Of a DNA stretch of 64,000 nucleotides, positions 1 through 64,000 are shown piece by piece. The translations under genes were made by a program, and so were the position numbers. The notes beneath the pieces are model-generated. The model was given only the letters and a program-made list of their open reading frames with translations, was not told the DNA's origin and made no database searches. Within the stretch, counting starts at the first letter, position 1. The number at the start of each line of letters is the position of its first letter. Source of the stretch: Burkholderia sp. Bp8992 (lineage in GTDB: Bacteria; Pseudomonadota; Gammaproteobacteria; Burkholderiales; Burkholderiaceae); NCBI RefSeq assembly GCF_003853705.1, contig NZ_QTQI01000019.1, positions 62,001 through 126,000 on the forward strand, written 5' to 3'.

Positions 1-1
1 C

Positions 2-604
2 CTCACCGAGCGCCCACGTGATCACCGATCCTCGAGATCGACAGGCATCGCCACGCTCGGCGCCCTCGTGTTGGAGCAATTGCATTCCGACGAAGCCGCG
101 GCCGAAACGCTGCTCGCCGTGATTACGCGAGCCGACAGCGATGGCGCTCCTCCCGCGCAAACGTACCTGACGGAAATCGGCCTCTATCTCGCTGTGCTCC
201 TGACGGGTGCCATGCAACATAGCATCCGGTTCGCGTTCGATTACGCGGCGACTCGGCAAGCGTTCCGAAAGCCGTTGTCAAACCATCAACTCGTCGCGGC
301 GCGATTGTCCGACATGCTGATCGCCACCCATGGCAGCCACCTGTTTTTGCAGGCTGTCAGTACGGCTCGCCCGTCGGCGCCGGTCTCGCTGGTCCGTCAG
401 TTACTGCGACACGTCGCGGCGGAGTCTGTCAGCGTCAGTCGCGAATTCGTGCAGCTTTGCGGCGGCCATGGTTATGTCGAAGGTCTCCCGCCGGCAGCCC
501 GCTTCCAGACGGGCCACTGGCTTGCCTTCCTGCTGCAGCGCATCGACACAGCACTCGGCTGGCTCGCGGAGCCGCGGGTCGCGAATGAGGAGGTCGACGG
601 ATGA
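2..604 (+). CDS. Acyl-CoA dehydrogenase, C-terminal part (cut by window edge)
   Basis: The reading frame is open from the first bases of the window, so this is the 3' part of a longer gene. What remains matches the C-terminal helical domain of flavin acyl-CoA dehydrogenases: a helix ending in DYAATRQAFRKPLSNHQ, where the family has DYAxxRxxFGxPL, followed by the CGGHGYVEG loop that corresponds to the family's LGGxGY FAD/dimer motif. Such enzymes desaturate acyl-CoA, or acyl carried on an ACP, with electrons passed to ETF. The stop codon overlaps the next start codon (ATGA), so the gene is translationally coupled to the GNAT and KAS III-like genes. In that context it probably tailors an acyl intermediate of a specialised product rather than serving beta-oxidation; that role is inferred. 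Confidence 0.85.
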   Translation, partial: LTERPRDHRSSRSTGIATLGALVLEQLHSDEAAAETLLAVITRADSDGAPPAQTYLTEIGLYLAVLLTGAMQHSIRFAFDYAATRQAFRKPLSNHQLVAARLSDMLIATHGSHLFLQAVSTARPSAPVSLVRQLLRHVAAESVSVSREFVQLCGGHGYVEGLPPAARFQTGHWLAFLLQRIDTALGWLAEPRVANEEVDG

Positions 605-1194
605 GTGGTTGCGCCCCTACGGATGGCACGCTTCAGCCCTCGGTGGACAATGCTGCAACGCATGTAACGTCCGCCACGTGCTGGTTACGCGAACCAGGGC
701 CGAATGACATCGACGACATCGTCGCGTGGCTCGCGCAGCCGACCATCAGTCGGTGGTTCGACTTCGGGCTCGGCCGCCAAGCCCTGCCCGCATTGGCGGT
801 ACAAGCGATGGTCTATAGCAGACAGCATCGAATACGCGTGTTCGGTTCGGCTGGCTATCCGGTGCCGAGCGGTGTGGTCGCCGTTAGTGATGTCACGCAT
901 CGCTTCGCGACGGGCTCATTCTGGATCCTTCGCGACCGGTTGCGGCCCGCCTGCGTCAATATGGCTTACAACGCCGCCACGCACCTCCTTCATGAAGCGT
1001 TCGTCCGTGACCGGCTGCGGTGCATCACTGCATGGGCTGTCGACTGCAATGTTCCGTCGCAACGTCTGCTCGCGCGGTTGGGTTTTCGTCTGATCGGACT
1101 GCAACGAGACTGTCATCTCGTCGATGGCACGCGCGTCGGGCGGCTCCTTTACGACCTGCTGCCCGAGGACCTCGCACTACCACGCGCACCATGA
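601..1194 (+). CDS. GNAT-fold acyltransferase
   Basis: A 197-residue protein with the pattern of RimJ/RimL-type GNAT acetyltransferases: an N-terminal strand region (LREPGPNDIDDIVAWL), a central helix (NMAYNAATHLLHEAF) and the C-terminal NVPSQRLLARLGFRLIG segment, where the family has N..S..l.eklGF. These enzymes transfer an acyl group from a CoA or ACP thioester to an amine or hydroxyl. The start ATG overlaps the upstream acyl-CoA dehydrogenase stop and its own stop overlaps the next ATG, so it sits in the middle of a tightly coupled operon. A role in loading or offloading an acyl chain made by the KAS III-like pair is inference; the acceptor cannot be read from sequence. Confidence 0.8.
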   Translation: MSGCAPTDGTLQPSVDNAATHVTSATCWLREPGPNDIDDIVAWLAQPTISRWFDFGLGRQALPALAVQAMVYSRQHRIRVFGSAGYPVPSGVVAVSDVTHRFATGSFWILRDRLRPACVNMAYNAATHLLHEAFVRDRLRCITAWAVDCNVPSQRLLARLGFRLIGLQRDCHLVDGTRVGRLLYDLLPEDLALPRAP

Positions 1195-2231
1195 ATACAC
1201 CCGTGATCACGGCACTTGCCAGCTATGTGCCGCGCACAGTCGCGGTACATCGTGAGTGCGGAATCGAGCCGACGCTCGGTGCTCCGATTCGGTCCGGTTG
1301 GCACGCCTGGGTCGCGTCGTGGAAAGCAGATTACGCCCCCCACCCCACAAAGAAAGCGGCTGCAGCCAGAAGCGCTGCAGTCAACGCACCGCCGGACGAA
1401 TTTCATTGTGTGCCAGTTGAGCGCGATACCGATCTATCCGGGCTCGCCGCGAAAGTGGCGCAGACAATATGTGCGGGGCGGCCAGTCGACGCAGCGCCGA
1501 TCGATATTGCAATGTTCTGTCACAGTAGCCTCAACGAGCATGTGTCCACAACGACCGCTGGACGCTTGCGCGCAGTAATCGGCACGCCCTGCTTCCCGTT
1601 CTCCGTCTCCCAACAGCAGGGGGCCTCCACGTTCACGGCGCTGCAGCTGGCGAGTGATCTGCTGATTGCGGAACCCGAAATCCACACCATCTTGATCGTC
1701 GCTGCAGAAAAGTGGTGTCCGCCGTTCTCGCGATGGACGGATCAGGGAATCGTGCAGGGCGACGCAGCCGGTGCCATCCTGGTGGAACGCACCAGACCCA
1801 CGTCTTGCGGACTGGTGGTGATCGACGCACGCGCCAGCCGCCTCCACCGGTTCGCGACACCCGCCCCACTCTCAAGCCTAGATATCCGCACAGATTGGGT
1901 TCCGGCGCTGCAATCGACGATCGACGCGATACTGCGCCGGCACGAGCTTCAACCGAACGACATTGGCACCGTCGTAGGAGCACGAATAGATCGGCAACTT
2001 GATGAAGCTATTTGCCGACATCTCAGTCGCCGCGTCATTGAATTTTCCGACCGCCACCGCGCCCATCTAGGCGCAGCCGAACCTATCGTGCGGCTCGCCG
2101 ATGCACTCCAATCTCACGGCCTGTCAGTGTGCGATCGAATCCTGATGTGGGGCATCGGCCTGGGCGGCTTCGCCGGTTGCGCACTGTTCGAATCGCATGG
2201 CAGGCCGCTCTTATATCTCAATCCGCCATGA
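1191..2231 (+). CDS. KAS III-like protein lacking catalytic Cys and His (partner subunit?)
   Basis: A 346-residue thiolase-fold protein related to 3-oxoacyl-ACP synthase III (FabH). The start at 1191 was chosen because this ATG overlaps the GNAT stop; the frame stays open further upstream but there overlaps the GNAT gene. At the nucleophile position, where the family has a Cys (as QQHCAS in the next gene), this protein reads QQQGAS with Gly at about residue 144. The later His position reads GARIDRQ rather than SHLD. The C-terminal glycine-rich IGLGGFAG turn is kept. It therefore should not form an acyl-enzyme. Non-catalytic KAS partners are known in PqsB of PqsBC and in chain-length factors. 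Pairing with the next gene product is inferred from coupling and similarity of fold. Confidence 0.82.
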   Translation: MNTPVITALASYVPRTVAVHRECGIEPTLGAPIRSGWHAWVASWKADYAPHPTKKAAAARSAAVNAPPDEFHCVPVERDTDLSGLAAKVAQTICAGRPVDAAPIDIAMFCHSSLNEHVSTTTAGRLRAVIGTPCFPFSVSQQQGASTFTALQLASDLLIAEPEIHTILIVAAEKWCPPFSRWTDQGIVQGDAAGAILVERTRPTSCGLVVIDARASRLHRFATPAPLSSLDIRTDWVPALQSTIDAILRRHELQPNDIGTVVGARIDRQLDEAICRHLSRRVIEFSDRHRAHLGAAEPIVRLADALQSHGLSVCDRILMWGIGLGGFAGCALFESHGRPLLYLNPP

Positions 2232-3154
2232 GCGCCTCTATCGGGATCGTCCATACCGCTTACTATCTGCCTGAGCCAGCCGTGGACGTCCGCAGCTGGG
2301 CGCAACAAACGAAGCAGTCCGCCGAGACCGTCAAATCCCTCGAAAATGCTGGGGTGCGCTTGTTCTATGACGCGCGGGGACAGACCGCGCTTTCGCTCGC
2401 CGCGAACGCCATCCAATCGCTCGTTCGTGCGACCCAACTTGCTCCCGACACGATCGACTTTCTCGTCTACGTTCATACGCTTCAGGGGAGCGTCGCCCCA
2501 CCACCGCTATCCTTGCCGCACCTGCTATGCGAACACTTTGGTTTCGAGCAGGCGGATGCATTCTCGTTTGCACAACAGCACTGCGCCTCATCACTGGGCG
2601 CGCTACGGATCATTCGCGCGATGTTTATCGCCCGTCCGGCCATCAACCGCGGTCTGCTGGTCGGCGCGGACGTCATGCCCCTCGCAAGCGACCGGTTGAT
2701 AGCCGGGGCCGGATTGCTCAGCGACGGCGCGTGTGCCGTGCTCGTCGAACGCAATGCCTCGATCAATCGATTGGTCTCGTTGGCCTTTCACGCGAGTGGA
2801 GAAGGTTGGCGCGGCACACTGGGAGAAGATGAATCGCGTTTCGCAGCTCAGTACTTCTTGGCGGCCCGTCGACTCGCGACGCAAACGAGCGCTGTGGCGA
2901 ATGTGCCCCTAGCCGAGATTCGGCGCATCTTGCCTTCCCACCTTGATCTGCCAACCTGGCGTCGAACTGTCGCATCGCTTGGTCTTCCACCACGATGCCT
3001 GTTTACTGACAACTTTGCTCGCGTCGCACATGTGACGGTCAGCGATCCATTCATCAATCTCGTCGACTGCGATGATCTGGTTTCCGGTAAGCCTTTCCTG
3101 CTATGCGCCCGCGGAGTGGGAGGATTTTCCGCGGCGGCACTCTTCGTTCGCTAA
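2228..3154 (+). CDS. KAS III-like condensing enzyme (3-oxoacyl-ACP synthase III family)
   Basis: A 308-residue FabH-family protein coupled by ATGA overlap to the preceding inactive paralogue. The nucleophile is visible as Cys in QQHCASSLGAL (about residue 119), a His in LPSHLDL (about residue 238), and an Asn-containing TDNFARVAHVTVSD segment (about 262), followed by the CARGVGGFSA C-terminal glycine turn. It is expected to catalyse decarboxylative Claisen condensation or acyl transfer from a thioester. It is the last gene of the operon; luxR follows after a 341-bp gap. The active/inactive pair order (inactive first, active second) is the same as in pqsB-pqsC, but sequence resemblance is only at fold and motif level and the product is unknown. 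Confidence 0.85.
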   Translation: MSASIGIVHTAYYLPEPAVDVRSWAQQTKQSAETVKSLENAGVRLFYDARGQTALSLAANAIQSLVRATQLAPDTIDFLVYVHTLQGSVAPPPLSLPHLLCEHFGFEQADAFSFAQQHCASSLGALRIIRAMFIARPAINRGLLVGADVMPLASDRLIAGAGLLSDGACAVLVERNASINRLVSLAFHASGEGWRGTLGEDESRFAAQYFLAARRLATQTSAVANVPLAEIRRILPSHLDLPTWRRTVASLGLPPRCLFTDNFARVAHVTVSDPFINLVDCDDLVSGKPFLLCARGVGGFSAAALFVR

Positions 3155-3432
3155 TACGATCGTTGAATTCCGGAAATTTTGCCGATGGCGCGGCACACGA
3201 TCGCCAAATATGTCGCAATATCGCTCCTGTTCCGGACAGCGGTCTTTAAAAATTAAACCCTGCATTAAATTATTACAATCTATTGGACGTTCCGATCCCA
3301 ACCATTAGACTTTAAATTTGCTATGCGCCCACCGTCTATCTCGACGTAACCTCCGACGCCCGCCCACCGCATAGCGGGTGCACGGGCAATCAGCGCCCCA
3401 CTACCATACCAATTTCCGGAGTCGCTGACCCT

Positions 3433-3455
3433 GTGCTGGCGCCCTGATCCAGCAC
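3433..3455. promoter_or_regulatory. Inverted repeat upstream of luxR
   Basis: Perfect 7-bp arms GTGCTGG and CCAGCAC separated by 9 bases lie about 40 bp before the luxR start. This could be an operator (the inner CTGG/CCAG dyad loosely resembles LuxR-type sites) or a leader hairpin. There is no T-run, so it is not an intrinsic terminator for the KAS operon. The rest of the 3155-3495 gap is AT-richer than its surroundings and contains no supported gene. Confidence 0.35.
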
Positions 3456-3495
3456 TCCTCTTGAATGCCACTAGGCAATAAGCGAGGTAGAAGTC

Positions 3496-4278
3496 ATGAG
3501 AACGCGATTTCGGCATCGTACAAGCAAAAAAACGTCCAAGCCACCACCATGGAATGTCACATTAGCCACGCGAATGGCACCAATCCTGTCTCTCTTTACC
3601 GATGCAACGGATATTTCTTCGCTTTCCGACTTGCTTGGCAATGCGGTGCTTCCATTGGGGTTTCCATGTTACGCCGTCACGCGGATCGCCCTAACATGCA
3701 TCCGCTCCAGACCCAGCATCTCAATGGAGGCAATTTGCTCACATTATCCCAACAATTGGGTGCAGCACTATCTACAGCACAACTATGGCGTCGTCGATCC
3801 GGTACATCGAGCGGCTTTTACCTCCTCCGGACCTTATCGCTGGGGTGACATTGCCGATCTGAACCAAAATGAGCGGCATGTACTTGTGGAAGCATGCGAC
3901 GCCGGACTCAAAAACGGGCTGAGCATTCCAATTCGTGAGGTCGGGGGCAGTGTTTTGCTCATCAATCTGTCAGGACCGTCATCCCGTATCAATGCAGGGA
4001 CGAGCCGGCAGCTCGCGAGCGTAATCAGCAATCTATTTCGCTTGGAGCTGGATCGGTTCGCTCCTCCCCATCCAAAGGCATTGGTTGAGCTTTCTCCACG
4101 CCAGCGCCAATGTCTTTCGTGGGTCGCGCAAGGTAAAACATCGTCGGATATCTGCATGATTCTCGAAATATCCCGCCATACCGTCGAATATCATATCGCT
4201 GAAGCAATGAAGGTTCTGAACGTGAATAGCAGAATAGCAGCCGCCGTCATTGCCTCCAATTACGGCCTACTTGATTAG
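3496..4278 (+). CDS. LuxR-family acyl-homoserine-lactone receptor/regulator
   Basis: A 260-residue regulator with both domains of the quorum-sensing LuxR family. The N-terminal autoinducer-binding domain shows the signature W..Y...N...VDPV..A spacing, a later WGD and GLKNGLSIPI. The C-terminal helix-turn-helix runs from LSPRQRQCLSWVAQGKTSSD through ISRHTVEYHI. One usually conserved acidic residue in the LSPRE motif is Gln here. The ATG at 3496 has AGCGAGG upstream. It is tandem with the luxI gene and downstream of the acyl-CoA dehydrogenase/GNAT/KAS III-like operon, so it probably senses the signal made by the adjacent synthase and controls that operon. The signal chain length cannot be predicted from sequence. 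Confidence 0.93.
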   Translation: MRTRFRHRTSKKTSKPPPWNVTLATRMAPILSLFTDATDISSLSDLLGNAVLPLGFPCYAVTRIALTCIRSRPSISMEAICSHYPNNWVQHYLQHNYGVVDPVHRAAFTSSGPYRWGDIADLNQNERHVLVEACDAGLKNGLSIPIREVGGSVLLINLSGPSSRINAGTSRQLASVISNLFRLELDRFAPPHPKALVELSPRQRQCLSWVAQGKTSSDICMILEISRHTVEYHIAEAMKVLNVNSRIAAAVIASNYGLLD

Positions 4279-4314
4279 ATCTCTTATTTTCATTCAAAGC
4301 TTTCCGTGTGTAAG

Positions 4315-4333
4315 CGCGCCGCCGGCGTGTTTT
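4315..4333 (+). terminator. Intrinsic terminator after luxR
   Basis: CGCGCC, a three-base loop GCC and GGCGTG (one G-T pair) are followed directly by TTTT, about 37 bp past the luxR stop. This suggests that luxR and luxI are transcribed separately. Confidence 0.6.
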
Positions 4334-4446
4334 AACCATACCCCACGCCTCTCGAATCCCATATATTGATAATTCCTGACTAGCCAGAGATCTTCAATCT
4401 CGAACGGATAATGCGCGGCCAATATTCATTTTCGCCACCCTCCCTA

Positions 4447-4460
4447 CCTAACTAGTTCCG
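4447..4460. promoter_or_regulatory. Candidate lux-box-like dyad upstream of luxI
   Basis: The core AACTAGTT is a perfect 8-bp palindrome, flanked by CC and CG so that part of a longer dyad is kept. It lies about 56 bp before the luxI start, a usual place for a LuxR-type binding site. The match to known lux boxes is partial, so this is only a candidate. Confidence 0.3.
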
Positions 4461-4515
4461 GTTGTTGCTTCCACTTGATACGGTGGCGCCCATCGATAAA
4501 CGATGGAGAACGCAA

Positions 4516-5166
4516 ATGCCACTCATTATCGCGGGTAGGTTGTGCGACTTGCCGCTTGAACTTCGTGATGGACTCGGTGCGTTCCGGTACGACGTGTTCG
4601 TGCGCCGCCTCGGCTGGACGCTCCCCGATGTTAAGGAAAATGAAACCATGGAATGGGATCACTTCGATGGCGAAAACACCATTCAGGTTGTTGAACTCAC
4701 TTCCGAAGGACAGATATGTGGTTGCGCACGTCTGATGCCAACTACCGCCCCGTACCTGCTCCGAGAACTACTTCTTCGTTCGTCGGAACTCGATTTTCCC
4801 TCCTCACCGACCGTATGGGAGCTATCGCGGTTCGCCGGTTCGGGCATGCAACTGTTTCCCTATGTCATGGCCGTCGCGGCGTCCCTCGGCGCGATCCGCA
4901 TCATTGGTGTCGTCACCCAGGCAATCGCACGACTGTATCGCCGCTTTGGCCTCGATCTTCAGTACGTGGGACCTCATCCGGAGACTGCTACCTCTCCGTT
5001 CGTGGCCTGTGCCATTGATCTCACGGCCGTCGCGTTCGCCAACCTTGGAACCGACCTCGAGAGCCTCCGATCATCAATCACGTGGCATCGATCGCTCACG
5101 TCGAACGTTCCTGGCTCGCCGAGGACCGTGCCACGCGTTGCTCATTGCACGGCAGACGTGCAATAG
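4516..5166 (+). CDS. LuxI-family acyl-homoserine-lactone synthase
   Basis: A 216-residue autoinducer synthase. Conserved LuxI residues are visible: R-F-W spacing in GAFRYDVFVRRLGW, the Asp pair in EWDHFD, Arg in CARLMPTTAPYLL, and the Glu/Arg pair in WELSRFA. The enzyme makes an N-acyl-homoserine lactone from S-adenosylmethionine and an acyl carrier thioester in the cytoplasm. The ATG at 4516 has GGAG 7 bases upstream; a farther in-frame start lacks a ribosome site. It lies just after luxR and a terminator. Given the KAS III-like and acyl-CoA dehydrogenase genes next door, the acyl donor could be unusual, but that is speculation. Confidence 0.93.
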   Translation: MPLIIAGRLCDLPLELRDGLGAFRYDVFVRRLGWTLPDVKENETMEWDHFDGENTIQVVELTSEGQICGCARLMPTTAPYLLRELLLRSSELDFPSSPTVWELSRFAGSGMQLFPYVMAVAASLGAIRIIGVVTQAIARLYRRFGLDLQYVGPHPETATSPFVACAIDLTAVAFANLGTDLESLRSSITWHRSLTSNVPGSPRTVPRVAHCTADVQ

Positions 5167-5231
5167 ATCCCGCCCCGGCCGGGACCGTCGCGCTCCGCGG
5201 GAATTGGTGCGCTCGACTTCCAAGACCACAA

Positions 5232-5798
5232 TTAGGATGGGGATCGCCGGCGGTGATGCCGGTTATCCGCGTCCTTTACCCAATCCGGCCGGATGGCGGA
5301 CGCATAGGCCTGACCTGTGCGCGAACCTTCGCCGCTTGCCTGTGCGCGCAGTCCGAGACGTTCGTCAATTGCATGGGCGATAGTCGAAGATTTTGGCAGG
5401 CGACCGTCATCGCAGTCGGCCCAAAACACATGCATTGCATCAAACAACACCGACAGGATCGCGGTCAGGTAAGGCAGCCGAACGATCACACCGCCTCCAA
5501 TTGAACCGCCGTCAACTGGACCGTGGGGCTCGCTTGACACGTCGGCCGGCATATCGATCCGTAGCGCATCGAGTTCACGCTGCAATCGCTCTTCAACGCA
5601 ATAGTGCGCGGTCGCCGAGTTCGCCAGAGCCTTGCCAAGCTCACTCAGCTTCTCGTCCTTCAGTTGAATACATCTTGTGAGACGACGAATCTGCGCTTCG
5701 GCGCGTTGCAAACGAATCTTCAAAGCCTCGCAATCGCAGGCCGGCGCCAAGCATGCGTTTGAATCAATAGATCGCCAAACACTATCGCGTTGCTCCAT
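5232..5798 (-). CDS. Hypothetical protein with a coiled-coil segment
   Basis: A 188-residue protein of unknown function, convergent with luxI. The start at 5798 was chosen because GAGG lies about 8 bases before this ATG; a start 20 codons further upstream is possible. Residues ~20-80 form a charged heptad-like stretch (EALKIRLQRAEAQIRRLTRCIQLKDEKLSELGKAL), likely a coiled coil that would make dimers. The C-terminal part (PYLTAILSVLFDAMHVFWADCD... then IRPDWVKDADNRHHRRR) resembles in style Burkholderia hypothetical proteins of accessory regions. No catalytic motif is visible. Confidence 0.6.
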   Translation of the reverse strand: MEQRDSVWRSIDSNACLAPACDCEALKIRLQRAEAQIRRLTRCIQLKDEKLSELGKALANSATAHYCVEERLQRELDALRIDMPADVSSEPHGPVDGGSIGGGVIVRLPYLTAILSVLFDAMHVFWADCDDGRLPKSSTIAHAIDERLGLRAQASGEGSRTGQAYASAIRPDWVKDADNRHHRRRSPS

Positions 5799-5862
5799 AG
5801 CAGACCTCGCCTCGAACGTGGCGATATGTAATCCACACACCACGAGAAATCGGACCACCGAT

Positions 5863-5905
5863 GCACCGATCTGACCGGACCGGCCGAAATCGGTGCGTCT
5901 TTTTT
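5863..5905 (+). terminator. Plus-strand intrinsic terminator without an obvious plus-strand gene
   Basis: GCACCGAT and ATCGGTGC form an 8-bp stem around an 18-base GC-rich loop, followed within a few bases by TTTTTT. It points rightward, but the gene just left of it is on the minus strand. It could end luxI read-through that is antisense to that gene, or a small RNA. Confidence 0.55.
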
Positions 5906-6481
5906 CGTTCCTTCAGGCAGCAGTGTCAACTGCGAAGATTGGGGGGACACCAATCAGCAATCAGCGCGTCTGCCTAGTTTGAGCTCTATCAAAAACACGA
6001 AACATCGAACCACAACATCGGCGCAGACTTGGTCTGTCAGTTGCACGAGATCACGCGCATCCTCAAAAAAATAACGCGGCTTGTCTGAAGTTTTGCGCTT
6101 TGGTTTACCTTCTCGATCACAAAATAGATATCCTCATTGTGCCGCCAACGCAATCCAATATCGAAGCCCCGTGCCCTGGCGGATCAGAGCGGTTGACTGT
6201 ACGTGGTGCTCGACGTGCAACCACCCGCCAATTCGCTGATGATCGACGGCAATTTGCATACCCAAACGCCATAGTCCGATGTACGGCTTCGATTCACAAC
6301 CAAATTCGCGGCCTCGGAGGTGATAAATGATCGACTCCTGGTCCAAACGATGAGAGAATTGTGCAATCGTTCTGATTGGACTGCCAACAATGGCATGCCG
6401 CAGACATGATGCGTCGCGCCGAATTGGACGCCTCGAAGCGACCATTTCAATACTGTTTCTTTTAACCACGTGGAGTGAAGA
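5906..6481. other. Non-coding stretch before the H-NS gene
   Basis: About 575 bp, AT-richer than the window average. Short open frames here show no recognisable protein features or ribosome sites. It should hold the promoter of the H-NS-like gene, but no single promoter stands out by eye. Confidence 0.5.
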
Positions 6482-6775
6482 ATGGCCACCTATCAAGAGT
6501 TGAAAGCCAAGGCTGATGCACTGCTCGTGCAGGCGGAAGAAGCTCGGCAGGCCGAACTAGAGACCGTGCTCGAAGAAGTTCGCGCCCGTATTCAAGAGTA
6601 TGGTCTCACGCCGGAACAGGTCTTCGGCCGTAAGCGCACACGTAGCGCGAATGGTAGCCAGCCCGCGACGCCGAAGTATCAGGATCCGAAAACCGGCAAG
6701 ACGTGGAGCGGGCGTGGCCGCGAACCGTCATGGATCAAGGGTAAGAAACGTGATCGCTTCTTGATCGCTGAATGA
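6482..6775 (+). CDS. H-NS-family nucleoid protein / xenogeneic silencer
   Basis: A 97-residue H-NS-type protein. Residues 1-45 form an alpha-helical coiled-coil oligomerisation region rich in Glu and Ala. Residues ~60-97 are the DNA-binding domain, with YQDPKTGKTWSGRGREPSW, the family's TWxGRGRxPxW motif inserting into the minor groove of AT-rich DNA. The ATG has GGAG a few bases upstream. Such proteins repress horizontally acquired genes and affect mobility and virulence. Its position between a quorum-sensing island and an IS element suggests it may have come with, or be recruited to control, this accessory DNA. Confidence 0.9.
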   Translation: MATYQELKAKADALLVQAEEARQAELETVLEEVRARIQEYGLTPEQVFGRKRTRSANGSQPATPKYQDPKTGKTWSGRGREPSWIKGKKRDRFLIAE

Positions 6776-6816
6776 TCACCGCAGCGTAGCGATCGGTAGC
6801 CCTACGGACACTCTCT

Positions 6817-6843
6817 GGGCTTGCAGTTTCACGCTGCAGGCCC
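6817..6843 (+). terminator. Hairpin after the H-NS gene
   Basis: A 10-bp stem (GGGCTTGCAG / CTGCAGGCCC with one G-T pair) with a 7-base loop lies 41 bp after the stop. There is no T-run, so it may act as a weak terminator or an RNA-stabilising hairpin. Confidence 0.4.
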
Positions 6844-7112
6844 ATTGAATCTGTATCAAGCCACGCCGGCCCAAGCGATTCAGATCCGCCTTAGCTGCCC
6901 CGATCTTGGAGACACTCCGCGCTCCTTTGGAATCCGTGCCGTTCGTCTCCGCGGCGACTAAATTTCACACATAGCGGTGATACCGCCAGATGTCGATGAA
7001 TTCGGCCTGCATTGCATCAGGATCAAACGACATACCGACGACACAGCCTGTAGTGGTCTAATGAATCCGGACACTGATTTAGGCGAGAATGGTCGCCATG
7101 AAGAGGTGTCTG

Positions 7113-8275
<1,163 letters not shown>

Positions 8276-8436
8276 CCACTACAAGAAGACGCCAATCGCT
8301 CGAGCTGGGTGGCGGTGGGCTCCTGGTGACGTGCTATCGCATCAACCAGAAAGAAAAAGCGACGGGACAGATCGGATGTCGAGGGGCGGCGAAATCGCGC
8401 CGTCAGCGGATCGGGAATTGCACTAGGACCGGCCAT

Positions 8437-8849
8437 CTTTTCTCCGTTTGCTTAAAAAGAGCCGGCACCCAAACGAAATACTAGATATAGTGTCGACCAG
8501 GCTGATTCACCCCAAGTGTAGTGCCATTTTTACGTAACACCAATCCAACTAGACACGAGCATCAGTCTTTTTTGTAACAAGTCCACACGCAATCGTTTGC
8601 GCGTGGTAGCAAGTGTTTTTTTGTGCGGAGCAGCACCGGAAGCTTCCATGTCCTGATTGATCTTTGCTTCACCGAGCGAACAAAAATCCAGTCCATTTGC
8701 GGAACAGGGGCTAAACGTCAGTGAGGCGAATAAGCTGGGATCGGAATAAAAATGAGGCCGCTGACGATGTCCGACAAGCTGAACAGGATGGCACCGAGCA
8801 TAGCGGTAGATCCCAAGACATTCCCGGCGCGAAGATAGCGATCTCGCCA
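8437..8849. other. Non-coding stretch right of the IS element
   Basis: About 410 bp, AT-rich. It contains an imperfect hairpin (CACACGCAA / TTGCGCGTG, 8584-8605) with a T7 run ten bases later, which is too far for a good terminator. No supported gene was seen. Confidence 0.4.
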
Positions 8850-9426
8850 TCCGAACTAGCCGACCTCTCGCGCCATGGCGCAGCTATCGTGCTGTGCATA
8901 TTGGAGCACGTGCCGGCGTCGCATACGCTGCCCTGCGTAACGGTCGACTTCGCGGCGGCCGGTGCGGCTGCGCGGCTTCGTCGATGCGCTCGCGGCGCGC
9001 GGCCATGCCGAACGTGCGGTCACGACGGTGTCGACGCACGATTCGATCGAGGGCGGCTACGACGCCACTATGGCACTGCTGCACGCGCATCCGAATCTCA
9101 CTGCACTGTTCGCGACCAACGACCTGATGGCGATCGGCGCGCTGCAGGCGGCGGCCGACCTGGGCCGGCGCGTGCCTGACGACCTCTCGGTCATCGGCAT
9201 GACGGATATCCAGCTCGCGCACCAGTTCCGTCCCGCGCTGACGACGGTCCGGTTCCCGACGCCGCTGATCGCCGCGCATGCGATTGCCATGGCGCTCGAG
9301 ATGATCGAGGGAGAACCGCCAAGCGAAAGCACGCGTGTGTGCGGCACACCGGAACTCGTGGTCAGGGAATCAACGGCCGTCGCACCGACGCGCCGCAAGG
9401 CGACATCGGCGCGACGCTCGAATTGA
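8850..9426 (+). pseudogene. LacI-family regulator remnant (no DNA-binding domain, internal deletion)
   Basis: Two out-of-frame pieces of a LacI/GalR effector-binding domain. In one frame up to about 8960: ELADLSRHGAAIVLC then VTVDFAAAGAAA. From about 8960 in another frame: RLRGFVDALAARGH, LTALFATNDLMAIGALQAA and PDDLSVIGMTDIQLA, followed by the family's usual C-terminal end. The roughly 45 residues that normally join these pieces, including the GHRRI segment, are missing, and no N-terminal helix-turn-helix is found upstream. It cannot work as a repressor. It lies just before two polygalacturonase genes, which a LacI-type sugar regulator often controls, so their regulation may have changed. 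Confidence 0.75.
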
Positions 9427-9967
9427 AGCTGTCGCGCCGGGCCCGTTCAGACTCTTCAGCCCATCGAGCGGTAGCCCGAGCAATCGGCGCTCACGTCGCG
9501 ACCACCGCTGCTACAACCTGCCAGCGATCGATCCGGGCAGCTATGCCCGAAGCGCAATGAACCGAGGCACGGAAATCACGGTCGGGTGACGCCTTTCCCG
9601 GATCGCCCGATTCGACTCGTGATCATGCTCTTTTGACAGGCGGCTTACGGCGTTCGCGCACCAGTACCGTTCCCTGTCGCGCACCTCGAGTCGTCTCTTT
9701 AATATACGACATCATATTTCTAAGGCGTAATTTTCACCTCTGCCCCTCGTGTTCAGCGCCAGTCTCGTTCTCTACAAGACAAGCCCGGAAATTCTTCAAG
9801 TTTCAACTATACGTCAGTTATACAAGAAGATTACGGAATCCTTTTCATAGGGTAGTCACGTACGCGAAATTCGCATGTTCCGCGTATCATCATGACGACA
9901 TATGACAATAGATGTCATACCACCATTGCCGTATCGACATCATCTAACAACCAGGATGGAGACAGCC
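9427..9967. other. Promoter region of the polygalacturonase genes
   Basis: About 540 bp with no supported gene. It is AT-rich from about 9690 to 9950 and holds the inverted repeat at 9901-9919, listed separately. The promoter of the first GH28 gene must lie here; no clear -35/-10 pair could be fixed by eye. Confidence 0.5.
9901..9919. promoter_or_regulatory. Inverted repeat (operator candidate) before the GH28 gene
   Basis: TATGAC and GTCATA are perfect 6-bp arms separated by 7 bases, ending 49 bp before the GH28 start. The size fits an operator for a dimeric regulator. The cognate regulator is unknown; the nearby LacI-type gene is broken. Confidence 0.45.
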
Positions 9968-11986
9968 GTGACCGCACCCGACTGCAACGGAAAACCCGAC
10001 GACCTCAAGCAGAACACGGCGCACCGGGTTACCAGACGACATTTCCTCGGGTACTACGGTGTCATGATGGGCAGCGCCCTGCTCGGTGCGTGCGGTGGCG
10101 GCATCGACACGCCAGCCCCGACCGACACCCGCTCGCCGGGCGGCACCACCACGCCGACCGATCCGATCTGGGGGCCCAACGGCTCGGCAACCAACATCAT
10201 CTCCTCGCTGAACGGAATCACGCAGTCGGCCTTCCGGGCCACGGATTTCCAGGTCGAGGCCTATGGCGCACAGCCCTGCTCCGTCATCGCCCAGACGAGC
10301 CCCTACACCGACGCGACCAAGTCGCCGCTGAGCCCCGGCGCGGGCGCGACCCAAGGTGCTGGCGCGTTCGATTCGCGTCCCGCCTTCCTGGCGGCGATCA
10401 GCGCATGCGCGGCGGCCGGCGGCGGCCGTGTCGTGGTACCAGCGGGAGCCTGGTATTGCGCCGGGCCGATCGTACTGCAGAGTAACGTCAACTTTCACCT
10501 TAGCGCGAACTGCACGATCTTCTTCAGCCCCAACCCGGCCGACTACGCCAAGGACGGCCCAATCAATTGCGGCGCGAACGGCAACCTCTTCTACAGTCGC
10601 TGGCAGGCCAACGACTGCCTGAATTTCGGTGCGCCCGTCTATGCGCGCAATGCCAGCAACATCGCGCTGACTGGCGAGGGCGCCACGTCGATCCTCAACG
10701 GCCAGGCAATGACACCGTTCGCCGGCTCCGGCAACACAGCCACCTGCTGGTGGACCTACAAGGGCACCACCGGCGCCTATGGCTGCGCGAGTTCCTCAAC
10801 CCCTTCGCAGGCCTACGCCAACCCGAATAACGTAGACCTGAAGACGGCGGTGCCGGGCATCTCCGCATCGCTATATGCGCTGCTGACCAATCCTGCGACG
10901 CCCTGGCAGCAGGATCAGAACTATCTGCCTGCGCTGTCGGAAGCCGGCGTGCCGGTCGCACAGCGGATCTTCGGACTGGGCCATTACCTGCGCCCCTGTA
11001 TGGTCGAATTCATCGGCTGCACCAATGTGCTGATGGAGAACTACCACACGCAAAACACGCCGTTCTGGCAGCACCATCCGACTGCTTGTACCAATGTGGT
11101 GATCCGCGGCGTGATGGCCGATAGTATCGGCCCGAACAACGATGGTTTCGATCCCGATGCCTGCAACAACGTGCTGTGCGACGGCATGGTCTTCAACACC
11201 GGAGACGATTGCATCGCCATCAAGTCGGGCAAGGATCTCGATACCGAATACGGCTCGGCGCGCAACCACGTGGTGCAGAACTGCACGATGAACAGCGGCC
11301 ACGGCGGCATCACGCTCGGCAGCGAGATGGGTGGCGGCGTCGAGAACATCTACGCACGCAACCTGACGATGCTGAACCAGTTCTGGGCGACCAACTCGCT
11401 GAATATCGCGATCCGCATCAAGACCAACATGAACCGGGGCGGTTTCGTCCGCAACTTCTACGTCAACGGCGTCACCCTTCCAAACGGCGTGAGCCTGACG
11501 GGCGGCGGATACGGCAGCAAGCTGCTGGCCGGCAGCCCGATCAACGGCACGGTGCCGCTCGGTGTAGCGACTGCGGCGGCAGGCAATCCTTCCGCGTCGC
11601 AGGGCGGGCTGATCACCTTCGACTGCGACTACCAGCCGGCCGGCGACGCGATCCGGACGCGCCCAGCTCAGGTGCAGAACGTCAACATCGCCAATGTAAC
11701 GGCCAGCAACGTCACGCTCGGCGGCAAGACCGGCTCGTGCTTCCAGGCGATCGTTGCGCAGGGCCCTGTCGTCTTCGACTACAACGGCCCCGCGCCCACC
11801 CCGACGATTCCCGCGATCACCGGCGTGACGATCTCGAACTGCAACTTCGGCTCGCCGACCGCCGCCGGGCCAGCCAGCGCCACCGTGCCCGGCCCGATCT
11901 ACGCCTGGAACGTCAACGGCATCACTCTGCAGAACGTCACGATCGCGGGCCAGCTCTACAACACCACCATCACCGACCTGCGCTGA
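9968..11986 (+). CDS. GH28 polygalacturonase, Tat-exported lipoprotein
   Basis: About 672 residues. GTG at 9968 is preferred because GGAG lies 6 bases upstream; an ATG at 9956 lacks spacing. The N-terminus has a twin-arginine signal (VTRRHFLGYYG), a hydrophobic stretch and a lipobox LLGAC, so the enzyme is probably folded, exported by Tat and lipid-anchored. The C-terminal half is a right-handed beta-helix with the GH28 catalytic signatures: NNDGFDPDA, TGDDCIAIKSGKD, SGHGGITLGSE and RIKTN. It should hydrolyse alpha-1,4-galacturonan (pectin). It is longer than common polygalacturonases, with insertions between residues ~150 and 350. A second GH28 gene follows on the same strand. Confidence 0.92.
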   Translation: MTAPDCNGKPDDLKQNTAHRVTRRHFLGYYGVMMGSALLGACGGGIDTPAPTDTRSPGGTTTPTDPIWGPNGSATNIISSLNGITQSAFRATDFQVEAYGAQPCSVIAQTSPYTDATKSPLSPGAGATQGAGAFDSRPAFLAAISACAAAGGGRVVVPAGAWYCAGPIVLQSNVNFHLSANCTIFFSPNPADYAKDGPINCGANGNLFYSRWQANDCLNFGAPVYARNASNIALTGEGATSILNGQAMTPFAGSGNTATCWWTYKGTTGAYGCASSSTPSQAYANPNNVDLKTAVPGISASLYALLTNPATPWQQDQNYLPALSEAGVPVAQRIFGLGHYLRPCMVEFIGCTNVLMENYHTQNTPFWQHHPTACTNVVIRGVMADSIGPNNDGFDPDACNNVLCDGMVFNTGDDCIAIKSGKDLDTEYGSARNHVVQNCTMNSGHGGITLGSEMGGGVENIYARNLTMLNQFWATNSLNIAIRIKTNMNRGGFVRNFYVNGVTLPNGVSLTGGGYGSKLLAGSPINGTVPLGVATAAAGNPSASQGGLITFDCDYQPAGDAIRTRPAQVQNVNIANVTASNVTLGGKTGSCFQAIVAQGPVVFDYNGPAPTPTIPAITGVTISNCNFGSPTAAGPASATVPGPIYAWNVNGITLQNVTIAGQLYNTTITDLR

Positions 11987-12154
11987 TCCGCACGGATTCC
12001 CGCACGTCGGCAGTCCCGAGCAGCACCCGGGGTCCGTGCCGGACCCTGATCGATGTCGGCCGCCGACCGGCAGCAGTTCACTGTCCGCTTGCTGCCGCAC
12101 TCCGTCCGAACTAGGTTTCCCCCCCTCCTCCATTCGAAGACAAGGAAAAACCTG

Positions 12155-13531
12155 ATGAAAGGGAAAATCAGCATCCGCGCGGCACTCATCCTGTCCACCT
12201 TATCAGCGCTCGCCGTGCCAGCAGCTGCCCAGGCCGAGACCTGCACGCCGCCATGGAGTAGCGTGCCGAGCACGAATACAACCAACCTGCAGAACGCCAT
12301 CAAGCAGTGTTCCGGTAGCGGCACCAGCAGCAGCCCAGGCTTGGTCGACCTGACCAGCAACAACGGCATATCGACGGCAGTTATCACAAGCGTGAACCTT
12401 TCCAGCAACATCGTACTGAAGCTCGAGAAGGGCTTCACGCTGAAAGGTTCGCCGTCGCAACCCTCGAGCAGTGCGATGTTGGCAGGCAGCAATCTCAGCA
12501 ACGTCACGATCACCGGCACCGGTGCGATCGATGGCGACGGACAGGACTATTGGCCGGCAGCAGTCGGTCAAAACAACACACCCCGGCCGAAGCTGATTGC
12601 CATCACCGGCTCGAATCTGCAGATCGGCTCGAACTTCACCGATGCCGGGAAATCGCAGTCGATCATCAGCCTTCCGAGTTCGACCAACGCCACCGACAAC
12701 GCGCTGATCATTCGAAATTCGCCGAAAGAGCAACTGGTGATCGAATCGGGCTCGAAGAACGTCACGATCGACGGCGTGTGGATCTACGCGAACCCGAAAC
12801 GCAATTCCAGCGGCAACGATCTCGCACCGAACACCGACGCGATCGACATCATCGGCACCCAGACCGCCACGATCAAGAACTGCTTGCTCGATACCGGCGA
12901 TGACGATATCGCCATTAAATCCAACGCGGGCGGTGCGGCCACCTCGAACGTCAACATCAATCACTGCGTGGTCGGCGGCGGCCACGGCATCTCGATCGGC
13001 GGACAGGAAGCGGCAGGCACCACGCTCGCAAGCCCCGGTGTATCGCAGGTGACGGTCGACACCGTTCAATTCAGCGGCACCGACTATGGCTACCGGATCA
13101 AGACCGACCAGACTGCCAAGGATAGTGGCGCGACCACGGGCGTGACCTACCGGAACACTTGCATGCGCAACGTCCAGCAGCCGTTCCTGTTCACCTATAC
13201 CTATGCGTCCGGTACCGGCGGCGCCCTGCCGATCATCGCGAATGTGAGCATCGACAACGTGATCGCTACCGCCACCAAGACCCAGGGCGCCATTGTCGGG
13301 CTCTCGAACAACCTGATGGGTGTGCCGAAATCGGGTGACACCGGGATCCGCATCACCAATAGCCAGATCAGTGGCGGCGGGGCCTTCTCGGTTACGGATG
13401 GCGAACTTCAGGTAGGCAACCATAGCAGCGTGACGACCTCGACCAGTTCGAACGGCACGGTGGTACCAATTACGGACAACGGTCCGACCTTGTCTTGCCC
13501 AAGCAGCATCACCATTCCGACGCAGATCTAA
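12155..13531 (+). CDS. GH28 polygalacturonase, secreted
   Basis: A 458-residue enzyme. The start at 12155 has AAGGAAAA upstream and opens a Sec signal peptide (basic MKGK, hydrophobic core, cleavage near AAAQA-ET). GH28 motifs are complete: NTDAID, DTGDDDIAIKS, GGGHGISIG and GYRIKTD, forming the Asp triad, His and Arg-Lys site of pectin depolymerases. It is a more usual length for a bacterial polygalacturonase than its upstream neighbour. The 168-bp gap allows a shared transcript. Having one lipid-anchored and one soluble exported enzyme suggests staged pectin breakdown and a plant-associated life. Confidence 0.93.
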   Translation: MKGKISIRAALILSTLSALAVPAAAQAETCTPPWSSVPSTNTTNLQNAIKQCSGSGTSSSPGLVDLTSNNGISTAVITSVNLSSNIVLKLEKGFTLKGSPSQPSSSAMLAGSNLSNVTITGTGAIDGDGQDYWPAAVGQNNTPRPKLIAITGSNLQIGSNFTDAGKSQSIISLPSSTNATDNALIIRNSPKEQLVIESGSKNVTIDGVWIYANPKRNSSGNDLAPNTDAIDIIGTQTATIKNCLLDTGDDDIAIKSNAGGAATSNVNINHCVVGGGHGISIGGQEAAGTTLASPGVSQVTVDTVQFSGTDYGYRIKTDQTAKDSGATTGVTYRNTCMRNVQQPFLFTYTYASGTGGALPIIANVSIDNVIATATKTQGAIVGLSNNLMGVPKSGDTGIRITNSQISGGGAFSVTDGELQVGNHSSVTTSTSSNGTVVPITDNGPTLSCPSSITIPTQI

Positions 13532-13634
13532 GAACCCTAACAAAATGAACTGCGAGGGGCTGCTACCCCGTCGCTTACTCCGTGAACCTCTTCGTTGTTT
13601 CTCCGATGAGGAGGCCACGGCCAAACCTATACTC

Positions 13635-13840
13635 AATGTCGAACTGTGGCTACTCATCCAACCACTATTGCCACTACCGAAGCCGCGCCGGACGCGATAC
13701 CCCGTCAGCAAGCCGCTCGACGATCGCGCCTTGCTGACGGACCTCCTATTCGTGTTGCAGTCCGCTGCTCCCAGGGAAATGCTTCCTCAGGAAATGAGCC
13801 GTGGCTCGGGCATGAGTTGATAGCGCAGGCTGCGCGATCC
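13635..13840 (+). pseudogene. IS5-type transposase remnant
   Basis: The translation LWLLIQPLLPLPKPRR..RYP, then KPLDDRALLTDLLFVLQ and MLPQEMSRGSGMS, corresponds to the N-terminus of IS5-family transposases (LWxxIxPLLPxxxPRR, LxGILFVLxxGxPWxxLPxE). Two in-frame stops follow, then RRLRD still matches the family. The rest of the transposase, including its DDE core, is absent. A dead relic. Confidence 0.7.
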
Positions 13841-14065
13841 GAAACGTGTCGATCGGCGAGACCACGAAGATGGCGTGACAGCACTACCTTGCGTCTTCAG
13901 TGCGATCAAAATCGTCACCTACATGCGTGGTTGCCGAGTCAGCTCAACGGACGTGCGGTATTCAGATTCTCCGATTGCGCGCCTCTCCCGACGCTGTGCC
14001 GGACGACCGAAGTTGTCCGGCTCCGTAGCCGCATCCACCGCTTCCTTTACTTCACCTAGAGCCCC
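13841..14065. other. Non-coding gap after the IS5 relic
   Basis: About 225 bp with no recognisable coding sequence; probably further decayed IS DNA and the promoter of the lactonase-like gene. Confidence 0.4.
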
Positions 14066-15157
14066 ATGAACACGAAAACACTCATGCGTGCCGTTGCGGC
14101 GGCTGCGTTCGCGCTGGCCTCCTCGCTCGCGCACGCCGCGACGTATGCGTACGTATCGAACAGCGACAGCCGCGACATCTCGGTGTTCGGCGTCGACACG
14201 TCGACCGGCGCGCTGCGCGCGATCGAAACCGTGCCGGTCGACGGCACCGTGATGCCGATGGCGTTGTCGCCCGATCATCACCGGCTGTACGCGGCGCTGC
14301 GCTCGACGCCCTATCGCGTCGTCAGCTTCGCGATCAATCCGCTCGACGGGCGGTTGATCGAACTCGGCCGCTCGCCGCTCGCGGACAGCATGGCGTATGT
14401 GTCGACCGATGCGTCGGGCCGCTACCTGTTCTCCGCGTCGTACGGCGGCAACCTGCTCGCGGTCAACCGGATCGGCGAGAACGGTGTCGCCGGCGACGTG
14501 CAGCAGACGATCAGGACCGGCCCGATGGCGCATGCGATCCGCCAGTCGCCGGACGGTCGCTACGCGTTCGCGTCCGTGCTCGGCGCCGATGCGTGGCTGC
14601 GCTTGCCGTTCGATGCGTCGAACGGCAAGCTGACCGATGCTGCCGAACCCGCGTACCGGCTGCCGGCGAAGTCGGGCCCGCGCCATTTCGTGTTTTCGTC
14701 GAACGGGCGCTTCGCATACCTGATCGACGAGCTCGATGGCAAGCTGCACGTGATTGCGCTGTCGCAAGGCGGCGCCGATGCGCGGCCGGTCCAGACCGTA
14801 TCGATCCTGCCGCCGGATTTTCATGGCGACAAGCCGTGGGGCGCCGATCTGCATCTGACGCCGGACGGGACATTCCTCTACGCGTCGGAACGCACGTCGA
14901 GCACGCTCGCGGCGTACCGTGTCGATTCGGCGTCGGGCAAGCTCGCGCGGATCGGCACGTTCGCGACCGAGCAGCAGCCGCGCGGCTTCGCGATCGATCC
15001 ATCGGGCGCGTATCTGCTCGCGGCCGGGCAACTGTCGCCGACGCTCGCGGTGTACCGGATCGACCGGCACACGGGCCACCTCGACGCGATCGGCAAGTAT
15101 CCAGTCGGCAAGGGCGCGAACTGGGTCGAGATCGTCACGTACGACGGGACGAACTGA
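14066..15157 (+). CDS. Periplasmic lactonase-type beta-propeller protein
   Basis: A 363-residue protein with a Sec signal peptide (to about residue 24, SLAHA-AT) followed by seven-bladed beta-propeller repeats of the lactonase / 6-phosphogluconolactonase (Pgl, PF10282) family: recurring patterns such as YAYVSNSDSRDISVFGVD, LSPDHHRLYAALR and LTPDGTFLYASER, each with D/S-G-R/T-x-L/A-Y. Cytoplasmic Pgl lacks a signal, so this exported version may hydrolyse a sugar lactone in the periplasm. It could process products of sugar-acid oxidation, but no pathway neighbour proves this. A strong terminator follows, so it is probably monocistronic. Confidence 0.85.
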   Translation: MNTKTLMRAVAAAAFALASSLAHAATYAYVSNSDSRDISVFGVDTSTGALRAIETVPVDGTVMPMALSPDHHRLYAALRSTPYRVVSFAINPLDGRLIELGRSPLADSMAYVSTDASGRYLFSASYGGNLLAVNRIGENGVAGDVQQTIRTGPMAHAIRQSPDGRYAFASVLGADAWLRLPFDASNGKLTDAAEPAYRLPAKSGPRHFVFSSNGRFAYLIDELDGKLHVIALSQGGADARPVQTVSILPPDFHGDKPWGADLHLTPDGTFLYASERTSSTLAAYRVDSASGKLARIGTFATEQQPRGFAIDPSGAYLLAAGQLSPTLAVYRIDRHTGHLDAIGKYPVGKGANWVEIVTYDGTN

Positions 15158-15173
15158 TCCGCTTGCGACGGAG

Positions 15174-15203
15174 CGGGCGGCATGGCACGCGTGCCGCCCG
15201 TTT
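15174..15203 (+). terminator. Intrinsic terminator after the lactonase-like gene
   Basis: Perfect 9-bp stem CGGGCGGCA / TGCCGCCCG with a 9-base loop, followed by TTT, 17 bp after the stop codon. Confidence 0.8.
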
Positions 15204-15260
15204 CGCGAGGTTTGCCTACATGCGATGCCGGGTCGCGCATCGAAACCGCACTCGATCGAC

Positions 15261-15287
15261 TCAAGTTGAAAAATCCGCTGTCGTTAA
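15261..15287 (+). promoter_or_regulatory. Sigma-28 (flagellar/chemotaxis) promoter
   Basis: TCAAGTTG, 11 bases, GTCGTTAA. This agrees in 6 of 8 positions with each half of the sigma-28 consensus TAAAGTTT-N11-GCCGATAA, with exact spacing. It lies 33 bp before the chemoreceptor start, where such a promoter is expected. Confidence 0.55.
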
Positions 15288-15320
15288 CCGACAAGGGATA
15301 ACTTCGAGAGTCGATTCACC

Positions 15321-16880
15321 ATGCGCGATCTGAAGGTAAAAAACAGTTTGCTCGCCGTGCTGGCCGCGTTCGCTGCGATGATCATCGTCGGCGGCATCGT
15401 CGGCGTCGTTGCGCTCGGCAGCGCGAACACGAACGCGAAACGTCTGCACGCCATCGCGACGCAGACCTCGCTCGTCAACGATGCGTACAAGGACAGCACC
15501 CGCACCCGCTCGGCGCTCGTGCGTGCGTATTCGGCACTGAAGGAACACAACGACCCGGCGCAGCGCGATTCGGCATTGCAAAGCGCGCAGCGCACGTTCG
15601 ACCTGTCCGCCAAGGAAACGCAGGCGTTCAAGGACGCCGCGCCGATCGGCAGCCTCGGTGCCGACCTGAAGCAGGCGCTGGTCGAATCGTCGACGCATCT
15701 CGCGAACGTGCTCGCCCGCGCGACCGACGCGCTGCGCAACGGCGATACCACCGCGTATGCCGAGATCAACGACAAGGAAATCACGCTCGCCGGCCAGGTG
15801 TATTCGGCGAACGTCGAGAAATTCCAGCGCACGGCCAACCAGCTGGCGGAAGACACGATCGACGACGACAACGCCGCATACGCCCGCATCATCGCGATGG
15901 TCGGCCTCGGCGTCGCGCTGGCGCTTGCACTGATCGCCGCGACGCACTTCGCGCTGCGCGCGATCGTGTCCCGGCCGCTCGCGAACGCGGCCGCGCTGCT
16001 CGACCGGATTGCATCGAACGATTTGACCGTGACGGTGCCCGATGCCGGCCGCAACGAAATCGGCCAGCTGTTCGCGGCGATGAAGCGGATGCAGGCCGGG
16101 CTCGCCGCGACCGTCACCGGCATGCGCGACAGCAGCGACGCGATCCATACGGCCGCGCGCGAGATCGCCGCGGGCAATCTCGACCTGTCGAGCCGCACCG
16201 AGCAGCAGTCCGCGTCGCTCGAGGAAACGGCCGCGAGCATGGAGCAGCTGACGTCGACGGTGCGCCAGAACGCGGACAACGCGCAGCAGGCGAGCACGCT
16301 CGCGGCGAGCGCGGCGGACCTCGCGCAGCACGGCGGCGAACTGGTCGGCCGCGCCGTCGACATGATGGGCGTGATCAACACGAGTTCGCAGAAGATCGCG
16401 GAGATCACCGGGATGATCGACGGCATCGCGTTCCAGACCAATATCCTCGCGCTCAACGCGGCGGTCGAGTCGGCGCGTGCGGGCGAGCACGGGCGCGGCT
16501 TCGCGGTCGTCGCGGGCGAGGTGCGCACGCTGGCCCAGCGCAGCGCGAGCGCCGCGCGCGAGATTCGGCAACTGATCGGCGCGTCGATCGACGATGTACG
16601 CGACGGCAATGCGCTCGTGACGCAGGCCGGACAAGCAATGAACGAGATCGTGGCGTCGGTGCGGCGCGTGGCGACGATCATGAGCGAGATCACGACGGCC
16701 ACCGTCGAGCAGAGTGCAGGCATTGACCAGGTCGGCCAGGCGGTCACGCAGATGGACCAGATGACGCAGCAGAACGCGGCGCTCGTCGAACAGGCGAGTG
16801 CCGCCGCGACCGCGCTCGAGCAGCAGGCCGGTTCCATGCAGGCCGCGATGGCGGTTTTCCGGATTGCGCGGGAGGGGTGA
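15321..16880 (+). CDS. Methyl-accepting chemotaxis protein
   Basis: A 519-residue chemoreceptor. TM1 lies at residues ~8-33, a periplasmic four-helix ligand domain of the Tar type at ~34-190, TM2 at ~192-214, a HAMP linker at ~215-268 and a cytoplasmic signalling domain to the end. The hairpin tip that contacts CheA and CheW reads DGIAFQTNILALNAAVESAR followed by GRGFAVVAGEVRTLAQRS, nearly the family consensus. Glu/Gln methylation helices flank it (SRTEQQSASLEETAASMEQL). No C-terminal CheR pentapeptide is seen. The ligand is unknown. Confidence 0.95.
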   Translation: MRDLKVKNSLLAVLAAFAAMIIVGGIVGVVALGSANTNAKRLHAIATQTSLVNDAYKDSTRTRSALVRAYSALKEHNDPAQRDSALQSAQRTFDLSAKETQAFKDAAPIGSLGADLKQALVESSTHLANVLARATDALRNGDTTAYAEINDKEITLAGQVYSANVEKFQRTANQLAEDTIDDDNAAYARIIAMVGLGVALALALIAATHFALRAIVSRPLANAAALLDRIASNDLTVTVPDAGRNEIGQLFAAMKRMQAGLAATVTGMRDSSDAIHTAAREIAAGNLDLSSRTEQQSASLEETAASMEQLTSTVRQNADNAQQASTLAASAADLAQHGGELVGRAVDMMGVINTSSQKIAEITGMIDGIAFQTNILALNAAVESARAGEHGRGFAVVAGEVRTLAQRSASAAREIRQLIGASIDDVRDGNALVTQAGQAMNEIVASVRRVATIMSEITTATVEQSAGIDQVGQAVTQMDQMTQQNAALVEQASAAATALEQQAGSMQAAMAVFRIAREG

Positions 16881-17130
16881 ACGGGATGACACACCGTGCA
16901 TATCAACGAAATCGGCAGGTATTCGTCCCGCGAAGCAAAGTCTAGCCTTCCTAGGCCAATGAAAACCCCTTGATGAGGCCTGATTCGAATTAACCGATAT
17001 GAGCCTTTACTATCAAGCCGATGAGCTTTTGTCGCTGAGTAATGGCCCCCATAGTTGCCCCAACACTCGATCCTGCGGCTGTTGAAGCTCCGTTCGTGTT
17101 CTTGGGAGCGCCCGACATTCGGCCGTCAAA
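16881..17130. other. Non-coding gap after the chemoreceptor
   Basis: About 250 bp between the chemoreceptor and the decayed receptor gene. No gene, clear terminator or repeat was seen. Confidence 0.4.
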
Positions 17131-18171
17131 CTATCCCTGGAGGCCTTCCGCCGAGCGAGCTGCCACCTTTTGAGCCTCGCTCATGTGGGGGACGACGTTA
17201 CCATCAGGTCGTTCGAAATTGATACGGCTAACGTCGTTCTTCACGCCGAACGTCTTTTCGTATCGCGCCACGAATTCCAGGCCATCCTTCAGCGTCGCCA
17301 GCGGCGCGCCGCCCTCCGCACAGAAGCCGCGACTGTCCAGCGCGCCCGCGGCGAGCTTCGGCATGTCGACCGAGCAGATGCCGTCGCCGCCGAGGACGGG
17401 CACGCTCAGGCCCAGTTGCTTCGACTGCCGGCCGATCGACGCCGCCTGCGAATAGTAGCCACCGTAGAAGATCGCATCGGGACCCGTCGCCTTGATGTGC
17501 GTGAGGATCGCGTTGAAATCGGTCACCTTGTCGTTCGAATACTCACGCGCCACGACGTTCGTGCCGTTCTTCTTGGCCGTTTCCACGAATACGTCGGCCA
17601 CTCCCGAACCGTACACGGTGCGATCGTCGATTACCGCTACCCTCTTCGCATGCAGCAGATTTGCGGCAAAGTCCGCGATGCGTGCGCCGATCACGTTGTC
17701 GTTAGCCGCAAGACGGACGATGTATGGGAAGTTCTGCTGCGTGATCGCCGGGTTGGACGCCGCTCCCGTGATCATCGGAACATTCGCGCTGTGATAGATG
17801 CGCGATGCCGGGATCGTCACGCCCGAGTTGTAGTGGCCGAGCACCGCCTTGACGCCGCTGTCGACAAGCTTCTGCGCGACCGACACACCCGTCTTCGGAT
17901 CGGCCGCGTCATCTTCGGAGACCACCTGGAACGTCACCGGCTGACCGTTCACGACGATTGGGTTCTTGTTCAGGTGCTCGACCGCGAGCCGGACGCCGCG
18001 CTCGTCGTCCTTGCCGAAGCTGCGACTTTGGTGAGTGAGCCTGGATGTCATCACGTCGATGTGCTCCAGCGATTGACGACCAGCTTGCGCTGTGTTCGCC
18101 CATCGTCCGCCAATGCGATTGAATCTGCACTTCGCCTGAGCGTAAGACTGCGTGAGTAGCGCACATGTCAC
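17131..18171 (-). pseudogene. Branched-chain amino-acid-type ABC receptor, decayed at both ends
   Basis: The core (about residues 41-305) is a typical LivK/Peripla_BP_6 receptor: SFGKDDERGVRLAVEHLN, DDAADPKTGVSVAQKLVDS, TIPASRIYHSANVP and VIDDRTVYGSGVADVF. The first ~40 residues are not a signal peptide and contain no hydrophobic core, so the protein could not be exported. After GVKNDV the usual 60-70-residue C-terminal lobe closure (where relatives have APFxYDAV) is replaced by unrelated sequence. No permease or ATPase genes adjoin it. It is best read as a gene remnant, although an uninterrupted frame remains. Confidence 0.6.
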
Positions 18172-18253
18172 GGGCCGGTTGCCGATGCCAATTCACCCCG
18201 AACGTTGGCTCGGTCCGAATCGATCGAGCCGGCGTATGATTCACCGCCGCGAC

Positions 18254-19099
18254 CTAGTGCCCCATCGCTACCGCAAGTTGCCGCTCCAATGCCCCGCTCG
18301 CGCGTCGGGCAGCCTGTCCGTCTACGCGGTCGGCCAATATCCCACAGAGCTGCTTTAACTGACCAGCAGCAAGCCCAACGTTCATGCTTATGCGCATATG
18401 CGCTTGCAGCTGCGAATCGACCCCTGTCATCGCGGCGAGCATGCTTACCGTCGCCAGTTCGCGGCTCTGCCAATCGAGATTGTCGCGCTCGAAAATATCG
18501 CCAAACAAGTGAGTCTTCAGAAATTGGTCAATCGCCGGCGCAAAATCGAACAATGCGCCTTTCACCGGACCGCCGGACAGCTTCGTCTGGTTTGCCGTAC
18601 CGGCTACAAGCAATGCGTCACCGGTTGGCGCACGGCGGCTCGGCGCATGACCTTCCGTATCCTGGCGCCCCGCCTGCTTGCGGGTCTCCATCACCTTCAT
18701 AAGCGATCCGAGCGCATTGAGGCTGCGCGGAAAACCTGCGTAAGCATAAAGCTGCACCAGGATCTCTCGAATCTCGCTGATTGTCAGACCGGTGTCCAGC
18801 CCCTCATTCAGCGCAGCGGTGAGATTGTCGATGTCCCCTGCGGCAGCAAAGGCCGCGATGGGCACGATCGCCTGCTGTCGCGCGGTCAGCGTTTCAGCAA
18901 CGTTTGGAAGAGACGTTCCCGTGTTTGCCATGTCGTTCGATTCCTCATGTGAAGTTGCCTGCGTCGGTACCGCCGGAAAGCCGACGGCTAAAACGAGTAC
19001 CGCTGCCCGCAGAAGTGTCCGAACGGCCCCGTCGCGCCAGACAGCACGTCTGCCCCGCGAGACCGACGGCGTAACCATGTCGAATGAAGTAAGCCGCAT
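18254..19099 (-). CDS. Exported protein with two carboxymuconolactone-decarboxylase-like domains
   Basis: About 281 residues. The start at 19099 gives a hydrophobic stretch (TLLRAAVLVLAVGFPAVPTQA), a likely signal peptide; the frame is open further upstream but overlaps the oxidase gene. Two CMD/AhpD-like helical repeats follow: LTARQQAIVPIAAFAAAGDIDNL... and DWQSRELATVSMLAAMTGVDSQL. The CxxC of peroxidatic AhpD is absent. It follows paoC by 19 bp on the same strand, so it probably belongs to the aldehyde oxidase operon and may act on its products in the periplasm. The exact reaction is unknown. Confidence 0.8.
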   Translation of the reverse strand: MRLTSFDMVTPSVSRGRRAVWRDGAVRTLLRAAVLVLAVGFPAVPTQATSHEESNDMANTGTSLPNVAETLTARQQAIVPIAAFAAAGDIDNLTAALNEGLDTGLTISEIREILVQLYAYAGFPRSLNALGSLMKVMETRKQAGRQDTEGHAPSRRAPTGDALLVAGTANQTKLSGGPVKGALFDFAPAIDQFLKTHLFGDIFERDNLDWQSRELATVSMLAAMTGVDSQLQAHMRISMNVGLAAGQLKQLCGILADRVDGQAARRASGALERQLAVAMGH

Positions 19100-19118
19100 T
19101 TGCTCTGTGTCCGAGATA

Positions 19119-21329
19119 TCAAACCGTTGCCGGCAAGCGATCGAGAAACTTCTCCAGCGTGATCGGATATTGGCGCACACGAACGCCGGTCGCGTTGTAG
19201 ACGGCATTCGCCACCGCGGGCGCGACACCGGTGAGACCGAGTTCGCCGACGCCCTTCGCCTTGACCGGTGAAATTGTCGGATCGACCTCGTCGATGAACG
19301 CGACGTCGAGATGCGGTACGTCGGCATGAACCGGTACCTCGTAGCCGGCCAGGTCATGGTTGATGAAGAGCCCGAATCGCTTGTCGACCGCCATCTCCTC
19401 CATCAACGCCGCGCCGATTCCCATCGTCATTCCGCCGATCACCTGGCTGCGCGCCGTCTTGGGATTCAGTATGCGGCCGGCCGCACAAACGGCCAGCATT
19501 CGGCGCACGCGGATTTCGCCGGTGAAGGCGTTCACGCCGACTTCGGCAAAGTGGGCGCCGAACGTCTGGATCGCGAACCGCTTCGACAAGTCGCCGAACT
19601 CCATGCTTTCCTCCACGACGAGCGGTCCGTTGTCTGCCGCGCGCGCGAGCGGAACGCTTCTGCTGCCGGAGCGAATTTCGCCCGCGGCGAACTCGGCCCC
19701 GGCAATGTCGAAGCCGAGGCGCCGAGCGACCATCTCGCGCAGCTTCGTGCACGCGGCGTAGACGCCTGCGGTAACGGAGGCCGCGCCCTGCTGCCCCCCC
19801 GAACCCGGCGTCTCCGGAAAGCTCGAATCGCCCAATCGGACGACGACCCGATCGATCGGCACACCCATCATTTCGGCCGCCGTCTGTTGAACAACCGTAT
19901 AGCTTCCGGTCCCGATGTCGGTCATGTCGGTTTCGATCGTGACGATCCCGCTGCTGTCGAGCCGTACGCGCGCACCGGCTTTGGCAATGGGCGCACCGCG
20001 GATCGCCGCGGCCATGCCAAGACCGACGAGCCAATGACCGTCGCGGACCTGTCCGGGCCGCGCTTGTCGTGCGTTCCAGCCGAAGCGTTCTGCGCCGGTG
20101 CGCAGGCACTCGACGAAAGGACGCGACGAGAAAGGCCGTTGCGGAAGCTCGGGATCAAACTGTGTGTCGTTCCGGACACGAAACTCGACAGGGTCCATAC
20201 CGAGCTTCTCGGCCATCTCGTCCATCGCGATTTCGAGCGCCATCAGCCCCGGCGCTTCGCCAGGCGCCCTCATCGCGTTGCCTTCGGCCAGATCGAGTGT
20301 CGCAAGCCGGACGCACGTCATCCGGTTCGGGCCGCCATAGAGCATCCGCGTCGACAACGTCGTGGGTTCGGTACGCCCGCCAGCGAGATTGCCCGACCAG
20401 CTCTCGTGACCGATCGCGATCAGCCTTCCGTCGCGCGTGGCACCGAGCCGGATCCGCTGAATGGTCTTCGGTCGGTGAATCGTGTTGTTGAACATGATTG
20501 GACGCTGGAGCGCGATCTTGACCGGGCGTCGCACCATTCGCGCTGCCACTGCGGCGAGCGCGAGATCCGACTGCACGGTCCCCTTGCCGCCGAAGCCACC
20601 GCCGACGAACGACGAAATCAAGCGGACGTTTTCGCGCGGTATGCCAAGAATTGCGCCAAGATCGCGCGTACCCCAGTTCATCTGCTGGATGGACGTCCAG
20701 CACGTCACGCGGTCGCCGTCCCATTTCGCAATGGTCGCGTGCGGTTCCATCATCGCGTGCGCTTGATCGGGAACCGTGTATGTCTCGTCCACCTTGACGT
20801 GCGCCTGTGCGAAACCCTGCTCGAAGTCTCCAACGCGCGTGTCGGTCGGCCCGCCGAACGCCATCTGGCGCGCGACCGGCGCAGTCTGCATCTGCGTCTC
20901 GAGGTCGAACTGCCCGTTGCTGCGCACATATTGCACGCGAATCAGCGCGGCTGCCGCGCACGCCTGCTCGAACGTCTCCGCGACGACGACGGCCACCGGC
21001 TGATGGTAATGGTCGACGTCCGGCGCCGCGAGCATGCGCTGTACATAGAACTTGCCGACACCGAGCCGGCCGACATTTCGATACGTGACAACGGCAAGCA
21101 CGCCCGGCGCTGCCTGCGCACGCCGCGTGTCGATGGACAAGATCCTCCCCTTGGCTACGCCCGCGCCCAGGATGTAGCCATAGGCAACGTCCGGGCCAAC
21201 GTCGTGATATTCGTACGCATAGGTTGCAGTCCCGGTCGTCTTCAGCCCGGCCTCGTAGCGATCATATGGCTGACCGACGACCGTCATCCGGTCGATGGGA
21301 TTCTGTCCTGCAGGCGTGTCGAACTTCAT
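19119..21329 (-). CDS. paoC: Aldehyde oxidoreductase molybdenum subunit (xanthine dehydrogenase family)
   Basis: A 736-residue large subunit of the PaoC/YagR type, close to the 732 residues of the E. coli protein. It has the aldehyde oxidase a/b hammerhead (TGTATYAYEYHDVG...) and molybdopterin-binding domains with motifs SSFVGGGFGGKG, RAPGEAPG, QQGAASVTAG and KGVGELGLTG, the last carrying the catalytic Glu. It oxidises aldehydes to acids at a molybdenum cofactor. It has no signal peptide of its own and would be carried to the periplasm with the Tat-bearing PaoA subunit. The dedicated cofactor chaperone (PaoD type) is not in this window. Confidence 0.92.
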   Translation of the reverse strand: MKFDTPAGQNPIDRMTVVGQPYDRYEAGLKTTGTATYAYEYHDVGPDVAYGYILGAGVAKGRILSIDTRRAQAAPGVLAVVTYRNVGRLGVGKFYVQRMLAAPDVDHYHQPVAVVVAETFEQACAAAALIRVQYVRSNGQFDLETQMQTAPVARQMAFGGPTDTRVGDFEQGFAQAHVKVDETYTVPDQAHAMMEPHATIAKWDGDRVTCWTSIQQMNWGTRDLGAILGIPRENVRLISSFVGGGFGGKGTVQSDLALAAVAARMVRRPVKIALQRPIMFNNTIHRPKTIQRIRLGATRDGRLIAIGHESWSGNLAGGRTEPTTLSTRMLYGGPNRMTCVRLATLDLAEGNAMRAPGEAPGLMALEIAMDEMAEKLGMDPVEFRVRNDTQFDPELPQRPFSSRPFVECLRTGAERFGWNARQARPGQVRDGHWLVGLGMAAAIRGAPIAKAGARVRLDSSGIVTIETDMTDIGTGSYTVVQQTAAEMMGVPIDRVVVRLGDSSFPETPGSGGQQGAASVTAGVYAACTKLREMVARRLGFDIAGAEFAAGEIRSGSRSVPLARAADNGPLVVEESMEFGDLSKRFAIQTFGAHFAEVGVNAFTGEIRVRRMLAVCAAGRILNPKTARSQVIGGMTMGIGAALMEEMAVDKRFGLFINHDLAGYEVPVHADVPHLDVAFIDEVDPTISPVKAKGVGELGLTGVAPAVANAVYNATGVRVRQYPITLEKFLDRLPATV

Positions 21330-21332
21330 GGA

Positions 21333-22283
21333 TCAACCTCTCGCTTGTTCCATTACATAGGCGAGCGTGCGCTCCACCAGTGGAATCTTGAACGCATTCT
21401 GCTGCGTGGGCTGCGCCTCTTTCATCAACGCATTCGCGACGGCTGCAGCCCCGTGCCGCATCGCTGCGTCTGCGGATGCGACCCGCCACGGCTTCGGTGC
21501 GACACCGCCCAGCGCGACGCGGCCGCTGCCGTCCTCATGAACGATCGCAGCGACCGACACGAGCGCAAACGCATAGGAGGCCCGATCACGGACTTTCTGG
21601 TAGAAGTGACGGCCGCCGATCGGGCGCGGAAGCGTCACTGCCGTGATCAGCTCGCCGGGCACGAGCGCAGTCTCGACATGCGGCGTCGTGTCCGGCAATC
21701 GATGGAAATCGGCGATGGGGATCGTCCTCGTCTGTCCGTCGCCGCGAACCGTTTCCACCGATGCATCGAGTGCACGCAATGCAACGGCCATATCGCCCGG
21801 ATACGTCGCAATGCAACTGGCGCTCGCGCCGACGACAGCAAGCTGCCGCGTGAATCCGCCGATCGCGGCGCAGCCGGAGCCGGGCATACGCTTGTTGCAC
21901 GGCAGATTCGGATCGTAGAAATACGGGCAACGCGTGCGCTGGAGCAGGTTTCCGCCGGTCGTGGCCTTGTTGCGTAGCTGACCGGATGCGCCCGCAACGA
22001 TCGCACGTACCAGGACCCCGTAATCGCGTCGCACTCGAGGATGCGACGCAAGCGCCGTATTGGTCACGAGCGTGCCGATTCGCAGTCCGCCTTCCGGTGT
22101 GTCGTCGATATGATCGAGCCCGATGTCCTGAATATCAACGAGGTGAGTCGGCGTCTCGATCTCCAGTTTCATCAGGTCCAGCAGGTTCGTGCCGCCAGCG
22201 ATGAATTTTGCTCCCTGGCGCTGTGCGACGATGCTTGCCGCGTCCGCAGCACTTTTCGCCCTCTCGTAGGTAAACGCCTTCAT
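21333..22283 (-). CDS. paoB: Aldehyde oxidoreductase FAD / 4Fe-4S subunit
   Basis: A 316-residue medium subunit. The N-terminal FAD site reads [14 protein letters not shown]; a second glycine motif is [18 protein letters not shown]. The Cys residues after it (RCPYFYD.NLPCNKR.. GSGC) are the extra 4Fe-4S ligands found in PaoB but not in standard xanthine dehydrogenases. The C-terminal CO-dehydrogenase flavoprotein domain follows (DFHRLPD..., [15 protein letters not shown]). The start at 22283 overlaps the paoA stop, and paoC begins 3 bp after its end, so all three are translated as a unit. Confidence 0.92.
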
Positions 22284-22939
22284 GCACGGCTCCCCGCGAC
22301 TTCGGCCATCGCATCGGAGATGTTCGAATACGCACCGCAACGGCAGAGGTTGCCGCTCATCCGTTCGCGCATCTCGACGCGTGTCGCCTCGGCGGGCGCC
22401 ATCAGGTCGTCCGTGACATGACTGGGCACCCCGGCCTTGATTTCGTCCAGCACGGCAACGGCCGAACATATCTGACCCGGCGTGCAGTAGCCGCACTGAT
22501 ATCCGTCGTGCCTGATGAACGCAGCCTGCATCCGATGAAGTTCGGACGGCGTGCCCAACCCCTCAATCGTGGTGATCGCGTCGCCGTCGTGCATCACCGC
22601 GAGGCTCAGGCACCCATTGATCCGGATACCGTTCACGTGAACCGTGCATGCGCCACACTGTCCGTGATCGCAGCCCTTTTTCGTACCGGTCAAAAGGAGG
22701 TGTTCCCGCAACGCATCGAGCAACGTGGTCCGAGGATCGACGTCGAGGTGTCGATCGTTTCCGTTGACATTGAAGACGACGCGCATCGTGCTCGTCATCG
22801 GCGACGACTCGCTTGGCCCGGCCTCCCCGGCCGGCGACATGGCGTTGGCGGTATCGGGCAGAAAAGGGGTGACAGCGGAGACGGCGCCGGCGATCAGAAG
22901 GTGACGTCTCCTCGCATTCAGTTGTTCCGAATCGTCCAT
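22280..22939 (-). CDS. paoA: Aldehyde oxidoreductase 2Fe-2S subunit with Tat signal
   Basis: A 219-residue small subunit. The start at 22939 has AGAGGAG upstream. It opens with [17 protein letters not shown], a twin-arginine-type signal that would export the whole assembled enzyme. Ferredoxin domain: [16 protein letters not shown] with the fourth Cys in GCLSL. Second 2Fe-2S domain: [12 protein letters not shown] and NLCRCGAY. It passes electrons from the molybdenum site to FAD. It is the first gene of the paoABC-CMD operon. Confidence 0.93.
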
Positions 22940-23012
22940 ATGTCTGCACTCCTCTCGTTGCAGCGGGCGCGTGCCGGTCGACCGGCTGCGAACGCTCTTT
23001 CGATGGCCCGGT

Positions 23013-23999
23013 TCACCAGGCATAAGCTTCAGGCGCGGCGCCCCCTGGTCCTGGCCAGATTTCGTCGAGGCAGCGAAGCGTGTCGTCGGACAGTGCAATA
23101 TCCAGCGCCCGCAATGCGGATCTCGTCTGCTCCACGGTTCTCGGCCCCACGATGGGCGCGGTCACCGCCGGATGATGGAGCAGCCAGGCCAATGCGACGT
23201 CCGCGGGGCGCTCGCCGAGGTCCTCGCACAGCGATTCCCATGCCTCCAGCTGTTGCCGGTGGCACGCGATCTTGCGCGCCATGTCGGGCGTGGCGCGCCG
23301 CCCCTCGAGCGTCCCGCGCAATACGCCCCCCAGCAGCCCGCCCCCCAACGGACTCCACGGAATCAAGCCCAGCCCATGATGACGACACGACGGGATCAGT
23401 TCGAGTTCAACGGTTCGCGCGGAAAGGTTGTAGAGACTCTGTTCGGCGATCAGTCCCATGAACTGACGCGAACGGGCCGCGGCTTGCGCGGTCGCGACGT
23501 CCCAGCCGGCGAAATTGCAGCTGCCGATATAGAGCACCTTACCCTGCTGCACCAACAGTTCCATCGCCTGCCAGACTTCCTCCCAGGGCGTCGACCGGTC
23601 GACGTGGTGCATCTGGTAGAGGTCGATATGATCGACCTTCAGCCGCTTCAGGCTGTCCTCGCAGGCACGGCGGATATGGTAGGCCGACAGGCGCCGGTCG
23701 TTCGGGCCGGTACCCATCGGCTGATAGACCTTGGTGGCAAGGACGATGCGCTCGCGACGGCCGCCTTGAGCGATCCAGCGTCCGATGATCTCCTCGGAGA
23801 TGCCGAAACCCTTTTCAAGGTCGGGTGACTGCGGGCCACCGTACACGTCGGCCGTATCGATGAAGTTGATGCCCGAATCCAGCGCGGTGTCGAGGATCCC
23901 GAAGCTGGTGGATTCGTCCGCCCTATCACCGAAATTCATGGTGCCAAGACAGAGACGACTGACTTTCAGACCCGAGCGTCCGAGGTGTACGTATTGCAT
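23013..23999 (-). CDS. Aldo/keto reductase
   Basis: A 328-residue NADPH-dependent (alpha/beta)8-barrel reductase starting MQYVHLGRSGLKVSRLCLGTMNFG. The catalytic tetrad is visible: Asp and Tyr in FIDTADVYGG, Lys in LATKVYQP, His in LYQMHHVD. The NADPH-site Ser/Lys region and IGSCNFAGWD follow. It reduces aldehydes or ketones to alcohols. The upstream frame is open for 70 codons but has no family similarity, so the shorter start is used. It lies upstream of paoABC with a 73-bp gap and could be part of the same transcript, linked by shared aldehyde metabolism. Confidence 0.9.
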   Translation of the reverse strand: MQYVHLGRSGLKVSRLCLGTMNFGDRADESTSFGILDTALDSGINFIDTADVYGGPQSPDLEKGFGISEEIIGRWIAQGGRRERIVLATKVYQPMGTGPNDRRLSAYHIRRACEDSLKRLKVDHIDLYQMHHVDRSTPWEEVWQAMELLVQQGKVLYIGSCNFAGWDVATAQAAARSRQFMGLIAEQSLYNLSARTVELELIPSCRHHGLGLIPWSPLGGGLLGGVLRGTLEGRRATPDMARKIACHRQQLEAWESLCEDLGERPADVALAWLLHHPAVTAPIVGPRTVEQTRSALRALDIALSDDTLRCLDEIWPGPGGAAPEAYAW

Positions 24000-24369
24000 G
24001 CCGATGCCGCCGATGTAGGTTGTCGGATTCCGGTTTGGTGGCCTCACATCGGCAACTGCGGCGGTTCTCGCTCCCGCAGGCTCGCACGACGATGCGCCTC
24101 GACAGGACTTTAGCGGGAACGATGGTTGTCGAAAGCCCCCGTTCATTTGATGGCGCTGTGAATGACGCTCAACAACGGGCGGCGACGCCGCACGAATCGA
24201 TGATGCATCCGTCGCAGTCACCGTCGCATTTGTGAATACAACTCATTGGTGCGTCAACCGAACGCCGGCTAAACAAACAGGCACCGTTACGCTAAATTCG
24301 ACGCCAAGTAGCCCGCACGATACGCCGATCCGACGCTGAACCGATCGACGCTGACGCGTTCACCACTCG
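24000..24369. other. Divergent intergenic region
   Basis: Between the minus-strand aldo/keto reductase and plus-strand MFS gene. It must contain both promoters. No operator or promoter was clear enough to list. Confidence 0.4.
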
Positions 24370-25563
24370 ATGGAAATACCCGTGACACCACCGCAATACC
24401 ATTCGGCAGCGGCAGACCGCTCTTTGCTTCCGCTGATGAGCTGCGTATTCACCGTGTTCCTGGTCACGGGCGCGGCGCTGTCCGCTTTGCCGCTGCACAT
24501 TCACCACGACCTAGGCTTCGGAACATTCACCGTCGGTCTGGTCTCCGGCGCCCAGTTCGCATCGTCGCTGGTCTCTCGCCTGTGGTCCGGTGCGATTGCA
24601 GACCGGCGCGGACCGAAGTTCGCCGTTTCCACCGGTCTTGGACTGTCCGCGACGGCCGGACTCCTGTACCTGTTGTCGCTGACGTTCTCCGGCAACCCGT
24701 CACTGTCCATCGCGATCCTGCTCATGGGCCGCACGCTGCTCGGTGCCGCCGAGAGTTTCATCATGACCGGCTCGCAAAGCTGGTGCCTCGCTCTCGCCGG
24801 TCCGGGCCATGCCGGCAAAACGATCGCGTGGATCGGAACGTCGATGTTCGTCGCACTGGCGGCCGGCGCACCGCTCGGCAGCTTTCTGTTCGACGCATTC
24901 GGATTTGCTTCGATCGGGCTCGCCACTTCCGCCGGCGCGGTCGTGACGATGCTGCTGGTCAGCCCGGTTTCGGATGCCAGAACCCAGTCCAGCAATGCAG
25001 AAGCCGTCGGGAAAGTACTGAAAGCCGTCTGGCTGCCAGGACTCGGCATGGCATTTCCCGGCCTCGGCTACGGCATCATGACCGCGTTCTCCGTGCTGCT
25101 GTTCGTTCAACGCGGCTGGCAACCCGCATGGCTCTCCTTTACAGCATTCGCCGCTGCGCTGATGGTTGCGCGGGTTTTTTTCGGTGCATTGCCCGATCGC
25201 CTCGGCGGAGCCCGTACTGCGGTCATCTTCGTCGCCCTCTACAGCTTCGGCATGGCGCTCGTCTGGGCCGCCCCGGTTGCATGGCTGGCGTTTGCGGGAA
25301 CGACGCTTGCGGGATTCGGCTACGCGCTCATCTATCCCGGTTTCGGCATGGAGGCTGTAGCAAGGGCGCCAACGGACGCCAGAGGGCTGGCCATGGGCAT
25401 CTACACTGCGTTCATCGATCTCGCGCTCGGCGTCTTTGCGCCTCTGCTCGGCCTCGTTGCCAATGTAACGGGCCTCGGCGCCATCTTTCTCATCAGCGCG
25501 ATTCTCGCCCTGTTCGCCCTGCCCATCGCGATGAGACTTCGTTCATCTACTGAAGCCGCTTGA
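24370..25563 (+). CDS. MFS transporter (YhhS/arabinose-efflux-like group)
   Basis: A 397-residue permease with about 12 hydrophobic segments. The loop 2-3 motif reads SRLWSGAIADRRGPKFA (family GxxxDRxGRR), repeated in the second half as ARVFFGALPDRLGGARTA. Glycine-rich TM5 and TM11 are typical of drug/sugar exporters. It sits in the inner membrane and probably exports a small molecule by proton antiport. The next gene is an aldo/keto reductase on the same strand; the substrate is unknown. Confidence 0.88.
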   Translation: MEIPVTPPQYHSAAADRSLLPLMSCVFTVFLVTGAALSALPLHIHHDLGFGTFTVGLVSGAQFASSLVSRLWSGAIADRRGPKFAVSTGLGLSATAGLLYLLSLTFSGNPSLSIAILLMGRTLLGAAESFIMTGSQSWCLALAGPGHAGKTIAWIGTSMFVALAAGAPLGSFLFDAFGFASIGLATSAGAVVTMLLVSPVSDARTQSSNAEAVGKVLKAVWLPGLGMAFPGLGYGIMTAFSVLLFVQRGWQPAWLSFTAFAAALMVARVFFGALPDRLGGARTAVIFVALYSFGMALVWAAPVAWLAFAGTTLAGFGYALIYPGFGMEAVARAPTDARGLAMGIYTAFIDLALGVFAPLLGLVANVTGLGAIFLISAILALFALPIAMRLRSSTEAA

Positions 25564-25702
25564 GACGCGCATCTCACATGACAGGCGAGCGCGGCGTTAC
25601 CTCTCGACAAGTGCGTCTGGCCGGTTTCCTATCCGGGTCGCCATCACGGTTTCGTAATCGCGCATCGTCGCTGTTCAAAATCTCGCTCATTCGGAGAAGC
25701 AC

Positions 25703-26728
25703 ATGCAATACGTCAATCTTGGCCGCACCGGCCTCAAGGTCTCGCGCCTTTGTCTGGGCTGCATGAGTTACGGGGAACCCGCCCGACTGCCCCAACCGTG
25801 GTCGTTGGATGAAGAGGCGTCTCGCCCGTTTTTTCGTCAGGCACTCGAGGCAGGAATCAACTTCTTCGATACGGCGAACATCTATTCCGGCGGCGGTTCC
25901 GAGGAAATTGTCGGGCGCGCACTTCGCGACATGGCGCGACGCGAAGAAATCGTCGTCGCAACGAAGGCATTCTTTCCGTGGAGAAATTCGCCCAATACCG
26001 GTTTCCTTTCGCGCAAGGCGCTGTTCCAGTCGATTGACGACAGCCTGAAGCGACTCGGCATGGACTACGTCGATCTGTACCAGATTCATCGCTTCGATCC
26101 CGGCACGCCGGTCGAAGAGACGATGGAGGCGCTGCACGACATCGTCAAAGCCGGAAAAGCGCGCTACCTCGGCGCCTCGTCAATGGAAGCATGGCGTTTC
26201 GCCAAGATGCAGCACGTTGCGGAGCGCAACGGCTGGACACGTTTCATCTCCATGCAACCGCAGTACAACCTGCTCTATCGCGAGGAGGAGCGCGAGATGC
26301 TGCCGCTTTGCATGGACCAGGGCGTCGGCGTCATTCCATGGAGCCCGATGGCGCGAGGCAGGCTGACGCGCGACTGGAGCGAAAGCACACATCGAACGAA
26401 GAACGATGCGTTCGCGATCCAGATGTATCTGAATACGGAGGCGCAGGACCGGAAGGTGATCGACGTGGTCGCCAGGCTTGCCGACGATCATGGCGTTCCA
26501 CGGGCGCACGTCGCGCTCGCGTGGCTGCTGGCGAAGCCCGGTGTGACCGCTCCGATCATCGGAGCGACGAAGCCTGAGCATCTTGCAACGGCGATCCGCG
26601 CGCTCGACTTCTCGTTGACCGGCGATGAAATCAACGCGCTGGAGGCGCCCTATATCCCTCATCCAGTCGATGGGATCGTTCCGCCGCTTCCTGATGGTCC
26701 ACCGACCCTTACTTTGCCACGTAACTGA
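25703..26728 (+). CDS. Aldo/keto reductase
   Basis: A 341-residue AKR with GGAGAAGC just before the ATG. It starts MQYVNLGRTGLKVSRLCLG, much like the protein encoded at 23013-23999. Catalytic residues: Asp and Tyr in FFDTANIYSGG, Lys in VATKAFFPW, His in YQIHRFD. The C-terminal GATKPEHLATAIRALD segment binds NADPH phosphate. Followed after 47 bp by an SDR on the same strand, so it is probably co-transcribed. Confidence 0.9.
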   Translation: MQYVNLGRTGLKVSRLCLGCMSYGEPARLPQPWSLDEEASRPFFRQALEAGINFFDTANIYSGGGSEEIVGRALRDMARREEIVVATKAFFPWRNSPNTGFLSRKALFQSIDDSLKRLGMDYVDLYQIHRFDPGTPVEETMEALHDIVKAGKARYLGASSMEAWRFAKMQHVAERNGWTRFISMQPQYNLLYREEEREMLPLCMDQGVGVIPWSPMARGRLTRDWSESTHRTKNDAFAIQMYLNTEAQDRKVIDVVARLADDHGVPRAHVALAWLLAKPGVTAPIIGATKPEHLATAIRALDFSLTGDEINALEAPYIPHPVDGIVPPLPDGPPTLTLPRN

Positions 26729-26775
26729 AAGCGAAATACATCGACTTCGACGGTCTTCCATCAGGGAAATGGAAC

Positions 26776-27543
26776 ATGAATCCGATCTATGACTTCAAAG
26801 GTCAGGTGGCCTTCGTAACCGGGGCTGCGATGGGCATGGGTCTCGCTGCAGCCCGTGCATTTGCGCAAAGCGGGGCCTCCGTGGTCCTGGCCGATCGTGA
26901 CGGGAACCTCGCCTTGCGGGAAGCGCAAAATATCGTCGACGAAGGCGGCATCGCAACAGGTATCGCGTGCGACGTCACCGACGAAGCCCAGGTCGCTGCT
27001 GCAGTCGACCACGCGGTCGCCGAGTATGGCCGGCTCGACATGGCATTCAACAACGCCGGCATCCAGGTGCCGCCCAGCGATGCGGCGGACGAGCCGGCCG
27101 AGCATTTCCAGCGCGTGGTAGCAGTCAACCAGTTCGGCGTCTGGGCAAGCATGAAGCACGAACTGCGCATAATGCGCGCCCAGGGATCCGGCGCGATCGT
27201 CAACAACTCGTCGCTCGGCGGGCTGGTCGGCCTGCCTGAGCGTGCCGCCTATCACGGCACGAAGCATGCCGTGCTGGGGATGACGAAGAGCGCTGGTGTC
27301 GAATACGCGTCCCGCGGCATACGCATCAACGCCGTTTGTCCCGGCACCATCGATACGCCGATGGTGCAGGACATGCTGACGGGGCAAGCCGATGCCATGA
27401 AAGTGATACTGAAGGACCAGTCCATCGGTCGCCTCGGACGAGCAGATGAAGTGGCCGCCGCCGTACTATGGCTGTGCAGTCCCGGTGCGAGCTTCGTCGT
27501 GGGCGTCGGCTTGCCGATCGATGGGGGCTTCACGGCCCACTAA
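26776..27543 (+). CDS. Short-chain dehydrogenase/reductase
   Basis: A 255-residue classical SDR. Cofactor motif TGAAMGMGLAAARAF, NNAG motif (AFNNAGIQ), and the active Ser-Tyr-Lys in NNSSLGGLVGLPERAAYHGTK. The C-terminal PIDGGFTAH ending is typical. An Asp in LADRDGN after beta-2 suggests NAD preference. It is preceded by GGGAAATGGAAC at ribosome-site distance. It likely oxidises or reduces an alcohol/ketone together with the preceding aldo/keto reductase; the substrate is not predictable. Confidence 0.92.
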   Translation: MNPIYDFKGQVAFVTGAAMGMGLAAARAFAQSGASVVLADRDGNLALREAQNIVDEGGIATGIACDVTDEAQVAAAVDHAVAEYGRLDMAFNNAGIQVPPSDAADEPAEHFQRVVAVNQFGVWASMKHELRIMRAQGSGAIVNNSSLGGLVGLPERAAYHGTKHAVLGMTKSAGVEYASRGIRINAVCPGTIDTPMVQDMLTGQADAMKVILKDQSIGRLGRADEVAAAVLWLCSPGASFVVGVGLPIDGGFTAH

Positions 27544-27566
27544 GCACGTCCCCCGACTTCGCGTCA

Positions 27567-28559
27567 TCATTCCGGGCTGCGCGGTGTCGCTCCCTGGCAC
27601 AACCGTTCCCAATTCCGGTGAGCAAATTTGGCCTTGTCGCCACCATCAAGAGCGAGCCCGTTTACGAAATTCCTGGCGTCGCCGCCCGCACGGTACTGGT
27701 ATGGATAATCAGTGGAGAAAAGAATGCGATCCGGACCGACTGCTTCAATCGCCCGTCGCAGATAGCTTTCGCTGAACATGCCGCTCGACGTCAGATAGAG
27801 ATTGCCTCGCACGTATTCAACAAGCGGCTTTTGCAAATTCGACACCCGATCCAGCATGGCAAGCCGCTCGAGATAGAAGATCACAACCTCCCCCCAGTGT
27901 CCGAGAATCACCTGCAGATCGGGATAACGGTCGAAAACGCCAGCGAGAACCATGCGCAGGAATTCGATTCCGGCCTCGTAATGCCAACCGAGACCGAATG
28001 TCGAAAAAGCCAGATCGATCGATGGCGAAAAGCCGCCGTAGTATGCATCTCGCACGACGGCCTGCGGAATCTGCGGATGAATCAGCAACGGGACACGAAG
28101 CTCGGCCGCACACGCATAGGTAGGTTCAAACAGCGAGTCATCGAGATGCCTGCTCCCCACGCGGCCGTAGAGAATAGCGCCCTTGGCGCCCAGCTCCGTC
28201 ACGGCTCGACGCAGTTCGTTGGCCGCAGCATGCGGACTGGCAAACGGTAGCGCGGCGAGTGCCTGGAAGCGCGCCGGATTGCGGTGCACGGTTTCAGCCA
28301 ACAGGTCGTTCACGCGTCGAGCCAGGCCAGTGCCGTGGTTCCCGAGATTGTTCAACCCGGGTGTGGTCAACGACAGAACCTGCTGCTCAACGCCAGTTTC
28401 GTCCATCAGAGCCAGTCGTTTCTCGCCGAGGTCGGCGAGGCGCTCGTCGAGGACCGCCGTGTTGAGGTCCAGGCTACCGTCGTCTGCGCCGGGGATGGTC
28501 AGCCACGCGTCCTTGATATCGGCCGGCAGGACATGTTCTTCGATTCCCACGATCTTCAT
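27567..28559 (-). CDS. Amidohydrolase-2 family protein (gamma-resorcylate-decarboxylase-like)
   Basis: A 330-residue PF04909 metal-dependent TIM-barrel enzyme. The N-terminal GIEEHVLPADI has the EEH variant of the metal HxH. His in LLIHPQIPQ and the Asp in ILFSTDYPY (catalytic base) are seen, as is LGHWGE. The family includes gamma-resorcylate, salicylate and aminocarboxymuconate decarboxylases. Convergent with the SDR (23-bp gap) and last gene of a minus-strand run headed by wrbA. A nonhydrolytic decarboxylase role is a family-based guess. Confidence 0.87.
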   Translation of the reverse strand: MKIVGIEEHVLPADIKDAWLTIPGADDGSLDLNTAVLDERLADLGEKRLALMDETGVEQQVLSLTTPGLNNLGNHGTGLARRVNDLLAETVHRNPARFQALAALPFASPHAAANELRRAVTELGAKGAILYGRVGSRHLDDSLFEPTYACAAELRVPLLIHPQIPQAVVRDAYYGGFSPSIDLAFSTFGLGWHYEAGIEFLRMVLAGVFDRYPDLQVILGHWGEVVIFYLERLAMLDRVSNLQKPLVEYVRGNLYLTSSGMFSESYLRRAIEAVGPDRILFSTDYPYQYRAGGDARNFVNGLALDGGDKAKFAHRNWERLCQGATPRSPE

Positions 28560-28708
28560 TGCCGCACCCCTCTACTGCAGTTGAAATGTCTGCCACGGGC
28601 TGGACCCGCACGACCGACGCAAACCGGCCGATCTCCTGCAATCCCGGAGCGCATGCCGGCATCGCACATCGTCCGCCAATACACGCCGTTGTGGCGATCA
28701 CGTCCGGT

Positions 28709-29869
<1,161 letters not shown>

Positions 29870-29910
29870 TCAGGACGTGGCAATCGCCAGTCCAACGATT
29901 GGCTCCGTCT

Positions 29911-30609
29911 TCAGGCCGTCTGGCCGACGTTGAGCTGGTTGACGACTGCGTGCCCCACGGCATGCGCGGACGCCGGATTCTGGCCGGTCACGAGGCGCCC
30001 GTCGATGACGACATTCTCGCTCCAGTTCGGCGCAGGACGGTGCATCGCACCGCGCTGCTTCAGCGTGCTCGCCAGCAGATAGGGCACGACCTTCGTGTAG
30101 TTGACCTCGGCTTCCTCTTCGTCGGTGAAACACGCAAGATTCTTGCCGGCTACAAGGTAGCTGCCGTCGGAGAGCGTCGCGTTAACCAGCGCAGCCGGTC
30201 CGTGACAGACCGCCGACACGATGCCGCCGGCTTCCCAGATCTCGCGAACGACTTTCTGCACAGCCGGGCTGTCGGCGAAGTCCCACATCGTGCCGTGACC
30301 ACCGGCAAAGAAAACGGCCGAATAGTGTGATGGTTCGAGATCGCCGAGCACGCGTGAATGGGCGAGCTCGTCGCGAAAATGCTTGTCCTGCCAGTAGCGA
30401 TCATTGATGGGATCCGTCAGATCGAAGAAGTCGATTGGCGGATGACCGCCACGAATCGAGGCGATTTCCACCGGGATGCCGGCTTCTTCGAACACGGCAA
30501 GCGGATGCGTCAACTCGACCATCGCAAAACCGGTCGGCTCGCCCGAATCGCCGCGGATCGGGTGACTGGTGACCACGCACAGGATAGGTTTGATGCGGGT
30601 GCTGTTCAT
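29911..30609 (-). CDS. DJ-1/PfpI family protein (Hsp31-like glyoxalase/deglycase)
   Basis: A 232-residue class I glutamine amidotransferase-like protein. The nucleophile elbow reads SAVCHGPAAL with the conserved Cys; the Glu of the family lies in FEEAGIPVEIAS, and GGHGTMWDFADS precedes the elbow. These proteins convert methylglyoxal without glutathione or act as chaperones/deglycases. The ATG overlaps the stop of the upstream alcohol dehydrogenase, so the two are translationally coupled. Confidence 0.9.
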   Translation of the reverse strand: MNSTRIKPILCVVTSHPIRGDSGEPTGFAMVELTHPLAVFEEAGIPVEIASIRGGHPPIDFFDLTDPINDRYWQDKHFRDELAHSRVLGDLEPSHYSAVFFAGGHGTMWDFADSPAVQKVVREIWEAGGIVSAVCHGPAALVNATLSDGSYLVAGKNLACFTDEEEAEVNYTKVVPYLLASTLKQRGAMHRPAPNWSENVVIDGRLVTGQNPASAHAVGHAVVNQLNVGQTA

Positions 30610-31670
30610 GCTTGCTGTCCTGAGGTTTCGAGTGAAGTCATGTCAATGACGAAACGATATTTCACGTCGCTTTTCAACATGCGCTCATAGGCTTCGTTGA
30701 TCTTCTGGATAGGGATGATCTCGACGTCCGAGACGATGCCGTGCTCGCCGCAGAAATCGAGCATTTGCTGGGTATCGCGCAGGCCACCGATGAACGACCC
30801 CGAGATCGCCTTGCGGCCACGCACCACCGATCCGGCATTCACCGGGGTGCTGAGTGGCCCCATGTAGCCGACTAGTACCAGCACGCCTTCCAACGCAAGG
30901 GTCGGCATATAAGGATTGACGTCGTGATCATAAGGGACCGTGTCAATGACCACGTCGAATCGGCCGGTAACGGCCTTCATCTGTTCGGGGTCGTTCGACA
31001 GCACCACATGATCGGCACCGAGGCGGACCGCATCGTCTTCCTTGCCCGCCGAACGGGTGAACAGCGTGACATCGGCACCAAGCGCCTTGGCCAGTTTCAA
31101 GGCCATGTGACCGAGCCCGCCGAGCCCAATGACCGCGACCTTGCTCTCCGCCCCAACATTCCAATGGAGCAGCGGCGACCATGTTGTGATGCCGGCGCAA
31201 AGGAGCGGTGCCGCGCCTGCTGGATCAAGGCCGTCGGGGAGAGACAGTACGAACTTGTCGCGCACGACAATCACGTCCGAGTAGCCGCCATACGTGATGC
31301 TGCCGTCCTGCCGATCGACGCTGTTGTAACTGAACGTGGAACCCTCGACGCAGTCTTGCTCCCATCCCTTCAGACAAGGTTGGCAGTGCTGACAGGAATC
31401 GACCATGCAACCGACGCCGACCATCTCGCCCACCTTGAAGCGAGTCACGTTCTCGCCGACCTGGCGCACGCGTCCTATGATCTCGTGGCCAGGCACGATC
31501 GGATAGGTGGTAAAGCCGCCGTGGTTGCGTGCCATGTGCAGATCGGTATGACAGACGCCGCAAAAGAGGATATCGATCACCACATCGTCTGACCGCGGAG
31601 CTCGCCGCTTGAAGTCGAGATGCTGGAGCGGATCGTTGGCCGAATAAGCTGCGAATCCTGTTGCGTTCAT
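30606..31670 (-). CDS. Zinc-dependent NADP alcohol dehydrogenase (YahK/CAD type)
   Basis: A 354-residue medium-chain dehydrogenase. Catalytic zinc ligands: Cys in GVCHTDLHMARN and His in VPGHEIIGRV. Structural zinc: four Cys in DSCQHCQPCLKGWEQDC. Cofactor Rossmann motif: GLGGLGHMALKLAKALGA. The family reduces a broad range of aldehydes with NADPH. GAGGACC lies before the ATG. Placed in a run of carbonyl and quinone reducing enzymes, it is likely an aldehyde reductase. Confidence 0.93.
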   Translation of the reverse strand: MNATGFAAYSANDPLQHLDFKRRAPRSDDVVIDILFCGVCHTDLHMARNHGGFTTYPIVPGHEIIGRVRQVGENVTRFKVGEMVGVGCMVDSCQHCQPCLKGWEQDCVEGSTFSYNSVDRQDGSITYGGYSDVIVVRDKFVLSLPDGLDPAGAAPLLCAGITTWSPLLHWNVGAESKVAVIGLGGLGHMALKLAKALGADVTLFTRSAGKEDDAVRLGADHVVLSNDPEQMKAVTGRFDVVIDTVPYDHDVNPYMPTLALEGVLVLVGYMGPLSTPVNAGSVVRGRKAISGSFIGGLRDTQQMLDFCGEHGIVSDVEIIPIQKINEAYERMLKSDVKYRFVIDMTSLETSGQQA

Positions 31671-31774
31671 GAAGTGTGGTCCTCGTCGCGCGTCGCGCGA
31701 CCACGGTAGAAAGATGGCTCGATCAGGTCATACGCGGTGACATGACCAGTCGTGATACACCCGACGTCCCAGAC

Positions 31775-32074
31775 TCAGGCAATGCCGGGAGCGAACAGGG
31801 CCTCCCAGTTCGTGAAGGGGCCAAGGGGGATGACGTCCCAGCCGATCAGACCGGCCTTGGCCAGCGGAAACTCAGCAAGCGCAATTCTTGCGGCCTCGAC
31901 AGACTCGGCTTCCGCGATGATGGCGACACCGGGACGGTCCTGTCGAAAATAGATGTCGCGGATGATGCCCCCTTTGTACATCTGCCACGCATGGCGGGCT
32001 TCGTCCTGCATGTGTGGCTGGTATTTCTCGAGGCTGGCGCCCGGCTGGGGGACATCGAGGCAAAGCAGTTTCAT
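31775..32074 (-). CDS. Small ferredoxin-fold protein (muconolactone-isomerase/YciI-like)
   Basis: A 99-residue protein, MKLLCLDVPQPGASLEKYQPH..., with a predicted single alpha-beta ferredoxin-like domain: a YKGGIIRDIYFRQDRPGVAIIAEA strand-turn-strand and an AEFPLAKAGLIGWDVIPLGPF ending. This pattern is shared by muconolactone isomerases and YciI-like proteins. AAGGAAA precedes the start. No catalytic residue can be named. It lies between wrbA and the zinc ADH. Confidence 0.75.
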   Translation of the reverse strand: MKLLCLDVPQPGASLEKYQPHMQDEARHAWQMYKGGIIRDIYFRQDRPGVAIIAEAESVEAARIALAEFPLAKAGLIGWDVIPLGPFTNWEALFAPGIA

Positions 32075-32105
32075 CGTTGGTTTTCCTTAAGCGATGCAGA
32101 ACGGT

Positions 32106-32672
32106 TCAGGCGGGTTGGAGGCGGCCGGCTATCGTCGCCACGCGGCGACCGAGGTACTGGGCTGTCATGAGGTCGCTTGCCGGCGGCGCTACATCGGGTG
32201 CCTGATCCACGTTCGCATGGGTCATGACACCCAGCCAGCTGCCCAGCCGGTTCAGATCGTCAGCGCTGGCGGTGCTGCTGTTGTTGCCGGGCATGAGGTC
32301 GAGGCCAACCCAGATCATCCCGTGCTGTGCGGCGAACAGCGCCATCGATACCAGCGAGTTCAGCTTGTCGCCGTGCTGCGCACCGGAGTTCGTGAACCCT
32401 GCGGCGATCTTGTTGCGCCATTTCAGTGCGGTCCATGCAGCCTTCGTGGAATCCTCGAAGAACTGCTTGAGCCGGGCGCTGATCATGCCGTTGTAGGTCG
32501 GCGAACCGAAGATAATCGCGTGGCTCGCTTCGAGCGTTGCCCAATCGACGCCATCAGCGACTGCAAACAGCTTCACCTCGGCCCCATGGATCTGCCGAAC
32601 TCCTTCCGCGACGGCCTCTGCCACGCGCGCGGTGTGGCCGTAGCCACTGTCATGCACGATTGAAATCAACAC
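32106..32672 (-). CDS. wrbA: WrbA-type flavodoxin-fold NAD(P)H:quinone oxidoreductase
   Basis: A 188-residue flavoprotein. The GTG at 32672 is taken as start: it has AAGG upstream and begins the first beta strand; the frame is open further upstream but into the promoter. FMN-phosphate loop HDSGYGHTARVAEAV; GSPTYNGMISARLKQFFED binds the isoalloxazine; NSGAQHGDKLNSL follows. It performs two-electron reduction of quinones, avoiding semiquinone radicals. First gene of the minus-strand run and divergent from a LysR gene, the classic arrangement for a LysR target. Confidence 0.85.
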   Translation of the reverse strand: MLISIVHDSGYGHTARVAEAVAEGVRQIHGAEVKLFAVADGVDWATLEASHAIIFGSPTYNGMISARLKQFFEDSTKAAWTALKWRNKIAAGFTNSGAQHGDKLNSLVSMALFAAQHGMIWVGLDLMPGNNSSTASADDLNRLGSWLGVMTHANVDQAPDVAPPASDLMTAQYLGRRVATIAGRLQPA

Positions 32673-32770
32673 CGGTGTTTGTCCTTGCCTTGAAGGTTTG
32701 CGCGTCTCGAGAGTCGGTTGAATGGGCAGCGCGTCACAAGCGCACCCGAAAATCTCGTTGCTGGTTGAAC

Positions 32771-32825
32771 ACTTTAAAGTAGAATTTTGAGAAGCATGGG
32801 TGGAAATAATTCCCATCTGTGCTTC
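32771..32825. promoter_or_regulatory. Operator region between wrbA and lysR
   Basis: Two dyads lie in the 182-bp divergent gap: a perfect 10-bp palindrome ACTTTAAAGT (32771-32780), and a longer inverted repeat with GAAGCA / TGCTTC outer arms (32791-32796 and 32820-32825) and TGGG / CCCA inside. Both are candidates for binding by the adjacent LysR protein. Confidence 0.45.
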
Positions 32826-32854
32826 CTTAATTTCTACAATCGCGGAGCAGATCT

Positions 32855-33760
32855 GTGCGTGACCGATTCGATGGCGTGCAATTGTTTGTGGAGGTCGTCG
32901 AAGCAGGCGGCTTTGCGAAAGCCGGTGAACGGCTTTCGCTGACGCGCTCGGCGGTCGGAAAGGCTATCGCGCGTCTCGAGGAGCGGCTCGGGGTGCAGTT
33001 GTTTCAGCGCACAACCAGGAATCAGTGTCTGACCGAGGACGGACAGCAATATTACGAGCGCTGCCTTCGAGCAATCGAAGAGATGCGCGCTGCGGAAACC
33101 ATGCTGGAAAACGGCCGCCGGGAAGTGGTCGGGAAGTTGCGCGTCACGCTCCCCACGCTGTTCGGCCGCTACTGTGTCGCCCCGATCCTGCGATCGTACG
33201 CGCGAGCGCATCCGAAGCTCGAACTGGAATTGAACTTCAGCGATCGTCAAGTCGACGTGATCGCCGAGGGTTTCGATCTCGCGGTGCGCAACGGCGTGGC
33301 GGGTACCGGCACCACGCTGCGAGCACGCCTGCTGGTCAACCAGCGCAAGGTACTGTGTGCATCGCCTGCCTATCTCGCAACGAGAGGCGAGCCGCACACG
33401 CTGGCCGATCTTGCGAAACACGACCTGCTCCCCTACTGGCGCAACGAGCACGGTTTGCTCTGGCAGCTTCCTGACGCGACCGATACGCTTGTCGATTTTC
33501 AGCCCACTTCGCGCTTGCGTTTCGACGATCTCGAGGCAATCGCCGATGCCGCTGTCGACGGCATGGGCCTGGCCTGGATTCCCTACTGGCTGATTCGCGA
33601 CCGGATGCGACGTGGCGAACTGGTCGAGATCTGGGGACATCGGCCGACGGCCGTCGTCGAGGGCTACGCCGTTTGGCCGGCAGCGCAGTATCTTCCGCTG
33701 CGCTGCCGTCTGGCTATCGATGTCCTCGCCTCGGAACTGCCGAAACGCGTCGAGGCGTGA
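32855..33760 (+). CDS. LysR-family transcriptional regulator
   Basis: A 301-residue regulator with GTG start and GGAG upstream. The winged helix-turn-helix at residues ~5-60 reads FVEVVEAGGFAKAGERLSLTRSAVGKAIARLEERLGVQLFQRTTR. The effector-binding domain of the CrgA/DNA-binding-in-quinone-response group (GKLRVTLPTLFGRYCVAPIL...) fills the rest. It probably controls both its own gene and the divergent wrbA run, responding to a quinone or carbonyl compound. Confidence 0.95.
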   Translation: MRDRFDGVQLFVEVVEAGGFAKAGERLSLTRSAVGKAIARLEERLGVQLFQRTTRNQCLTEDGQQYYERCLRAIEEMRAAETMLENGRREVVGKLRVTLPTLFGRYCVAPILRSYARAHPKLELELNFSDRQVDVIAEGFDLAVRNGVAGTGTTLRARLLVNQRKVLCASPAYLATRGEPHTLADLAKHDLLPYWRNEHGLLWQLPDATDTLVDFQPTSRLRFDDLEAIADAAVDGMGLAWIPYWLIRDRMRRGELVEIWGHRPTAVVEGYAVWPAAQYLPLRCRLAIDVLASELPKRVEA

Positions 33761-33830
33761 TCGCACAGTCCCGCTCGAACACGCCATCCGAAAACTTCGC
33801 CCTCCATCAACCAAACCAGCGAGACCTCAT

Positions 33831-34253
33831 ATGCCTGAACGTCGCATTCGGTTGAGAACATGGCTGCTTGCCGCAGCCACGCTCTGCAGCCCCGGAACGA
33901 ACGTGCTGCATGCCCAGGAACCGGACAAGACCGTAGTGCGCATCGCCGAACTAGTGATCGATCCGGCACAACTGGAGACCTACAAAGCGATCGTCAAGGA
34001 AGAGATGGACGACTCCGTCCGGCTCGAACCCGGCGTGCTCGCCATCTACTCGGTCGCCGTCAAGGACAAGCCGAACCATCTGCGTTTCTTCGAGATCTAT
34101 GCCAGCGACGAAGCCTATCGGGCGCATATCGAAGCTCCGCACTTCAAGAAATATGTCGCACTCACACAGCGGATGATCCAGTCGCGCACGCTGATCGAGA
34201 CGACGCCCGTACAGCTCAGCGCCAAAGCGCGGCAACCGAAGGCGGTTGATTGA
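33831..34253 (+). CDS. Exported ABM-domain monooxygenase-like protein
   Basis: A 140-residue protein: signal peptide to about residue 28 (LLAAATLCSPGTNVLHAQ), then an antibiotic-biosynthesis-monooxygenase (ABM) ferredoxin-like domain with VVRIAELVIDPAQLETYKA, EPGVLAIYSV and HLRFFEIYASDEAYRAHIEAP. ABM proteins include quinol monooxygenases such as YgiN. First of three small proteins downstream of the LysR gene on the same strand. The upstream open frame overlaps lysR and was not used. Confidence 0.82.
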   Translation: MPERRIRLRTWLLAAATLCSPGTNVLHAQEPDKTVVRIAELVIDPAQLETYKAIVKEEMDDSVRLEPGVLAIYSVAVKDKPNHLRFFEIYASDEAYRAHIEAPHFKKYVALTQRMIQSRTLIETTPVQLSAKARQPKAVD

Positions 34254-34278
34254 CCCTGCTCACGACGGAGTTCCCTGC

Positions 34279-34689
34279 ATGAAACGGAAACACACCTTGC
34301 TTGCCGCAATCGGCGCGACCGCTACATTGACCATGAGTGTGTTGGCCGCGCATGCTCAAACGCCAACTTCCGAATCCCCACTCACGCATGGCAAAACGCC
34401 GGCGTACTACATCGCCGACTTCGAACTCACCGATCCGGAAGGCATTAAGCCATACCGCGATCAGGTGGATGCAACATTCAAACGCTACAGCGGACGTTAC
34501 ATCGTGCGTGCGGGCCATGTGGATGGGCTGGAGGGCAATCCGCCGAACCATCGTCTGATCATCATCGAGTTCGACAGCCTCGACCTGGCCCGCGCGTGGT
34601 ACAACTCGCCCGAGTACGCCCGAATCCGCCCGTTCCGCCAGCGCTCCGGCCACACGAATGCGTACATCGTCGAAGGACTGCCGCAGTAG
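34279..34689 (+). CDS. Exported DUF1330 protein
   Basis: A 136-residue protein with a signal peptide (LLAAIGATATLTMSVLAAHAQ) and a DUF1330 ferredoxin-like domain: YYIADFELTDPEGIKPYRDQV, RYIVRAGHVDGLEG and RLIIIEFDSLDLARAWYNSPEY. ATG at 34279 with CGGAG upstream. Related to ABM folds; function of the family is not established. It follows the ABM gene by 25 bp, so the two are co-transcribed. Confidence 0.85.
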   Translation: MKRKHTLLAAIGATATLTMSVLAAHAQTPTSESPLTHGKTPAYYIADFELTDPEGIKPYRDQVDATFKRYSGRYIVRAGHVDGLEGNPPNHRLIIIEFDSLDLARAWYNSPEYARIRPFRQRSGHTNAYIVEGLPQ

Positions 34690-34855
34690 CTGATGATGTG
34701 TCGGGCATTCGCTCGTTCAAACCCTGGTTCGAAACGATGCTATGCAACAAGCGCGTTCGAATGGTGCCAGAAACTGGCACCACCCCTGCATAGAATGGCT
34801 CCGCGAACAAAGGGCAGCGAACCGCGCTCCCCTATTACCGCGAAGGATCTGCGCC

Positions 34856-35224
34856 ATGCCTCGATTCGAACCGCCCAACCCCATTTATCCGGTAGCCCGC
34901 CAGGCAGATATCGACACCGGCCCCATCGCTATGGACAATCCCCTGACGATGGGGCCGGAAGACGAGGCCGCGTTGCTTGCGGCATGGGCCGCCGATTCGC
35001 TGTCCATGAAGCGCCAACCGGACTTCATCTTGACGCAGTTGCATCACGCGATCGGCGAGAACCCGACCTACCTCAACCGTGCCGTCCTTGATCGCGTGGC
35101 CGCACGGCGCAATGCCTTCAGAACGCCCGAGTTCCAGGACGGGCTCAAGGCACACCCGGCATCCGTCGTGGCCCGGCCACCCTGCTTCGCCAAGGTCGCG
35201 GTTCCGGACCTGTGCACGGCTTGA
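34856..35224 (+). CDS. ABM-domain protein
   Basis: A 122-residue cytoplasmic protein with ABM-like features: a DNPLTMGPEDEAALLAAW strand-helix, GENPTYLNRAVLDRVAARRNAF and RPPCFAKVAVPDLC ending. Start at 34856 is supported by GAAGGA upstream; the open frame before it is not protein-like. May be a heme- or quinol-linked monooxygenase or binding protein. It lies between the DUF1330 gene and a quinone-oxidoreductase-like gene. Confidence 0.7.
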   Translation: MPRFEPPNPIYPVARQADIDTGPIAMDNPLTMGPEDEAALLAAWAADSLSMKRQPDFILTQLHHAIGENPTYLNRAVLDRVAARRNAFRTPEFQDGLKAHPASVVARPPCFAKVAVPDLCTA

Positions 35225-35243
35225 CGCTGAGGTAGCAACACAC

Positions 35244-36176
35244 ATGAAACGCATTCAATACAGCCGCTATGGCGGCCCGGAGTTCATGCGCGTGGAGGAT
35301 TTCCAATTGGCTGCGCCGGGCAAAGGCGAAGTGGCCGTGCAGGTCAAGTTTGCCGCCATCAATCCGATCGACTGGAAGTTACGCAATGGACAGATGAAGA
35401 TTGTTACCGGCGAGGCTTTTCCCCGCGCGATGGGCATGGATTTTTCGGGGACGGTCATCGGCGTCGGTGCCGGTGTGACGCGCCACAAAGCAGGCGACGC
35501 GGTATTCGGTCTCGCCCGCTTCAAGGAAAGCGGCGCGCTTGGGGAAGCAGTCGTGACGAAGGATGACTTTCTAGCGACGAAGCCCGAGAACATTTCGTTC
35601 GAGGCCGCGGCGTGCCTCGGCACCCCCGGTGTCACGGCATGGAACGGGCTGATCGACAAAGCGAAACTGCGAACCGGCCAGCACGTCTTCATCAATGGCT
35701 GTGCCGGAGCGGTCGGTGAAGCGGCCGTGCAGATCGCCCAACTTTTCGGTGCCGTCGTCTCCGGCAGCTGTAGTGCCCGAGACATGGAGCGAGCAACATC
35801 ACTGGGTGTACAGCACATCTACGATTACCGGACGAGCGATCTATCGAAAATCACTACACGCTTCGATGTGGTTTACGATACCGCGACCACCATGACGGTA
35901 TCGGACGGCCTGGCCATGCTGTGCCGCGGCGGCGTGTTCCTGGATCTTGACCCAGGCCCGGCCAAGCTTATTCGGGCGATTTTCGATCGACGGCTCAAGC
36001 CCATCATCGGTTCGCCGCGGGCGGAGCTTCTGGAAAAGCTGGCGAGCGCCGCTCGGGAAAACAGATTCAAAATTCCCATTGGAGAAATCGTTTCCCTGAA
36101 CGGTGCCATCCAGCTGATTACCGAGCTGGAAAGAGGCCGTAAGCTCGGCGGCAAAGGCGTCGTGGCGATGGAGTAA
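35244..36176 (+). CDS. Zinc-free NADPH:quinone oxidoreductase-like (medium-chain family)
   Basis: A 310-residue MDR-superfamily enzyme starting MKRIQYSRYGGPEFM. GroES-like domain to ~130, then NADPH site INGCAGAVGEAAVQIAQLFGA. Zinc ligand cysteines are absent, as in quinone oxidoreductases and crotonyl-type reductases. It reduces quinones or alpha,beta-unsaturated carbonyls. The next gene, a WYL regulator, begins 3 bp after its stop, suggesting a regulator-enzyme pair. Confidence 0.88.
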   Translation: MKRIQYSRYGGPEFMRVEDFQLAAPGKGEVAVQVKFAAINPIDWKLRNGQMKIVTGEAFPRAMGMDFSGTVIGVGAGVTRHKAGDAVFGLARFKESGALGEAVVTKDDFLATKPENISFEAAACLGTPGVTAWNGLIDKAKLRTGQHVFINGCAGAVGEAAVQIAQLFGAVVSGSCSARDMERATSLGVQHIYDYRTSDLSKITTRFDVVYDTATTMTVSDGLAMLCRGGVFLDLDPGPAKLIRAIFDRRLKPIIGSPRAELLEKLASAARENRFKIPIGEIVSLNGAIQLITELERGRKLGGKGVVAME

Positions 36177-36178
36177 GC

Positions 36179-36883
36179 ATGGCCAGAAGTCATCGACTGT
36201 TCGATCTGATGCAAGCGCTTCGACGACACCGAAGAACAGTGTCGGGAAAAGCGCTTGCGCTGGAACTCGGCGTGTCGCTACGCACCATCCGTCGCGACGT
36301 CGCAACGCTGCAAGACATGGGCGCCGATATCGATGGAGAGCCGGGTGTCGGCTACATCTTGCGACCAGGATTCCTTCTGCCACCACTCTCGTTCACTGCG
36401 GATGAAATCCAGGCGCTAGTCATCGGAGCGCAGTGGGTCAGCCACCAAACGGACGACGCACTTGCCCTTGCCGTGACGAATGCATTGGCCAAGATCGACG
36501 CTGTTTTGCCCCCTGACATGCGAACGGCACTCCAGGACGATACGGTCTACGTGGGTCACCCGCTGAAGACCCAAGCGGCACTCGACTTGAGCGACATCCG
36601 CCGGGCGCTTCGCGAACAGCGCAAGTTGCGTATCACCCTGTCGATCGAACATGCACCCACTGACGAACAAGTTGTCTGGCCGATCATGTTGGGTTTGATC
36701 GACGGCAAGCGGTTTATCGCCGCCTGGTGCGAGCTGGATAGCCGATTCCGAGTGATCGGTATGGATGACATTGCTACCGCGGACGTTCTCGCCGAACGCT
36801 ACACTCGCAACCGCCGGCAGCTAGTCAAGGAATGGCGCACCCAGGAGATGTGTCCATGCAATAGCCAAGGCACCGTTTGCTAA
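36179..36883 (+). CDS. YafY-type regulator (HTH_11 + WYL domain)
   Basis: A 234-residue regulator. N-terminal winged helix (RLFDLMQALRRHRRTVSGKALALELGVSLRTIRRDVATLQDMGADI), then a WYL-type ligand domain (LREQRKLRITLSIEH..., VVWPIMLGLIDGKRFIAAWCELDSRFRVIGMDDI). GGAGTAAGC, containing the upstream stop, serves as ribosome site. Often regulates an adjacent reductase or glyoxalase. Last gene of the plus-strand run. Confidence 0.9.
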   Translation: MARSHRLFDLMQALRRHRRTVSGKALALELGVSLRTIRRDVATLQDMGADIDGEPGVGYILRPGFLLPPLSFTADEIQALVIGAQWVSHQTDDALALAVTNALAKIDAVLPPDMRTALQDDTVYVGHPLKTQAALDLSDIRRALREQRKLRITLSIEHAPTDEQVVWPIMLGLIDGKRFIAAWCELDSRFRVIGMDDIATADVLAERYTRNRRQLVKEWRTQEMCPCNSQGTVC

Positions 36884-36941
36884 CGAGTTGGATTGGGTCC
36901 AGTCGGACTGCCGGAACCGGTGAGATACGCCTGCAATATCG

Positions 36942-38036
36942 TTAGGGATGCAGATACTTGTCGAAGAACGCGCTCAGATCCGCAAAGTGCGCCTTGGTCT
37001 CCGGTGCATCGGGAGAAAGGAGATACTGATAGTGAGACAAGCCTTCGAAAACGATCAGATCTGCCGTCACGCCGGAATCTCGCATCTTGCGATGAACTCT
37101 CAAGGTGTTGCTTAGAAACAGATCACGAGACCCAGTCGTGAGTATCGCAGGAGGGAAACCGTGAAAATCACCATAAACGGGGGAAAGCATCGGATCCTTT
37201 GGATCGTGCCCGTTCGCATACAGCGTCGCCGCATCACCAAGCCATCCGCTGTAACTGACAAGCACATTGTCGATACCTCTATTAGTAAAGTACGTGTCGC
37301 CAGTCTCGGTGAGATCGGACCACGGCGTGCCCGGTGCGATGGCCCCGGGAACAGGCAGTCCTTCCGCTTTGGCGCGGAGGACCAAAGCCAGCGTCAAGGC
37401 GCCGCCGGCTGAATCGCCAAATACCGCGATTCTGTTGGGATCCGTGCCTTTTATGACTTCCTTATAAACCGCAACCGCATCGTCCAAGGCTGCCGGATAG
37501 GGATGGTCAGGTGGCATGCGGTAATCGATCGCCAACACTCTGGCGTGTACGAAGCCAGCCATCAGAATGGCCTCGTACAGCCCTGCTCTACCGGGATTCA
37601 ATACGTAGCCGCCTCCGTGGAGATTGAGAAAAAGTCTGTTCTCATTGCGTTCCGACACAATGTTTGGCAAGACTTTAAAAACGTTGACCCCTGCGATCTT
37701 TTCCGGCTGAACTGTCACACCCATCTTCAAGATTAGATCAGCCAGGCGTTTGTCAGTTGCGTCTGCCAACCTGCCAACCCAGCGTTTCCATTCCGCCCGT
37801 GTCTTCGGATGATCGTCCCAAAATGGAGGTGGCCCCGCCGCGATTATCGTTTGAATTTCCGGGCTGACCGTAGTCGGAACAGGGATCACGCGATTAGCTC
37901 GATTCAGCCCACTCTCGTAGGCGTTCGCGGAACCCAGCATCAACAAGGTCAGGGCAAACAGGAGCAGAAAGCGACCACCTTGCGCCACGGGTTTTCTCCT
38001 TTCAACCTGCTGAATCAGGGAACTGAAGCTCGCCAC
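36942..38036 (-). CDS. Exported alpha/beta hydrolase (HSL-family esterase)
   Basis: A 364-residue esterase with GTG start and an N-terminal hydrophobic signal (FLLLFALTLLMLGSANA). Oxyanion motif HGGGYVL and nucleophile elbow GDSAGGAL are the hallmarks of hormone-sensitive-lipase family IV; the catalytic Asp is near GSRDLFL and His in GLSHYQYL. It should hydrolyse short acyl esters in the periplasm. Convergent with the WYL regulator, no operon partner. Confidence 0.9.
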   Translation of the reverse strand: MASFSSLIQQVERRKPVAQGGRFLLLFALTLLMLGSANAYESGLNRANRVIPVPTTVSPEIQTIIAAGPPPFWDDHPKTRAEWKRWVGRLADATDKRLADLILKMGVTVQPEKIAGVNVFKVLPNIVSERNENRLFLNLHGGGYVLNPGRAGLYEAILMAGFVHARVLAIDYRMPPDHPYPAALDDAVAVYKEVIKGTDPNRIAVFGDSAGGALTLALVLRAKAEGLPVPGAIAPGTPWSDLTETGDTYFTNRGIDNVLVSYSGWLGDAATLYANGHDPKDPMLSPVYGDFHGFPPAILTTGSRDLFLSNTLRVHRKMRDSGVTADLIVFEGLSHYQYLLSPDAPETKAHFADLSAFFDKYLHP

Positions 38037-38177
38037 CGATGCATTCTCCTGGAATCCGAGAACCGCGCTTCATCAGCTCGCGCCCCGTTTTTTGCAACAC
38101 ATTGCACCGCTAAGGCGCCGCTTGCCCTGGCTGTCGGCAGCCCCCGACAGCGATAGCCACGGCGCCGCGACAGACAA

Positions 38178-39596
38178 TCAGGCGAAACCGATCATGGCCT
38201 TCGTTTCGAGATATTCCTCCATCCCGAACACGCCCATTTCACGACCGTTACCCGATTTCCGATACCCTCCCATCGGAGCGACTGTGTTCGCGGGCGCACC
38301 GTTGAAGAAAACGCGACCAGCGTTCAATTTGCGACAGACGTTCAGTCCTTTTTCGCGATCCTTGGTGAAGACGTATGCACCAAGTCCATATTCGGTATCG
38401 TTTGCGATCTCGATCGCTTGTTCTACCGTGCTGTACGTCAGGACCGAAGTGACCATCCCGAAGATTTCCTCACGAGCAATCGTCATATCAGGAGTGACAT
38501 CGGCAAAAATCGTAGGACGAACGAAGAATCCGCGGTCCAACCCGTCCGGACGGCCTGGGCCCCCGCAAACCAGACGCGCGCCTTCCTCGAGGCCCACATT
38601 GATGTAGTGCTGAATCCGATCGAACTGTGCGCGATTAACCACCGGGCCGTGTGTCGTTGCGGGGTTTTTCGGGTCGCCGATACACATGTCGGCGACGGCT
38701 TCGCGAAGATAGCCGAGCACTTCTTCGAGTTGATCCTGATGCACGAGAAGGCGCGTCGGAGAATGGCAAGACTGCCCGCTGTTCGAAAAACCACGTGTCG
38801 CGTTATATACCGCGGCCGCCCGCAAATCGGCGTCCGGCAGGACAATGTTCGCCGACTTGCCGCCGAGTTCCTGCGCGACACGCTTTACCGACGACGCAGC
38901 CGCCTCGGCCACGAGAATCCCGGCACGGGTCGAGCCGGTAAACGACACGATGCCAATATCCTCGTGCGCGCTGATCGCGTTGCCGACGGTTGGACCGTCG
39001 CCGTTCACAAGATTGAATACCCCGTTGGGCACCCCTGCCTCGTGAAGAATTTCGGCCAGGATCAACGCGCTCACGGGCGTGAATTCAGACGGTTTCAGCA
39101 CGACTGGGCAGCCTGCTGCGAAGGCCGACGCGAGCTTGTTGCAAATGAGCTGGTTTGGCCAGTTCCAGGGGGTAATGAGCCCGGCCACGCCAATCGCTTC
39201 ACGACGAATGATGCTGACGCCCAGCCAACTCTCGAATTCGTAACCCTTGAGCGTCTCGATTGCCTGCCGAAGCGCGGCAAGGCCGGACGCCGTATGTTGT
39301 TTCAACGAACACGGCGTACCCATCTCCTCGGTGAGTGCCGCCATGATGTCGTCTTCGCGGCGCAGGTAGACCGCGACGATGTTATCGAGGAGTTCGATCC
39401 GCTCCTGCTTGGACGCGGCACTAAAGGCCGGGAACGCACGCTTGGCTGCCTGCACCGCTCGGTCCACGTCCGCGGCACTTCCCAACGCCACGACGCCGAA
39501 GGTCTCCTCCGTCGCGGGGTTGACGAGGTCAAACGGCCGCGACTCGACGGGATCGACCCACTCGCCATCAATGTAGAACTGCTCGAATTTTCGCAT
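38178..39596 (-). CDS. NAD(P)-dependent aldehyde dehydrogenase
   Basis: A 472-residue ALDH starting MRKFEQFYIDGEWVDP. Cofactor contact ITPWNWPNQLICNK; catalytic Glu in AQELGGKSANIVL; catalytic Cys in SGQSCHSPTRLLV (family GQ.C). ATG at 39596 is chosen because a sigma-54 promoter at 39634-39649 would start transcription near 39623, making longer in-frame starts untranslatable. It oxidises an aldehyde to an acid, plausibly the last oxidation step of the pathway in this block. The activator gene lies just upstream. Confidence 0.9.
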   Translation of the reverse strand: MRKFEQFYIDGEWVDPVESRPFDLVNPATEETFGVVALGSAADVDRAVQAAKRAFPAFSAASKQERIELLDNIVAVYLRREDDIMAALTEEMGTPCSLKQHTASGLAALRQAIETLKGYEFESWLGVSIIRREAIGVAGLITPWNWPNQLICNKLASAFAAGCPVVLKPSEFTPVSALILAEILHEAGVPNGVFNLVNGDGPTVGNAISAHEDIGIVSFTGSTRAGILVAEAAASSVKRVAQELGGKSANIVLPDADLRAAAVYNATRGFSNSGQSCHSPTRLLVHQDQLEEVLGYLREAVADMCIGDPKNPATTHGPVVNRAQFDRIQHYINVGLEEGARLVCGGPGRPDGLDRGFFVRPTIFADVTPDMTIAREEIFGMVTSVLTYSTVEQAIEIANDTEYGLGAYVFTKDREKGLNVCRKLNAGRVFFNGAPANTVAPMGGYRKSGNGREMGVFGMEEYLETKAMIGFA

Positions 39597-39633
39597 TGTC
39601 TCGGTTTTAACGGTTGAGGTATGCAAACCACCT

Positions 39634-39649
39634 CGCAAGAGATGTGCCA
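39634..39649 (-). promoter_or_regulatory. Sigma-54 promoter for the aldehyde dehydrogenase
   Basis: Minus strand TGGCACATCTCTTGC: GG, exactly 10 bases, GC, with TGGCAC and TTGC boxes matching the -24/-12 consensus. The expected start site is about 27 bp before the ATG. The remainder of the 39597-39993 gap holds no supported gene. Confidence 0.75.
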
Positions 39650-39993
39650 TCAGATCTATTCGTGGCACTCAACCGATCTCTCAGGCCGACCATTGAACGA
39701 TTTCGAATCGATTGTCCGCACGGTAAGCACGATTGTCTTCTACACGAGCACGAGGCTCGACGATCGTATCTGGCGTCTGAATCACGTCACCCGCTGCGCT
39801 CGCGAATCAGGTTCGCAGCTTTGTCGGGCTCGGCGATCCGGTGTGCACGGCATCGCCTGATATTTTCGCGATCGCTGACGTCGTAAAAGCCATTCCGTCA
39901 GCAATCCCACAAACAATATGCCATCGAGCAAACGAGAGACGCGCTTGCATCGTCACAATCATGTGACTCCGCTATCCGGCCTCACACGGTCTG

Positions 39994-41712
39994 TCAAGAC
40001 GTGGTCATCCCCATTTGGGCAAGCCGTTTATATAGATATGACCGCGAGATTCCGAGGCTCGAAGCCACTCGCTTCTTGTTTCCGCCGAATTGCGTCATCG
40101 CCTTCCGGATGAGTTGCTCCTCGACCTGCTCCACTGCGCTACTCACGCGCATCGTGTCCGACTGGCCCAGTGAAGGCGGATGCGACGACTGATTCGAGAA
40201 CGTCGGAGCCATCACGGCCGCCTGAGGACCTGCATCCGACAGATCGATGATGCCGAAGTCGGTTGCATCAATGATGTCCGTGTCGCTGAATATGGCGGCC
40301 CGCTCGACCGTATGCATCAGCTGTCGCACGTTACCCGGCCATGAATGTGCTTGGAGATAGGCAAGCGCATGGTCCGACAGCCGCTTCGGCCGCTGCCCGT
40401 GCCGTTCCGCAAACTGGTCAAGCGCCAGATCCGCAAGCAGCGGGATATCGTCGAGTCGCTCGCGAAGCGCCGGTAGTCGAATGACGACCGCTCCGATTCG
40501 ATAGAACAAATCGAGCCGAAACGTCCCGTCGGCAATCATCGCTTCGAAGTTGCGGTTGCTCGCGCTGATCAAACGGAAATTGGAGTTTCGTGCTTCGGTT
40601 CCGCCGACACGCTGGAACGACCCGTCCTGCAACACGCGCAGCAACTTCACCTGCACGTCGGCCGGCATGTCTCCGACCTCGTCGAAAAACAGGCTCCCGG
40701 CATCTGCCTGCTCTATCTTGCCGCGCCGGCCTTTGCGTTCAGCACCGGTGAATGACCCGCCCTCATAACCGAACAGCTCACTCTCGACCAGCGTCGACGG
40801 TAATGCCGCCGCGTTCACCATCACCAGATTGCCATCCCGCCGGGCGCTTAACTTATGAATCGCGTGCGCCGCCAATTCCTTGCCCGTTCCGCTTTCCCCT
40901 GTCAGCAGAACCGGTACATCGAGCGGCGCAACCTTCACGATTTGCTGCTTCAAGCGCTGCATCGCCTGACTGTCCCCGACAATCTGATCCAGACCGTAGC
41001 TCCGATTTTTCAGATCCTTCAGCTCGCGCCTGTAGTACGCCACCTCCGACTTCAATTTCGTCAACTCCGTCGAGAACGACTGCAATTGCTCAGGTCCCTT
41101 GAACATGACTTGACCAATCGCGCCGACGGTCTCCCCACGAGCGTTCTTGATCGGATGTCGCGTGACAACCCGCGTCACGCCTCGCATCTCCTGAATTGCG
41201 CCAATCTCCGCCTTACCGGACGACGCGACCTGATCGAGCCGTGTATTTTCGATTACCTCGGATACGTGACGGCCAACCGAGCTGCCAGGTTTCATTCCGA
41301 AAAAGCGCTCATGGACGGGGCTGATATACCGCAGCACCCCGTCGCGATCGACGACGGTCAGCGCCTCGAATGGATTCGTCAGAAAATGACTGAGGATGTC
41401 GCTCGCGAAATCAACGGAACCGACGAATTCGAACAGCGCATCGCGTCCATCTCGAAGCAGCGCAACGAGTATCGTCGCGTCCGTGGCCGGTAACACGATT
41501 ACCACAACCGACGAAGAATCGGGACCTTCAACCGAGAAAAGGTGTTGCTGGCGACGCCGTGCTTCGTGCCAACCCGCGATGATTCTCGTCGCCATTTCGC
41601 GTTGCTCGACGATACCGGTCGCCATCATCTCCTTTCCGTCTGACGACAGAATCAAAACGCCACGCAGCGACGCCGCCGTCACACCAGGCCTTGCCAAATC
41701 GAGTGTCTCCAT
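39994..41712 (-). CDS. Sigma-54-dependent activator with PAS domain
   Basis: A 572-residue bacterial enhancer-binding protein. Residues ~1-100 are a variable sensory region; ~105-205 a PAS domain (FEALTVVDRDGVLRYISPVHERFFG); ~243-475 the AAA+ domain with Walker A GESGTGKE (272-279), Walker B LFFDEVGDM (341 onward) and arginine-finger region; ~530-572 a Fis-type helix-turn-helix (NKKRVASSLGISRSYLYKRL). The sigma-54 contact loop, usually GAFTGA, reads GSFTGA. The remaining key residues look intact. It sits among at least six -24/-12 promoters, so it is the natural activator of this catabolic block. Confidence 0.95.
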   Translation of the reverse strand: METLDLARPGVTAASLRGVLILSSDGKEMMATGIVEQREMATRIIAGWHEARRRQQHLFSVEGPDSSSVVVIVLPATDATILVALLRDGRDALFEFVGSVDFASDILSHFLTNPFEALTVVDRDGVLRYISPVHERFFGMKPGSSVGRHVSEVIENTRLDQVASSGKAEIGAIQEMRGVTRVVTRHPIKNARGETVGAIGQVMFKGPEQLQSFSTELTKLKSEVAYYRRELKDLKNRSYGLDQIVGDSQAMQRLKQQIVKVAPLDVPVLLTGESGTGKELAAHAIHKLSARRDGNLVMVNAAALPSTLVESELFGYEGGSFTGAERKGRRGKIEQADAGSLFFDEVGDMPADVQVKLLRVLQDGSFQRVGGTEARNSNFRLISASNRNFEAMIADGTFRLDLFYRIGAVVIRLPALRERLDDIPLLADLALDQFAERHGQRPKRLSDHALAYLQAHSWPGNVRQLMHTVERAAIFSDTDIIDATDFGIIDLSDAGPQAAVMAPTFSNQSSHPPSLGQSDTMRVSSAVEQVEEQLIRKAMTQFGGNKKRVASSLGISRSYLYKRLAQMGMTTS

Positions 41713-41995
41713 GGTGTTATCCCTATGTCTCCGTGGCGATCATTGAATCGCTTTTTTTGGATGTGTCTTCACCGCGGACATAGCCTATCACCACGATACC
41801 CAATGATTAGTGAGCCGAATCGACAGTACCTGTCTATCGGACTCATCAATCTTTCGACGTCACCGTGGCGACCGCCCGCACTGCCGCTTCGTCGCTGACG
41901 AAACCGTACCTACGATGAGGATCGCCCATTCATCATACGTATCATTCCACTTTTCCCTATCCACTCGCATATCGCCGGACGAACCGCTCGATTCA
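41713..41995. other. Gap upstream of the activator gene
   Basis: 283 bp separating the MmgE/PrpD stop from the activator start. It contains a run of T and AT-rich DNA near 41735-41830, probably the activator's own promoter. No -24/-12 motif was found here. Confidence 0.4.
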
Positions 41996-43390
41996 TCACT
42001 GGGGCAACTGCAGAAGACGAAGCAACTCTGTTGTAGAGTCGGCACGTTCGAGCGCGCACACAGCGGCCTCCAGGCGGCCCACCTGATCCACAGGCAGCGC
42101 TTTCGATGCGAGGCGGCGAAACTTGGCCGCCATCAGTTCATCGCTCATCGGACGCTGGTAACTTCCGAGAAAGTTGTCGACGGTCTTGCTCAATTTCTTT
42201 CCGCTGGTCAGCAGAATCTCGACATCAGCACCTCGCGCAAACGCCCTGCCCTTTTGCTCGCGCGCTTCGCTTCGCACCACATCGACGCGCTTCGCGAATT
42301 CAACGAGATCCGGTCGGCCGACGTTTTCGTCGATCATCTGATCGACGAACACCTCACCGTCGATGAGCTTCATGCCGATGCAGAAGCCGAGATGCATCTG
42401 GGCCGCCGTCAGACCGTTGGGGATGTAGGGTGTCCAGAATGAATGGCGCACCGCATCCTCGGTCATTCGCACGGTAATTCGCTCGACGTCGGTCGCGGTC
42501 AGGCCCGTTTCCTCCATGAGCTCCTCAATCGCGTCCAGTGCGGACAGATTCGTGCCGACTGCCGCGTGCCGCTTGATCGAAATCCGCATCGTTTCCCAGC
42601 GCGTGCCGAGCTCGCTGGTCAGCGCCGACAAGTCGAACTGGTCGGCGGTCTGCGTGAAGGTGGTGCAATATCCGCCATAGGTTTCCTCGAACACGTCCTC
42701 GATGCCGGTAAATCCGTCCGCAGCGAGTAGTGCCGAATACAGCCCGCTTTGCGCCGCCTTCGCCGACAGCATCCGCTTCACCATCGAGCCGAACTGGGCG
42801 GCCATGATGCCGGACGCCTGGGCACCCGCAATACCAAACGCATGGTAGATCTGCTCGCCGTCGAGACCGAGAACGATGCCGGCCGCCACCGCCGCCGGAA
42901 ATGGTCCGAAGATGCCGGGCGTATGCCAGCCCCGCACCAGCATCTTGTTGCCGTTCATGCACAGGCCCACGCGAGGGCCGACTTCGAAGCCTGCGATGAT
43001 GGCGGTCAGGAGAGTTTCGCCATCTACGTTTTCGGTGCCGACCAATTCGGCCGCCGCGAGCGCCGCCGGCAGCACGGCGGCGCAGCTGTGAATGGAAGCC
43101 GGATTCGCGTCGTCCAGCTCATAACCTTGAATCATCGTGCCGTTGAGTAGCGCCGCATTCACCGCAGATGCCGTTTCGCCCCGCCCCCACACCGATGCTC
43201 GGCCGCCATCTGGTTCGAGCTTGCCGACGACGCCAGCCAGGATTCGGGTCCACTCGAGATTTGCGCCGAACAACCCGCATCCGAGACCATCGAGCATGAT
43301 CAGCTTCGCGCGATTGCGCACATCCTCCGGAACGTCGGCCAGTTTGAGTCCTGCTGCAAAATCTGCCAATTGACGCGTATATGACGTCAT
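41996..43390 (-). CDS. MmgE/PrpD family protein
   Basis: A 464-residue all-helical plus lid protein of the MmgE/PrpD/IDS-epimerase family: LADFAAGLKLADVPEDVRNRAK, LLNGTMIQGYELDDANP, and IAGFEVGPRVGLCMNG. PrpD dehydrates 2-methylcitrate; others act on citrate, cis-aconitate or aromatic degradation intermediates. Strong GGAGGAG before the ATG. Last gene of the minus-strand set that starts at the fused dehydrogenase, next to two Bug receptors for carboxylates, so a (de)hydratase for an organic acid is likely. Confidence 0.9.
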   Translation of the reverse strand: MTSYTRQLADFAAGLKLADVPEDVRNRAKLIMLDGLGCGLFGANLEWTRILAGVVGKLEPDGGRASVWGRGETASAVNAALLNGTMIQGYELDDANPASIHSCAAVLPAALAAAELVGTENVDGETLLTAIIAGFEVGPRVGLCMNGNKMLVRGWHTPGIFGPFPAAVAAGIVLGLDGEQIYHAFGIAGAQASGIMAAQFGSMVKRMLSAKAAQSGLYSALLAADGFTGIEDVFEETYGGYCTTFTQTADQFDLSALTSELGTRWETMRISIKRHAAVGTNLSALDAIEELMEETGLTATDVERITVRMTEDAVRHSFWTPYIPNGLTAAQMHLGFCIGMKLIDGEVFVDQMIDENVGRPDLVEFAKRVDVVRSEAREQKGRAFARGADVEILLTSGKKLSKTVDNFLGSYQRPMSDELMAAKFRRLASKALPVDQVGRLEAAVCALERADSTTELLRLLQLPQ

Positions 43391-43421
43391 GAATCAACTC
43401 CTCCAAATTTCATTGTGCAAA

Positions 43422-44402
43422 TCACTGCTTCGGCATGCCCACATAGGCGGCCAGCTTTGTTTTCTCGGCTTCATTTTTCAACAGGAGATCCGTGAACTCT
43501 CGTGGTGACATGGTCACCGGCTCGAGTCCATAGCTCCGAAGGCGGTCTGCCAGCGCCTTGTCCGACAGCGCCGCCTGCAACGCCGCCGACAGGCGTTGAA
43601 CGACGGCCGGCGGCGTTCCGGCCGGCGCCATCAGCCCTTGATACAGAACGTAGCTGTAGTTGGGATAACCGGCCTCGGCGACCGTCGGCACGTCCGGAAG
43701 GGCAGTGACGCGCTTCGGGGATGTCACCGCCAGCGCCCTCATCTTTCCTGCCTTCAGATACGGAGAACTGCTGATCAGCGCGTCGAAGATGACGGAGATG
43801 CGACCACTCATTACTTCAGGCAGCGCCTCCCCGTTGCCTTTGAACGGAACGTGCATCATCTTCAAGGCGCTCTGCTGGAGGAACGCAGCTGTCGCAAGGT
43901 GAGTCGTACTGCCCACGCCCGCGGATCCGTATGACAGCTTGTCCGGGTTCGCCTTCGCGTACGCGGCCAGTTCGCCGAACGTCTTGAAGGGCTGGCTGGC
44001 GCCGACTTCGATCAAAAGCGGTGCCGCGACCGACGGCCCCACGCCCGTGAAGTCCTTGCGGAGAACGAAGCCCGGATCACGCTTGACTGCTGACTGGAGG
44101 CCGAGCGTATCCGCCGAAGTGGCCAGCAGCGTATATCCATCCGGCGCCGCATCCTTCACATAGCGGATGCCAACCAGGCCACCTCCGCCGCCGCGATTCT
44201 CGATAATCACCGGCTGCCCCAGGCTCTGCCCCAGCTTTGGCGCCAGCAAGCGGGTGACGGTGTCTGCCAGGCCACCCGGCGCCGTCGCAACCACAATATG
44301 CACCGGCTTGGTGGGGAATGGGTCCGACGCCGAAGCGGCCGCCGCGCTGAACAGGACGAATGTGCCCGCCGCCAGTCTGCGGCAAAACAATGCTTTCTTC
44401 AT
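43422..44402 (-). CDS. Bug/TctC-family solute-binding receptor (copy 1)
   Basis: A 326-residue periplasmic receptor with signal peptide (LAAGTFVLFSAAAASA-SD). Bug-family motifs: FPTKPVHIVVATAPGGLADT, LGQPVIIENRGGGGG, HVPFKGNGEALPEVMSGRI and VPTVAEAGYPNYSY. Such proteins bind carboxylates and in classical systems feed a TctAB tripartite permease. No TctA/TctB genes are visible here. It is a tandem duplicate of the next gene (unit spacing 1080 bp). Good AAGGA ribosome site. Confidence 0.93.
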   Translation of the reverse strand: MKKALFCRRLAAGTFVLFSAAAASASDPFPTKPVHIVVATAPGGLADTVTRLLAPKLGQSLGQPVIIENRGGGGGLVGIRYVKDAAPDGYTLLATSADTLGLQSAVKRDPGFVLRKDFTGVGPSVAAPLLIEVGASQPFKTFGELAAYAKANPDKLSYGSAGVGSTTHLATAAFLQQSALKMMHVPFKGNGEALPEVMSGRISVIFDALISSSPYLKAGKMRALAVTSPKRVTALPDVPTVAEAGYPNYSYVLYQGLMAPAGTPPAVVQRLSAALQAALSDKALADRLRSYGLEPVTMSPREFTDLLLKNEAEKTKLAAYVGMPKQ

Positions 44403-45482
44403 AAGAGAATCCTTTCTCCAAGACCTTGATTTCCTGCTACGCCGCGTCGAGGATGCCTCGCATGTCGACGGCGTTCGTCACCTGCTTGCCGATCCCGCCG
44501 GCTACTGCTTCGGCATGCCGACATAGGCGGCCAGCTTTGCCTTCCCGGCTTCGTTTTTCAAAAGAAGATTCGTAAACGCCGTGGGCGACATGGCCACCGG
44601 CTCGAGCCCGTAGCTTCGAAGGCGGTCCGCCAGCACCTTGTCCGACAGGGCCGCCTGCAACGCCGCCGACAGGCGTTGAACGACGGCCGGCGGCGTTCCG
44701 GCCGGCGCCATCAGCCCTTGATACAGAACGTAGCTGTAGTCGGGATAACCGGCCTCGGCGACCGTCGGCACGTCCGGAAGGGCAGCGAGGCGCTTCGGGG
44801 ATGTCACTGCCAGGGCTCTCAGCTTCCCTGCCTTCAGATAGGGAGCACTGCTGACTGGCGCGTCGAAGATGACGGAGATGCGTCCACTCATTACTTCAGG
44901 CAGCGCCTCCCCGTTGCCTTTGAACGGAACGTGCATCATCTTCAGAGCGGTCCGCTGCAGGAATGCGGCCGTCGCAAAGTGAGTCGCACTGCCCACGCCG
45001 CCCGATCCGTAGGTCAGCTTGTCCGGATTCGCCTTCGCGTACGCGGCCAGTTCGCCGAATGTCTTGAAGGGCTGGCCGGCGCCAACGTCGAGCAAAAGCG
45101 GCGATTCGACCATCGGCCCCACTCCCGCAAAGTCCCTGCGGAGAACAAAGCCCGGATCCTGGCGGACTGCCGACTGGAGGCCGAGCGTATCCGCCGAAGT
45201 GGCCAGCAGCGTATATCCATCCGGCGCCGCATCCTTCACATAGCGGATGCCGACCAGGCCGCCTCCGCCGCCGCGATTCTCGATAATCACCGGCTGCCCC
45301 AGGCTCTGCCCCAGCTTTGGCGCCAGCAAACGCGTGACCGTATCGACCATGCCGCCAGGCGCCATCGCCACCACGATATGCACGGGCTTGACCGGAAACT
45401 GGTCGGATGCCGAAGCCGTCGTTGCCCTGACCACCACGAAGGCGCACGCCGCGAATCGACAGTCAAAAGAAGCGTGCTTCAC
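43436..45482. repeat. Tandem duplication of a ~1.08-kb Bug receptor unit
   Basis: 43436-44402 and 44516-45482 are the same sequence displaced by 1080 bp, with roughly nine of ten bases identical by eye and long unbroken matches (for example around 43560-43700 and 44100-44260). Divergence is greatest in the signal peptide and in part of the first ligand lobe. Confidence 0.9.
44502..45482 (-). CDS. Bug/TctC-family solute-binding receptor (copy 2)
   Basis: A 326-residue duplicate of the adjacent receptor, with a GTG start and GGAGGC upstream. All Bug motifs are kept. Compared with copy 1 it changes several residues around SVAAPLLIEVGASQ (here MVESPLLLDVGAGQ) and DALISSSPYL (here DAPVSSAPYL), which could change ligand preference. 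The signal peptide is different in sequence. Also lacks TctAB partners nearby; may work with a remote permease or as a sensor. Confidence 0.93.
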   Translation of the reverse strand: MKHASFDCRFAACAFVVVRATTASASDQFPVKPVHIVVAMAPGGMVDTVTRLLAPKLGQSLGQPVIIENRGGGGGLVGIRYVKDAAPDGYTLLATSADTLGLQSAVRQDPGFVLRRDFAGVGPMVESPLLLDVGAGQPFKTFGELAAYAKANPDKLTYGSGGVGSATHFATAAFLQRTALKMMHVPFKGNGEALPEVMSGRISVIFDAPVSSAPYLKAGKLRALAVTSPKRLAALPDVPTVAEAGYPDYSYVLYQGLMAPAGTPPAVVQRLSAALQAALSDKVLADRLRSYGLEPVAMSPTAFTNLLLKNEAGKAKLAAYVGMPKQ

Positions 45483-45513
45483 GAGAAGCCTCCGTCTCCG
45501 AGATTGTTATTGC

Positions 45514-46701
45514 CTACCACGCTGCGTCGAGGATCGCCCGCACATCGGCGACGTTCGTCACCTCACGGGGGCTACGCTTGATGAACCAGTCCTGCATCGC
45601 CGCTTCCGCGATCGGATCGAGAGCCTCCCGGGCCACGCCGATGTCGCGAAGCCTCCGGGGAATGTCCACTTTCGCGAGCAGGCGCTCAAGGATCTCGACG
45701 GCCGACATCGCGTACCGCTGGTCCGAATCGGCAGTCAGCGGAAGCCATAGGCTTTCGGCAATGCGCCCGACCGTATAGTGCGTCGCCGGGCTATTGAAAC
45801 CCATCGTGTGCGGCAGCACGATTGCGTTGATGATCCCGTTCGATACGTCGCTTCGATGACCGATTGCGTGTGCGAGTACCGACGAAAGCCCGCCGCCCGA
45901 CTGCTCGGTACCCCGGCCGCAAAGAACGGCGGCGATCGCCAAACGTTCCCGAGCCGCGACGTCTTCGGGCGACATGCGGTCGATGTTGCGCGCGACAAGT
46001 CGTAGCGCTTGCGTCAACATCGCCTCCGACACGAGGTCGCAGCGCGGCGACTCCAGCGCCTCGACTGCAGTGGAAAGCGTGTTGAGCGTCGCACCCTCGA
46101 CGAGCGCCGCCGGTGCGGTGCCGAGAAACCCCGAGTGAAGGAAGATTGCCTTGGCCCGCGTCTTCGGATCGAACAAGGCAAGCCGCTGTCCCGTCTCCTC
46201 GTCATGCACGGCGCTTCCCGCCTTGACGAACGCCGTACTGGGTGTGGTCGGCACAACGAATTGCGCGAGCTTGGGAGCGGCAAGCCGAGGACTATCGAAC
46301 GCGCCGTCCGGGAGCCTGCGGGTGCAAAGCTCGTGCGCAGGCCGCTTCTCCGCGAGCAGGATGCTTGCCGCACGCGCCGTGACGGCGGCCGACCCACCGC
46401 CCACCGCGATCACGGCGTCTGCGTCCAGTGCGCTCAGCGCACGCGCCGCTTCCTCCACGGCGCGCACGGGACTATTCGGCCGAACCGTAGGAGATTCGCC
46501 GACCAGCACGGGGCCGAGCACATCGCGCAACTGCTGCATCGCATTGGACGAGCCGACTGACCGACCGCTGACGATCACTGCACGCTGACACCCACTGCGC
46601 TTGATCTCCCTCGCCAAGGCAGCGAGACTTTCCTCACCGCAGTACAGTCGCAATTCCGGGGCAATGTGTTGAAAGGAGATCGATCGAAAGGTCTGGTTCA
46701 T
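45514..46701 (-). CDS. Iron-containing alcohol dehydrogenase / maleylacetate reductase-like
   Basis: A 395-residue group III dehydrogenase. Cofactor site VIAVGGGSAAVTARA; the C-terminal metal-binding helix LAHAIGHRSDVSNGIINAIVLPHTM carries the His residues. Length and the TTPSTAFVKAGSAVHDEETG segment fit the maleylacetate reductase branch, which reduces maleylacetate to 3-oxoadipate in aromatic degradation. The ATG at 46701 lies 32 bp after the start site expected from a near-perfect sigma-54 promoter. A PcaF-type thiolase that could use the product after CoA activation is at 61727-62932. Confidence 0.88.
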   Translation of the reverse strand: MNQTFRSISFQHIAPELRLYCGEESLAALAREIKRSGCQRAVIVSGRSVGSSNAMQQLRDVLGPVLVGESPTVRPNSPVRAVEEAARALSALDADAVIAVGGGSAAVTARAASILLAEKRPAHELCTRRLPDGAFDSPRLAAPKLAQFVVPTTPSTAFVKAGSAVHDEETGQRLALFDPKTRAKAIFLHSGFLGTAPAALVEGATLNTLSTAVEALESPRCDLVSEAMLTQALRLVARNIDRMSPEDVAARERLAIAAVLCGRGTEQSGGGLSSVLAHAIGHRSDVSNGIINAIVLPHTMGFNSPATHYTVGRIAESLWLPLTADSDQRYAMSAVEILERLLAKVDIPRRLRDIGVAREALDPIAEAAMQDWFIKRSPREVTNVADVRAILDAAW

Positions 46702-46744
46702 TGTCTGTATGCGCGAACGCGTGGAACGAGGTTGCCCATCAACT

Positions 46745-46760
46745 TGCAATTGACGTGCCA
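46745..46760 (-). promoter_or_regulatory. Sigma-54 promoter for the iron ADH operon
   Basis: Minus strand TGGCACGTCAATTGCA, which matches the -24/-12 consensus TGGCACG-N4-TTGCA at every specified position. It should drive the iron ADH, both Bug genes and MmgE/PrpD. Confidence 0.85.
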
Positions 46761-46906
46761 TGCTTGCCGCAGGAACGTCGCAGTCTACGGGTGCCGACAA
46801 ACTGTCCACGCCGGCGACGGCCTGCCCGATTCGTGTCCACCGCGGCGACACGTGCCGCTCGCCGCGCCTTCATCGCTGCCGCACCGGTGCGTGCAGAATG
46901 GCCCGC

Positions 46907-48736
46907 TCATGCAGCGGCAAACGTGATCCCCGCCCGCGCTTCGAACAGCCTGGCCAGTTCGTCGATATTGGCGTCTCCCCCAAGCTCGTTCGCTCCGGCC
47001 TCGACCGCATTACGGACCGCATTCGCAATCAACATCGGCGCCCCGCAATTCATGGCGGTCTCACATGCAAGCCGAAGGTCCTTCACCATGAGTTCCAGCC
47101 GCAGGCTCGCCGACCGGCCGCCCGCCGCGAGAACAGGAACGACACGCTCGAACGTAGCGCTCCACCCTGAACCGCTGTTGATCACTTTCTCCATGTCCCG
47201 GAGTTTCAGGCCGTTTTTGATACCCATCGCCACGGCTTCATACGCGATCAGCCGATTGCACGCACCCAATGCGTTCTTGACTAGCTTGGCGATATGCCCA
47301 TATCCGGTTTCGCCGCAATACACCACGTTCGGGCTGATGGATTCGAGAAGCGGCCGCACGCGTGCGCACACGTCCTGCGCCCCGCTGCACATAATCGCCA
47401 CGGTACCTGCCTGCGCGCCGCTCGGACCGCCTGAAACGGGCGCGTCCACTAGCGCCACGCCCAGCGCCCTGAGTTCCTCTGCCGTCTGTCGCGTGACGGA
47501 CGGATCGCCCGTCGTCTGATCGATGACGACCTTGCCTGCGGCGAGGCCTTCCCTTAACCCCCCCTTTCCGAACACAACCTCTCGGACGACTGTCGAGTCG
47601 GGCACGCAAATCATGATGACGTCGCAGTCGCGTGCCAGCGAGGGCAAGTCCGACGCCGCGACCGCGCCGTCGGCTTCGAGATCGCGGACGATATCGGGCC
47701 GCACATCGAACACCTGCACCTTTCGAAACTTCATCAGACGCCGCACCAGCGCCGCGCCCATGGCGCCAAGCCCGACATAGCCGACCGTCAGCTCGTCCCG
47801 CCCCGCCGTTGCTGCCGTCGACGTCGACATCGACATCGACATCGACATCGCATCATCACGCAGCCGCGTGCCCGCCATCGACTCGATCAGCTTGACGACA
47901 TCCTCGAGCCGGGCATCCTGCCCCAACGTATTGACGCCGGTCTGCAGCAAGCCGAGCGCGATGCTCGACACAGGCATCGGCGCACCGGCATTCATGCCGA
48001 GTTCGATCGCTTGACGAACGTCCTTCACCATCAGGGGAAGCGCGAAGTTGGTCGCGGCCCTGCCTTCGACAATGGCCGGCAACATGGTCTCCGTGATGCG
48101 GTTCCGAGCCGTGCTTTTGTTGAGCAAGTCAGTCAAGGTCGCGAGCGGCAGTCCCGACTTTCTTCCCATCGCGACGATTTCCAGCGTCGCCAGGCGGCAT
48201 GCCGCGTTCATCACGTTGTTGACGAGCTTGATTGCCTGCCCGTCGCCGACCCGTTCCCCGCATCGGAAGACGTTCGAACTGATTGCATGCAGGATCGGCG
48301 ATACTGTCTGATAGGCACTATCGGGACCGGAAACCATGATGGTCACCTTGCCCGCGCGAGCGGCCGCCACACCGCCCGCCACCGGCGCGTCGATCATCGC
48401 GACGCCCTTTGCCTCCAATTGGCGTGCGATGTCCCGGGTTTGCTCCGGCACACCGCTCGTCTGATCGATGATGATCTTTCCCGGCGTCAGCCCTTGCGCC
48501 AGCCCTTGTGCGCCGAAGATCACCTGCCGCACGTTCTCCGTGCGCGGCAGACACAGCATCAGGACGTCGCAGCGATACGCCAGCTCAGCCGCGGATGATG
48601 CGACGCCCGCACCGAGCTTCTCGAACTCGGCGACAGCCGCAGTATTGATATCCCAGACGCACAGGTCGTATGTGCCGATGAGCCTTTGTGCCAACGGCGC
48701 CCCCATCGCGCCCAAACCGATATACCCGACTTTCAT
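46907..48736 (-). CDS. Fused tandem 3-hydroxyisobutyrate-dehydrogenase-like protein
   Basis: A 609-residue protein made of two complete beta-hydroxyacid dehydrogenase modules. Module 1 (about 1-290): GYIGLGAMGAPLAQRL, IDAPVAGGVAAARAG and catalytic-Lys segment IKLVNNVMNAAC. Linker (about 293-310): a Met-Ser repeat encoded by a DNA hexamer repeat. Module 2 (about 312-609): GYVGLGAMGAALVRRL, VDAPVSGGPSGAQAG, AKLVKNALGAC. Normal family members are ~290-300 residues. Both copies keep the cofactor glycines and the Lys, so both may be active. ATG at 48736 is ~50 bp after a sigma-54 promoter; open frame further upstream is ignored. Confidence 0.93.
   Translation of the reverse strand: MKVGYIGLGAMGAPLAQRLIGTYDLCVWDINTAAVAEFEKLGAGVASSAAELAYRCDVLMLCLPRTENVRQVIFGAQGLAQGLTPGKIIIDQTSGVPEQTRDIARQLEAKGVAMIDAPVAGGVAAARAGKVTIMVSGPDSAYQTVSPILHAISSNVFRCGERVGDGQAIKLVNNVMNAACRLATLEIVAMGRKSGLPLATLTDLLNKSTARNRITETMLPAIVEGRAATNFALPLMVKDVRQAIELGMNAGAPMPVSSIALGLLQTGVNTLGQDARLEDVVKLIESMAGTRLRDDAMSMSMSMSTSTAATAGRDELTVGYVGLGAMGAALVRRLMKFRKVQVFDVRPDIVRDLEADGAVAASDLPSLARDCDVIMICVPDSTVVREVVFGKGGLREGLAAGKVVIDQTTGDPSVTRQTAEELRALGVALVDAPVSGGPSGAQAGTVAIMCSGAQDVCARVRPLLESISPNVVYCGETGYGHIAKLVKNALGACNRLIAYEAVAMGIKNGLKLRDMEKVINSGSGWSATFERVVPVLAAGGRSASLRLELMVKDLRLACETAMNCGAPMLIANAVRNAVEAGANELGGDANIDELARLFEARAGITFAAA
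47825..47848. repeat. Hexamer repeat (CGACAT)x4 in the fusion linker
   Basis: Four exact copies of CGACAT on the plus strand, read on the minus strand as ATGTCG and giving Met-Ser repeats in the linker of the fused dehydrogenase. Imperfect copies follow on the left. Length could vary by slippage without shifting the frame. Confidence 0.9.
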
Positions 48737-48797
48737 GTACAGCCCCTTTTCCAAAATATGCCGCGTCGCGGTTTCATTCCGCTCAGGCGCGAATCGA

Positions 48798-48814
48798 TTG
48801 CAGGTTCCGTACCA
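48798..48814 (-). promoter_or_regulatory. Sigma-54 promoter for the fused dehydrogenase
   Basis: Minus strand TGGTACGGAACCTGCAA: GG-N10-GC kept, with one change in each box from the consensus. The expected start site is about 50 bp before the ATG at 48736. Confidence 0.65.
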
Positions 48815-48845
48815 GCTTCGTTGGGCGCCACCCCATACGCCGCCA

Positions 48846-48865
48846 CGGCGATCGCGCGATCGCCG
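48846..48865. promoter_or_regulatory. 20-bp perfect palindrome between divergent sigma-54 promoters
   Basis: CGGCGATCGC and its exact mirror GCGATCGCCG. It lies about 32 bp upstream of the leftward promoter and about 126 bp upstream of the rightward one; the latter distance suits an enhancer site for a sigma-54 activator. A shorter palindrome, CGGGCGCGCCCG, is at 48936-48947. Confidence 0.45.
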
Positions 48866-48990
48866 GAACGTCGCTATTGCTCGTGCATGTCGTCGGGAAA
48901 CACAGTTGTCCGTATCAGCGACGGTCGAATCACACCGGGCGCGCCCGCGTGCGACGCTTCTCCTTAGATCGGCAGCACATCCGGCGTCCG

Positions 48991-49008
48991 TTGGCATCGC
49001 AATTGCTT
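48991..49008 (+). promoter_or_regulatory. Sigma-54 promoter for the ABC receptor gene
   Basis: TTGGCATCGCAATTGCTT: GG at 48993, 10 bases, GC at 49005, with TGGCA and TTGC boxes of the -24/-12 type. Transcription would start near 49018, giving a ~168-nt leader. Confidence 0.8.
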
Positions 49009-49036
49009 CATTACTGCCAGATCGGTTATCGCCGGG

Positions 49037-49061
49037 CCGAAAAACGGCTATCCGTTTTCGG
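49037..49061 (+). promoter_or_regulatory. Leader hairpin of the receptor mRNA
   Basis: CCGAAAAACGG and CCGTTTTCGG pair around a CTAT loop with one bulged A. In the predicted 5' leader, about 20 nt after the start site. No T-run, so more likely an mRNA-stability or processing element than a terminator. Confidence 0.4.
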
Positions 49062-49185
49062 TCGAATCGCGAAGCCAATCTTTTTCGCGCCCAGCGCTAG
49101 GTATTTCGGGCCGATTCGGGTGTTCGGATGAGGTAGCGCCCTTTCCGGACTTGCACCCATAGATAACTACCAGAAGGAGACTTTG

Positions 49186-50385
49186 ATGGCGAAACATTGG
49201 AACACGGCCAAAGCGGCGGCCTGCGCAGCGACGCTCGCCGCATCCTGGGCGGTTTGCACGCCGGCGGCAGCACAATCGTGCGAAGTCAAGATCGGCGTGC
49301 TCGGCCCGATGAGCGGCGGTGGATCGTCGCAGGGCCTCGCCGAGAAAGCCGCCGTCGAGTTCGAGGCCGCCTATACCAATGCCAATGGCGGCCTGCAAGT
49401 CGGCAACCGCAAGTGCAAGGTGGTGCCGACGAGTTATGACTCGCAAGCGACCGCTGCCGGTGGAGCGGCCGCCGCCAACTATTTCGCGAGCCAGGGGGTT
49501 CATGCGGCTGTGGGCCCGGTTCCGTCGGTCGAACTGGCGGGATTCAAGCCCATCGCGAAGCGGTACGGCATCGTGAATTTCGCGCACTCGTACGCGAAGG
49601 ATGTCATCAACACGCAATATCCGCTCGCCTTCGCGGTATCACTCACGCCGCAGGTCTGGGGTGCCTATGTCGTGAAAGCCGCAAGGGACGAGTTCAAATT
49701 CAACAAGGTGATCGTTGTTGCACCGAACGACCAGGGCGGCACCGATGCAGGCAAAGCACTGGTCCAGGAGTACGAAAAGGCCGGTGCCAAGGCGACGCTC
49801 GAATTCTATCAACGCGGCACCACGAACTTCGCGCCCATCGTGGCCCGCCTGATGAGCATGGGCCCCGAATCGGTGGAGTTCGGACCGATGCCGCCGGGTG
49901 AAGCCGGCGTCCTAGTCAAGCAAATGCTAGGCGCCGGATACACGGGCGCGTTCGGTGACCTCGGCAGCGGCGCAGAGGTGGTGCTGAACACCGTGGGAGA
50001 CATTTCAACCCAGAAGGCGTTCTACTGGCTCGAACTCGCTCCGCTGGACGACCCCGGCATCCAGCGTCTGAATGCCGACTACGAGCGCGTGATGAAGTCG
50101 AAGGTGCCGGACAACACGCTGTTCTATCCGTCCGCACTCGCCGCGGAGCATCTTCTGCGTGCGATCTCGCGAGCCGGAACCGATCAGGATGGCCAAAAGA
50201 TCGCGGCCGCGTTGCGAGAGACGACGCCGGAATCCCGCTACCTCGGCAAAGGCGGATGGCGCGGCAAGGCGCAATACGGAATCAATCAGCAGCTCGCCTT
50301 CCCGATCGGGATGGGCGTGATCGCGAACGGTAAAAGGCAAAAGGATCGACGCATCGCCATTGCGTCGGAACCCGCGACGCCGTGA
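49186..50385 (+). CDS. Branched-chain amino-acid-type ABC transporter receptor
   Basis: A 399-residue periplasmic binding protein with AGAAGGAGA before ATG 49186. Signal peptide to about AAAQS (residue ~30), then Peripla_BP_6: VKIGVLGPMSGGGSSQG, DSQATAAGGAAAANYFASQG, VIVVAPNDQGGTDAGKAL. It should deliver substrate to the LivHMGF proteins encoded at 52506-55833 on the other strand. In this family LivK-like receptors often bind aromatic acids or other carboxylates rather than amino acids; the sigma-54 promoter and catabolic setting favour that. Confidence 0.93.
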   Translation: MAKHWNTAKAAACAATLAASWAVCTPAAAQSCEVKIGVLGPMSGGGSSQGLAEKAAVEFEAAYTNANGGLQVGNRKCKVVPTSYDSQATAAGGAAAANYFASQGVHAAVGPVPSVELAGFKPIAKRYGIVNFAHSYAKDVINTQYPLAFAVSLTPQVWGAYVVKAARDEFKFNKVIVVAPNDQGGTDAGKALVQEYEKAGAKATLEFYQRGTTNFAPIVARLMSMGPESVEFGPMPPGEAGVLVKQMLGAGYTGAFGDLGSGAEVVLNTVGDISTQKAFYWLELAPLDDPGIQRLNADYERVMKSKVPDNTLFYPSALAAEHLLRAISRAGTDQDGQKIAAALRETTPESRYLGKGGWRGKAQYGINQQLAFPIGMGVIANGKRQKDRRIAIASEPATP

Positions 50386-50568
50386 ACCTCGGATAGTGCG
50401 GTTAATCGCCGAAGGCCGTATGGGGCGTCCGCGCTACCGCGCGACTTTCGGCGAATCTCTCGATCGCCACGGCATCGCGGAGCAACGAGACCACATCCGG
50501 AATCCGTGCGTCTCGACCGCGTTGCCCGACCGCACGTGGTGGCTTCGACATGAAAAGGAAAAGGTGAC

Positions 50569-51333
50569 ATGAAGCGTTTTGAAGGGAAAACGATCCTCGT
50601 AACGGGAGCCGGCAGCGGGATTGGCGCGGCGTGTGTTCGACGTCTGTTCGACGAGGGTGCATTGGTCGTCGCAGCAGACGTACGCAAGGGCGATGTTGAC
50701 AAGGTCGCCTCGGAATTCGGCCCGACTAACCGTATCCACGCCGTCGCGATGGACGTGTCGAATCGCGACGACGTCAACGCCATCGTGGCCGACGCCGCTC
50801 GACGATTCGGCCCGCTTCACGGGCTCGTGAACTCCGCCGGCATCCGCGGCGTGGGCAACGTGCTGGATTTCGATCCGGAGGCGTGGCATCGCGTCCTGTC
50901 AGTGAATCTCGATGGAACGTTCAACGTCTGCCAGGCATTTGCACGCGTCGCGACGGAAGCGAAAACACCCGCGGCAATCGTCAACGTTTCGTCGGGGGCG
51001 GGAATCCGCGGCGTACCGAACCGCCTCGCATACTCCGCGTCGAAGTTCGGCGTCTCGGGCATCACGCATACCATGGCGCTCGAACTTGCCTCTTACGGTA
51101 TCCGCGTGAACGCCGTAGCGCCGGGGATGATTCGCACCCCGATGACAGCCGTGATGTTCGAGGATCCGGAAAACGAAAAGCGCATTCGCGCGGCGCATCC
51201 GATCGGCCGCGAGGGAGAGCCTGAAGAGGTTGCCGCCGCCATCGCGTTTCTGCTGTCGGATGATGCCAGCTTCGTCACGGGCATCGTCATGCCCGTGGAC
51301 GGCGGCTCCACGGCGGGCATTCCATCTCACTGA
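50569..51333 (+). CDS. Short-chain dehydrogenase/reductase
   Basis: A 254-residue classical SDR, MKRFEGKTILVTGAGSGIGAACVRRL, with NAG motif (VNSAGIRG) and Ser-Tyr-Lys in NVSSGAGIRGVPNRLAYSASK. An acidic residue in AADVRKG favours NAD. Ends in MPVDGGSTAG. AAAAGGTGAC serves as ribosome site. It follows the receptor gene after 183 bp on the same strand, and is probably read from the same sigma-54 promoter; no internal -24/-12 motif was found. Likely an alcohol-to-ketone step. Confidence 0.93.
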   Translation: MKRFEGKTILVTGAGSGIGAACVRRLFDEGALVVAADVRKGDVDKVASEFGPTNRIHAVAMDVSNRDDVNAIVADAARRFGPLHGLVNSAGIRGVGNVLDFDPEAWHRVLSVNLDGTFNVCQAFARVATEAKTPAAIVNVSSGAGIRGVPNRLAYSASKFGVSGITHTMALELASYGIRVNAVAPGMIRTPMTAVMFEDPENEKRIRAAHPIGREGEPEEVAAAIAFLLSDDASFVTGIVMPVDGGSTAGIPSH

Positions 51334-51341
51334 GACATCGC

Positions 51342-51372
51342 GCCTGCCGTCCACGATGCGCGGACGGCAGGC
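51342..51372. terminator. Hairpin between convergent genes (bidirectional terminator candidate)
   Basis: GCCTGCCGTCC and GGACGGCAGGC form a perfect 11-bp stem with a 9-base loop, between the convergent SDR and amidohydrolase genes. No T-run on either side, but position and strength suggest it ends both transcripts. Confidence 0.6.
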
Positions 51373-51451
51373 TGAACCGTGGATCTTCTCGCCGGGTTGG
51401 TGCGGCGCGTCGAGCAATCTGCTCGCGCGCCCACGGCGCACGACGCCCGGT

Positions 51452-52474
51452 TCAGGAAAGGTCGATGCGGTAAACGCGGGCTGCGGTATCGTGAAAAAGC
51501 GCTGCCTTTTCTCGAGCCGATGCGCCCCGGACGATATGCTTCAGCGCGTTCCACATCGGCACGAATCCGCACGATCGACCATCGGGCGGATAATTGCTTT
51601 CCATCATGCAGCGCTCGACGCCGAAAGCATCAATGACGGTCTCGACATAGGGCCTCCACGCATCCGCGAGTTCCAGATAGCCGACCGGCTCCGCGCGTTT
51701 CTCGAAACCGAACCCCCAAAACGGCAATCCCAGGCCGCCGATCTTGCACAGCACGTTTTGGCGGCGCGCCACCTCGCGCACTGCCGATCGCCACTGCGCG
51801 AACACGCCGGCACGGCCGTCGGCGTCCATGTCCATGCCCATCGCCTGGCCCAGGTGGTTGAGGACGATGGACGTATCGGGAAACATATCGGCAAGCTCGC
51901 AAACGTCGGCCATCTGGTGATGGAACACTGCCGCATCGAACGTCAGGCCGCGTGCTGCCACCTCCTGGAAGCCGGCACGAAATCCCGGGGATTTCATGAT
52001 TCCGGGCGCCGGCCGGTTCGTGACATAGCGGAAAGGCGCATCGCTCGGATCCTCGATCGTGATCTGCCGAACGCCCCGGAATCGCTCTGGCGCGGCTTCA
52101 AGCGACCGGTCGAGCAATTCGGCCACTGCCGACCCGAATCGCAGGTCCGCGTTCCCGACGATCGCCGCGCAGACGCGGCAATCGCCATAGGCGCCGGTGG
52201 CGCTCATCGCCGCAACCCCGTTCGCGAACTCAACCTCGCCAAGCGGCCGCAGCACCTCCGGGCCATCCTTGCGTGCGAAGGCAAGCGTTTCCACGTAGAT
52301 GGACGCGACGATTCGATGTCCCGCGTTCACGTCCGCCAGGTAATCCTCGAACATGTAGCGCAATGCCGGTCTGTCAAAGAGATGGTGAGCTGAGTCGATG
52401 ATCGGCAGGTCGGGATCGATGATAGGCTCATCGCGACCGGCCTTCAGTTGCGGGTACGGAAACATGTTCGTCAT
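51452..52474 (-). CDS. Amidohydrolase-2 family hydrolase/lactonase
   Basis: A 340-residue PF04909 protein related to 2-pyrone-4,6-dicarboxylate lactonase-like enzymes: metal/substrate His in IIDSAHHLFDRP, then GHRIVASIYVETLAFARKDGPEVL, FHHQMADVCELADMFP and ERCMMESNYPPD. The start ATG at 52474 has AAGG upstream. It follows livF by 31 bp and is probably the last gene of the liv operon, so its substrate is probably what the transporter brings in or an early lactone/amide derived from it. Confidence 0.88.
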   Translation of the reverse strand: MTNMFPYPQLKAGRDEPIIDPDLPIIDSAHHLFDRPALRYMFEDYLADVNAGHRIVASIYVETLAFARKDGPEVLRPLGEVEFANGVAAMSATGAYGDCRVCAAIVGNADLRFGSAVAELLDRSLEAAPERFRGVRQITIEDPSDAPFRYVTNRPAPGIMKSPGFRAGFQEVAARGLTFDAAVFHHQMADVCELADMFPDTSIVLNHLGQAMGMDMDADGRAGVFAQWRSAVREVARRQNVLCKIGGLGLPFWGFGFEKRAEPVGYLELADAWRPYVETVIDAFGVERCMMESNYPPDGRSCGFVPMWNALKHIVRGASAREKAALFHDTAARVYRIDLS

Positions 52475-52505
52475 TGCATCACCTTGTCTTGATGTGAATT
52501 CGAAT

Positions 52506-53204
52506 TCAAAGATATTCCTCCGCGAGCGCGACATCCCGAATCTCGTCGACCGTGCCGCTTCGCCGGACCTCGCCGCCACGCATGACGTACGCGCGGTCGA
52601 CAAGCTTAAGCGCGGGGCGGGCCATTTGTTCAGTCATCAGGATCGTGGTGCCGCGACGCTGCAGCTCCCGAATCGACTCGCTGATGCGCTCGATCCAGAC
52701 GGGTGCCAGTCCGAGGAACGGTTCGTCCAAAAGCAGCAGTTTGGGCAGCGTGCTTGCCGCTCGAGCCAGCGCGACGACCTGCTGCTGCCCGCCGCTCAGT
52801 TGGTTGGCCGGTTGGTCTGCGCGCTCAGCGAGCAACGGAAAAGTCCGCTCCATCCACTCGAGGTTCGCTTGCGCCTGCATCTTCGAAATACCGAGCGTGC
52901 CCGCCAGGACGTTTTCCCTCACGCTCAGCGAGCGGAATATCCGGCGCCCCTCCGGCGAATAGCCGATGCCCAGACGGGCTCGGCCCGGGCACGAGACACC
53001 AACCAGGTCCTTCCCGGCAAAACGGATCTGACCGGATATCGCGGGAACCAGACCGACTACGGCATTGATCAGGCTCGACTTGCCCGCGCCATTCGCGCCG
53101 ACCAACAGGACCGTTTCGCCCTCCTTCACGTCGATCGACACTTCCCGTAGGGCCACGATGCCGCCATAACGAACGACCAGCTTCTCGATGCTCAGCATTT
53201 TCAT
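52506..53204 (-). CDS. livF: ABC transporter ATPase LivF
   Basis: A 232-residue ATPase. Walker A GANGAGKSSLINAVVG, Q-loop, signature LSGGQQQVVALARA, Walker B LLLDEPFLGLAP, H-switch (TILMTEQM). It pairs with LivG in the inner-membrane importer. Its ATG overlaps the livG stop. Confidence 0.96.
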   Translation of the reverse strand: MKMLSIEKLVVRYGGIVALREVSIDVKEGETVLLVGANGAGKSSLINAVVGLVPAISGQIRFAGKDLVGVSCPGRARLGIGYSPEGRRIFRSLSVRENVLAGTLGISKMQAQANLEWMERTFPLLAERADQPANQLSGGQQQVVALARAASTLPKLLLLDEPFLGLAPVWIERISESIRELQRRGTTILMTEQMARPALKLVDRAYVMRGGEVRRSGTVDEIRDVALAEEYL

Positions 53205-53968
53205 TCCTCACTCACGCCCAGATAGGCCTCGATGACATCACGGCGGGAAAGCACATCGCCCGGCGCTCCCTCAGCGAGAAGCCGCCCCGCCTCGAGCACG
53301 ACAATGCGCGGGCACAGTCGCTTGACCATATCCATGTCGTGCTCCACGATCAGGACGCCGCAGCCCAGCACGCTGCGCGCATGCTCGATGAAGCGGTCCA
53401 CCTGCGGCCGCTCCCGGGCCTCCAGCCCTGCGGCCGGCTCGTCCAGAAGCAAAAATCGGGGTCTCGAAGCGAGCACCATCACCAGGCCAAGCATTTTCTG
53501 GAGTCCATACGGCAACTTGTCGCTCGGGTCGTAAAGGTGCTGTGCAAGACCGAACTCGTCCAGCAACCCTTCGATGCCGAGATCCGCATTCGAATGGATC
53601 GTGCTGAAGCGCTGCGCACGAAACAGGTTCTCTTCGACCGTCGCGCTCTTGAACGTGTTGGTCTGCTGGAAGCTGCGAGCGACACCAAGACGTGCCACGT
53701 TGTAGAACCGCATCCCGGAGATGACCTGCCCGCCCAGCAAAATGCGTCCCGACGTCGGCGGCAGCATGCCGCTCATGACATTGATCAGCGTAGTCTTGCC
53801 CGCGCCGTTCGGGCCGATCACGCCAAGCACGTCGCCCGCCGACACTTCGAATGAAATGCCTTCGAATACGCGCAGGCCGCCGAATCGCTTGGTGATCGCT
53901 TCGACTTGCAATGTCGCCGGCACGGGCGCTCGGTTGCTCTGTTTTGAAATACCAATAGGCGAACTCAT
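53201..53968 (-). CDS. livG: ABC transporter ATPase LivG
   Basis: A 255-residue ATPase with Walker A GPNGAGKTTLINVMSG, a LivG-type long insertion before the signature (FRAQRFSTIHSNADLGIEGLLDEFGL), Walker B FLLLDEPAAGLEARE and H-loop IVEHDMDMV. The canonical LSGG signature is shifted: LPYGLQKMLGLVMVLA stands in its place, which departs from the usual LSYGQQR of LivG. ATGA overlaps at both ends couple it to livM and livF. Confidence 0.95.
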   Translation of the reverse strand: MSSPIGISKQSNRAPVPATLQVEAITKRFGGLRVFEGISFEVSAGDVLGVIGPNGAGKTTLINVMSGMLPPTSGRILLGGQVISGMRFYNVARLGVARSFQQTNTFKSATVEENLFRAQRFSTIHSNADLGIEGLLDEFGLAQHLYDPSDKLPYGLQKMLGLVMVLASRPRFLLLDEPAAGLEARERPQVDRFIEHARSVLGCGVLIVEHDMDMVKRLCPRIVVLEAGRLLAEGAPGDVLSRRDVIEAYLGVSEE

Positions 53969-54963
53969 GCTCGACGATCCTCGATACGCGGTTGAAGTAC
54001 GCCGCGATGGCGTACCCTCATCTTGTCAAACACGTTCGTCAGTGTTCCCACGATGCCGCCGGGTGCAATCATCATCACGATGACGAGCAGCAGCCCGAAC
54101 AATCCGGACGACAATTGAGCGTAGCTGCTGAAAACATCGTTCATCGTGATGAGCAGAAGGCTGCCCACCACGACACCCAGCAACGATCCGCGGCCCCCGA
54201 CGAAGACGTACGCGATGTAGCTGTTCACCGACCACGTGGTGAACGAGCTCGGATGGGCGGTCGAGAGCATGTTGACAAGTGCGAAACCCGCCAGTCCGGA
54301 TACGGCGGCCGAGGTAACGAAGCCGATGGTGCGATATTTCCACGGCGCAACGCCCAGGCTTTCCGCGAGCGTCTCGTTCTCCTCGATCGACGAGAACTCG
54401 GGCCGGAGAACGTGCGTCATGCCAAGCGTAAACAACGCGGAGACGATGCAAATGGCAACAGTGACGACGACGACCGTCGCCGGCGACGTGGCACCCATCC
54501 CGAACAGCAATGCTGGCGGGACACCGGTGATCCCGTTGGCACCGCCTGTCAATGTCGGCGTTTGGAAGATGACGATCTGAAGTATTTCGTTGAAGACGAA
54601 CGTAATGAAAATGAAGTACACGCCTTTGAGTCGGAGCACCAACGCCCCGAGCGGCAGCGCCACGAGCGCCGGCACGATCGCACTGATCAGCATGAGCAGA
54701 ACGAGGTTCGTCGTACCGGCATTCGCCGCGATGGCGGCGGCATAGCCACCGAGCGCCATGAAAGACGGCGCGGAGAACGACAGGAGCCCAAGCCGCAGCA
54801 TGATGTAGATGCCCAGCGCGGCACACACGCCGATGGCGGACTGACCGGCCAGCGAATACATGAACGGGTCCGTTGACGCGAAGGGTACGATAAGAAGCAG
54901 TAGCAGTACGATCACGCCCGATATGTCGAGCATGAAGTCACGGCGACGATAGGTCATTTTCAT
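53965..54963 (-). CDS. livM: ABC transporter permease LivM
   Basis: A 332-residue integral membrane protein with about nine hydrophobic segments and the BPD_transp_2 pattern: SIGVCAALGIYIMLRLGLLS near the N-terminus and GVAPWKYRTIGFVTSAAVSGLAG in the conserved cytoplasmic loop, where the family has N...a...G.n....k..aF. Partner of LivH in the channel. Overlaps livG by ATGA. Confidence 0.95.
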   Translation of the reverse strand: MKMTYRRRDFMLDISGVIVLLLLLIVPFASTDPFMYSLAGQSAIGVCAALGIYIMLRLGLLSFSAPSFMALGGYAAAIAANAGTTNLVLLMLISAIVPALVALPLGALVLRLKGVYFIFITFVFNEILQIVIFQTPTLTGGANGITGVPPALLFGMGATSPATVVVVTVAICIVSALFTLGMTHVLRPEFSSIEENETLAESLGVAPWKYRTIGFVTSAAVSGLAGFALVNMLSTAHPSSFTTWSVNSYIAYVFVGGRGSLLGVVVGSLLLITMNDVFSSYAQLSSGLFGLLLVIVMMIAPGGIVGTLTNVFDKMRVRHRGVLQPRIEDRRA

Positions 54964-54966
54964 AAT

Positions 54967-55833
54967 TCAGGCCTTGCGTGTAACGGTACCGAACAGCCCC
55001 TGCGGGCGAACCAAGAGGATCAGCATCACGATCACGAACAGCACGAGCGCGCCTTGGGAACCGCCGAGATAGACACTCGCATAAGCCTCCACGAGGCCGA
55101 CGACGAATGCGGAGATCGTGGCACCGCCGACACTGCCCAGTCCGCCCATGACGACGACGATGAACGCCCTGCCGAGCACGGCATCTCCGCTGGAAGGCTC
55201 CAACGCAAGAATCGGCGTGACGAGTGCGCCGGTGAGCCCCGCCAGCGCCGTTGCAATGGCAAACGCCAGCGGGAACATACGCGCGGGCCGAATTCCCTGT
55301 GCGCGCGCAACCGGGCTGTCGTCTGCCATCGCACGCAGCGCAATACCGTATCGGGTCCTGAAGACGAGGTAATAGACGCTGCCGATCGCGAGCGCGCACA
55401 CGCCGAAGACGATCAGGTTTGCGTAAGGGATATAGAAACCCGGACCGCGCAGCGAGCCGGTCACCGGGAACGGGAAATTCATCGGCTCGGCCCCATAGAC
55501 GGCCGTCATGCCGGTCGTGATGATCTGATAGATGCCCAACGTCATCAGCATCGTCGCCAAATGGTCGGAGACGTTCCGCTCCACAACCACGACTTCCACC
55601 AGATAGCCGACCACGCCCGTGGCCAACGCGGCGATCAGCACCGCTGCCGCAAACGGCACGCCCAGGGACTGGGACAGTGAATAGGCGATGTAACCGCCGA
55701 GGATGTAGAAACCGCCATGAGCGAAGTTCACCACGCCCATGATGCCGAATATGAGCGTGAACCCGATGCTGATCAACGCATACTGGGTGCCCAGGCTCAG
55801 GCCGATGACGCCAGCCGAAATCAAGCCTTCCAT
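54967..55833 (-). CDS. livH: ABC transporter permease LivH
   Basis: A 288-residue permease: GLSLGTQYALISIGFTLIFG (conserved N-terminal membrane motif), ARAQGIRPARMFPLAFAIATALAG (coupling loop) and a C-terminal GLFGT ending. GAGAGG before the ATG. First gene of livHMGF-amidohydrolase. A -24/-12 promoter lies 330 bp upstream, so the mRNA would have a long leader. Confidence 0.95.
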   Translation of the reverse strand: MEGLISAGVIGLSLGTQYALISIGFTLIFGIMGVVNFAHGGFYILGGYIAYSLSQSLGVPFAAAVLIAALATGVVGYLVEVVVVERNVSDHLATMLMTLGIYQIITTGMTAVYGAEPMNFPFPVTGSLRGPGFYIPYANLIVFGVCALAIGSVYYLVFRTRYGIALRAMADDSPVARAQGIRPARMFPLAFAIATALAGLTGALVTPILALEPSSGDAVLGRAFIVVVMGGLGSVGGATISAFVVGLVEAYASVYLGGSQGALVLFVIVMLILLVRPQGLFGTVTRKA

Positions 55834-56530
55834 GACTTTGATACCTCTCTTTCGATCGTAGGGATAGAGGACGCGCCGAACGAACGGCTGTCAACGTTCG
55901 GGACGGCGTTCAGTCAATCGAAAGGCGGATCACCGATGGCCGCGCATGGGAAGCGTCGTCTGTCCCGCGCCGCGCGTCGCGGTGTGCGGTTTCGAAAAAT
56001 GGAAGGTTGTGCATCGATTGTCTCCTGTTTTTTGCTGCTATCGCTCGACCTCGAATGCCGCCGGCTGTCTGTGCGAAACGACGAACCGTCCGCGACCTCG
56101 GGGGCATCGGCCCTGTGCTTGAATCCGCCGTCCTCCGGCGGCACGTCAAGTAGCACGGATAATGCAATGCCCATGCCAGCATCGGGCCGATGTTCCAGGC
56201 GACCCGCACGGCACCCACGCCGGGCAAACGTGATCTTGAAGCGAAAGAACCGGGGCCCCGTATCCATGCGGCTCCGATCGGAGGGCGTCTGGCAAGACGC
56301 GACTTCATCGATCATCGAAGTCGACGGAGATGCGAAAGGGACAAGTGCACACAACGCGGCAGATGTGTCCTTGCAAAAGACAGGTGTCCATTCCGGCGAC
56401 TCCCGCCAGGCAAGGCCCCGGGCATCGGGAATACCCTCGAAAGTAACCTGTGCCGTCCACTTCGGACGCCGTATCGAACTGGCGTGGATCGCCGATTTCG
56501 CGTCACGGCCGCTCTCGTTTCGATGGTGCG
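55834..56530. other. Long intergenic region upstream of the liv operon
   Basis: About 700 bp between livH and the ETF-QO stop. The only clear signal is the sigma-54 promoter at 56163-56178. Open frames across this region lack family features and ribosome sites. The 320-bp stretch between promoter and livH may be an untranslated leader. Confidence 0.5.
56163..56178 (-). promoter_or_regulatory. Sigma-54 promoter for the liv operon
   Basis: Minus strand TGGCATGGGCATTGCA: both boxes agree with TGGCACG-N4-TTGCA except one base. The expected start near 56152 leaves a ~319-nt leader before livH. Confidence 0.75.
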
Positions 56531-58210
56531 CTACAGGGCCGGGTAATTCGGCCCGCCGCCGCCTTCCGGCGTGACCCACACGATGTTCTGCGTCGGATCC
56601 TTGATGTCGCAGGTCTTGCAGTGCACGCAGTTCTGCGCGTTGATCACCAGGCGATCGCTGCCGTCGTCGTTCTTCACGAATTCGTACACGGCTGCCGGGC
56701 AGAAGCGCCCCTCCGGCCCCGCGTACGTGCGCAGGTTCACGTTCACCGGCACGCTCGCGTCCTTCAGCGTCAGGTGCGCCGGCTGGTTCTCCTCGTGGTT
56801 CGTGTTCGAGATGAACACCGACGACAGCCGGTCGAACGTCAGCTTGCCGTCCGGCTTCGGGTATTCGATCGGCTCGCACTGCGACGCCGGCTTCAGCATC
56901 TCGTGGTCCGCATGCTGGTGATGCAGCGTCCACGGCACGTTGCCGCCCATCACCTTCTGCTCGAGCCCGACCATCAGCGTGCCGAGGTACAGGCCCTTCG
57001 CCATCCACTGCTTGAAGTTGCGCGCGCGGTACAGCTCCGTGTACAGCCACGATTGCTTGAACGCGTCCGGGTACGCATTGAGCTCGTCCGACTGGCGGCC
57101 TGCCTGCACCGCGTCGAACGCGGCGTCGGCGGCCAGCATGCCGGTCTTGATCGCCGCGTGGCTGCCCTTGATCCGCGATGCGTTCAGGAAACCCGCGTCG
57201 TCACCGATCAGCGCGCCGCCCGGGAACACCGTCTTCGGCAGCGACAGCAGGCCGCCGGCCGTGATCGCGCGCGCGCCGTACGACACGCGCTTGCCGCCTT
57301 CGAGGAACGCGCGGATCGACGGATGCGTCTTGTAGCGCTGGAATTCCTCGAACGGCGACAGGTACGGGTTCGTGTAGCCCAGGCCCACCACGAAGCCGAC
57401 CACCACCTGGTTGTTGTCCATGTGATACAGGAACGAGCCGCCGTACGTGTCGGACTTCAGCGGCCAGCCGGCCGTGTGGATCACGAGGCCCGGCTTGTGC
57501 TTGGCCGGGTCGATTTCCCACAGTTCCTTGATGCCGATCCCGTAGGCCTGCGGATCGGCGTTCGCGTCGAGCTTGAACTTGGAGATCAGCTGGCGGCCGA
57601 GGTGGCCACGGCAGCCTTCGGCGAACAGCGTGTACTTCGCGTGCAGCTCCATGCCGAGCTGGAAGTTCTCGGTCGGCTCGCCGTCCTTGCCCACGCCCAT
57701 GTTGCCGGTCGCGACGCCCTTCACCGAGCCGTCGTCGTTATAGAGAATCTCCGCGGCCGGGAAGCCCGGGAAGATCTCGACGCCGAGCGCTTCGGCCTGC
57801 GCGCCGAGCCAGCGCGTGACGTTGCCCAGCGAAATCACGTAGTTGCCGTGGTTCTTGAAGTTCGCGGGCAGCGCCCAGTTCGGCGTGGTGACCGCGCTCT
57901 TCTCGGACAGGAACAGGAAGCGGTCTTCCGTCACCTCGACGGTGAGCGGCGCGCCTTGTTCCTTCCAGTCGGGGAACAGTTCGTTGATCGCGCGCGGGTC
58001 CATCACCGCGCCCGACAGGATGTGCGCGCCGATCTCGGAACCCTTCTCGAGCACGCACACGCCGATCTCGGTGCCTTTCTCGGCGGCCAGCTGCTTGAGC
58101 CGGATCGCCGCCGACAGCCCGGCGGGGCCGCCGCCGACGATCACGACGTCGTATTCCATGGATTCGCGCTGTTGCGCTGCGTCACTATGCACGACAGCTG
58201 AATTTGTCAT
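56531..58210 (-). CDS. Electron-transfer flavoprotein-ubiquinone oxidoreductase
   Basis: A 559-residue ETF-QO (ETF dehydrogenase). FAD-binding VVIVGGGPAGLSAAIRL at the N-terminus; ubiquinone/membrane segment in the middle (TPNWALPANFKNHGNYVIS, GGLLSLPKTVFPGG); C-terminal 4Fe-4S domain with Cys in FCPAAVYEF and CVHCKTCDIKDPTQNI. It passes electrons from acyl-CoA and dimethylglycine-type dehydrogenases, via ETF, to ubiquinone. Very high GC at third codon positions suggests a long-resident gene. Its presence here fits an acyl-CoA-forming pathway. Confidence 0.97.
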   Translation of the reverse strand: MTNSAVVHSDAAQQRESMEYDVVIVGGGPAGLSAAIRLKQLAAEKGTEIGVCVLEKGSEIGAHILSGAVMDPRAINELFPDWKEQGAPLTVEVTEDRFLFLSEKSAVTTPNWALPANFKNHGNYVISLGNVTRWLGAQAEALGVEIFPGFPAAEILYNDDGSVKGVATGNMGVGKDGEPTENFQLGMELHAKYTLFAEGCRGHLGRQLISKFKLDANADPQAYGIGIKELWEIDPAKHKPGLVIHTAGWPLKSDTYGGSFLYHMDNNQVVVGFVVGLGYTNPYLSPFEEFQRYKTHPSIRAFLEGGKRVSYGARAITAGGLLSLPKTVFPGGALIGDDAGFLNASRIKGSHAAIKTGMLAADAAFDAVQAGRQSDELNAYPDAFKQSWLYTELYRARNFKQWMAKGLYLGTLMVGLEQKVMGGNVPWTLHHQHADHEMLKPASQCEPIEYPKPDGKLTFDRLSSVFISNTNHEENQPAHLTLKDASVPVNVNLRTYAGPEGRFCPAAVYEFVKNDDGSDRLVINAQNCVHCKTCDIKDPTQNIVWVTPEGGGGPNYPAL

Positions 58211-58262
58211 CGATCTCTCTGAATAAACGGACGAACTGCGCGATGGCGAGACGGCGCCCCAT

Positions 58263-58278
58263 GCAACGCGTAACCCGG
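58263..58278 (-). promoter_or_regulatory. Weak sigma-54-like motif upstream of ETF-QO
   Basis: Minus strand GG-N10-GC is kept with a good TTGCA -12 box, but the -24 box is GGGTTA rather than TGGCAC. Right distance from the ATG at 58210. Uncertain. Confidence 0.3.
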
Positions 58279-58300
58279 AATCGCAGACCGCCGTCTCGCG

Positions 58301-58528
58301 TCATCCGTCGAACTGCTCGAGGACATGCAGAAGGTCTGTCTTGCTCGGGCGCGTGCCCCAATTGCTTACACCGGCGCTCGTGGCCACGATCATCCATGAC
58401 TGGGGCGGAAAGAATTCGTGCGACAGCACGCCGTTCGACGATATGCGAAGTCGTCCCGAGCCTTCGTGAAATTCGGCCGTCAGCGACGTGTTGCCGACAT
58501 GCCTTTGTACCAGCGTCGAACCAAACAT
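58301..58528 (-). CDS. Small hypothetical protein
   Basis: A 75-residue protein, MFGSTLVQRHVGNTSLTAEFHEG..., with one of the best ribosome sites in the window (AGGAGGGG, 4 bases before ATG). It lies between pntB and the ETF-QO gene on the same strand, 63 bp after pntB. No known motif is seen; composition is mixed hydrophobic/polar with a Trp-containing FFPPQSWMIVATSAGVSNWG stretch. The Shine-Dalgarno and operon position argue it is translated. Confidence 0.6.
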   Translation of the reverse strand: MFGSTLVQRHVGNTSLTAEFHEGSGRLRISSNGVLSHEFFPPQSWMIVATSAGVSNWGTRPSKTDLLHVLEQFDG

Positions 58529-58591
58529 TTTCCCCTCCTGATCACTCGGACACGGATGCGGACCGGAGCGAGTCCGTGTCAGTCGGCCCGT

Positions 58592-60049
58592 TTAGTCGAT
58601 GGCCTTCACCATGTCCTCGACAACCTTCTTCGCATCGCCGAAAACCATCATCGTCTTGTCCATATAGAACAACTCGTTGTCGAGCCCCGCATATCCGGCA
58701 GCCATCGAACGTTTATTGACGATGACCGTCCGCGCCTTGTATGCGTCGAGGATCGGCATACCGTAGATCGGACTGCCCTTTTCCAGCGCGACCGGGTTCA
58801 CCACGTCGTTGGCACCGAGCACGATCGCGACATCGGCCTGCGAGAATTCGCCGTTGATCTCCTCCATCTCGAACACCTGGTCATACGGCACCTCGGCTTC
58901 CGCGAGCAGCACGTTCATGTGACCGGGCATGCGCCCCGCGACCGGATGAATTGCATACTTCACCGTCACACCCTTTTCCGTGAGTTTCTGAGACAGCTCG
59001 TTGATCGCGTGTTGCGCACGCGCGACCGCCAGGCCATATCCCGGAACGATGATCACGGATTCCGCGTTCGACAGCATGTACGCGGCGTCGTCCGCGCTGC
59101 CGCTCTTGACCGGACGCTGTTCCTTGGCCCCGCCGGCAGCGGCATTGGCCTCGCCGCCGAACCCGCCCAGAATCACGTTGAAGAACGATCGGTTCATCGC
59201 CTTGCACATGATGTAGGACAGAATCGCACCGGAGCTGCCCACCAACGAGCCGGCAATGATCAGCATCGGATTGCCGAGCGAAAAGCCGATGCCCGCAGCC
59301 GCCCAGCCGGAGTAGCTGTTCAGCATCGACACCACCACCGGCATGTCTGCGCCGCCGATCGGGATGATGATCAACACGCCCATCACGAACGCGAATGCCA
59401 GCATCAACAGAAACACGGACCAGCTTTCGGTCGCCATGAACGTCAGGCCGAGCCCGATCGTGGTCAGTCCCAGCACGAGGTTCAGAAAATGCTGCCCCTT
59501 GAACTGGACCGGCGCGCCCTGAAATACGCGCAGCGTGTACTTACCGCTGAGCTTGCCGAACGCGATCACTGATCCGCTGAACGTGATCGCGCCAATCGCC
59601 GCTCCGAGGAAAAGCTCGAGCCGGTTGCCGGTCGGGATCGACGGGTGCGCGAGACCGTCCAGGCCCGCGCCCGCAGCCAACGGTGCAGGCGTAATGCCGA
59701 ACGCCCAAGGCTCCGTCACCGCGGCCACCGCGATGAAGACGGCTGCCAAGCCGATCATGCTGTGCATGAACGCCACCAGCTCCGGCATCTTGGTCATTTC
59801 CACGCGATACGCCATCACGGCGCCGACGGTTCCCCCCAGGAGCAGACCGAGCAGCACGAGCCCGATCCCGGTCGGCGTGGCGGCGAGCTTCACGATCAGA
59901 GCCGCGGTGGTCAGTACTGCGATTGCCATGCCCGTCATGCCGAATGCGTTTCCGCGAATGGCCGTCGTCGGGTGAGACAGCCCCTTCAGCGCCTGAATGA
60001 AACAGATGCTGGCCAGCAAATACAACAAGGTAACGAGGTTCATGCTCAT
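58592..60049 (-). CDS. pntB: NAD(P) transhydrogenase beta subunit
   Basis: A 485-residue PntB. N-terminal half is membrane domain II with about nine helices; C-terminal domain III binds NADP(H): VIIVPGYGLAVARAQHAINEL, HPVAGRMPGHMNVLLAEA, NDVVNPVALEKGSPIYGMPIL and KRSMAAGYAGLDNELF are near-invariant in the family. It couples hydride transfer between NADH and NADP to proton movement, supplying NADPH for the reductases in the pathway. Operon with both pntA genes. Confidence 0.97.
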   Translation of the reverse strand: MSMNLVTLLYLLASICFIQALKGLSHPTTAIRGNAFGMTGMAIAVLTTAALIVKLAATPTGIGLVLLGLLLGGTVGAVMAYRVEMTKMPELVAFMHSMIGLAAVFIAVAAVTEPWAFGITPAPLAAGAGLDGLAHPSIPTGNRLELFLGAAIGAITFSGSVIAFGKLSGKYTLRVFQGAPVQFKGQHFLNLVLGLTTIGLGLTFMATESWSVFLLMLAFAFVMGVLIIIPIGGADMPVVVSMLNSYSGWAAAGIGFSLGNPMLIIAGSLVGSSGAILSYIMCKAMNRSFFNVILGGFGGEANAAAGGAKEQRPVKSGSADDAAYMLSNAESVIIVPGYGLAVARAQHAINELSQKLTEKGVTVKYAIHPVAGRMPGHMNVLLAEAEVPYDQVFEMEEINGEFSQADVAIVLGANDVVNPVALEKGSPIYGMPILDAYKARTVIVNKRSMAAGYAGLDNELFYMDKTMMVFGDAKKVVEDMVKAID

Positions 60050-60054
60050 GATCG

Positions 60055-60372
60055 TTACGCCCCCGCCTTTTCAGTCGTCTTTCTTTCTTTCTTCCTGAAC
60101 ATTTCCAGCATCCGTCGCGTGACGAGGAAGCCCCCGAACACGTTGACCGCGGCGAGCGCAACCGCGAGCACGCCAGCGGTTCTGCCGAGACCGCTCGATG
60201 TCAGTCCCGCCGCGAGCATCGCGCCGACGATGACGATCGCCGAGATCGCGTTGGTCACGGCCATCAAGGGCGTATGCAGTGCGGGCGTCACATTCCAGAC
60301 GACGTGATAGCCGACATAGATGGCCAGGGCAAAGATGATCAGGTTGGTGATGATGTGGCTGACAGCTTCCAT
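60055..60372 (-). CDS. pntAb: NAD(P) transhydrogenase alpha subunit, membrane part (alpha-2)
   Basis: A 105-residue protein with three to four transmembrane helices (IFALAIYVGYHVVWNVTPALHTPLMAVTNAIS...), the membrane half of PntA encoded by its own gene, as in Rhodospirillum and many Burkholderia. 5 bp before pntB. Confidence 0.95.
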   Translation of the reverse strand: MEAVSHIITNLIIFALAIYVGYHVVWNVTPALHTPLMAVTNAISAIVIVGAMLAAGLTSSGLGRTAGVLAVALAAVNVFGGFLVTRRMLEMFRKKERKTTEKAGA

Positions 60373-60380
60373 GGCGATTC

Positions 60381-61541
60381 TCAGTTCGTGGTCGAAGCTT
60401 CCGCCGTTGACCGGACGGGAGCAGGTTGATCGCGCATGACCATTCCGTCCCGGGCAACCAGGCAGGCGGCAACGATGTCATCCTCGAGATCGATCGTCAC
60501 GCCGCCGCCCTTCGGCAGAATCAGTTTCAGGAAATCGAGTACGTTGCGCGCATACAGGTTGCTGGCGTCGGTGGCAACCAGCGCAGGCAGGTTCGTTTCG
60601 CCGACGATCGTCACCCCGTGCCGAATCGCAGTGCTGCCCGGCTCGGTCAGCGGGCAATTGCCACCCTGGGCCGCCGCGAGATCCACGATGACGGAACCCG
60701 GCTTCATCGATTCCACCATCGCCTCGGTCACCAGCACCGGCGCGGGCCGCCCGGGAATCAGCGCCGTGGTGATGACGATATCGGCGGCCGCGACACGCCT
60801 GGCCACTTCAACCTGCTGACGCTGCAGCCACGAGGCCGGCATCGGCCTCGCGTATCCGCCGACACCCTCCGCGGCCTCTTTTTCTTCCGCCGTTTCGTAG
60901 GGCACGTCGATGAACTTCGCCCCCAGAGACTCCACCTGCTCCTTGACGCTCGGACGCACGTCGCTCGCTTCGATGACAGCGCCCAGGCGTTTTGCCGTCG
61001 CGATGGCCTGCAACCCGGCAACCCCGACACCGAGAATCACGACGCGCGCCGCCTTCACGGTCCCCGCCGCCGTCATCAACATCGGGAAGATGCGCCGATA
61101 TCGATCGGCGGCGATCATGACAGCCTTGTAGCCTGCGATATTCGCCTGGCTCGACAGCACATCCAGGCTTTGCGCGCGCGTCGTTCGCGGCGCGGCCTCG
61201 AGCGCGAACGCCGTGATGCCAGCTTTGGCGAGCCGTTGGAGACCAGTTGCATCGAACGGATTGAGCATCCCGACCAGCACGGCCCCCACGCGGAAAGCGG
61301 CGAGTTCGCTGTCGAGAGGCGACCTGACTTTCAGCACGACCTCGCAGCCGAGCGCAGCCGCTTGATCCACGATCTCGGCGCCGGCGGCCCGATAAACGTC
61401 GTCGGTATAGCTGGCCCCCTGCCCCGCACCGGAAGCCACGCGCACCGTGTGTCCCTGATCCTGCAGTTTCCTGGCCGTCTCCGGGGTAACGGCGACGCGG
61501 GCTTCGCCCGGCGTTGTTTCGACGGGCACACCTATCAGCAT
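60381..61541 (-). CDS. pntAa: NAD(P) transhydrogenase alpha subunit, NAD-binding part (alpha-1)
   Basis: A 386-residue domain I: MLIGVPVETTPGEARVAVTPE, the RQD-type loop in RAQSLDVLSSQANIAGYKA, and the NAD Rossmann motif VVILGVGVAGLQAIATAKRLGA. Homologous to alanine dehydrogenase. Strong AAGGAG before the ATG. First gene of the pntAa-pntAb-pntB operon. No -24/-12 promoter was found in front of it. Confidence 0.96.
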   Translation of the reverse strand: MLIGVPVETTPGEARVAVTPETARKLQDQGHTVRVASGAGQGASYTDDVYRAAGAEIVDQAAALGCEVVLKVRSPLDSELAAFRVGAVLVGMLNPFDATGLQRLAKAGITAFALEAAPRTTRAQSLDVLSSQANIAGYKAVMIAADRYRRIFPMLMTAAGTVKAARVVILGVGVAGLQAIATAKRLGAVIEASDVRPSVKEQVESLGAKFIDVPYETAEEKEAAEGVGGYARPMPASWLQRQQVEVARRVAAADIVITTALIPGRPAPVLVTEAMVESMKPGSVIVDLAAAQGGNCPLTEPGSTAIRHGVTIVGETNLPALVATDASNLYARNVLDFLKLILPKGGGVTIDLEDDIVAACLVARDGMVMRDQPAPVRSTAEASTTN

Positions 61542-61726
61542 GACTTCTGCTCCTTGAGAAAAATGATCGTTCGTTGCCGCGCAGCGGATACGCGGACCAA
61601 CGCTCGATGTCGCGCCGGCGATGAACCAACGATGAGCGGCACGTGTGTTACATGAACGCCACGCGGCCGGCGCGCGAAATGAACTCGCCGGTTTCAGCCG
61701 AATTCGTTACGCGTATCCGATCGCAC

Positions 61727-62932
61727 TCAGACGCGCTCCAGGATCAATGCGATGCCCTGGCCCACTCCGATGCACATCGTGCACAATGCGTAGCGACCGC
61801 TCGTGGCGTGCAACTGATTGATTGCCGTCGTCACGAGACGCGCGCCCGACGCGCCGAGCGGATGACCGAGTGCAATCGCCCCGCCGTTGGGGTTGACCCG
61901 GGGATCATCGTCCTTCAGGCCCAGCAGGCGCAACACGGCCAGCCCCTGTGCGGCGAACGCCTCGTTGAGTTCGATCACGTCGATCTCGTCGAGCCGCAAT
62001 CCGGCCAGTGCCAGAACCTTCTCCGTCGCCGGCGCCGGACCGATACCCATCACGCGCGGCGGCACACCCGCGGTTGCCATCGCGACCACCCGAGCACGGG
62101 GCGTGAGACTGTGTTGGGCGATCGCGCGCTCGTCGGACAGCAGCAACGCACAGGCTCCGTCGTTGACGCCGCTCGCGTTTCCGGCCGTCACGCTGCCGTC
62201 AGGCCGCACGACACCCTTGAGCTTCGCAAGGGCTTCGAACGACGTCTCGCGAGGATGCTCGTCCTGCTTCACGACCAGCGGCTCGCCTTTTTTCTGCGGG
62301 ATGTAGACAGGCGTGATCTCGCTATCGAAGAACCCGCGCTTTTGCGCGGCCAGCGCCTTCGTCTGCGAAGCCAGCGCCATCCGATCCTGAGCGTCACGCC
62401 CGATCTTGTAGTCGACCGCAACGTTCTCCGCCGTTTCCGGCATCGCATCGGCGCCGTACTGCTCCTTCATCAGCTTGTTGACGAATCGCCAGCCGATCGT
62501 CGTGTCGTAGACCGCGTTCGCACGGCTGAAAGCCGACTCCGCCTTCGGCATGACAAAGGGCGCGCGACTCATGCTTTCCACGCCGCCCGCAACCATCAAC
62601 GCTGTTTCGCCGGACTTGATCGCGCGCGCTGCGCTGCCCACCGCATCGAGGCCCGAGCCGCACAGTCGATTGATCGTGGCGCCCGGTACGCCGAGCGGCA
62701 GGCCGGCGAGCAAGCTCGCCATGCGCGCGACGTTGCGGTTGTCCTCACCGGCCTGATTCGCGCAGCCGAGCAGCACGTCGCCGACCGCCTCCCAGTCGAC
62801 GCCAGGATTGCGCGCCATCAGCGCCCTGATCGGAATCGCGGCCAAATCGTCGGCGCGCACGGAAGAAAGCGAGCCGCCATAGCGGCCGAACGGCGTACGG
62901 ATTGCATCGCAGATAAAGGCTTGTGTACTCAT
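61727..62932 (-). CDS. pcaF: 3-oxoadipyl-CoA / acetyl-CoA thiolase
   Basis: A 401-residue thiolase of the PcaF type. Nucleophilic Cys in NRLCGSGLDAVGSAARAI; second site GNASGVNDGA; His in NEAFAAQGLAVLR and GGAIALGHPLGASGAR; C-terminal Cys in CTMCIGVGQGIAL. The length and DAIRTPFGRYGGSLSSVRADDL start match beta-ketoadipyl-CoA thiolases. The start ATGAGTACA at 62932 follows a sigma-54 promoter. It would cleave 3-oxoadipyl-CoA to succinyl-CoA and acetyl-CoA; other oxoacyl-CoA are possible. Confidence 0.9.
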   Translation of the reverse strand: MSTQAFICDAIRTPFGRYGGSLSSVRADDLAAIPIRALMARNPGVDWEAVGDVLLGCANQAGEDNRNVARMASLLAGLPLGVPGATINRLCGSGLDAVGSAARAIKSGETALMVAGGVESMSRAPFVMPKAESAFSRANAVYDTTIGWRFVNKLMKEQYGADAMPETAENVAVDYKIGRDAQDRMALASQTKALAAQKRGFFDSEITPVYIPQKKGEPLVVKQDEHPRETSFEALAKLKGVVRPDGSVTAGNASGVNDGACALLLSDERAIAQHSLTPRARVVAMATAGVPPRVMGIGPAPATEKVLALAGLRLDEIDVIELNEAFAAQGLAVLRLLGLKDDDPRVNPNGGAIALGHPLGASGARLVTTAINQLHATSGRYALCTMCIGVGQGIALILERV

Positions 62933-62972
62933 GACGTGGCGTCGCATCGAGAAGTTGAAATCACACTCTTAA

Positions 62973-62988
62973 TGCAATGAACATGCCA
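62973..62988 (-). promoter_or_regulatory. Sigma-54 promoter for the thiolase gene
   Basis: Minus strand TGGCATGTTCATTGCA: GG-N10-GC with both boxes one base or less from consensus; very like the liv operon promoter. Start expected near 62962, 30 bp before the ATG. Confidence 0.8.
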
Positions 62989-63050
62989 GTCACGCCCGGA
63001 TTCGGCTTTCGGGCTCCAATGCGGTCGGCATGGACATGCGCAACGGGCTT

Positions 63051-64000
63051 TCACCGACGTGCGACGCCCGCTCTTCGCGCCACGACATGATCACGTTCAC
63101 GCGACAGCGATGCATCGTTGTCTGCGGTCTCTACATCAGATGTCGTTTCGACGGACATGTGCCGAGTCGAGTCCGACATGATGTGCAGTGCTGCTTCCTG
63201 AACGGCATACCGCGCACGCGCCTGCAACGTACGCTCGCTCAGTGTGCGGTAATGCTGGAGCGTCTGGAACGCCGTTTCCTTCGGGATCACCGATCGAATC
63301 TTCAGCAGGTCCCACTCGCCCTTCGATTCCGACGGTTTCTTCGCCTCGGCCAGATACATGTCGTGCACCATCAGGCCGTTTGCCAGAATACGGCCGTCCC
63401 GGGCAAAGAAATCATTGATCGGCATCGCCTTCATTTTCGCTATGACCGCATCGCTGTCCACCGTTCCCGCTGCCTGAACGGCCTGGAGATAGTGAGTTAC
63501 GGCGGAGTACATGCCCGCCTGGACCATCGTAGGCATCTTGCCGGTCTCGGCGTTGAATGCCTTCGCGAACGCGCGCGTCCGATCGTTGTAGTCCCAGTAG
63601 AACGCGGTGGTGAACTGAACACCCTGAGCCGTCTTCAGGCCGATGCCCTTCAGATCGCCATCGAAGATCAGCAGCGGTGCAACGATCTGCTTGCCGGTCA
63701 TCATGCCGAACTCGGCAGCCTGACGAATCGCATTTTGCGTGTCGCGCCCCGCGTTCGCGAGCCCGATGACCTGGGCCTTCGACGACTGGGCCTGCATCAG
63801 GAAGGACGCGAAGTCCGATGTCGCCAGAGGATGGTCGATACTTCCCACGACCTGTCCGCCCATCGACGTGACAACCTGCGTGGCCTGCGACTGCAACGAA
63901 TGACCGAATGCGTAGTCGGCCGTGATGAAGAACCAGCGTTTCCCACCTTCCGATACCACCGCCCGGGCCGTCCCGTTCGCGAGCGCATAGGTGTCGTACA
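63051..64000 (-). CDS. Branched-chain amino-acid-type ABC receptor, N-terminus beyond window
   Basis: The frame is open to the window edge; visible part is ~315 residues. Peripla_BP_6 features: YDTYALANGTARAVV and RWFFITADYAFGHSLQ, VGSIDHPLATSDFASFLMQAQ, LANAGRDTQNAIRQAAEFG and FYWDYNDRTRAFAKAF. It lacks nearby permease genes within the window, but could share LivHMGF. The normal family end comes soon after LLKIRSVIPKETAFQ; here the frame goes on for ~70 hydrophilic residues, suggesting a lost stop codon or a frameshift. Confidence 0.88.
   Translation of the reverse strand, partial: YDTYALANGTARAVVSEGGKRWFFITADYAFGHSLQSQATQVVTSMGGQVVGSIDHPLATSDFASFLMQAQSSKAQVIGLANAGRDTQNAIRQAAEFGMMTGKQIVAPLLIFDGDLKGIGLKTAQGVQFTTAFYWDYNDRTRAFAKAFNAETGKMPTMVQAGMYSAVTHYLQAVQAAGTVDSDAVIAKMKAMPINDFFARDGRILANGLMVHDMYLAEAKKPSESKGEWDLLKIRSVIPKETAFQTLQHYRTLSERTLQARARYAVQEAALHIMSDSTRHMSVETTSDVETADNDASLSRERDHVVARRAGVARR

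Follow-up and report, generated by a model that had tools for sequence, protein, structure and literature searches.

A cluster of sigma-54 promoters sharing an upstream palindrome points to one catabolic regulon under a local activator in Burkholderia

Within the window, as the whole 64,000-nt stretch of DNA analysed here is called, a block at 39-63 kb carries dehydrogenase, transporter and thiolase genes together with a gene for a sigma-54 activator and six sigma-54 promoters (Table 1). The TctA and TctB genes are found beyond the window, where a different sigma-54 promoter precedes them. A 34-codon open reading frame starting at 56014 is found between the livH box and the livH start codon, 329 nt apart, while the thiolase start falls 40 nt past its box, or 25 nt if an earlier ATG is used. 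The thiolase scores 703 bits against the TIGR02430 model for 3-oxoadipyl-CoA thiolase (PcaF; cut-off 597), and PntA, PntB and ETF-QO follow 3' of it on the same strand.

Table 1. Genes, sigma-54 promoters and candidate activator sites of the window
Feature	Position	Strand	Sequence or spacing	Basis and remarks
Aldehyde dehydrogenase (ALDH)	38178..39596	-	ATG 37 nt past box	PF00171
Sigma-54 promoter, ALDH gene	39634..39649	-	TGGCACATCTCTTGCG	Matrix scan; weakest activator-site support among the six
Two weak candidate activator sites	39711..39752		Centres 39721 and 39742, 21 bp apart	72 and 93 bp 5' of ALDH box
Sigma-54 activator, 572 aa	39994..41712	-		Pfam, structure model, motifs
Candidate activator site	41762..41782		TGTGTCTTCACCGCGGACATA; centre 41772	60 bp before activator ATG; kept in B. 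guangdongensis
MmgE/PrpD family protein	41996..43390	-		Pfam; probably part of Fe-ADH operon
Two TctC-type solute receptors	43422-44402, 44502-45482	-		Pfam; probably in Fe-ADH operon
Iron-containing alcohol dehydrogenase (Fe-ADH)	45514..46701	-	ATG 43 nt past box	
Sigma-54 promoter, Fe-ADH operon	46745..46760	-	TGGCACGTCAATTGCA; full consensus	Matrix scan; kept in B. guangdongensis
Candidate activator site	46832..46852		CGTGTCCACCGCGGCGACACG; centre 46842	82 bp 5' of Fe-ADH box; out-of-sample rank 1
Tandem fusion of two 3-hydroxyisobutyrate-dehydrogenase-type (HIBADH-type) domains, 609 aa	46907..48736	-	62 nt from box end to start	
Sigma-54 promoter, fused dehydrogenase	48799..48814	-	TGGTACGGAACCTGCA	Matrix scan
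Candidate activator-site pair	48886..48925		Centres 48896 and 48915, 19 bp apart	Common to divergent dehydrogenase and receptor promoters
Sigma-54 promoter, receptor gene	48992..49007	+	TGGCATCGCAATTGCT	Matrix scan
Periplasmic binding protein, receptor	49186..50385	+	ATG 178 nt past box	Peripla_BP_6
Short-chain dehydrogenase, 3' of receptor	50569..51333	+		Pfam
Amidohydrolase, final gene of liv block	51452..52603	-		Pfam
Branched-chain-type ABC transporter, whole set	52506..55833	-		
ABC transporter ATPases	52506-53204, 53201-53968	-		Pfam
ABC transporter permease	53965-54963	-		Pfam
LivH-like permease	54967-55833	-		By relation to permease family
Sigma-54 promoter, 5' of livH	56163..56178	-	TGGCATGGGCATTGCA	Matrix scan; kept in B. 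guangdongensis
Candidate activator-site pair	56364..56403		Centres 56374 and 56393, 19 bp apart	196 and 215 bp 5' of livH box
PcaF-type 3-oxoadipyl-CoA thiolase	61727..62932	-		TIGR02430
Sigma-54 promoter, thiolase	62973..62988	-	TGGCATGTTCATTGCA	Matrix scan; kept in B. guangdongensis
Candidate activator site	63139..63159		GATGTCGTTTCGACGGACATG; centre 63149	161 bp 5' of thiolase box

Both strands of the window (~128,000 positions) were scored with a weight matrix whose weights follow the published sigma-54 consensus and were slightly revised for the counts at scores of at least 13.9. The six promoters occupied ranks 1, 2, 3, 5, 6 and 7, scores falling from 14.1 at rank 7 to 11.9 at rank 8. 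All six GG-N10-GC promoters claimed by the earlier note were thereby recovered in position and orientation and, as judged from sequence, are real. Its statement that they stand right in front of their genes holds for ALDH, Fe-ADH, the fused dehydrogenase and the thiolase (25-62 nt) and fails for the receptor and livH, because those boxes lie 178 and 329 nt from the start codons, whereas the weaker site it placed before ETF-QO scored only 5.4 and is unsupported. Rank 4 corresponds to 34775(+), an equally strong site absent from that note; with an upstream activator-site score of only 3.7 (P 0.73), it is not counted in the regulon.

Seven sites in the window score at least 13.9, six of them within 39-63 kb, against means of 0.91 for the window (maximum 5) and 0.305 for the block (maximum 3) in 200 first-order Markov resamples. 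The reversed window sequence gave 2 such sites, and altering the spacer to 8, 9, 11 or 12 nt left 2, 0, 1 and 0, so that -24/-12 boxes with the exact spacing exceed chance, as a sigma-54 regulon calls for. A loose consensus search allowing three mismatches returned 261 matches against 259.8 expected and is powerless.

The nearest genome (G001, 8.6 Mb), one contig of which (C51) covers and extends the block, was used for genome-wide counts. The pattern TGGYAYN5YTGCN occurs there 143 times and 177 times in the reversed control, and the genome-wide count is therefore at chance level; nonetheless, 17 of the 143 matches fall within 64 kb of C51, where about one is expected, one of these 17 sitting in a 14-base stretch missing from the window. 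When the window was joined to its continuation in G001 (118.8 kb in total), 16 sites scored at least 13.9, all but one falling in the interval 39.6-97.0 kb, with nine further strong sites beyond the window reaching 33 kb past its end. The regulon would thus be about twice the size visible in the window.

Upstream of these promoters a palindrome, GTGTC-N9-GACAC, recurs, often as pairs spaced by 19-21 bp. No preset motif went into its discovery: plain enumeration of gapped words upstream of 16 promoters put TGTC-N9-GACA and its neighbours on top, in 10 of the 16 regions, as against 8 for the best and 5 to 7 for most of 15 random control sets. Among the 13 best operator-matrix sites in the 118.8 kb, ten lie at most 200 bp upstream of a strong promoter and one before the activator gene, and pair spacings of 19, 19, 20, 20, 21, 21, 31 and 41 bp amount to two, three or four helical turns. 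Two high-scoring matches (79813 and 47821) have no adjoining sigma-54 site.

The operator matrix was also trained on the nine promoters outside the window and then scored within it. In this out-of-sample test, ranks 1 and 2 in 64 kb were the Fe-ADH site and the site upstream of the activator's own gene. For the five separate upstream regions, the observed sum was matched by just 1 of 100,000 random ones, the random segments including coding sequence and the test regions being mostly intergenic. The operator precedes five of the six promoters (two of which share a divergent region) and is weak at the sixth, ALDH, whose candidate sites come 35th out of sample (P 0.11). A second Fe-ADH site is centred at 46811, 31 bp closer to the box, and a second, weaker operator lies near the activator gene (centre 41734). 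Since a candidate operator stands directly 5' of the activator gene, this gene is probably under its own control.

A strict site-plus-promoter pattern matches the 8.6 Mb of G001 five times (four promoters), always within the cluster and including the Fe-ADH operator and promoter, with no match in the reversed control. The same pattern in Burkholderia guangdongensis gives five matches, four of them in the same cluster, and none in the control. All six boxes are present there at orthologous genes, among them that of the ALDH orthologue (93% identical), for which no activator site scoring at least 11 was seen. The livH operator pair keeps its spacing (189 and 208 bp), the thiolase operator is kept at 160 bp, and the pair shared by the dehydrogenase and receptor promoters forms a conserved block within an otherwise diverged intergenic region.

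The activator itself comprises an N-terminal mixed domain (residues 13-99), a PAS-like region (103-202), a coiled coil, an AAA+ domain and a Fis-type HTH. The AAA+ sigma-54 interaction domain (PF00158) scores 212 bits (cut-off 20.2) and the C-terminal HTH (PF02954) 43 bits (cut-off 22). Exact GAFTGA was not found in the sequence; the variant GSFTGA was, and is counted here as the sigma-54-contact loop, the Ser variant being tolerated. Hence the protein is a sigma-54 activator as proposed, while the PAS domain attributed to it stays under its Pfam cut-off (21.9 vs 23.1 bits) and appears only in the predicted structure, where the succession of strands and helices at 103-202 is PAS-like. The Pfam scan found no receiver domain. 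The GlrR model (232 bits, cut-off 763) and the NCBIfam models for PrpR and PrdR, far below cut-off, were rejected as identities. It is the only sigma-54 activator gene on its contig in G001, a genome with two matches to PF04552 (RpoN).

The earlier proposal, that the local activator governs a single sigma-54 regulon, is supported by the common palindrome, the conserved boxes and the operators of the activator's relatives described below. We consider it quite likely that this PAS-type activator drives ~15 sigma-54 promoters whose genes take up one substrate class, activate it and break it down in a CoA-dependent manner. This explanation, taken whole, would give the regulon ~57 kb, from 39.6 kb of the window to ~33 kb beyond its end, the window block being the left half. 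Its genes serve uptake (a porin, an ABC transporter and TctABC-type transporters), oxidation (Fe-ADH, ALDHs and the fused HIBADH-type enzyme) and activation (an AMP ligase and two CoA-transferases). In the proposed mechanism, the activator would sense a pathway intermediate through its N-terminal PAS-type region, bind palindrome pairs 50-215 bp upstream of the ~15 -24/-12 promoters and, with its AAA+ domain, open sigma-54 polymerase there. The substrate would enter by the porin and these transporters, have its alcohol or aldehyde group oxidized by the dehydrogenases just named, and be activated by the ligase and CoA-transferases; dehydrogenation with ETF, ETF-QO and transhydrogenase would come next, and hydration, another dehydrogenation, MenB/BadI-like cleavage and thiolysis would follow. 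Promoters, operator, gene content and conservation are established at sequence level; from them we infer a single induced pathway, with activator binding, induction, inducer, substrate and operon structure all predicted.

Regarding the substrate, a MenB/BadI-like gene behind a regulon promoter is the only member of its family in G001 at E 1e-40, and its product is encoded in one conserved operon with a ligase, an acyl-CoA dehydrogenase, a hydratase and an SDR. Together with the PcaF-type thiolase, this crotonase suggests that an alicyclic acid is cleaved to a dicarboxylyl-CoA. The crotonase was rejected as BadI (2-ketocyclohexanecarboxyl-CoA hydrolase; TIGR03210, 211 bits vs cut-off 467.6) and as MenB (model below cut-off), and the models for AliA- and AliB-type enzymes and for cyclohexanecarbonyl-CoA dehydrogenase all fell under their cut-offs. 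As the BadI, AliA and AliB-type models are not reached, the alicyclic reading is no more than suggestive, and an alicyclic carboxylic acid or its alcohol precursor is tentatively put forward as the most likely substrate class. The presence of a GH3 glycosidase and an MFS gene, which suit the alicyclic reading only loosely, counts against it.

According to one account (PMC9795900), the bad-ali pathway degrades cyclohexane carboxylate, and its Gram-negative clusters are under the MarR-type repressor BadR. The present cluster resembles it in its CoA ligase, acyl-CoA dehydrogenase, hydratase, SDR and MenB/BadI-family crotonase leading to dicarboxylyl-CoA beta-oxidation, and departs from it in having a sigma-54 activator in place of BadR and in the sub-threshold BadI, AliA and AliB models. 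Scoring of 150 out of 373 candidates on C51 turned up no MarR gene within ~128 kb of the cluster. The same regulon could instead serve conventional beta-oxidation, with no ring opening, of acids that are branched or dicarboxylic, the MenB/BadI-like protein being a hydratase or acting on another substrate; this has a substantial chance, short of even, given the failed BadI, MenB, AliA and cyclohexanecarbonyl-CoA dehydrogenase models and the fact that a PcaF-type thiolase and a PaaH-like dehydrogenase suit dicarboxylyl-CoA oxidation generally. Against it, the gene set of the conserved operon is that of alicyclic-acid degradation, as the pathway is laid out in PMC9795900.

It is improbable, by comparison with the regulon under the local activator, that the promoters are sigma-54-dependent while the palindrome belongs to another activator and the local one governs only some operons. 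G001 does hold 28 strong sigma-54 activator genes, and the QseF/GlrR operator is given in PMC8745638 as TGTC-N10-GACA 5' of a sigma-54 promoter. The two systems have their TGTC/GACA half-sites and their placement ahead of a sigma-54 promoter in common and differ in the spacer (9 here, not 10), in the lack of a receiver domain here and in the unreached GlrR model. In the activator's relatives, the N10 form occurs at 0, 2 and 0 of 14, 26 and 5 promoters, vs 4, 6 and 4 for N9, and half-site spacings shifted by -1, +1, +2 and +3 at 0, 2, 7 and 2 of 50. Against this rival, the operator precedes the local activator's own gene and adjoins the divergent operons of its relatives in other genera: at 31 loci outside Burkholderia, 26 of 45 strong sigma-54 sites have it, compared with 0 of 9 at 37 control activator loci. 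Telling against the regulon under the local activator, blind enumeration in the 72% and 44-48% classes of relatives left the palindrome tied with or trailing other words, and the control loci contain few strong sigma-54 sites (nine).

Chance matching in a window rich in G+C is extremely unlikely to account for the six sites, as already argued in the earlier note, and this rival may be taken as already refuted at sequence level, since, common as GG-N10-GC is and although the whole-genome pattern count and the loose search both stay at chance, six of the seven best sites fall in one block where about 0.3 is expected, all six boxes recur at the B. guangdongensis orthologues and the operator co-occurs with the promoters.

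XylR/DmpR, AcoR, PrpR and LvaR are catabolic sigma-54 activators, each controlling one to few promoters. The regulon proposed here shares with them the AAA+ domain, Fis-type HTH, N-terminal signal region, -24/-12 promoters and upstream palindromes, and differs in its N-terminal region and in the ~15 promoters in one cluster. Among sigma-54 regulons of Burkholderia sensu lato, a matrix search in Paraburkholderia phymatum, a member of a related genus, recovered an identical promoter consensus (PMC5979394); the accessible part of that account deals with nitrogen and symbiosis genes and describes no comparable cluster. No description of the activator or cluster was found in the open-licence PubMed Central literature, at the level of titles and abstract openings. 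A bolder and somewhat doubtful proposal is a new family of PAS-type sigma-54 activators in Burkholderiales, with operator GTGTC-N9-GACAC, commanding a single supra-operonic pathway of ~15 promoters by which an alicyclic plant-derived acid, perhaps glycosylated or alcoholic, would be taken up, activated with CoA and opened hydrolytically at its ring, a process elsewhere under the MarR repressor BadR.

The mechanism itself is known, being textbook sigma-54 activation. What began as a guess from promoter sequence becomes a regulon open to testing, made up of a single activator, an operator of defined form, ~15 promoters and an operon conserved in several genera. If true, it would provide a block of unnamed CoA enzymes in many Burkholderiales with both a regulator and a probable pathway, supply a rule by which more members could be recognized in sequence data, and represent a catabolic sigma-54 activator commanding unusually many promoters in one place.

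A matrix scan of both strands of the 64 kb, with weights based on the published sigma-54 consensus, returned the six GG-N10-GC promoters exactly where the earlier note had placed them, all among the seven best-scoring sites (the seventh scoring 14.1 and the next 11.9). With slightly revised weights, seven sites in the window reached at least 13.9, six of them within 39-63 kb, where a Markov model expects 0.3 (0.91 for the window; largest values 3 and 5, respectively, in 200 resamples), so that a chance origin of the six is indeed unlikely. At the same threshold the reversed sequence gave two sites, and the wrong spacers 8, 9, 11, and 12 gave 2, 0, 1, and 0. Their description as lying right in front of genes applies to ALDH, Fe-ADH, the fused dehydrogenase, and the thiolase (37, 43, 62, and 40 nt from the start codon) and fails for the ABC receptor and livH (178 and 329 nt); the weaker promoter proposed for ETF-QO is unsupported, its best score being 5.4. 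The livH leader contains a 34-codon ORF (55910-56014) with a Shine-Dalgarno-like sequence. The fused dehydrogenase (46907-48736; 609 aa) joins two complete 3-hydroxyisobutyrate-dehydrogenase-type domains in tandem and has a full-length relative (61%) in a Comamonadaceae MAG (L007). The remaining member of the top seven, absent from the earlier list, is a strong sigma-54-like site at 34775-34790(+), 65 nt ahead of a 122-codon ORF and without the activator palindrome; it may be the target of another activator or a chance match.

The block continues past the window in the nearest genome (G001, 8.6 Mb), on its contig C51. All sampled 31-letter words are common to both sequences, and over the 3.2 kb of overlap compared the single difference is a 14-base stretch at 63253, inside a receptor-type gene, missing in the window and including a GG-N10-GC match, which is either a real variant or an assembly difference. 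Across the whole genome the sigma-54 pattern occurs at chance level (143 matches versus 177 in the reversed control), and 17 of the 143 are crowded into 64 kb of C51 around the block. Scanning of three stretches yielded nine further sites of at least 13.9 beyond the window's end, and therefore the earlier note saw six of about 15 promoters.

Sigma-54 sites beyond the window's end, in coordinates continued into the nearest genome
Site	Strand	Position relative to genes
71470	-	before enoyl-CoA hydratase gene
71676	+	before Zn-type dehydrogenase gene
72967	+	before second hydratase-type crotonase gene
74158	+	before MenB/BadI-like crotonase, then AMP ligase, SDR
77913	+	before porin gene
86107	-	before small ORF 86051, MaoC-like as read by eye
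86259	+	before ORF at 86343; MFS gene next
93330	-	before hydratase with acyl-CoA dehydrogenase and CoA-transferase
96993	-	before CoA-transferase with TctB and TctA

A blind count of all gapped words (4 + 0-16 + 4) in the 260 nt upstream of the 16 strong sites of the joined sequence, with no motif preset, was headed by three words that each occur in 10 of the 16 regions (TGTC-N9-GACA, TGTC-N10-ACAC, and GTGT-N10-GACA), the maxima in 15 random sets of equal size being 5 to 8. Expectation maximisation led to the palindrome gTGTCgnCGnCGncGACAc. Among the 13 positions that fit it best across the 118.8 kb, ten precede a sigma-54 site by 50-196 bp, one (41772) stands immediately before the activator's own gene, and two (79813 and 47821) are unexplained. 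Second palindromes are frequent at 19, 20, 21, 31, or 41 bp, that is, 2, 3, or 4 helix turns. Two operator-like sites (~18964-18995 of locus L001; 79782-79813 in joined coordinates) precede a GH3 glycosidase gene, with no adjoining sigma-54 site scoring at least 5 found there. The most weighty test of the putative operator is the out-of-sample one, in which a matrix trained with the nine out-of-window promoters alone ranked, among all window positions, the Fe-ADH site first, the site upstream of the activator gene second, the common dehydrogenase/receptor site sixth, livH 13th, thiolase 25th, and ALDH 35th, and found no operator upstream of 34775. For the five separate upstream regions the observed sum was reached by one of 100,000 random sums, a figure weakened by random segments that include coding DNA.

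In Burkholderia guangdongensis all six sigma-54 boxes precede orthologous genes, and operator distances are close to those of the window: 81 versus 82 for Fe-ADH, 160 versus 161 for the thiolase, and 189 and 208 versus 196 and 215 for livH. Within the dehydrogenase/receptor divergent region the operator is kept as a conserved block, separated from one promoter by a longer stretch, and ALDH has no operator scoring at least 11. The strict operator-plus-promoter pattern (fixed range) matched five times in the 8.6 Mb of the nearest genome, all in the cluster and at four promoters, and five times in B. guangdongensis, four in the same cluster, with none in either reversed control; an earlier form of the pattern, with a narrower range of distances, matched once, inside the cluster. 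3HCDH and thiolase lie ~320 nt apart in B. guangdongensis (L079), and the receptor gene at the window's right end therefore seems absent from this species.

The activator search of named genomes returned 74 loci, with relatives at 44-73% identity in Variovorax, Cupriavidus, Paraburkholderia, Pandoraea, Caballeronia, and Noviherbaspirillum. These are usually divergent from an operon encoding CoA-transferase, MenB/BadI-like crotonase, AMP ligase, hydratase, SDR, acyl-CoA dehydrogenase, and others, the operator often being present in the intergenic gap. It accompanies 26 of 45 strong sigma-54 sites at 31 relative loci outside Burkholderia and 0 of 9 at 37 loci of unrelated activators; four loci with short or partial matches (L022, from a distant phylum, L035, L036, and L052), excluded from both sets, hold three sigma-54 sites, two with operator. 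Shifting the half-sites by -1, +1, +2, and +3 left 0, 2, 7, and 2 of 50. Counted blind in three classes of relatives, TGTC-N9-GACA occurs at 4/14, 6/26, and 4/5 promoters, the N10 spacer at 0, 2, and 0, and N7, N8, and N11 at none; in blind word ranking, palindrome words lead in the middle class and are tied with or behind others in the other two. Two relatives (L006 and L024; 72% and 53%) lie ~26 kb apart on a single Cupriavidus basilensis contig.

In the proposed PAS-containing sigma-54 activator Pfam finds the sigma-54 AAA+ and Fis-type HTH domains and no receiver domain, and the predicted structure of the first 244 residues (25 relatives, mean pLDDT 73.5) shows a mixed domain (13-99), a PAS-like order (103-202), and a long helix (207-241). 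The activator loop is the variant GSFTGA, and no NCBIfam name scored above cut-off among the best 25 matches listed. Contig C51 showed no other sigma-54 activator gene, the genome total being 28 strong ones; two rpoN genes (C87 and C96) are present. Titles and abstract openings listed from open-licence literature yielded no description of this activator or cluster. The nearest printed operator found, that of QseF (TGTCN10GACA, PMC8745638), differs in having N10 instead of N9.

Regarding the substrate, an alicyclic acid is tentatively held, at somewhat less than even confidence, to be the likeliest single class, because the gene set matches that of bad-ali ring opening. As outlined in PMC9795900, an enzyme set of this kind opens cyclohexane carboxylate, and the cluster likewise has a MenB/BadI-like gene, acyl-CoA dehydrogenase, ligase, hydratase, and SDR. 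The window thiolase belongs to the PcaF type of 3-oxoadipyl-CoA thiolases (703 bits, cut-off 597); past the window's end, the dehydrogenase passes a 3-hydroxyacyl-CoA model (621, cut-off 508). The gene behind 74158 is the sole MenB/BadI-family gene of the genome at E 1e-40 or better, scoring 243, 221, and 211 bits, under all three cut-offs, and the acyl-CoA dehydrogenase has acryloyl-CoA reductase and cyclohexane-1-carbonyl-CoA dehydrogenase as nearest models, below cut-off. The same paper, PMC9795900, reports a MarR-type BadR in Gram-negative bad-ali clusters, unlike the present one, near which no MarR match was found on C51 among the 150 of 373 candidates scored. The rival reading is ordinary dicarboxylate or branched-acid oxidation.

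The mechanism is an ordinary one and well supported, and its setting is new and large. With the operator defined the regulon is testable.
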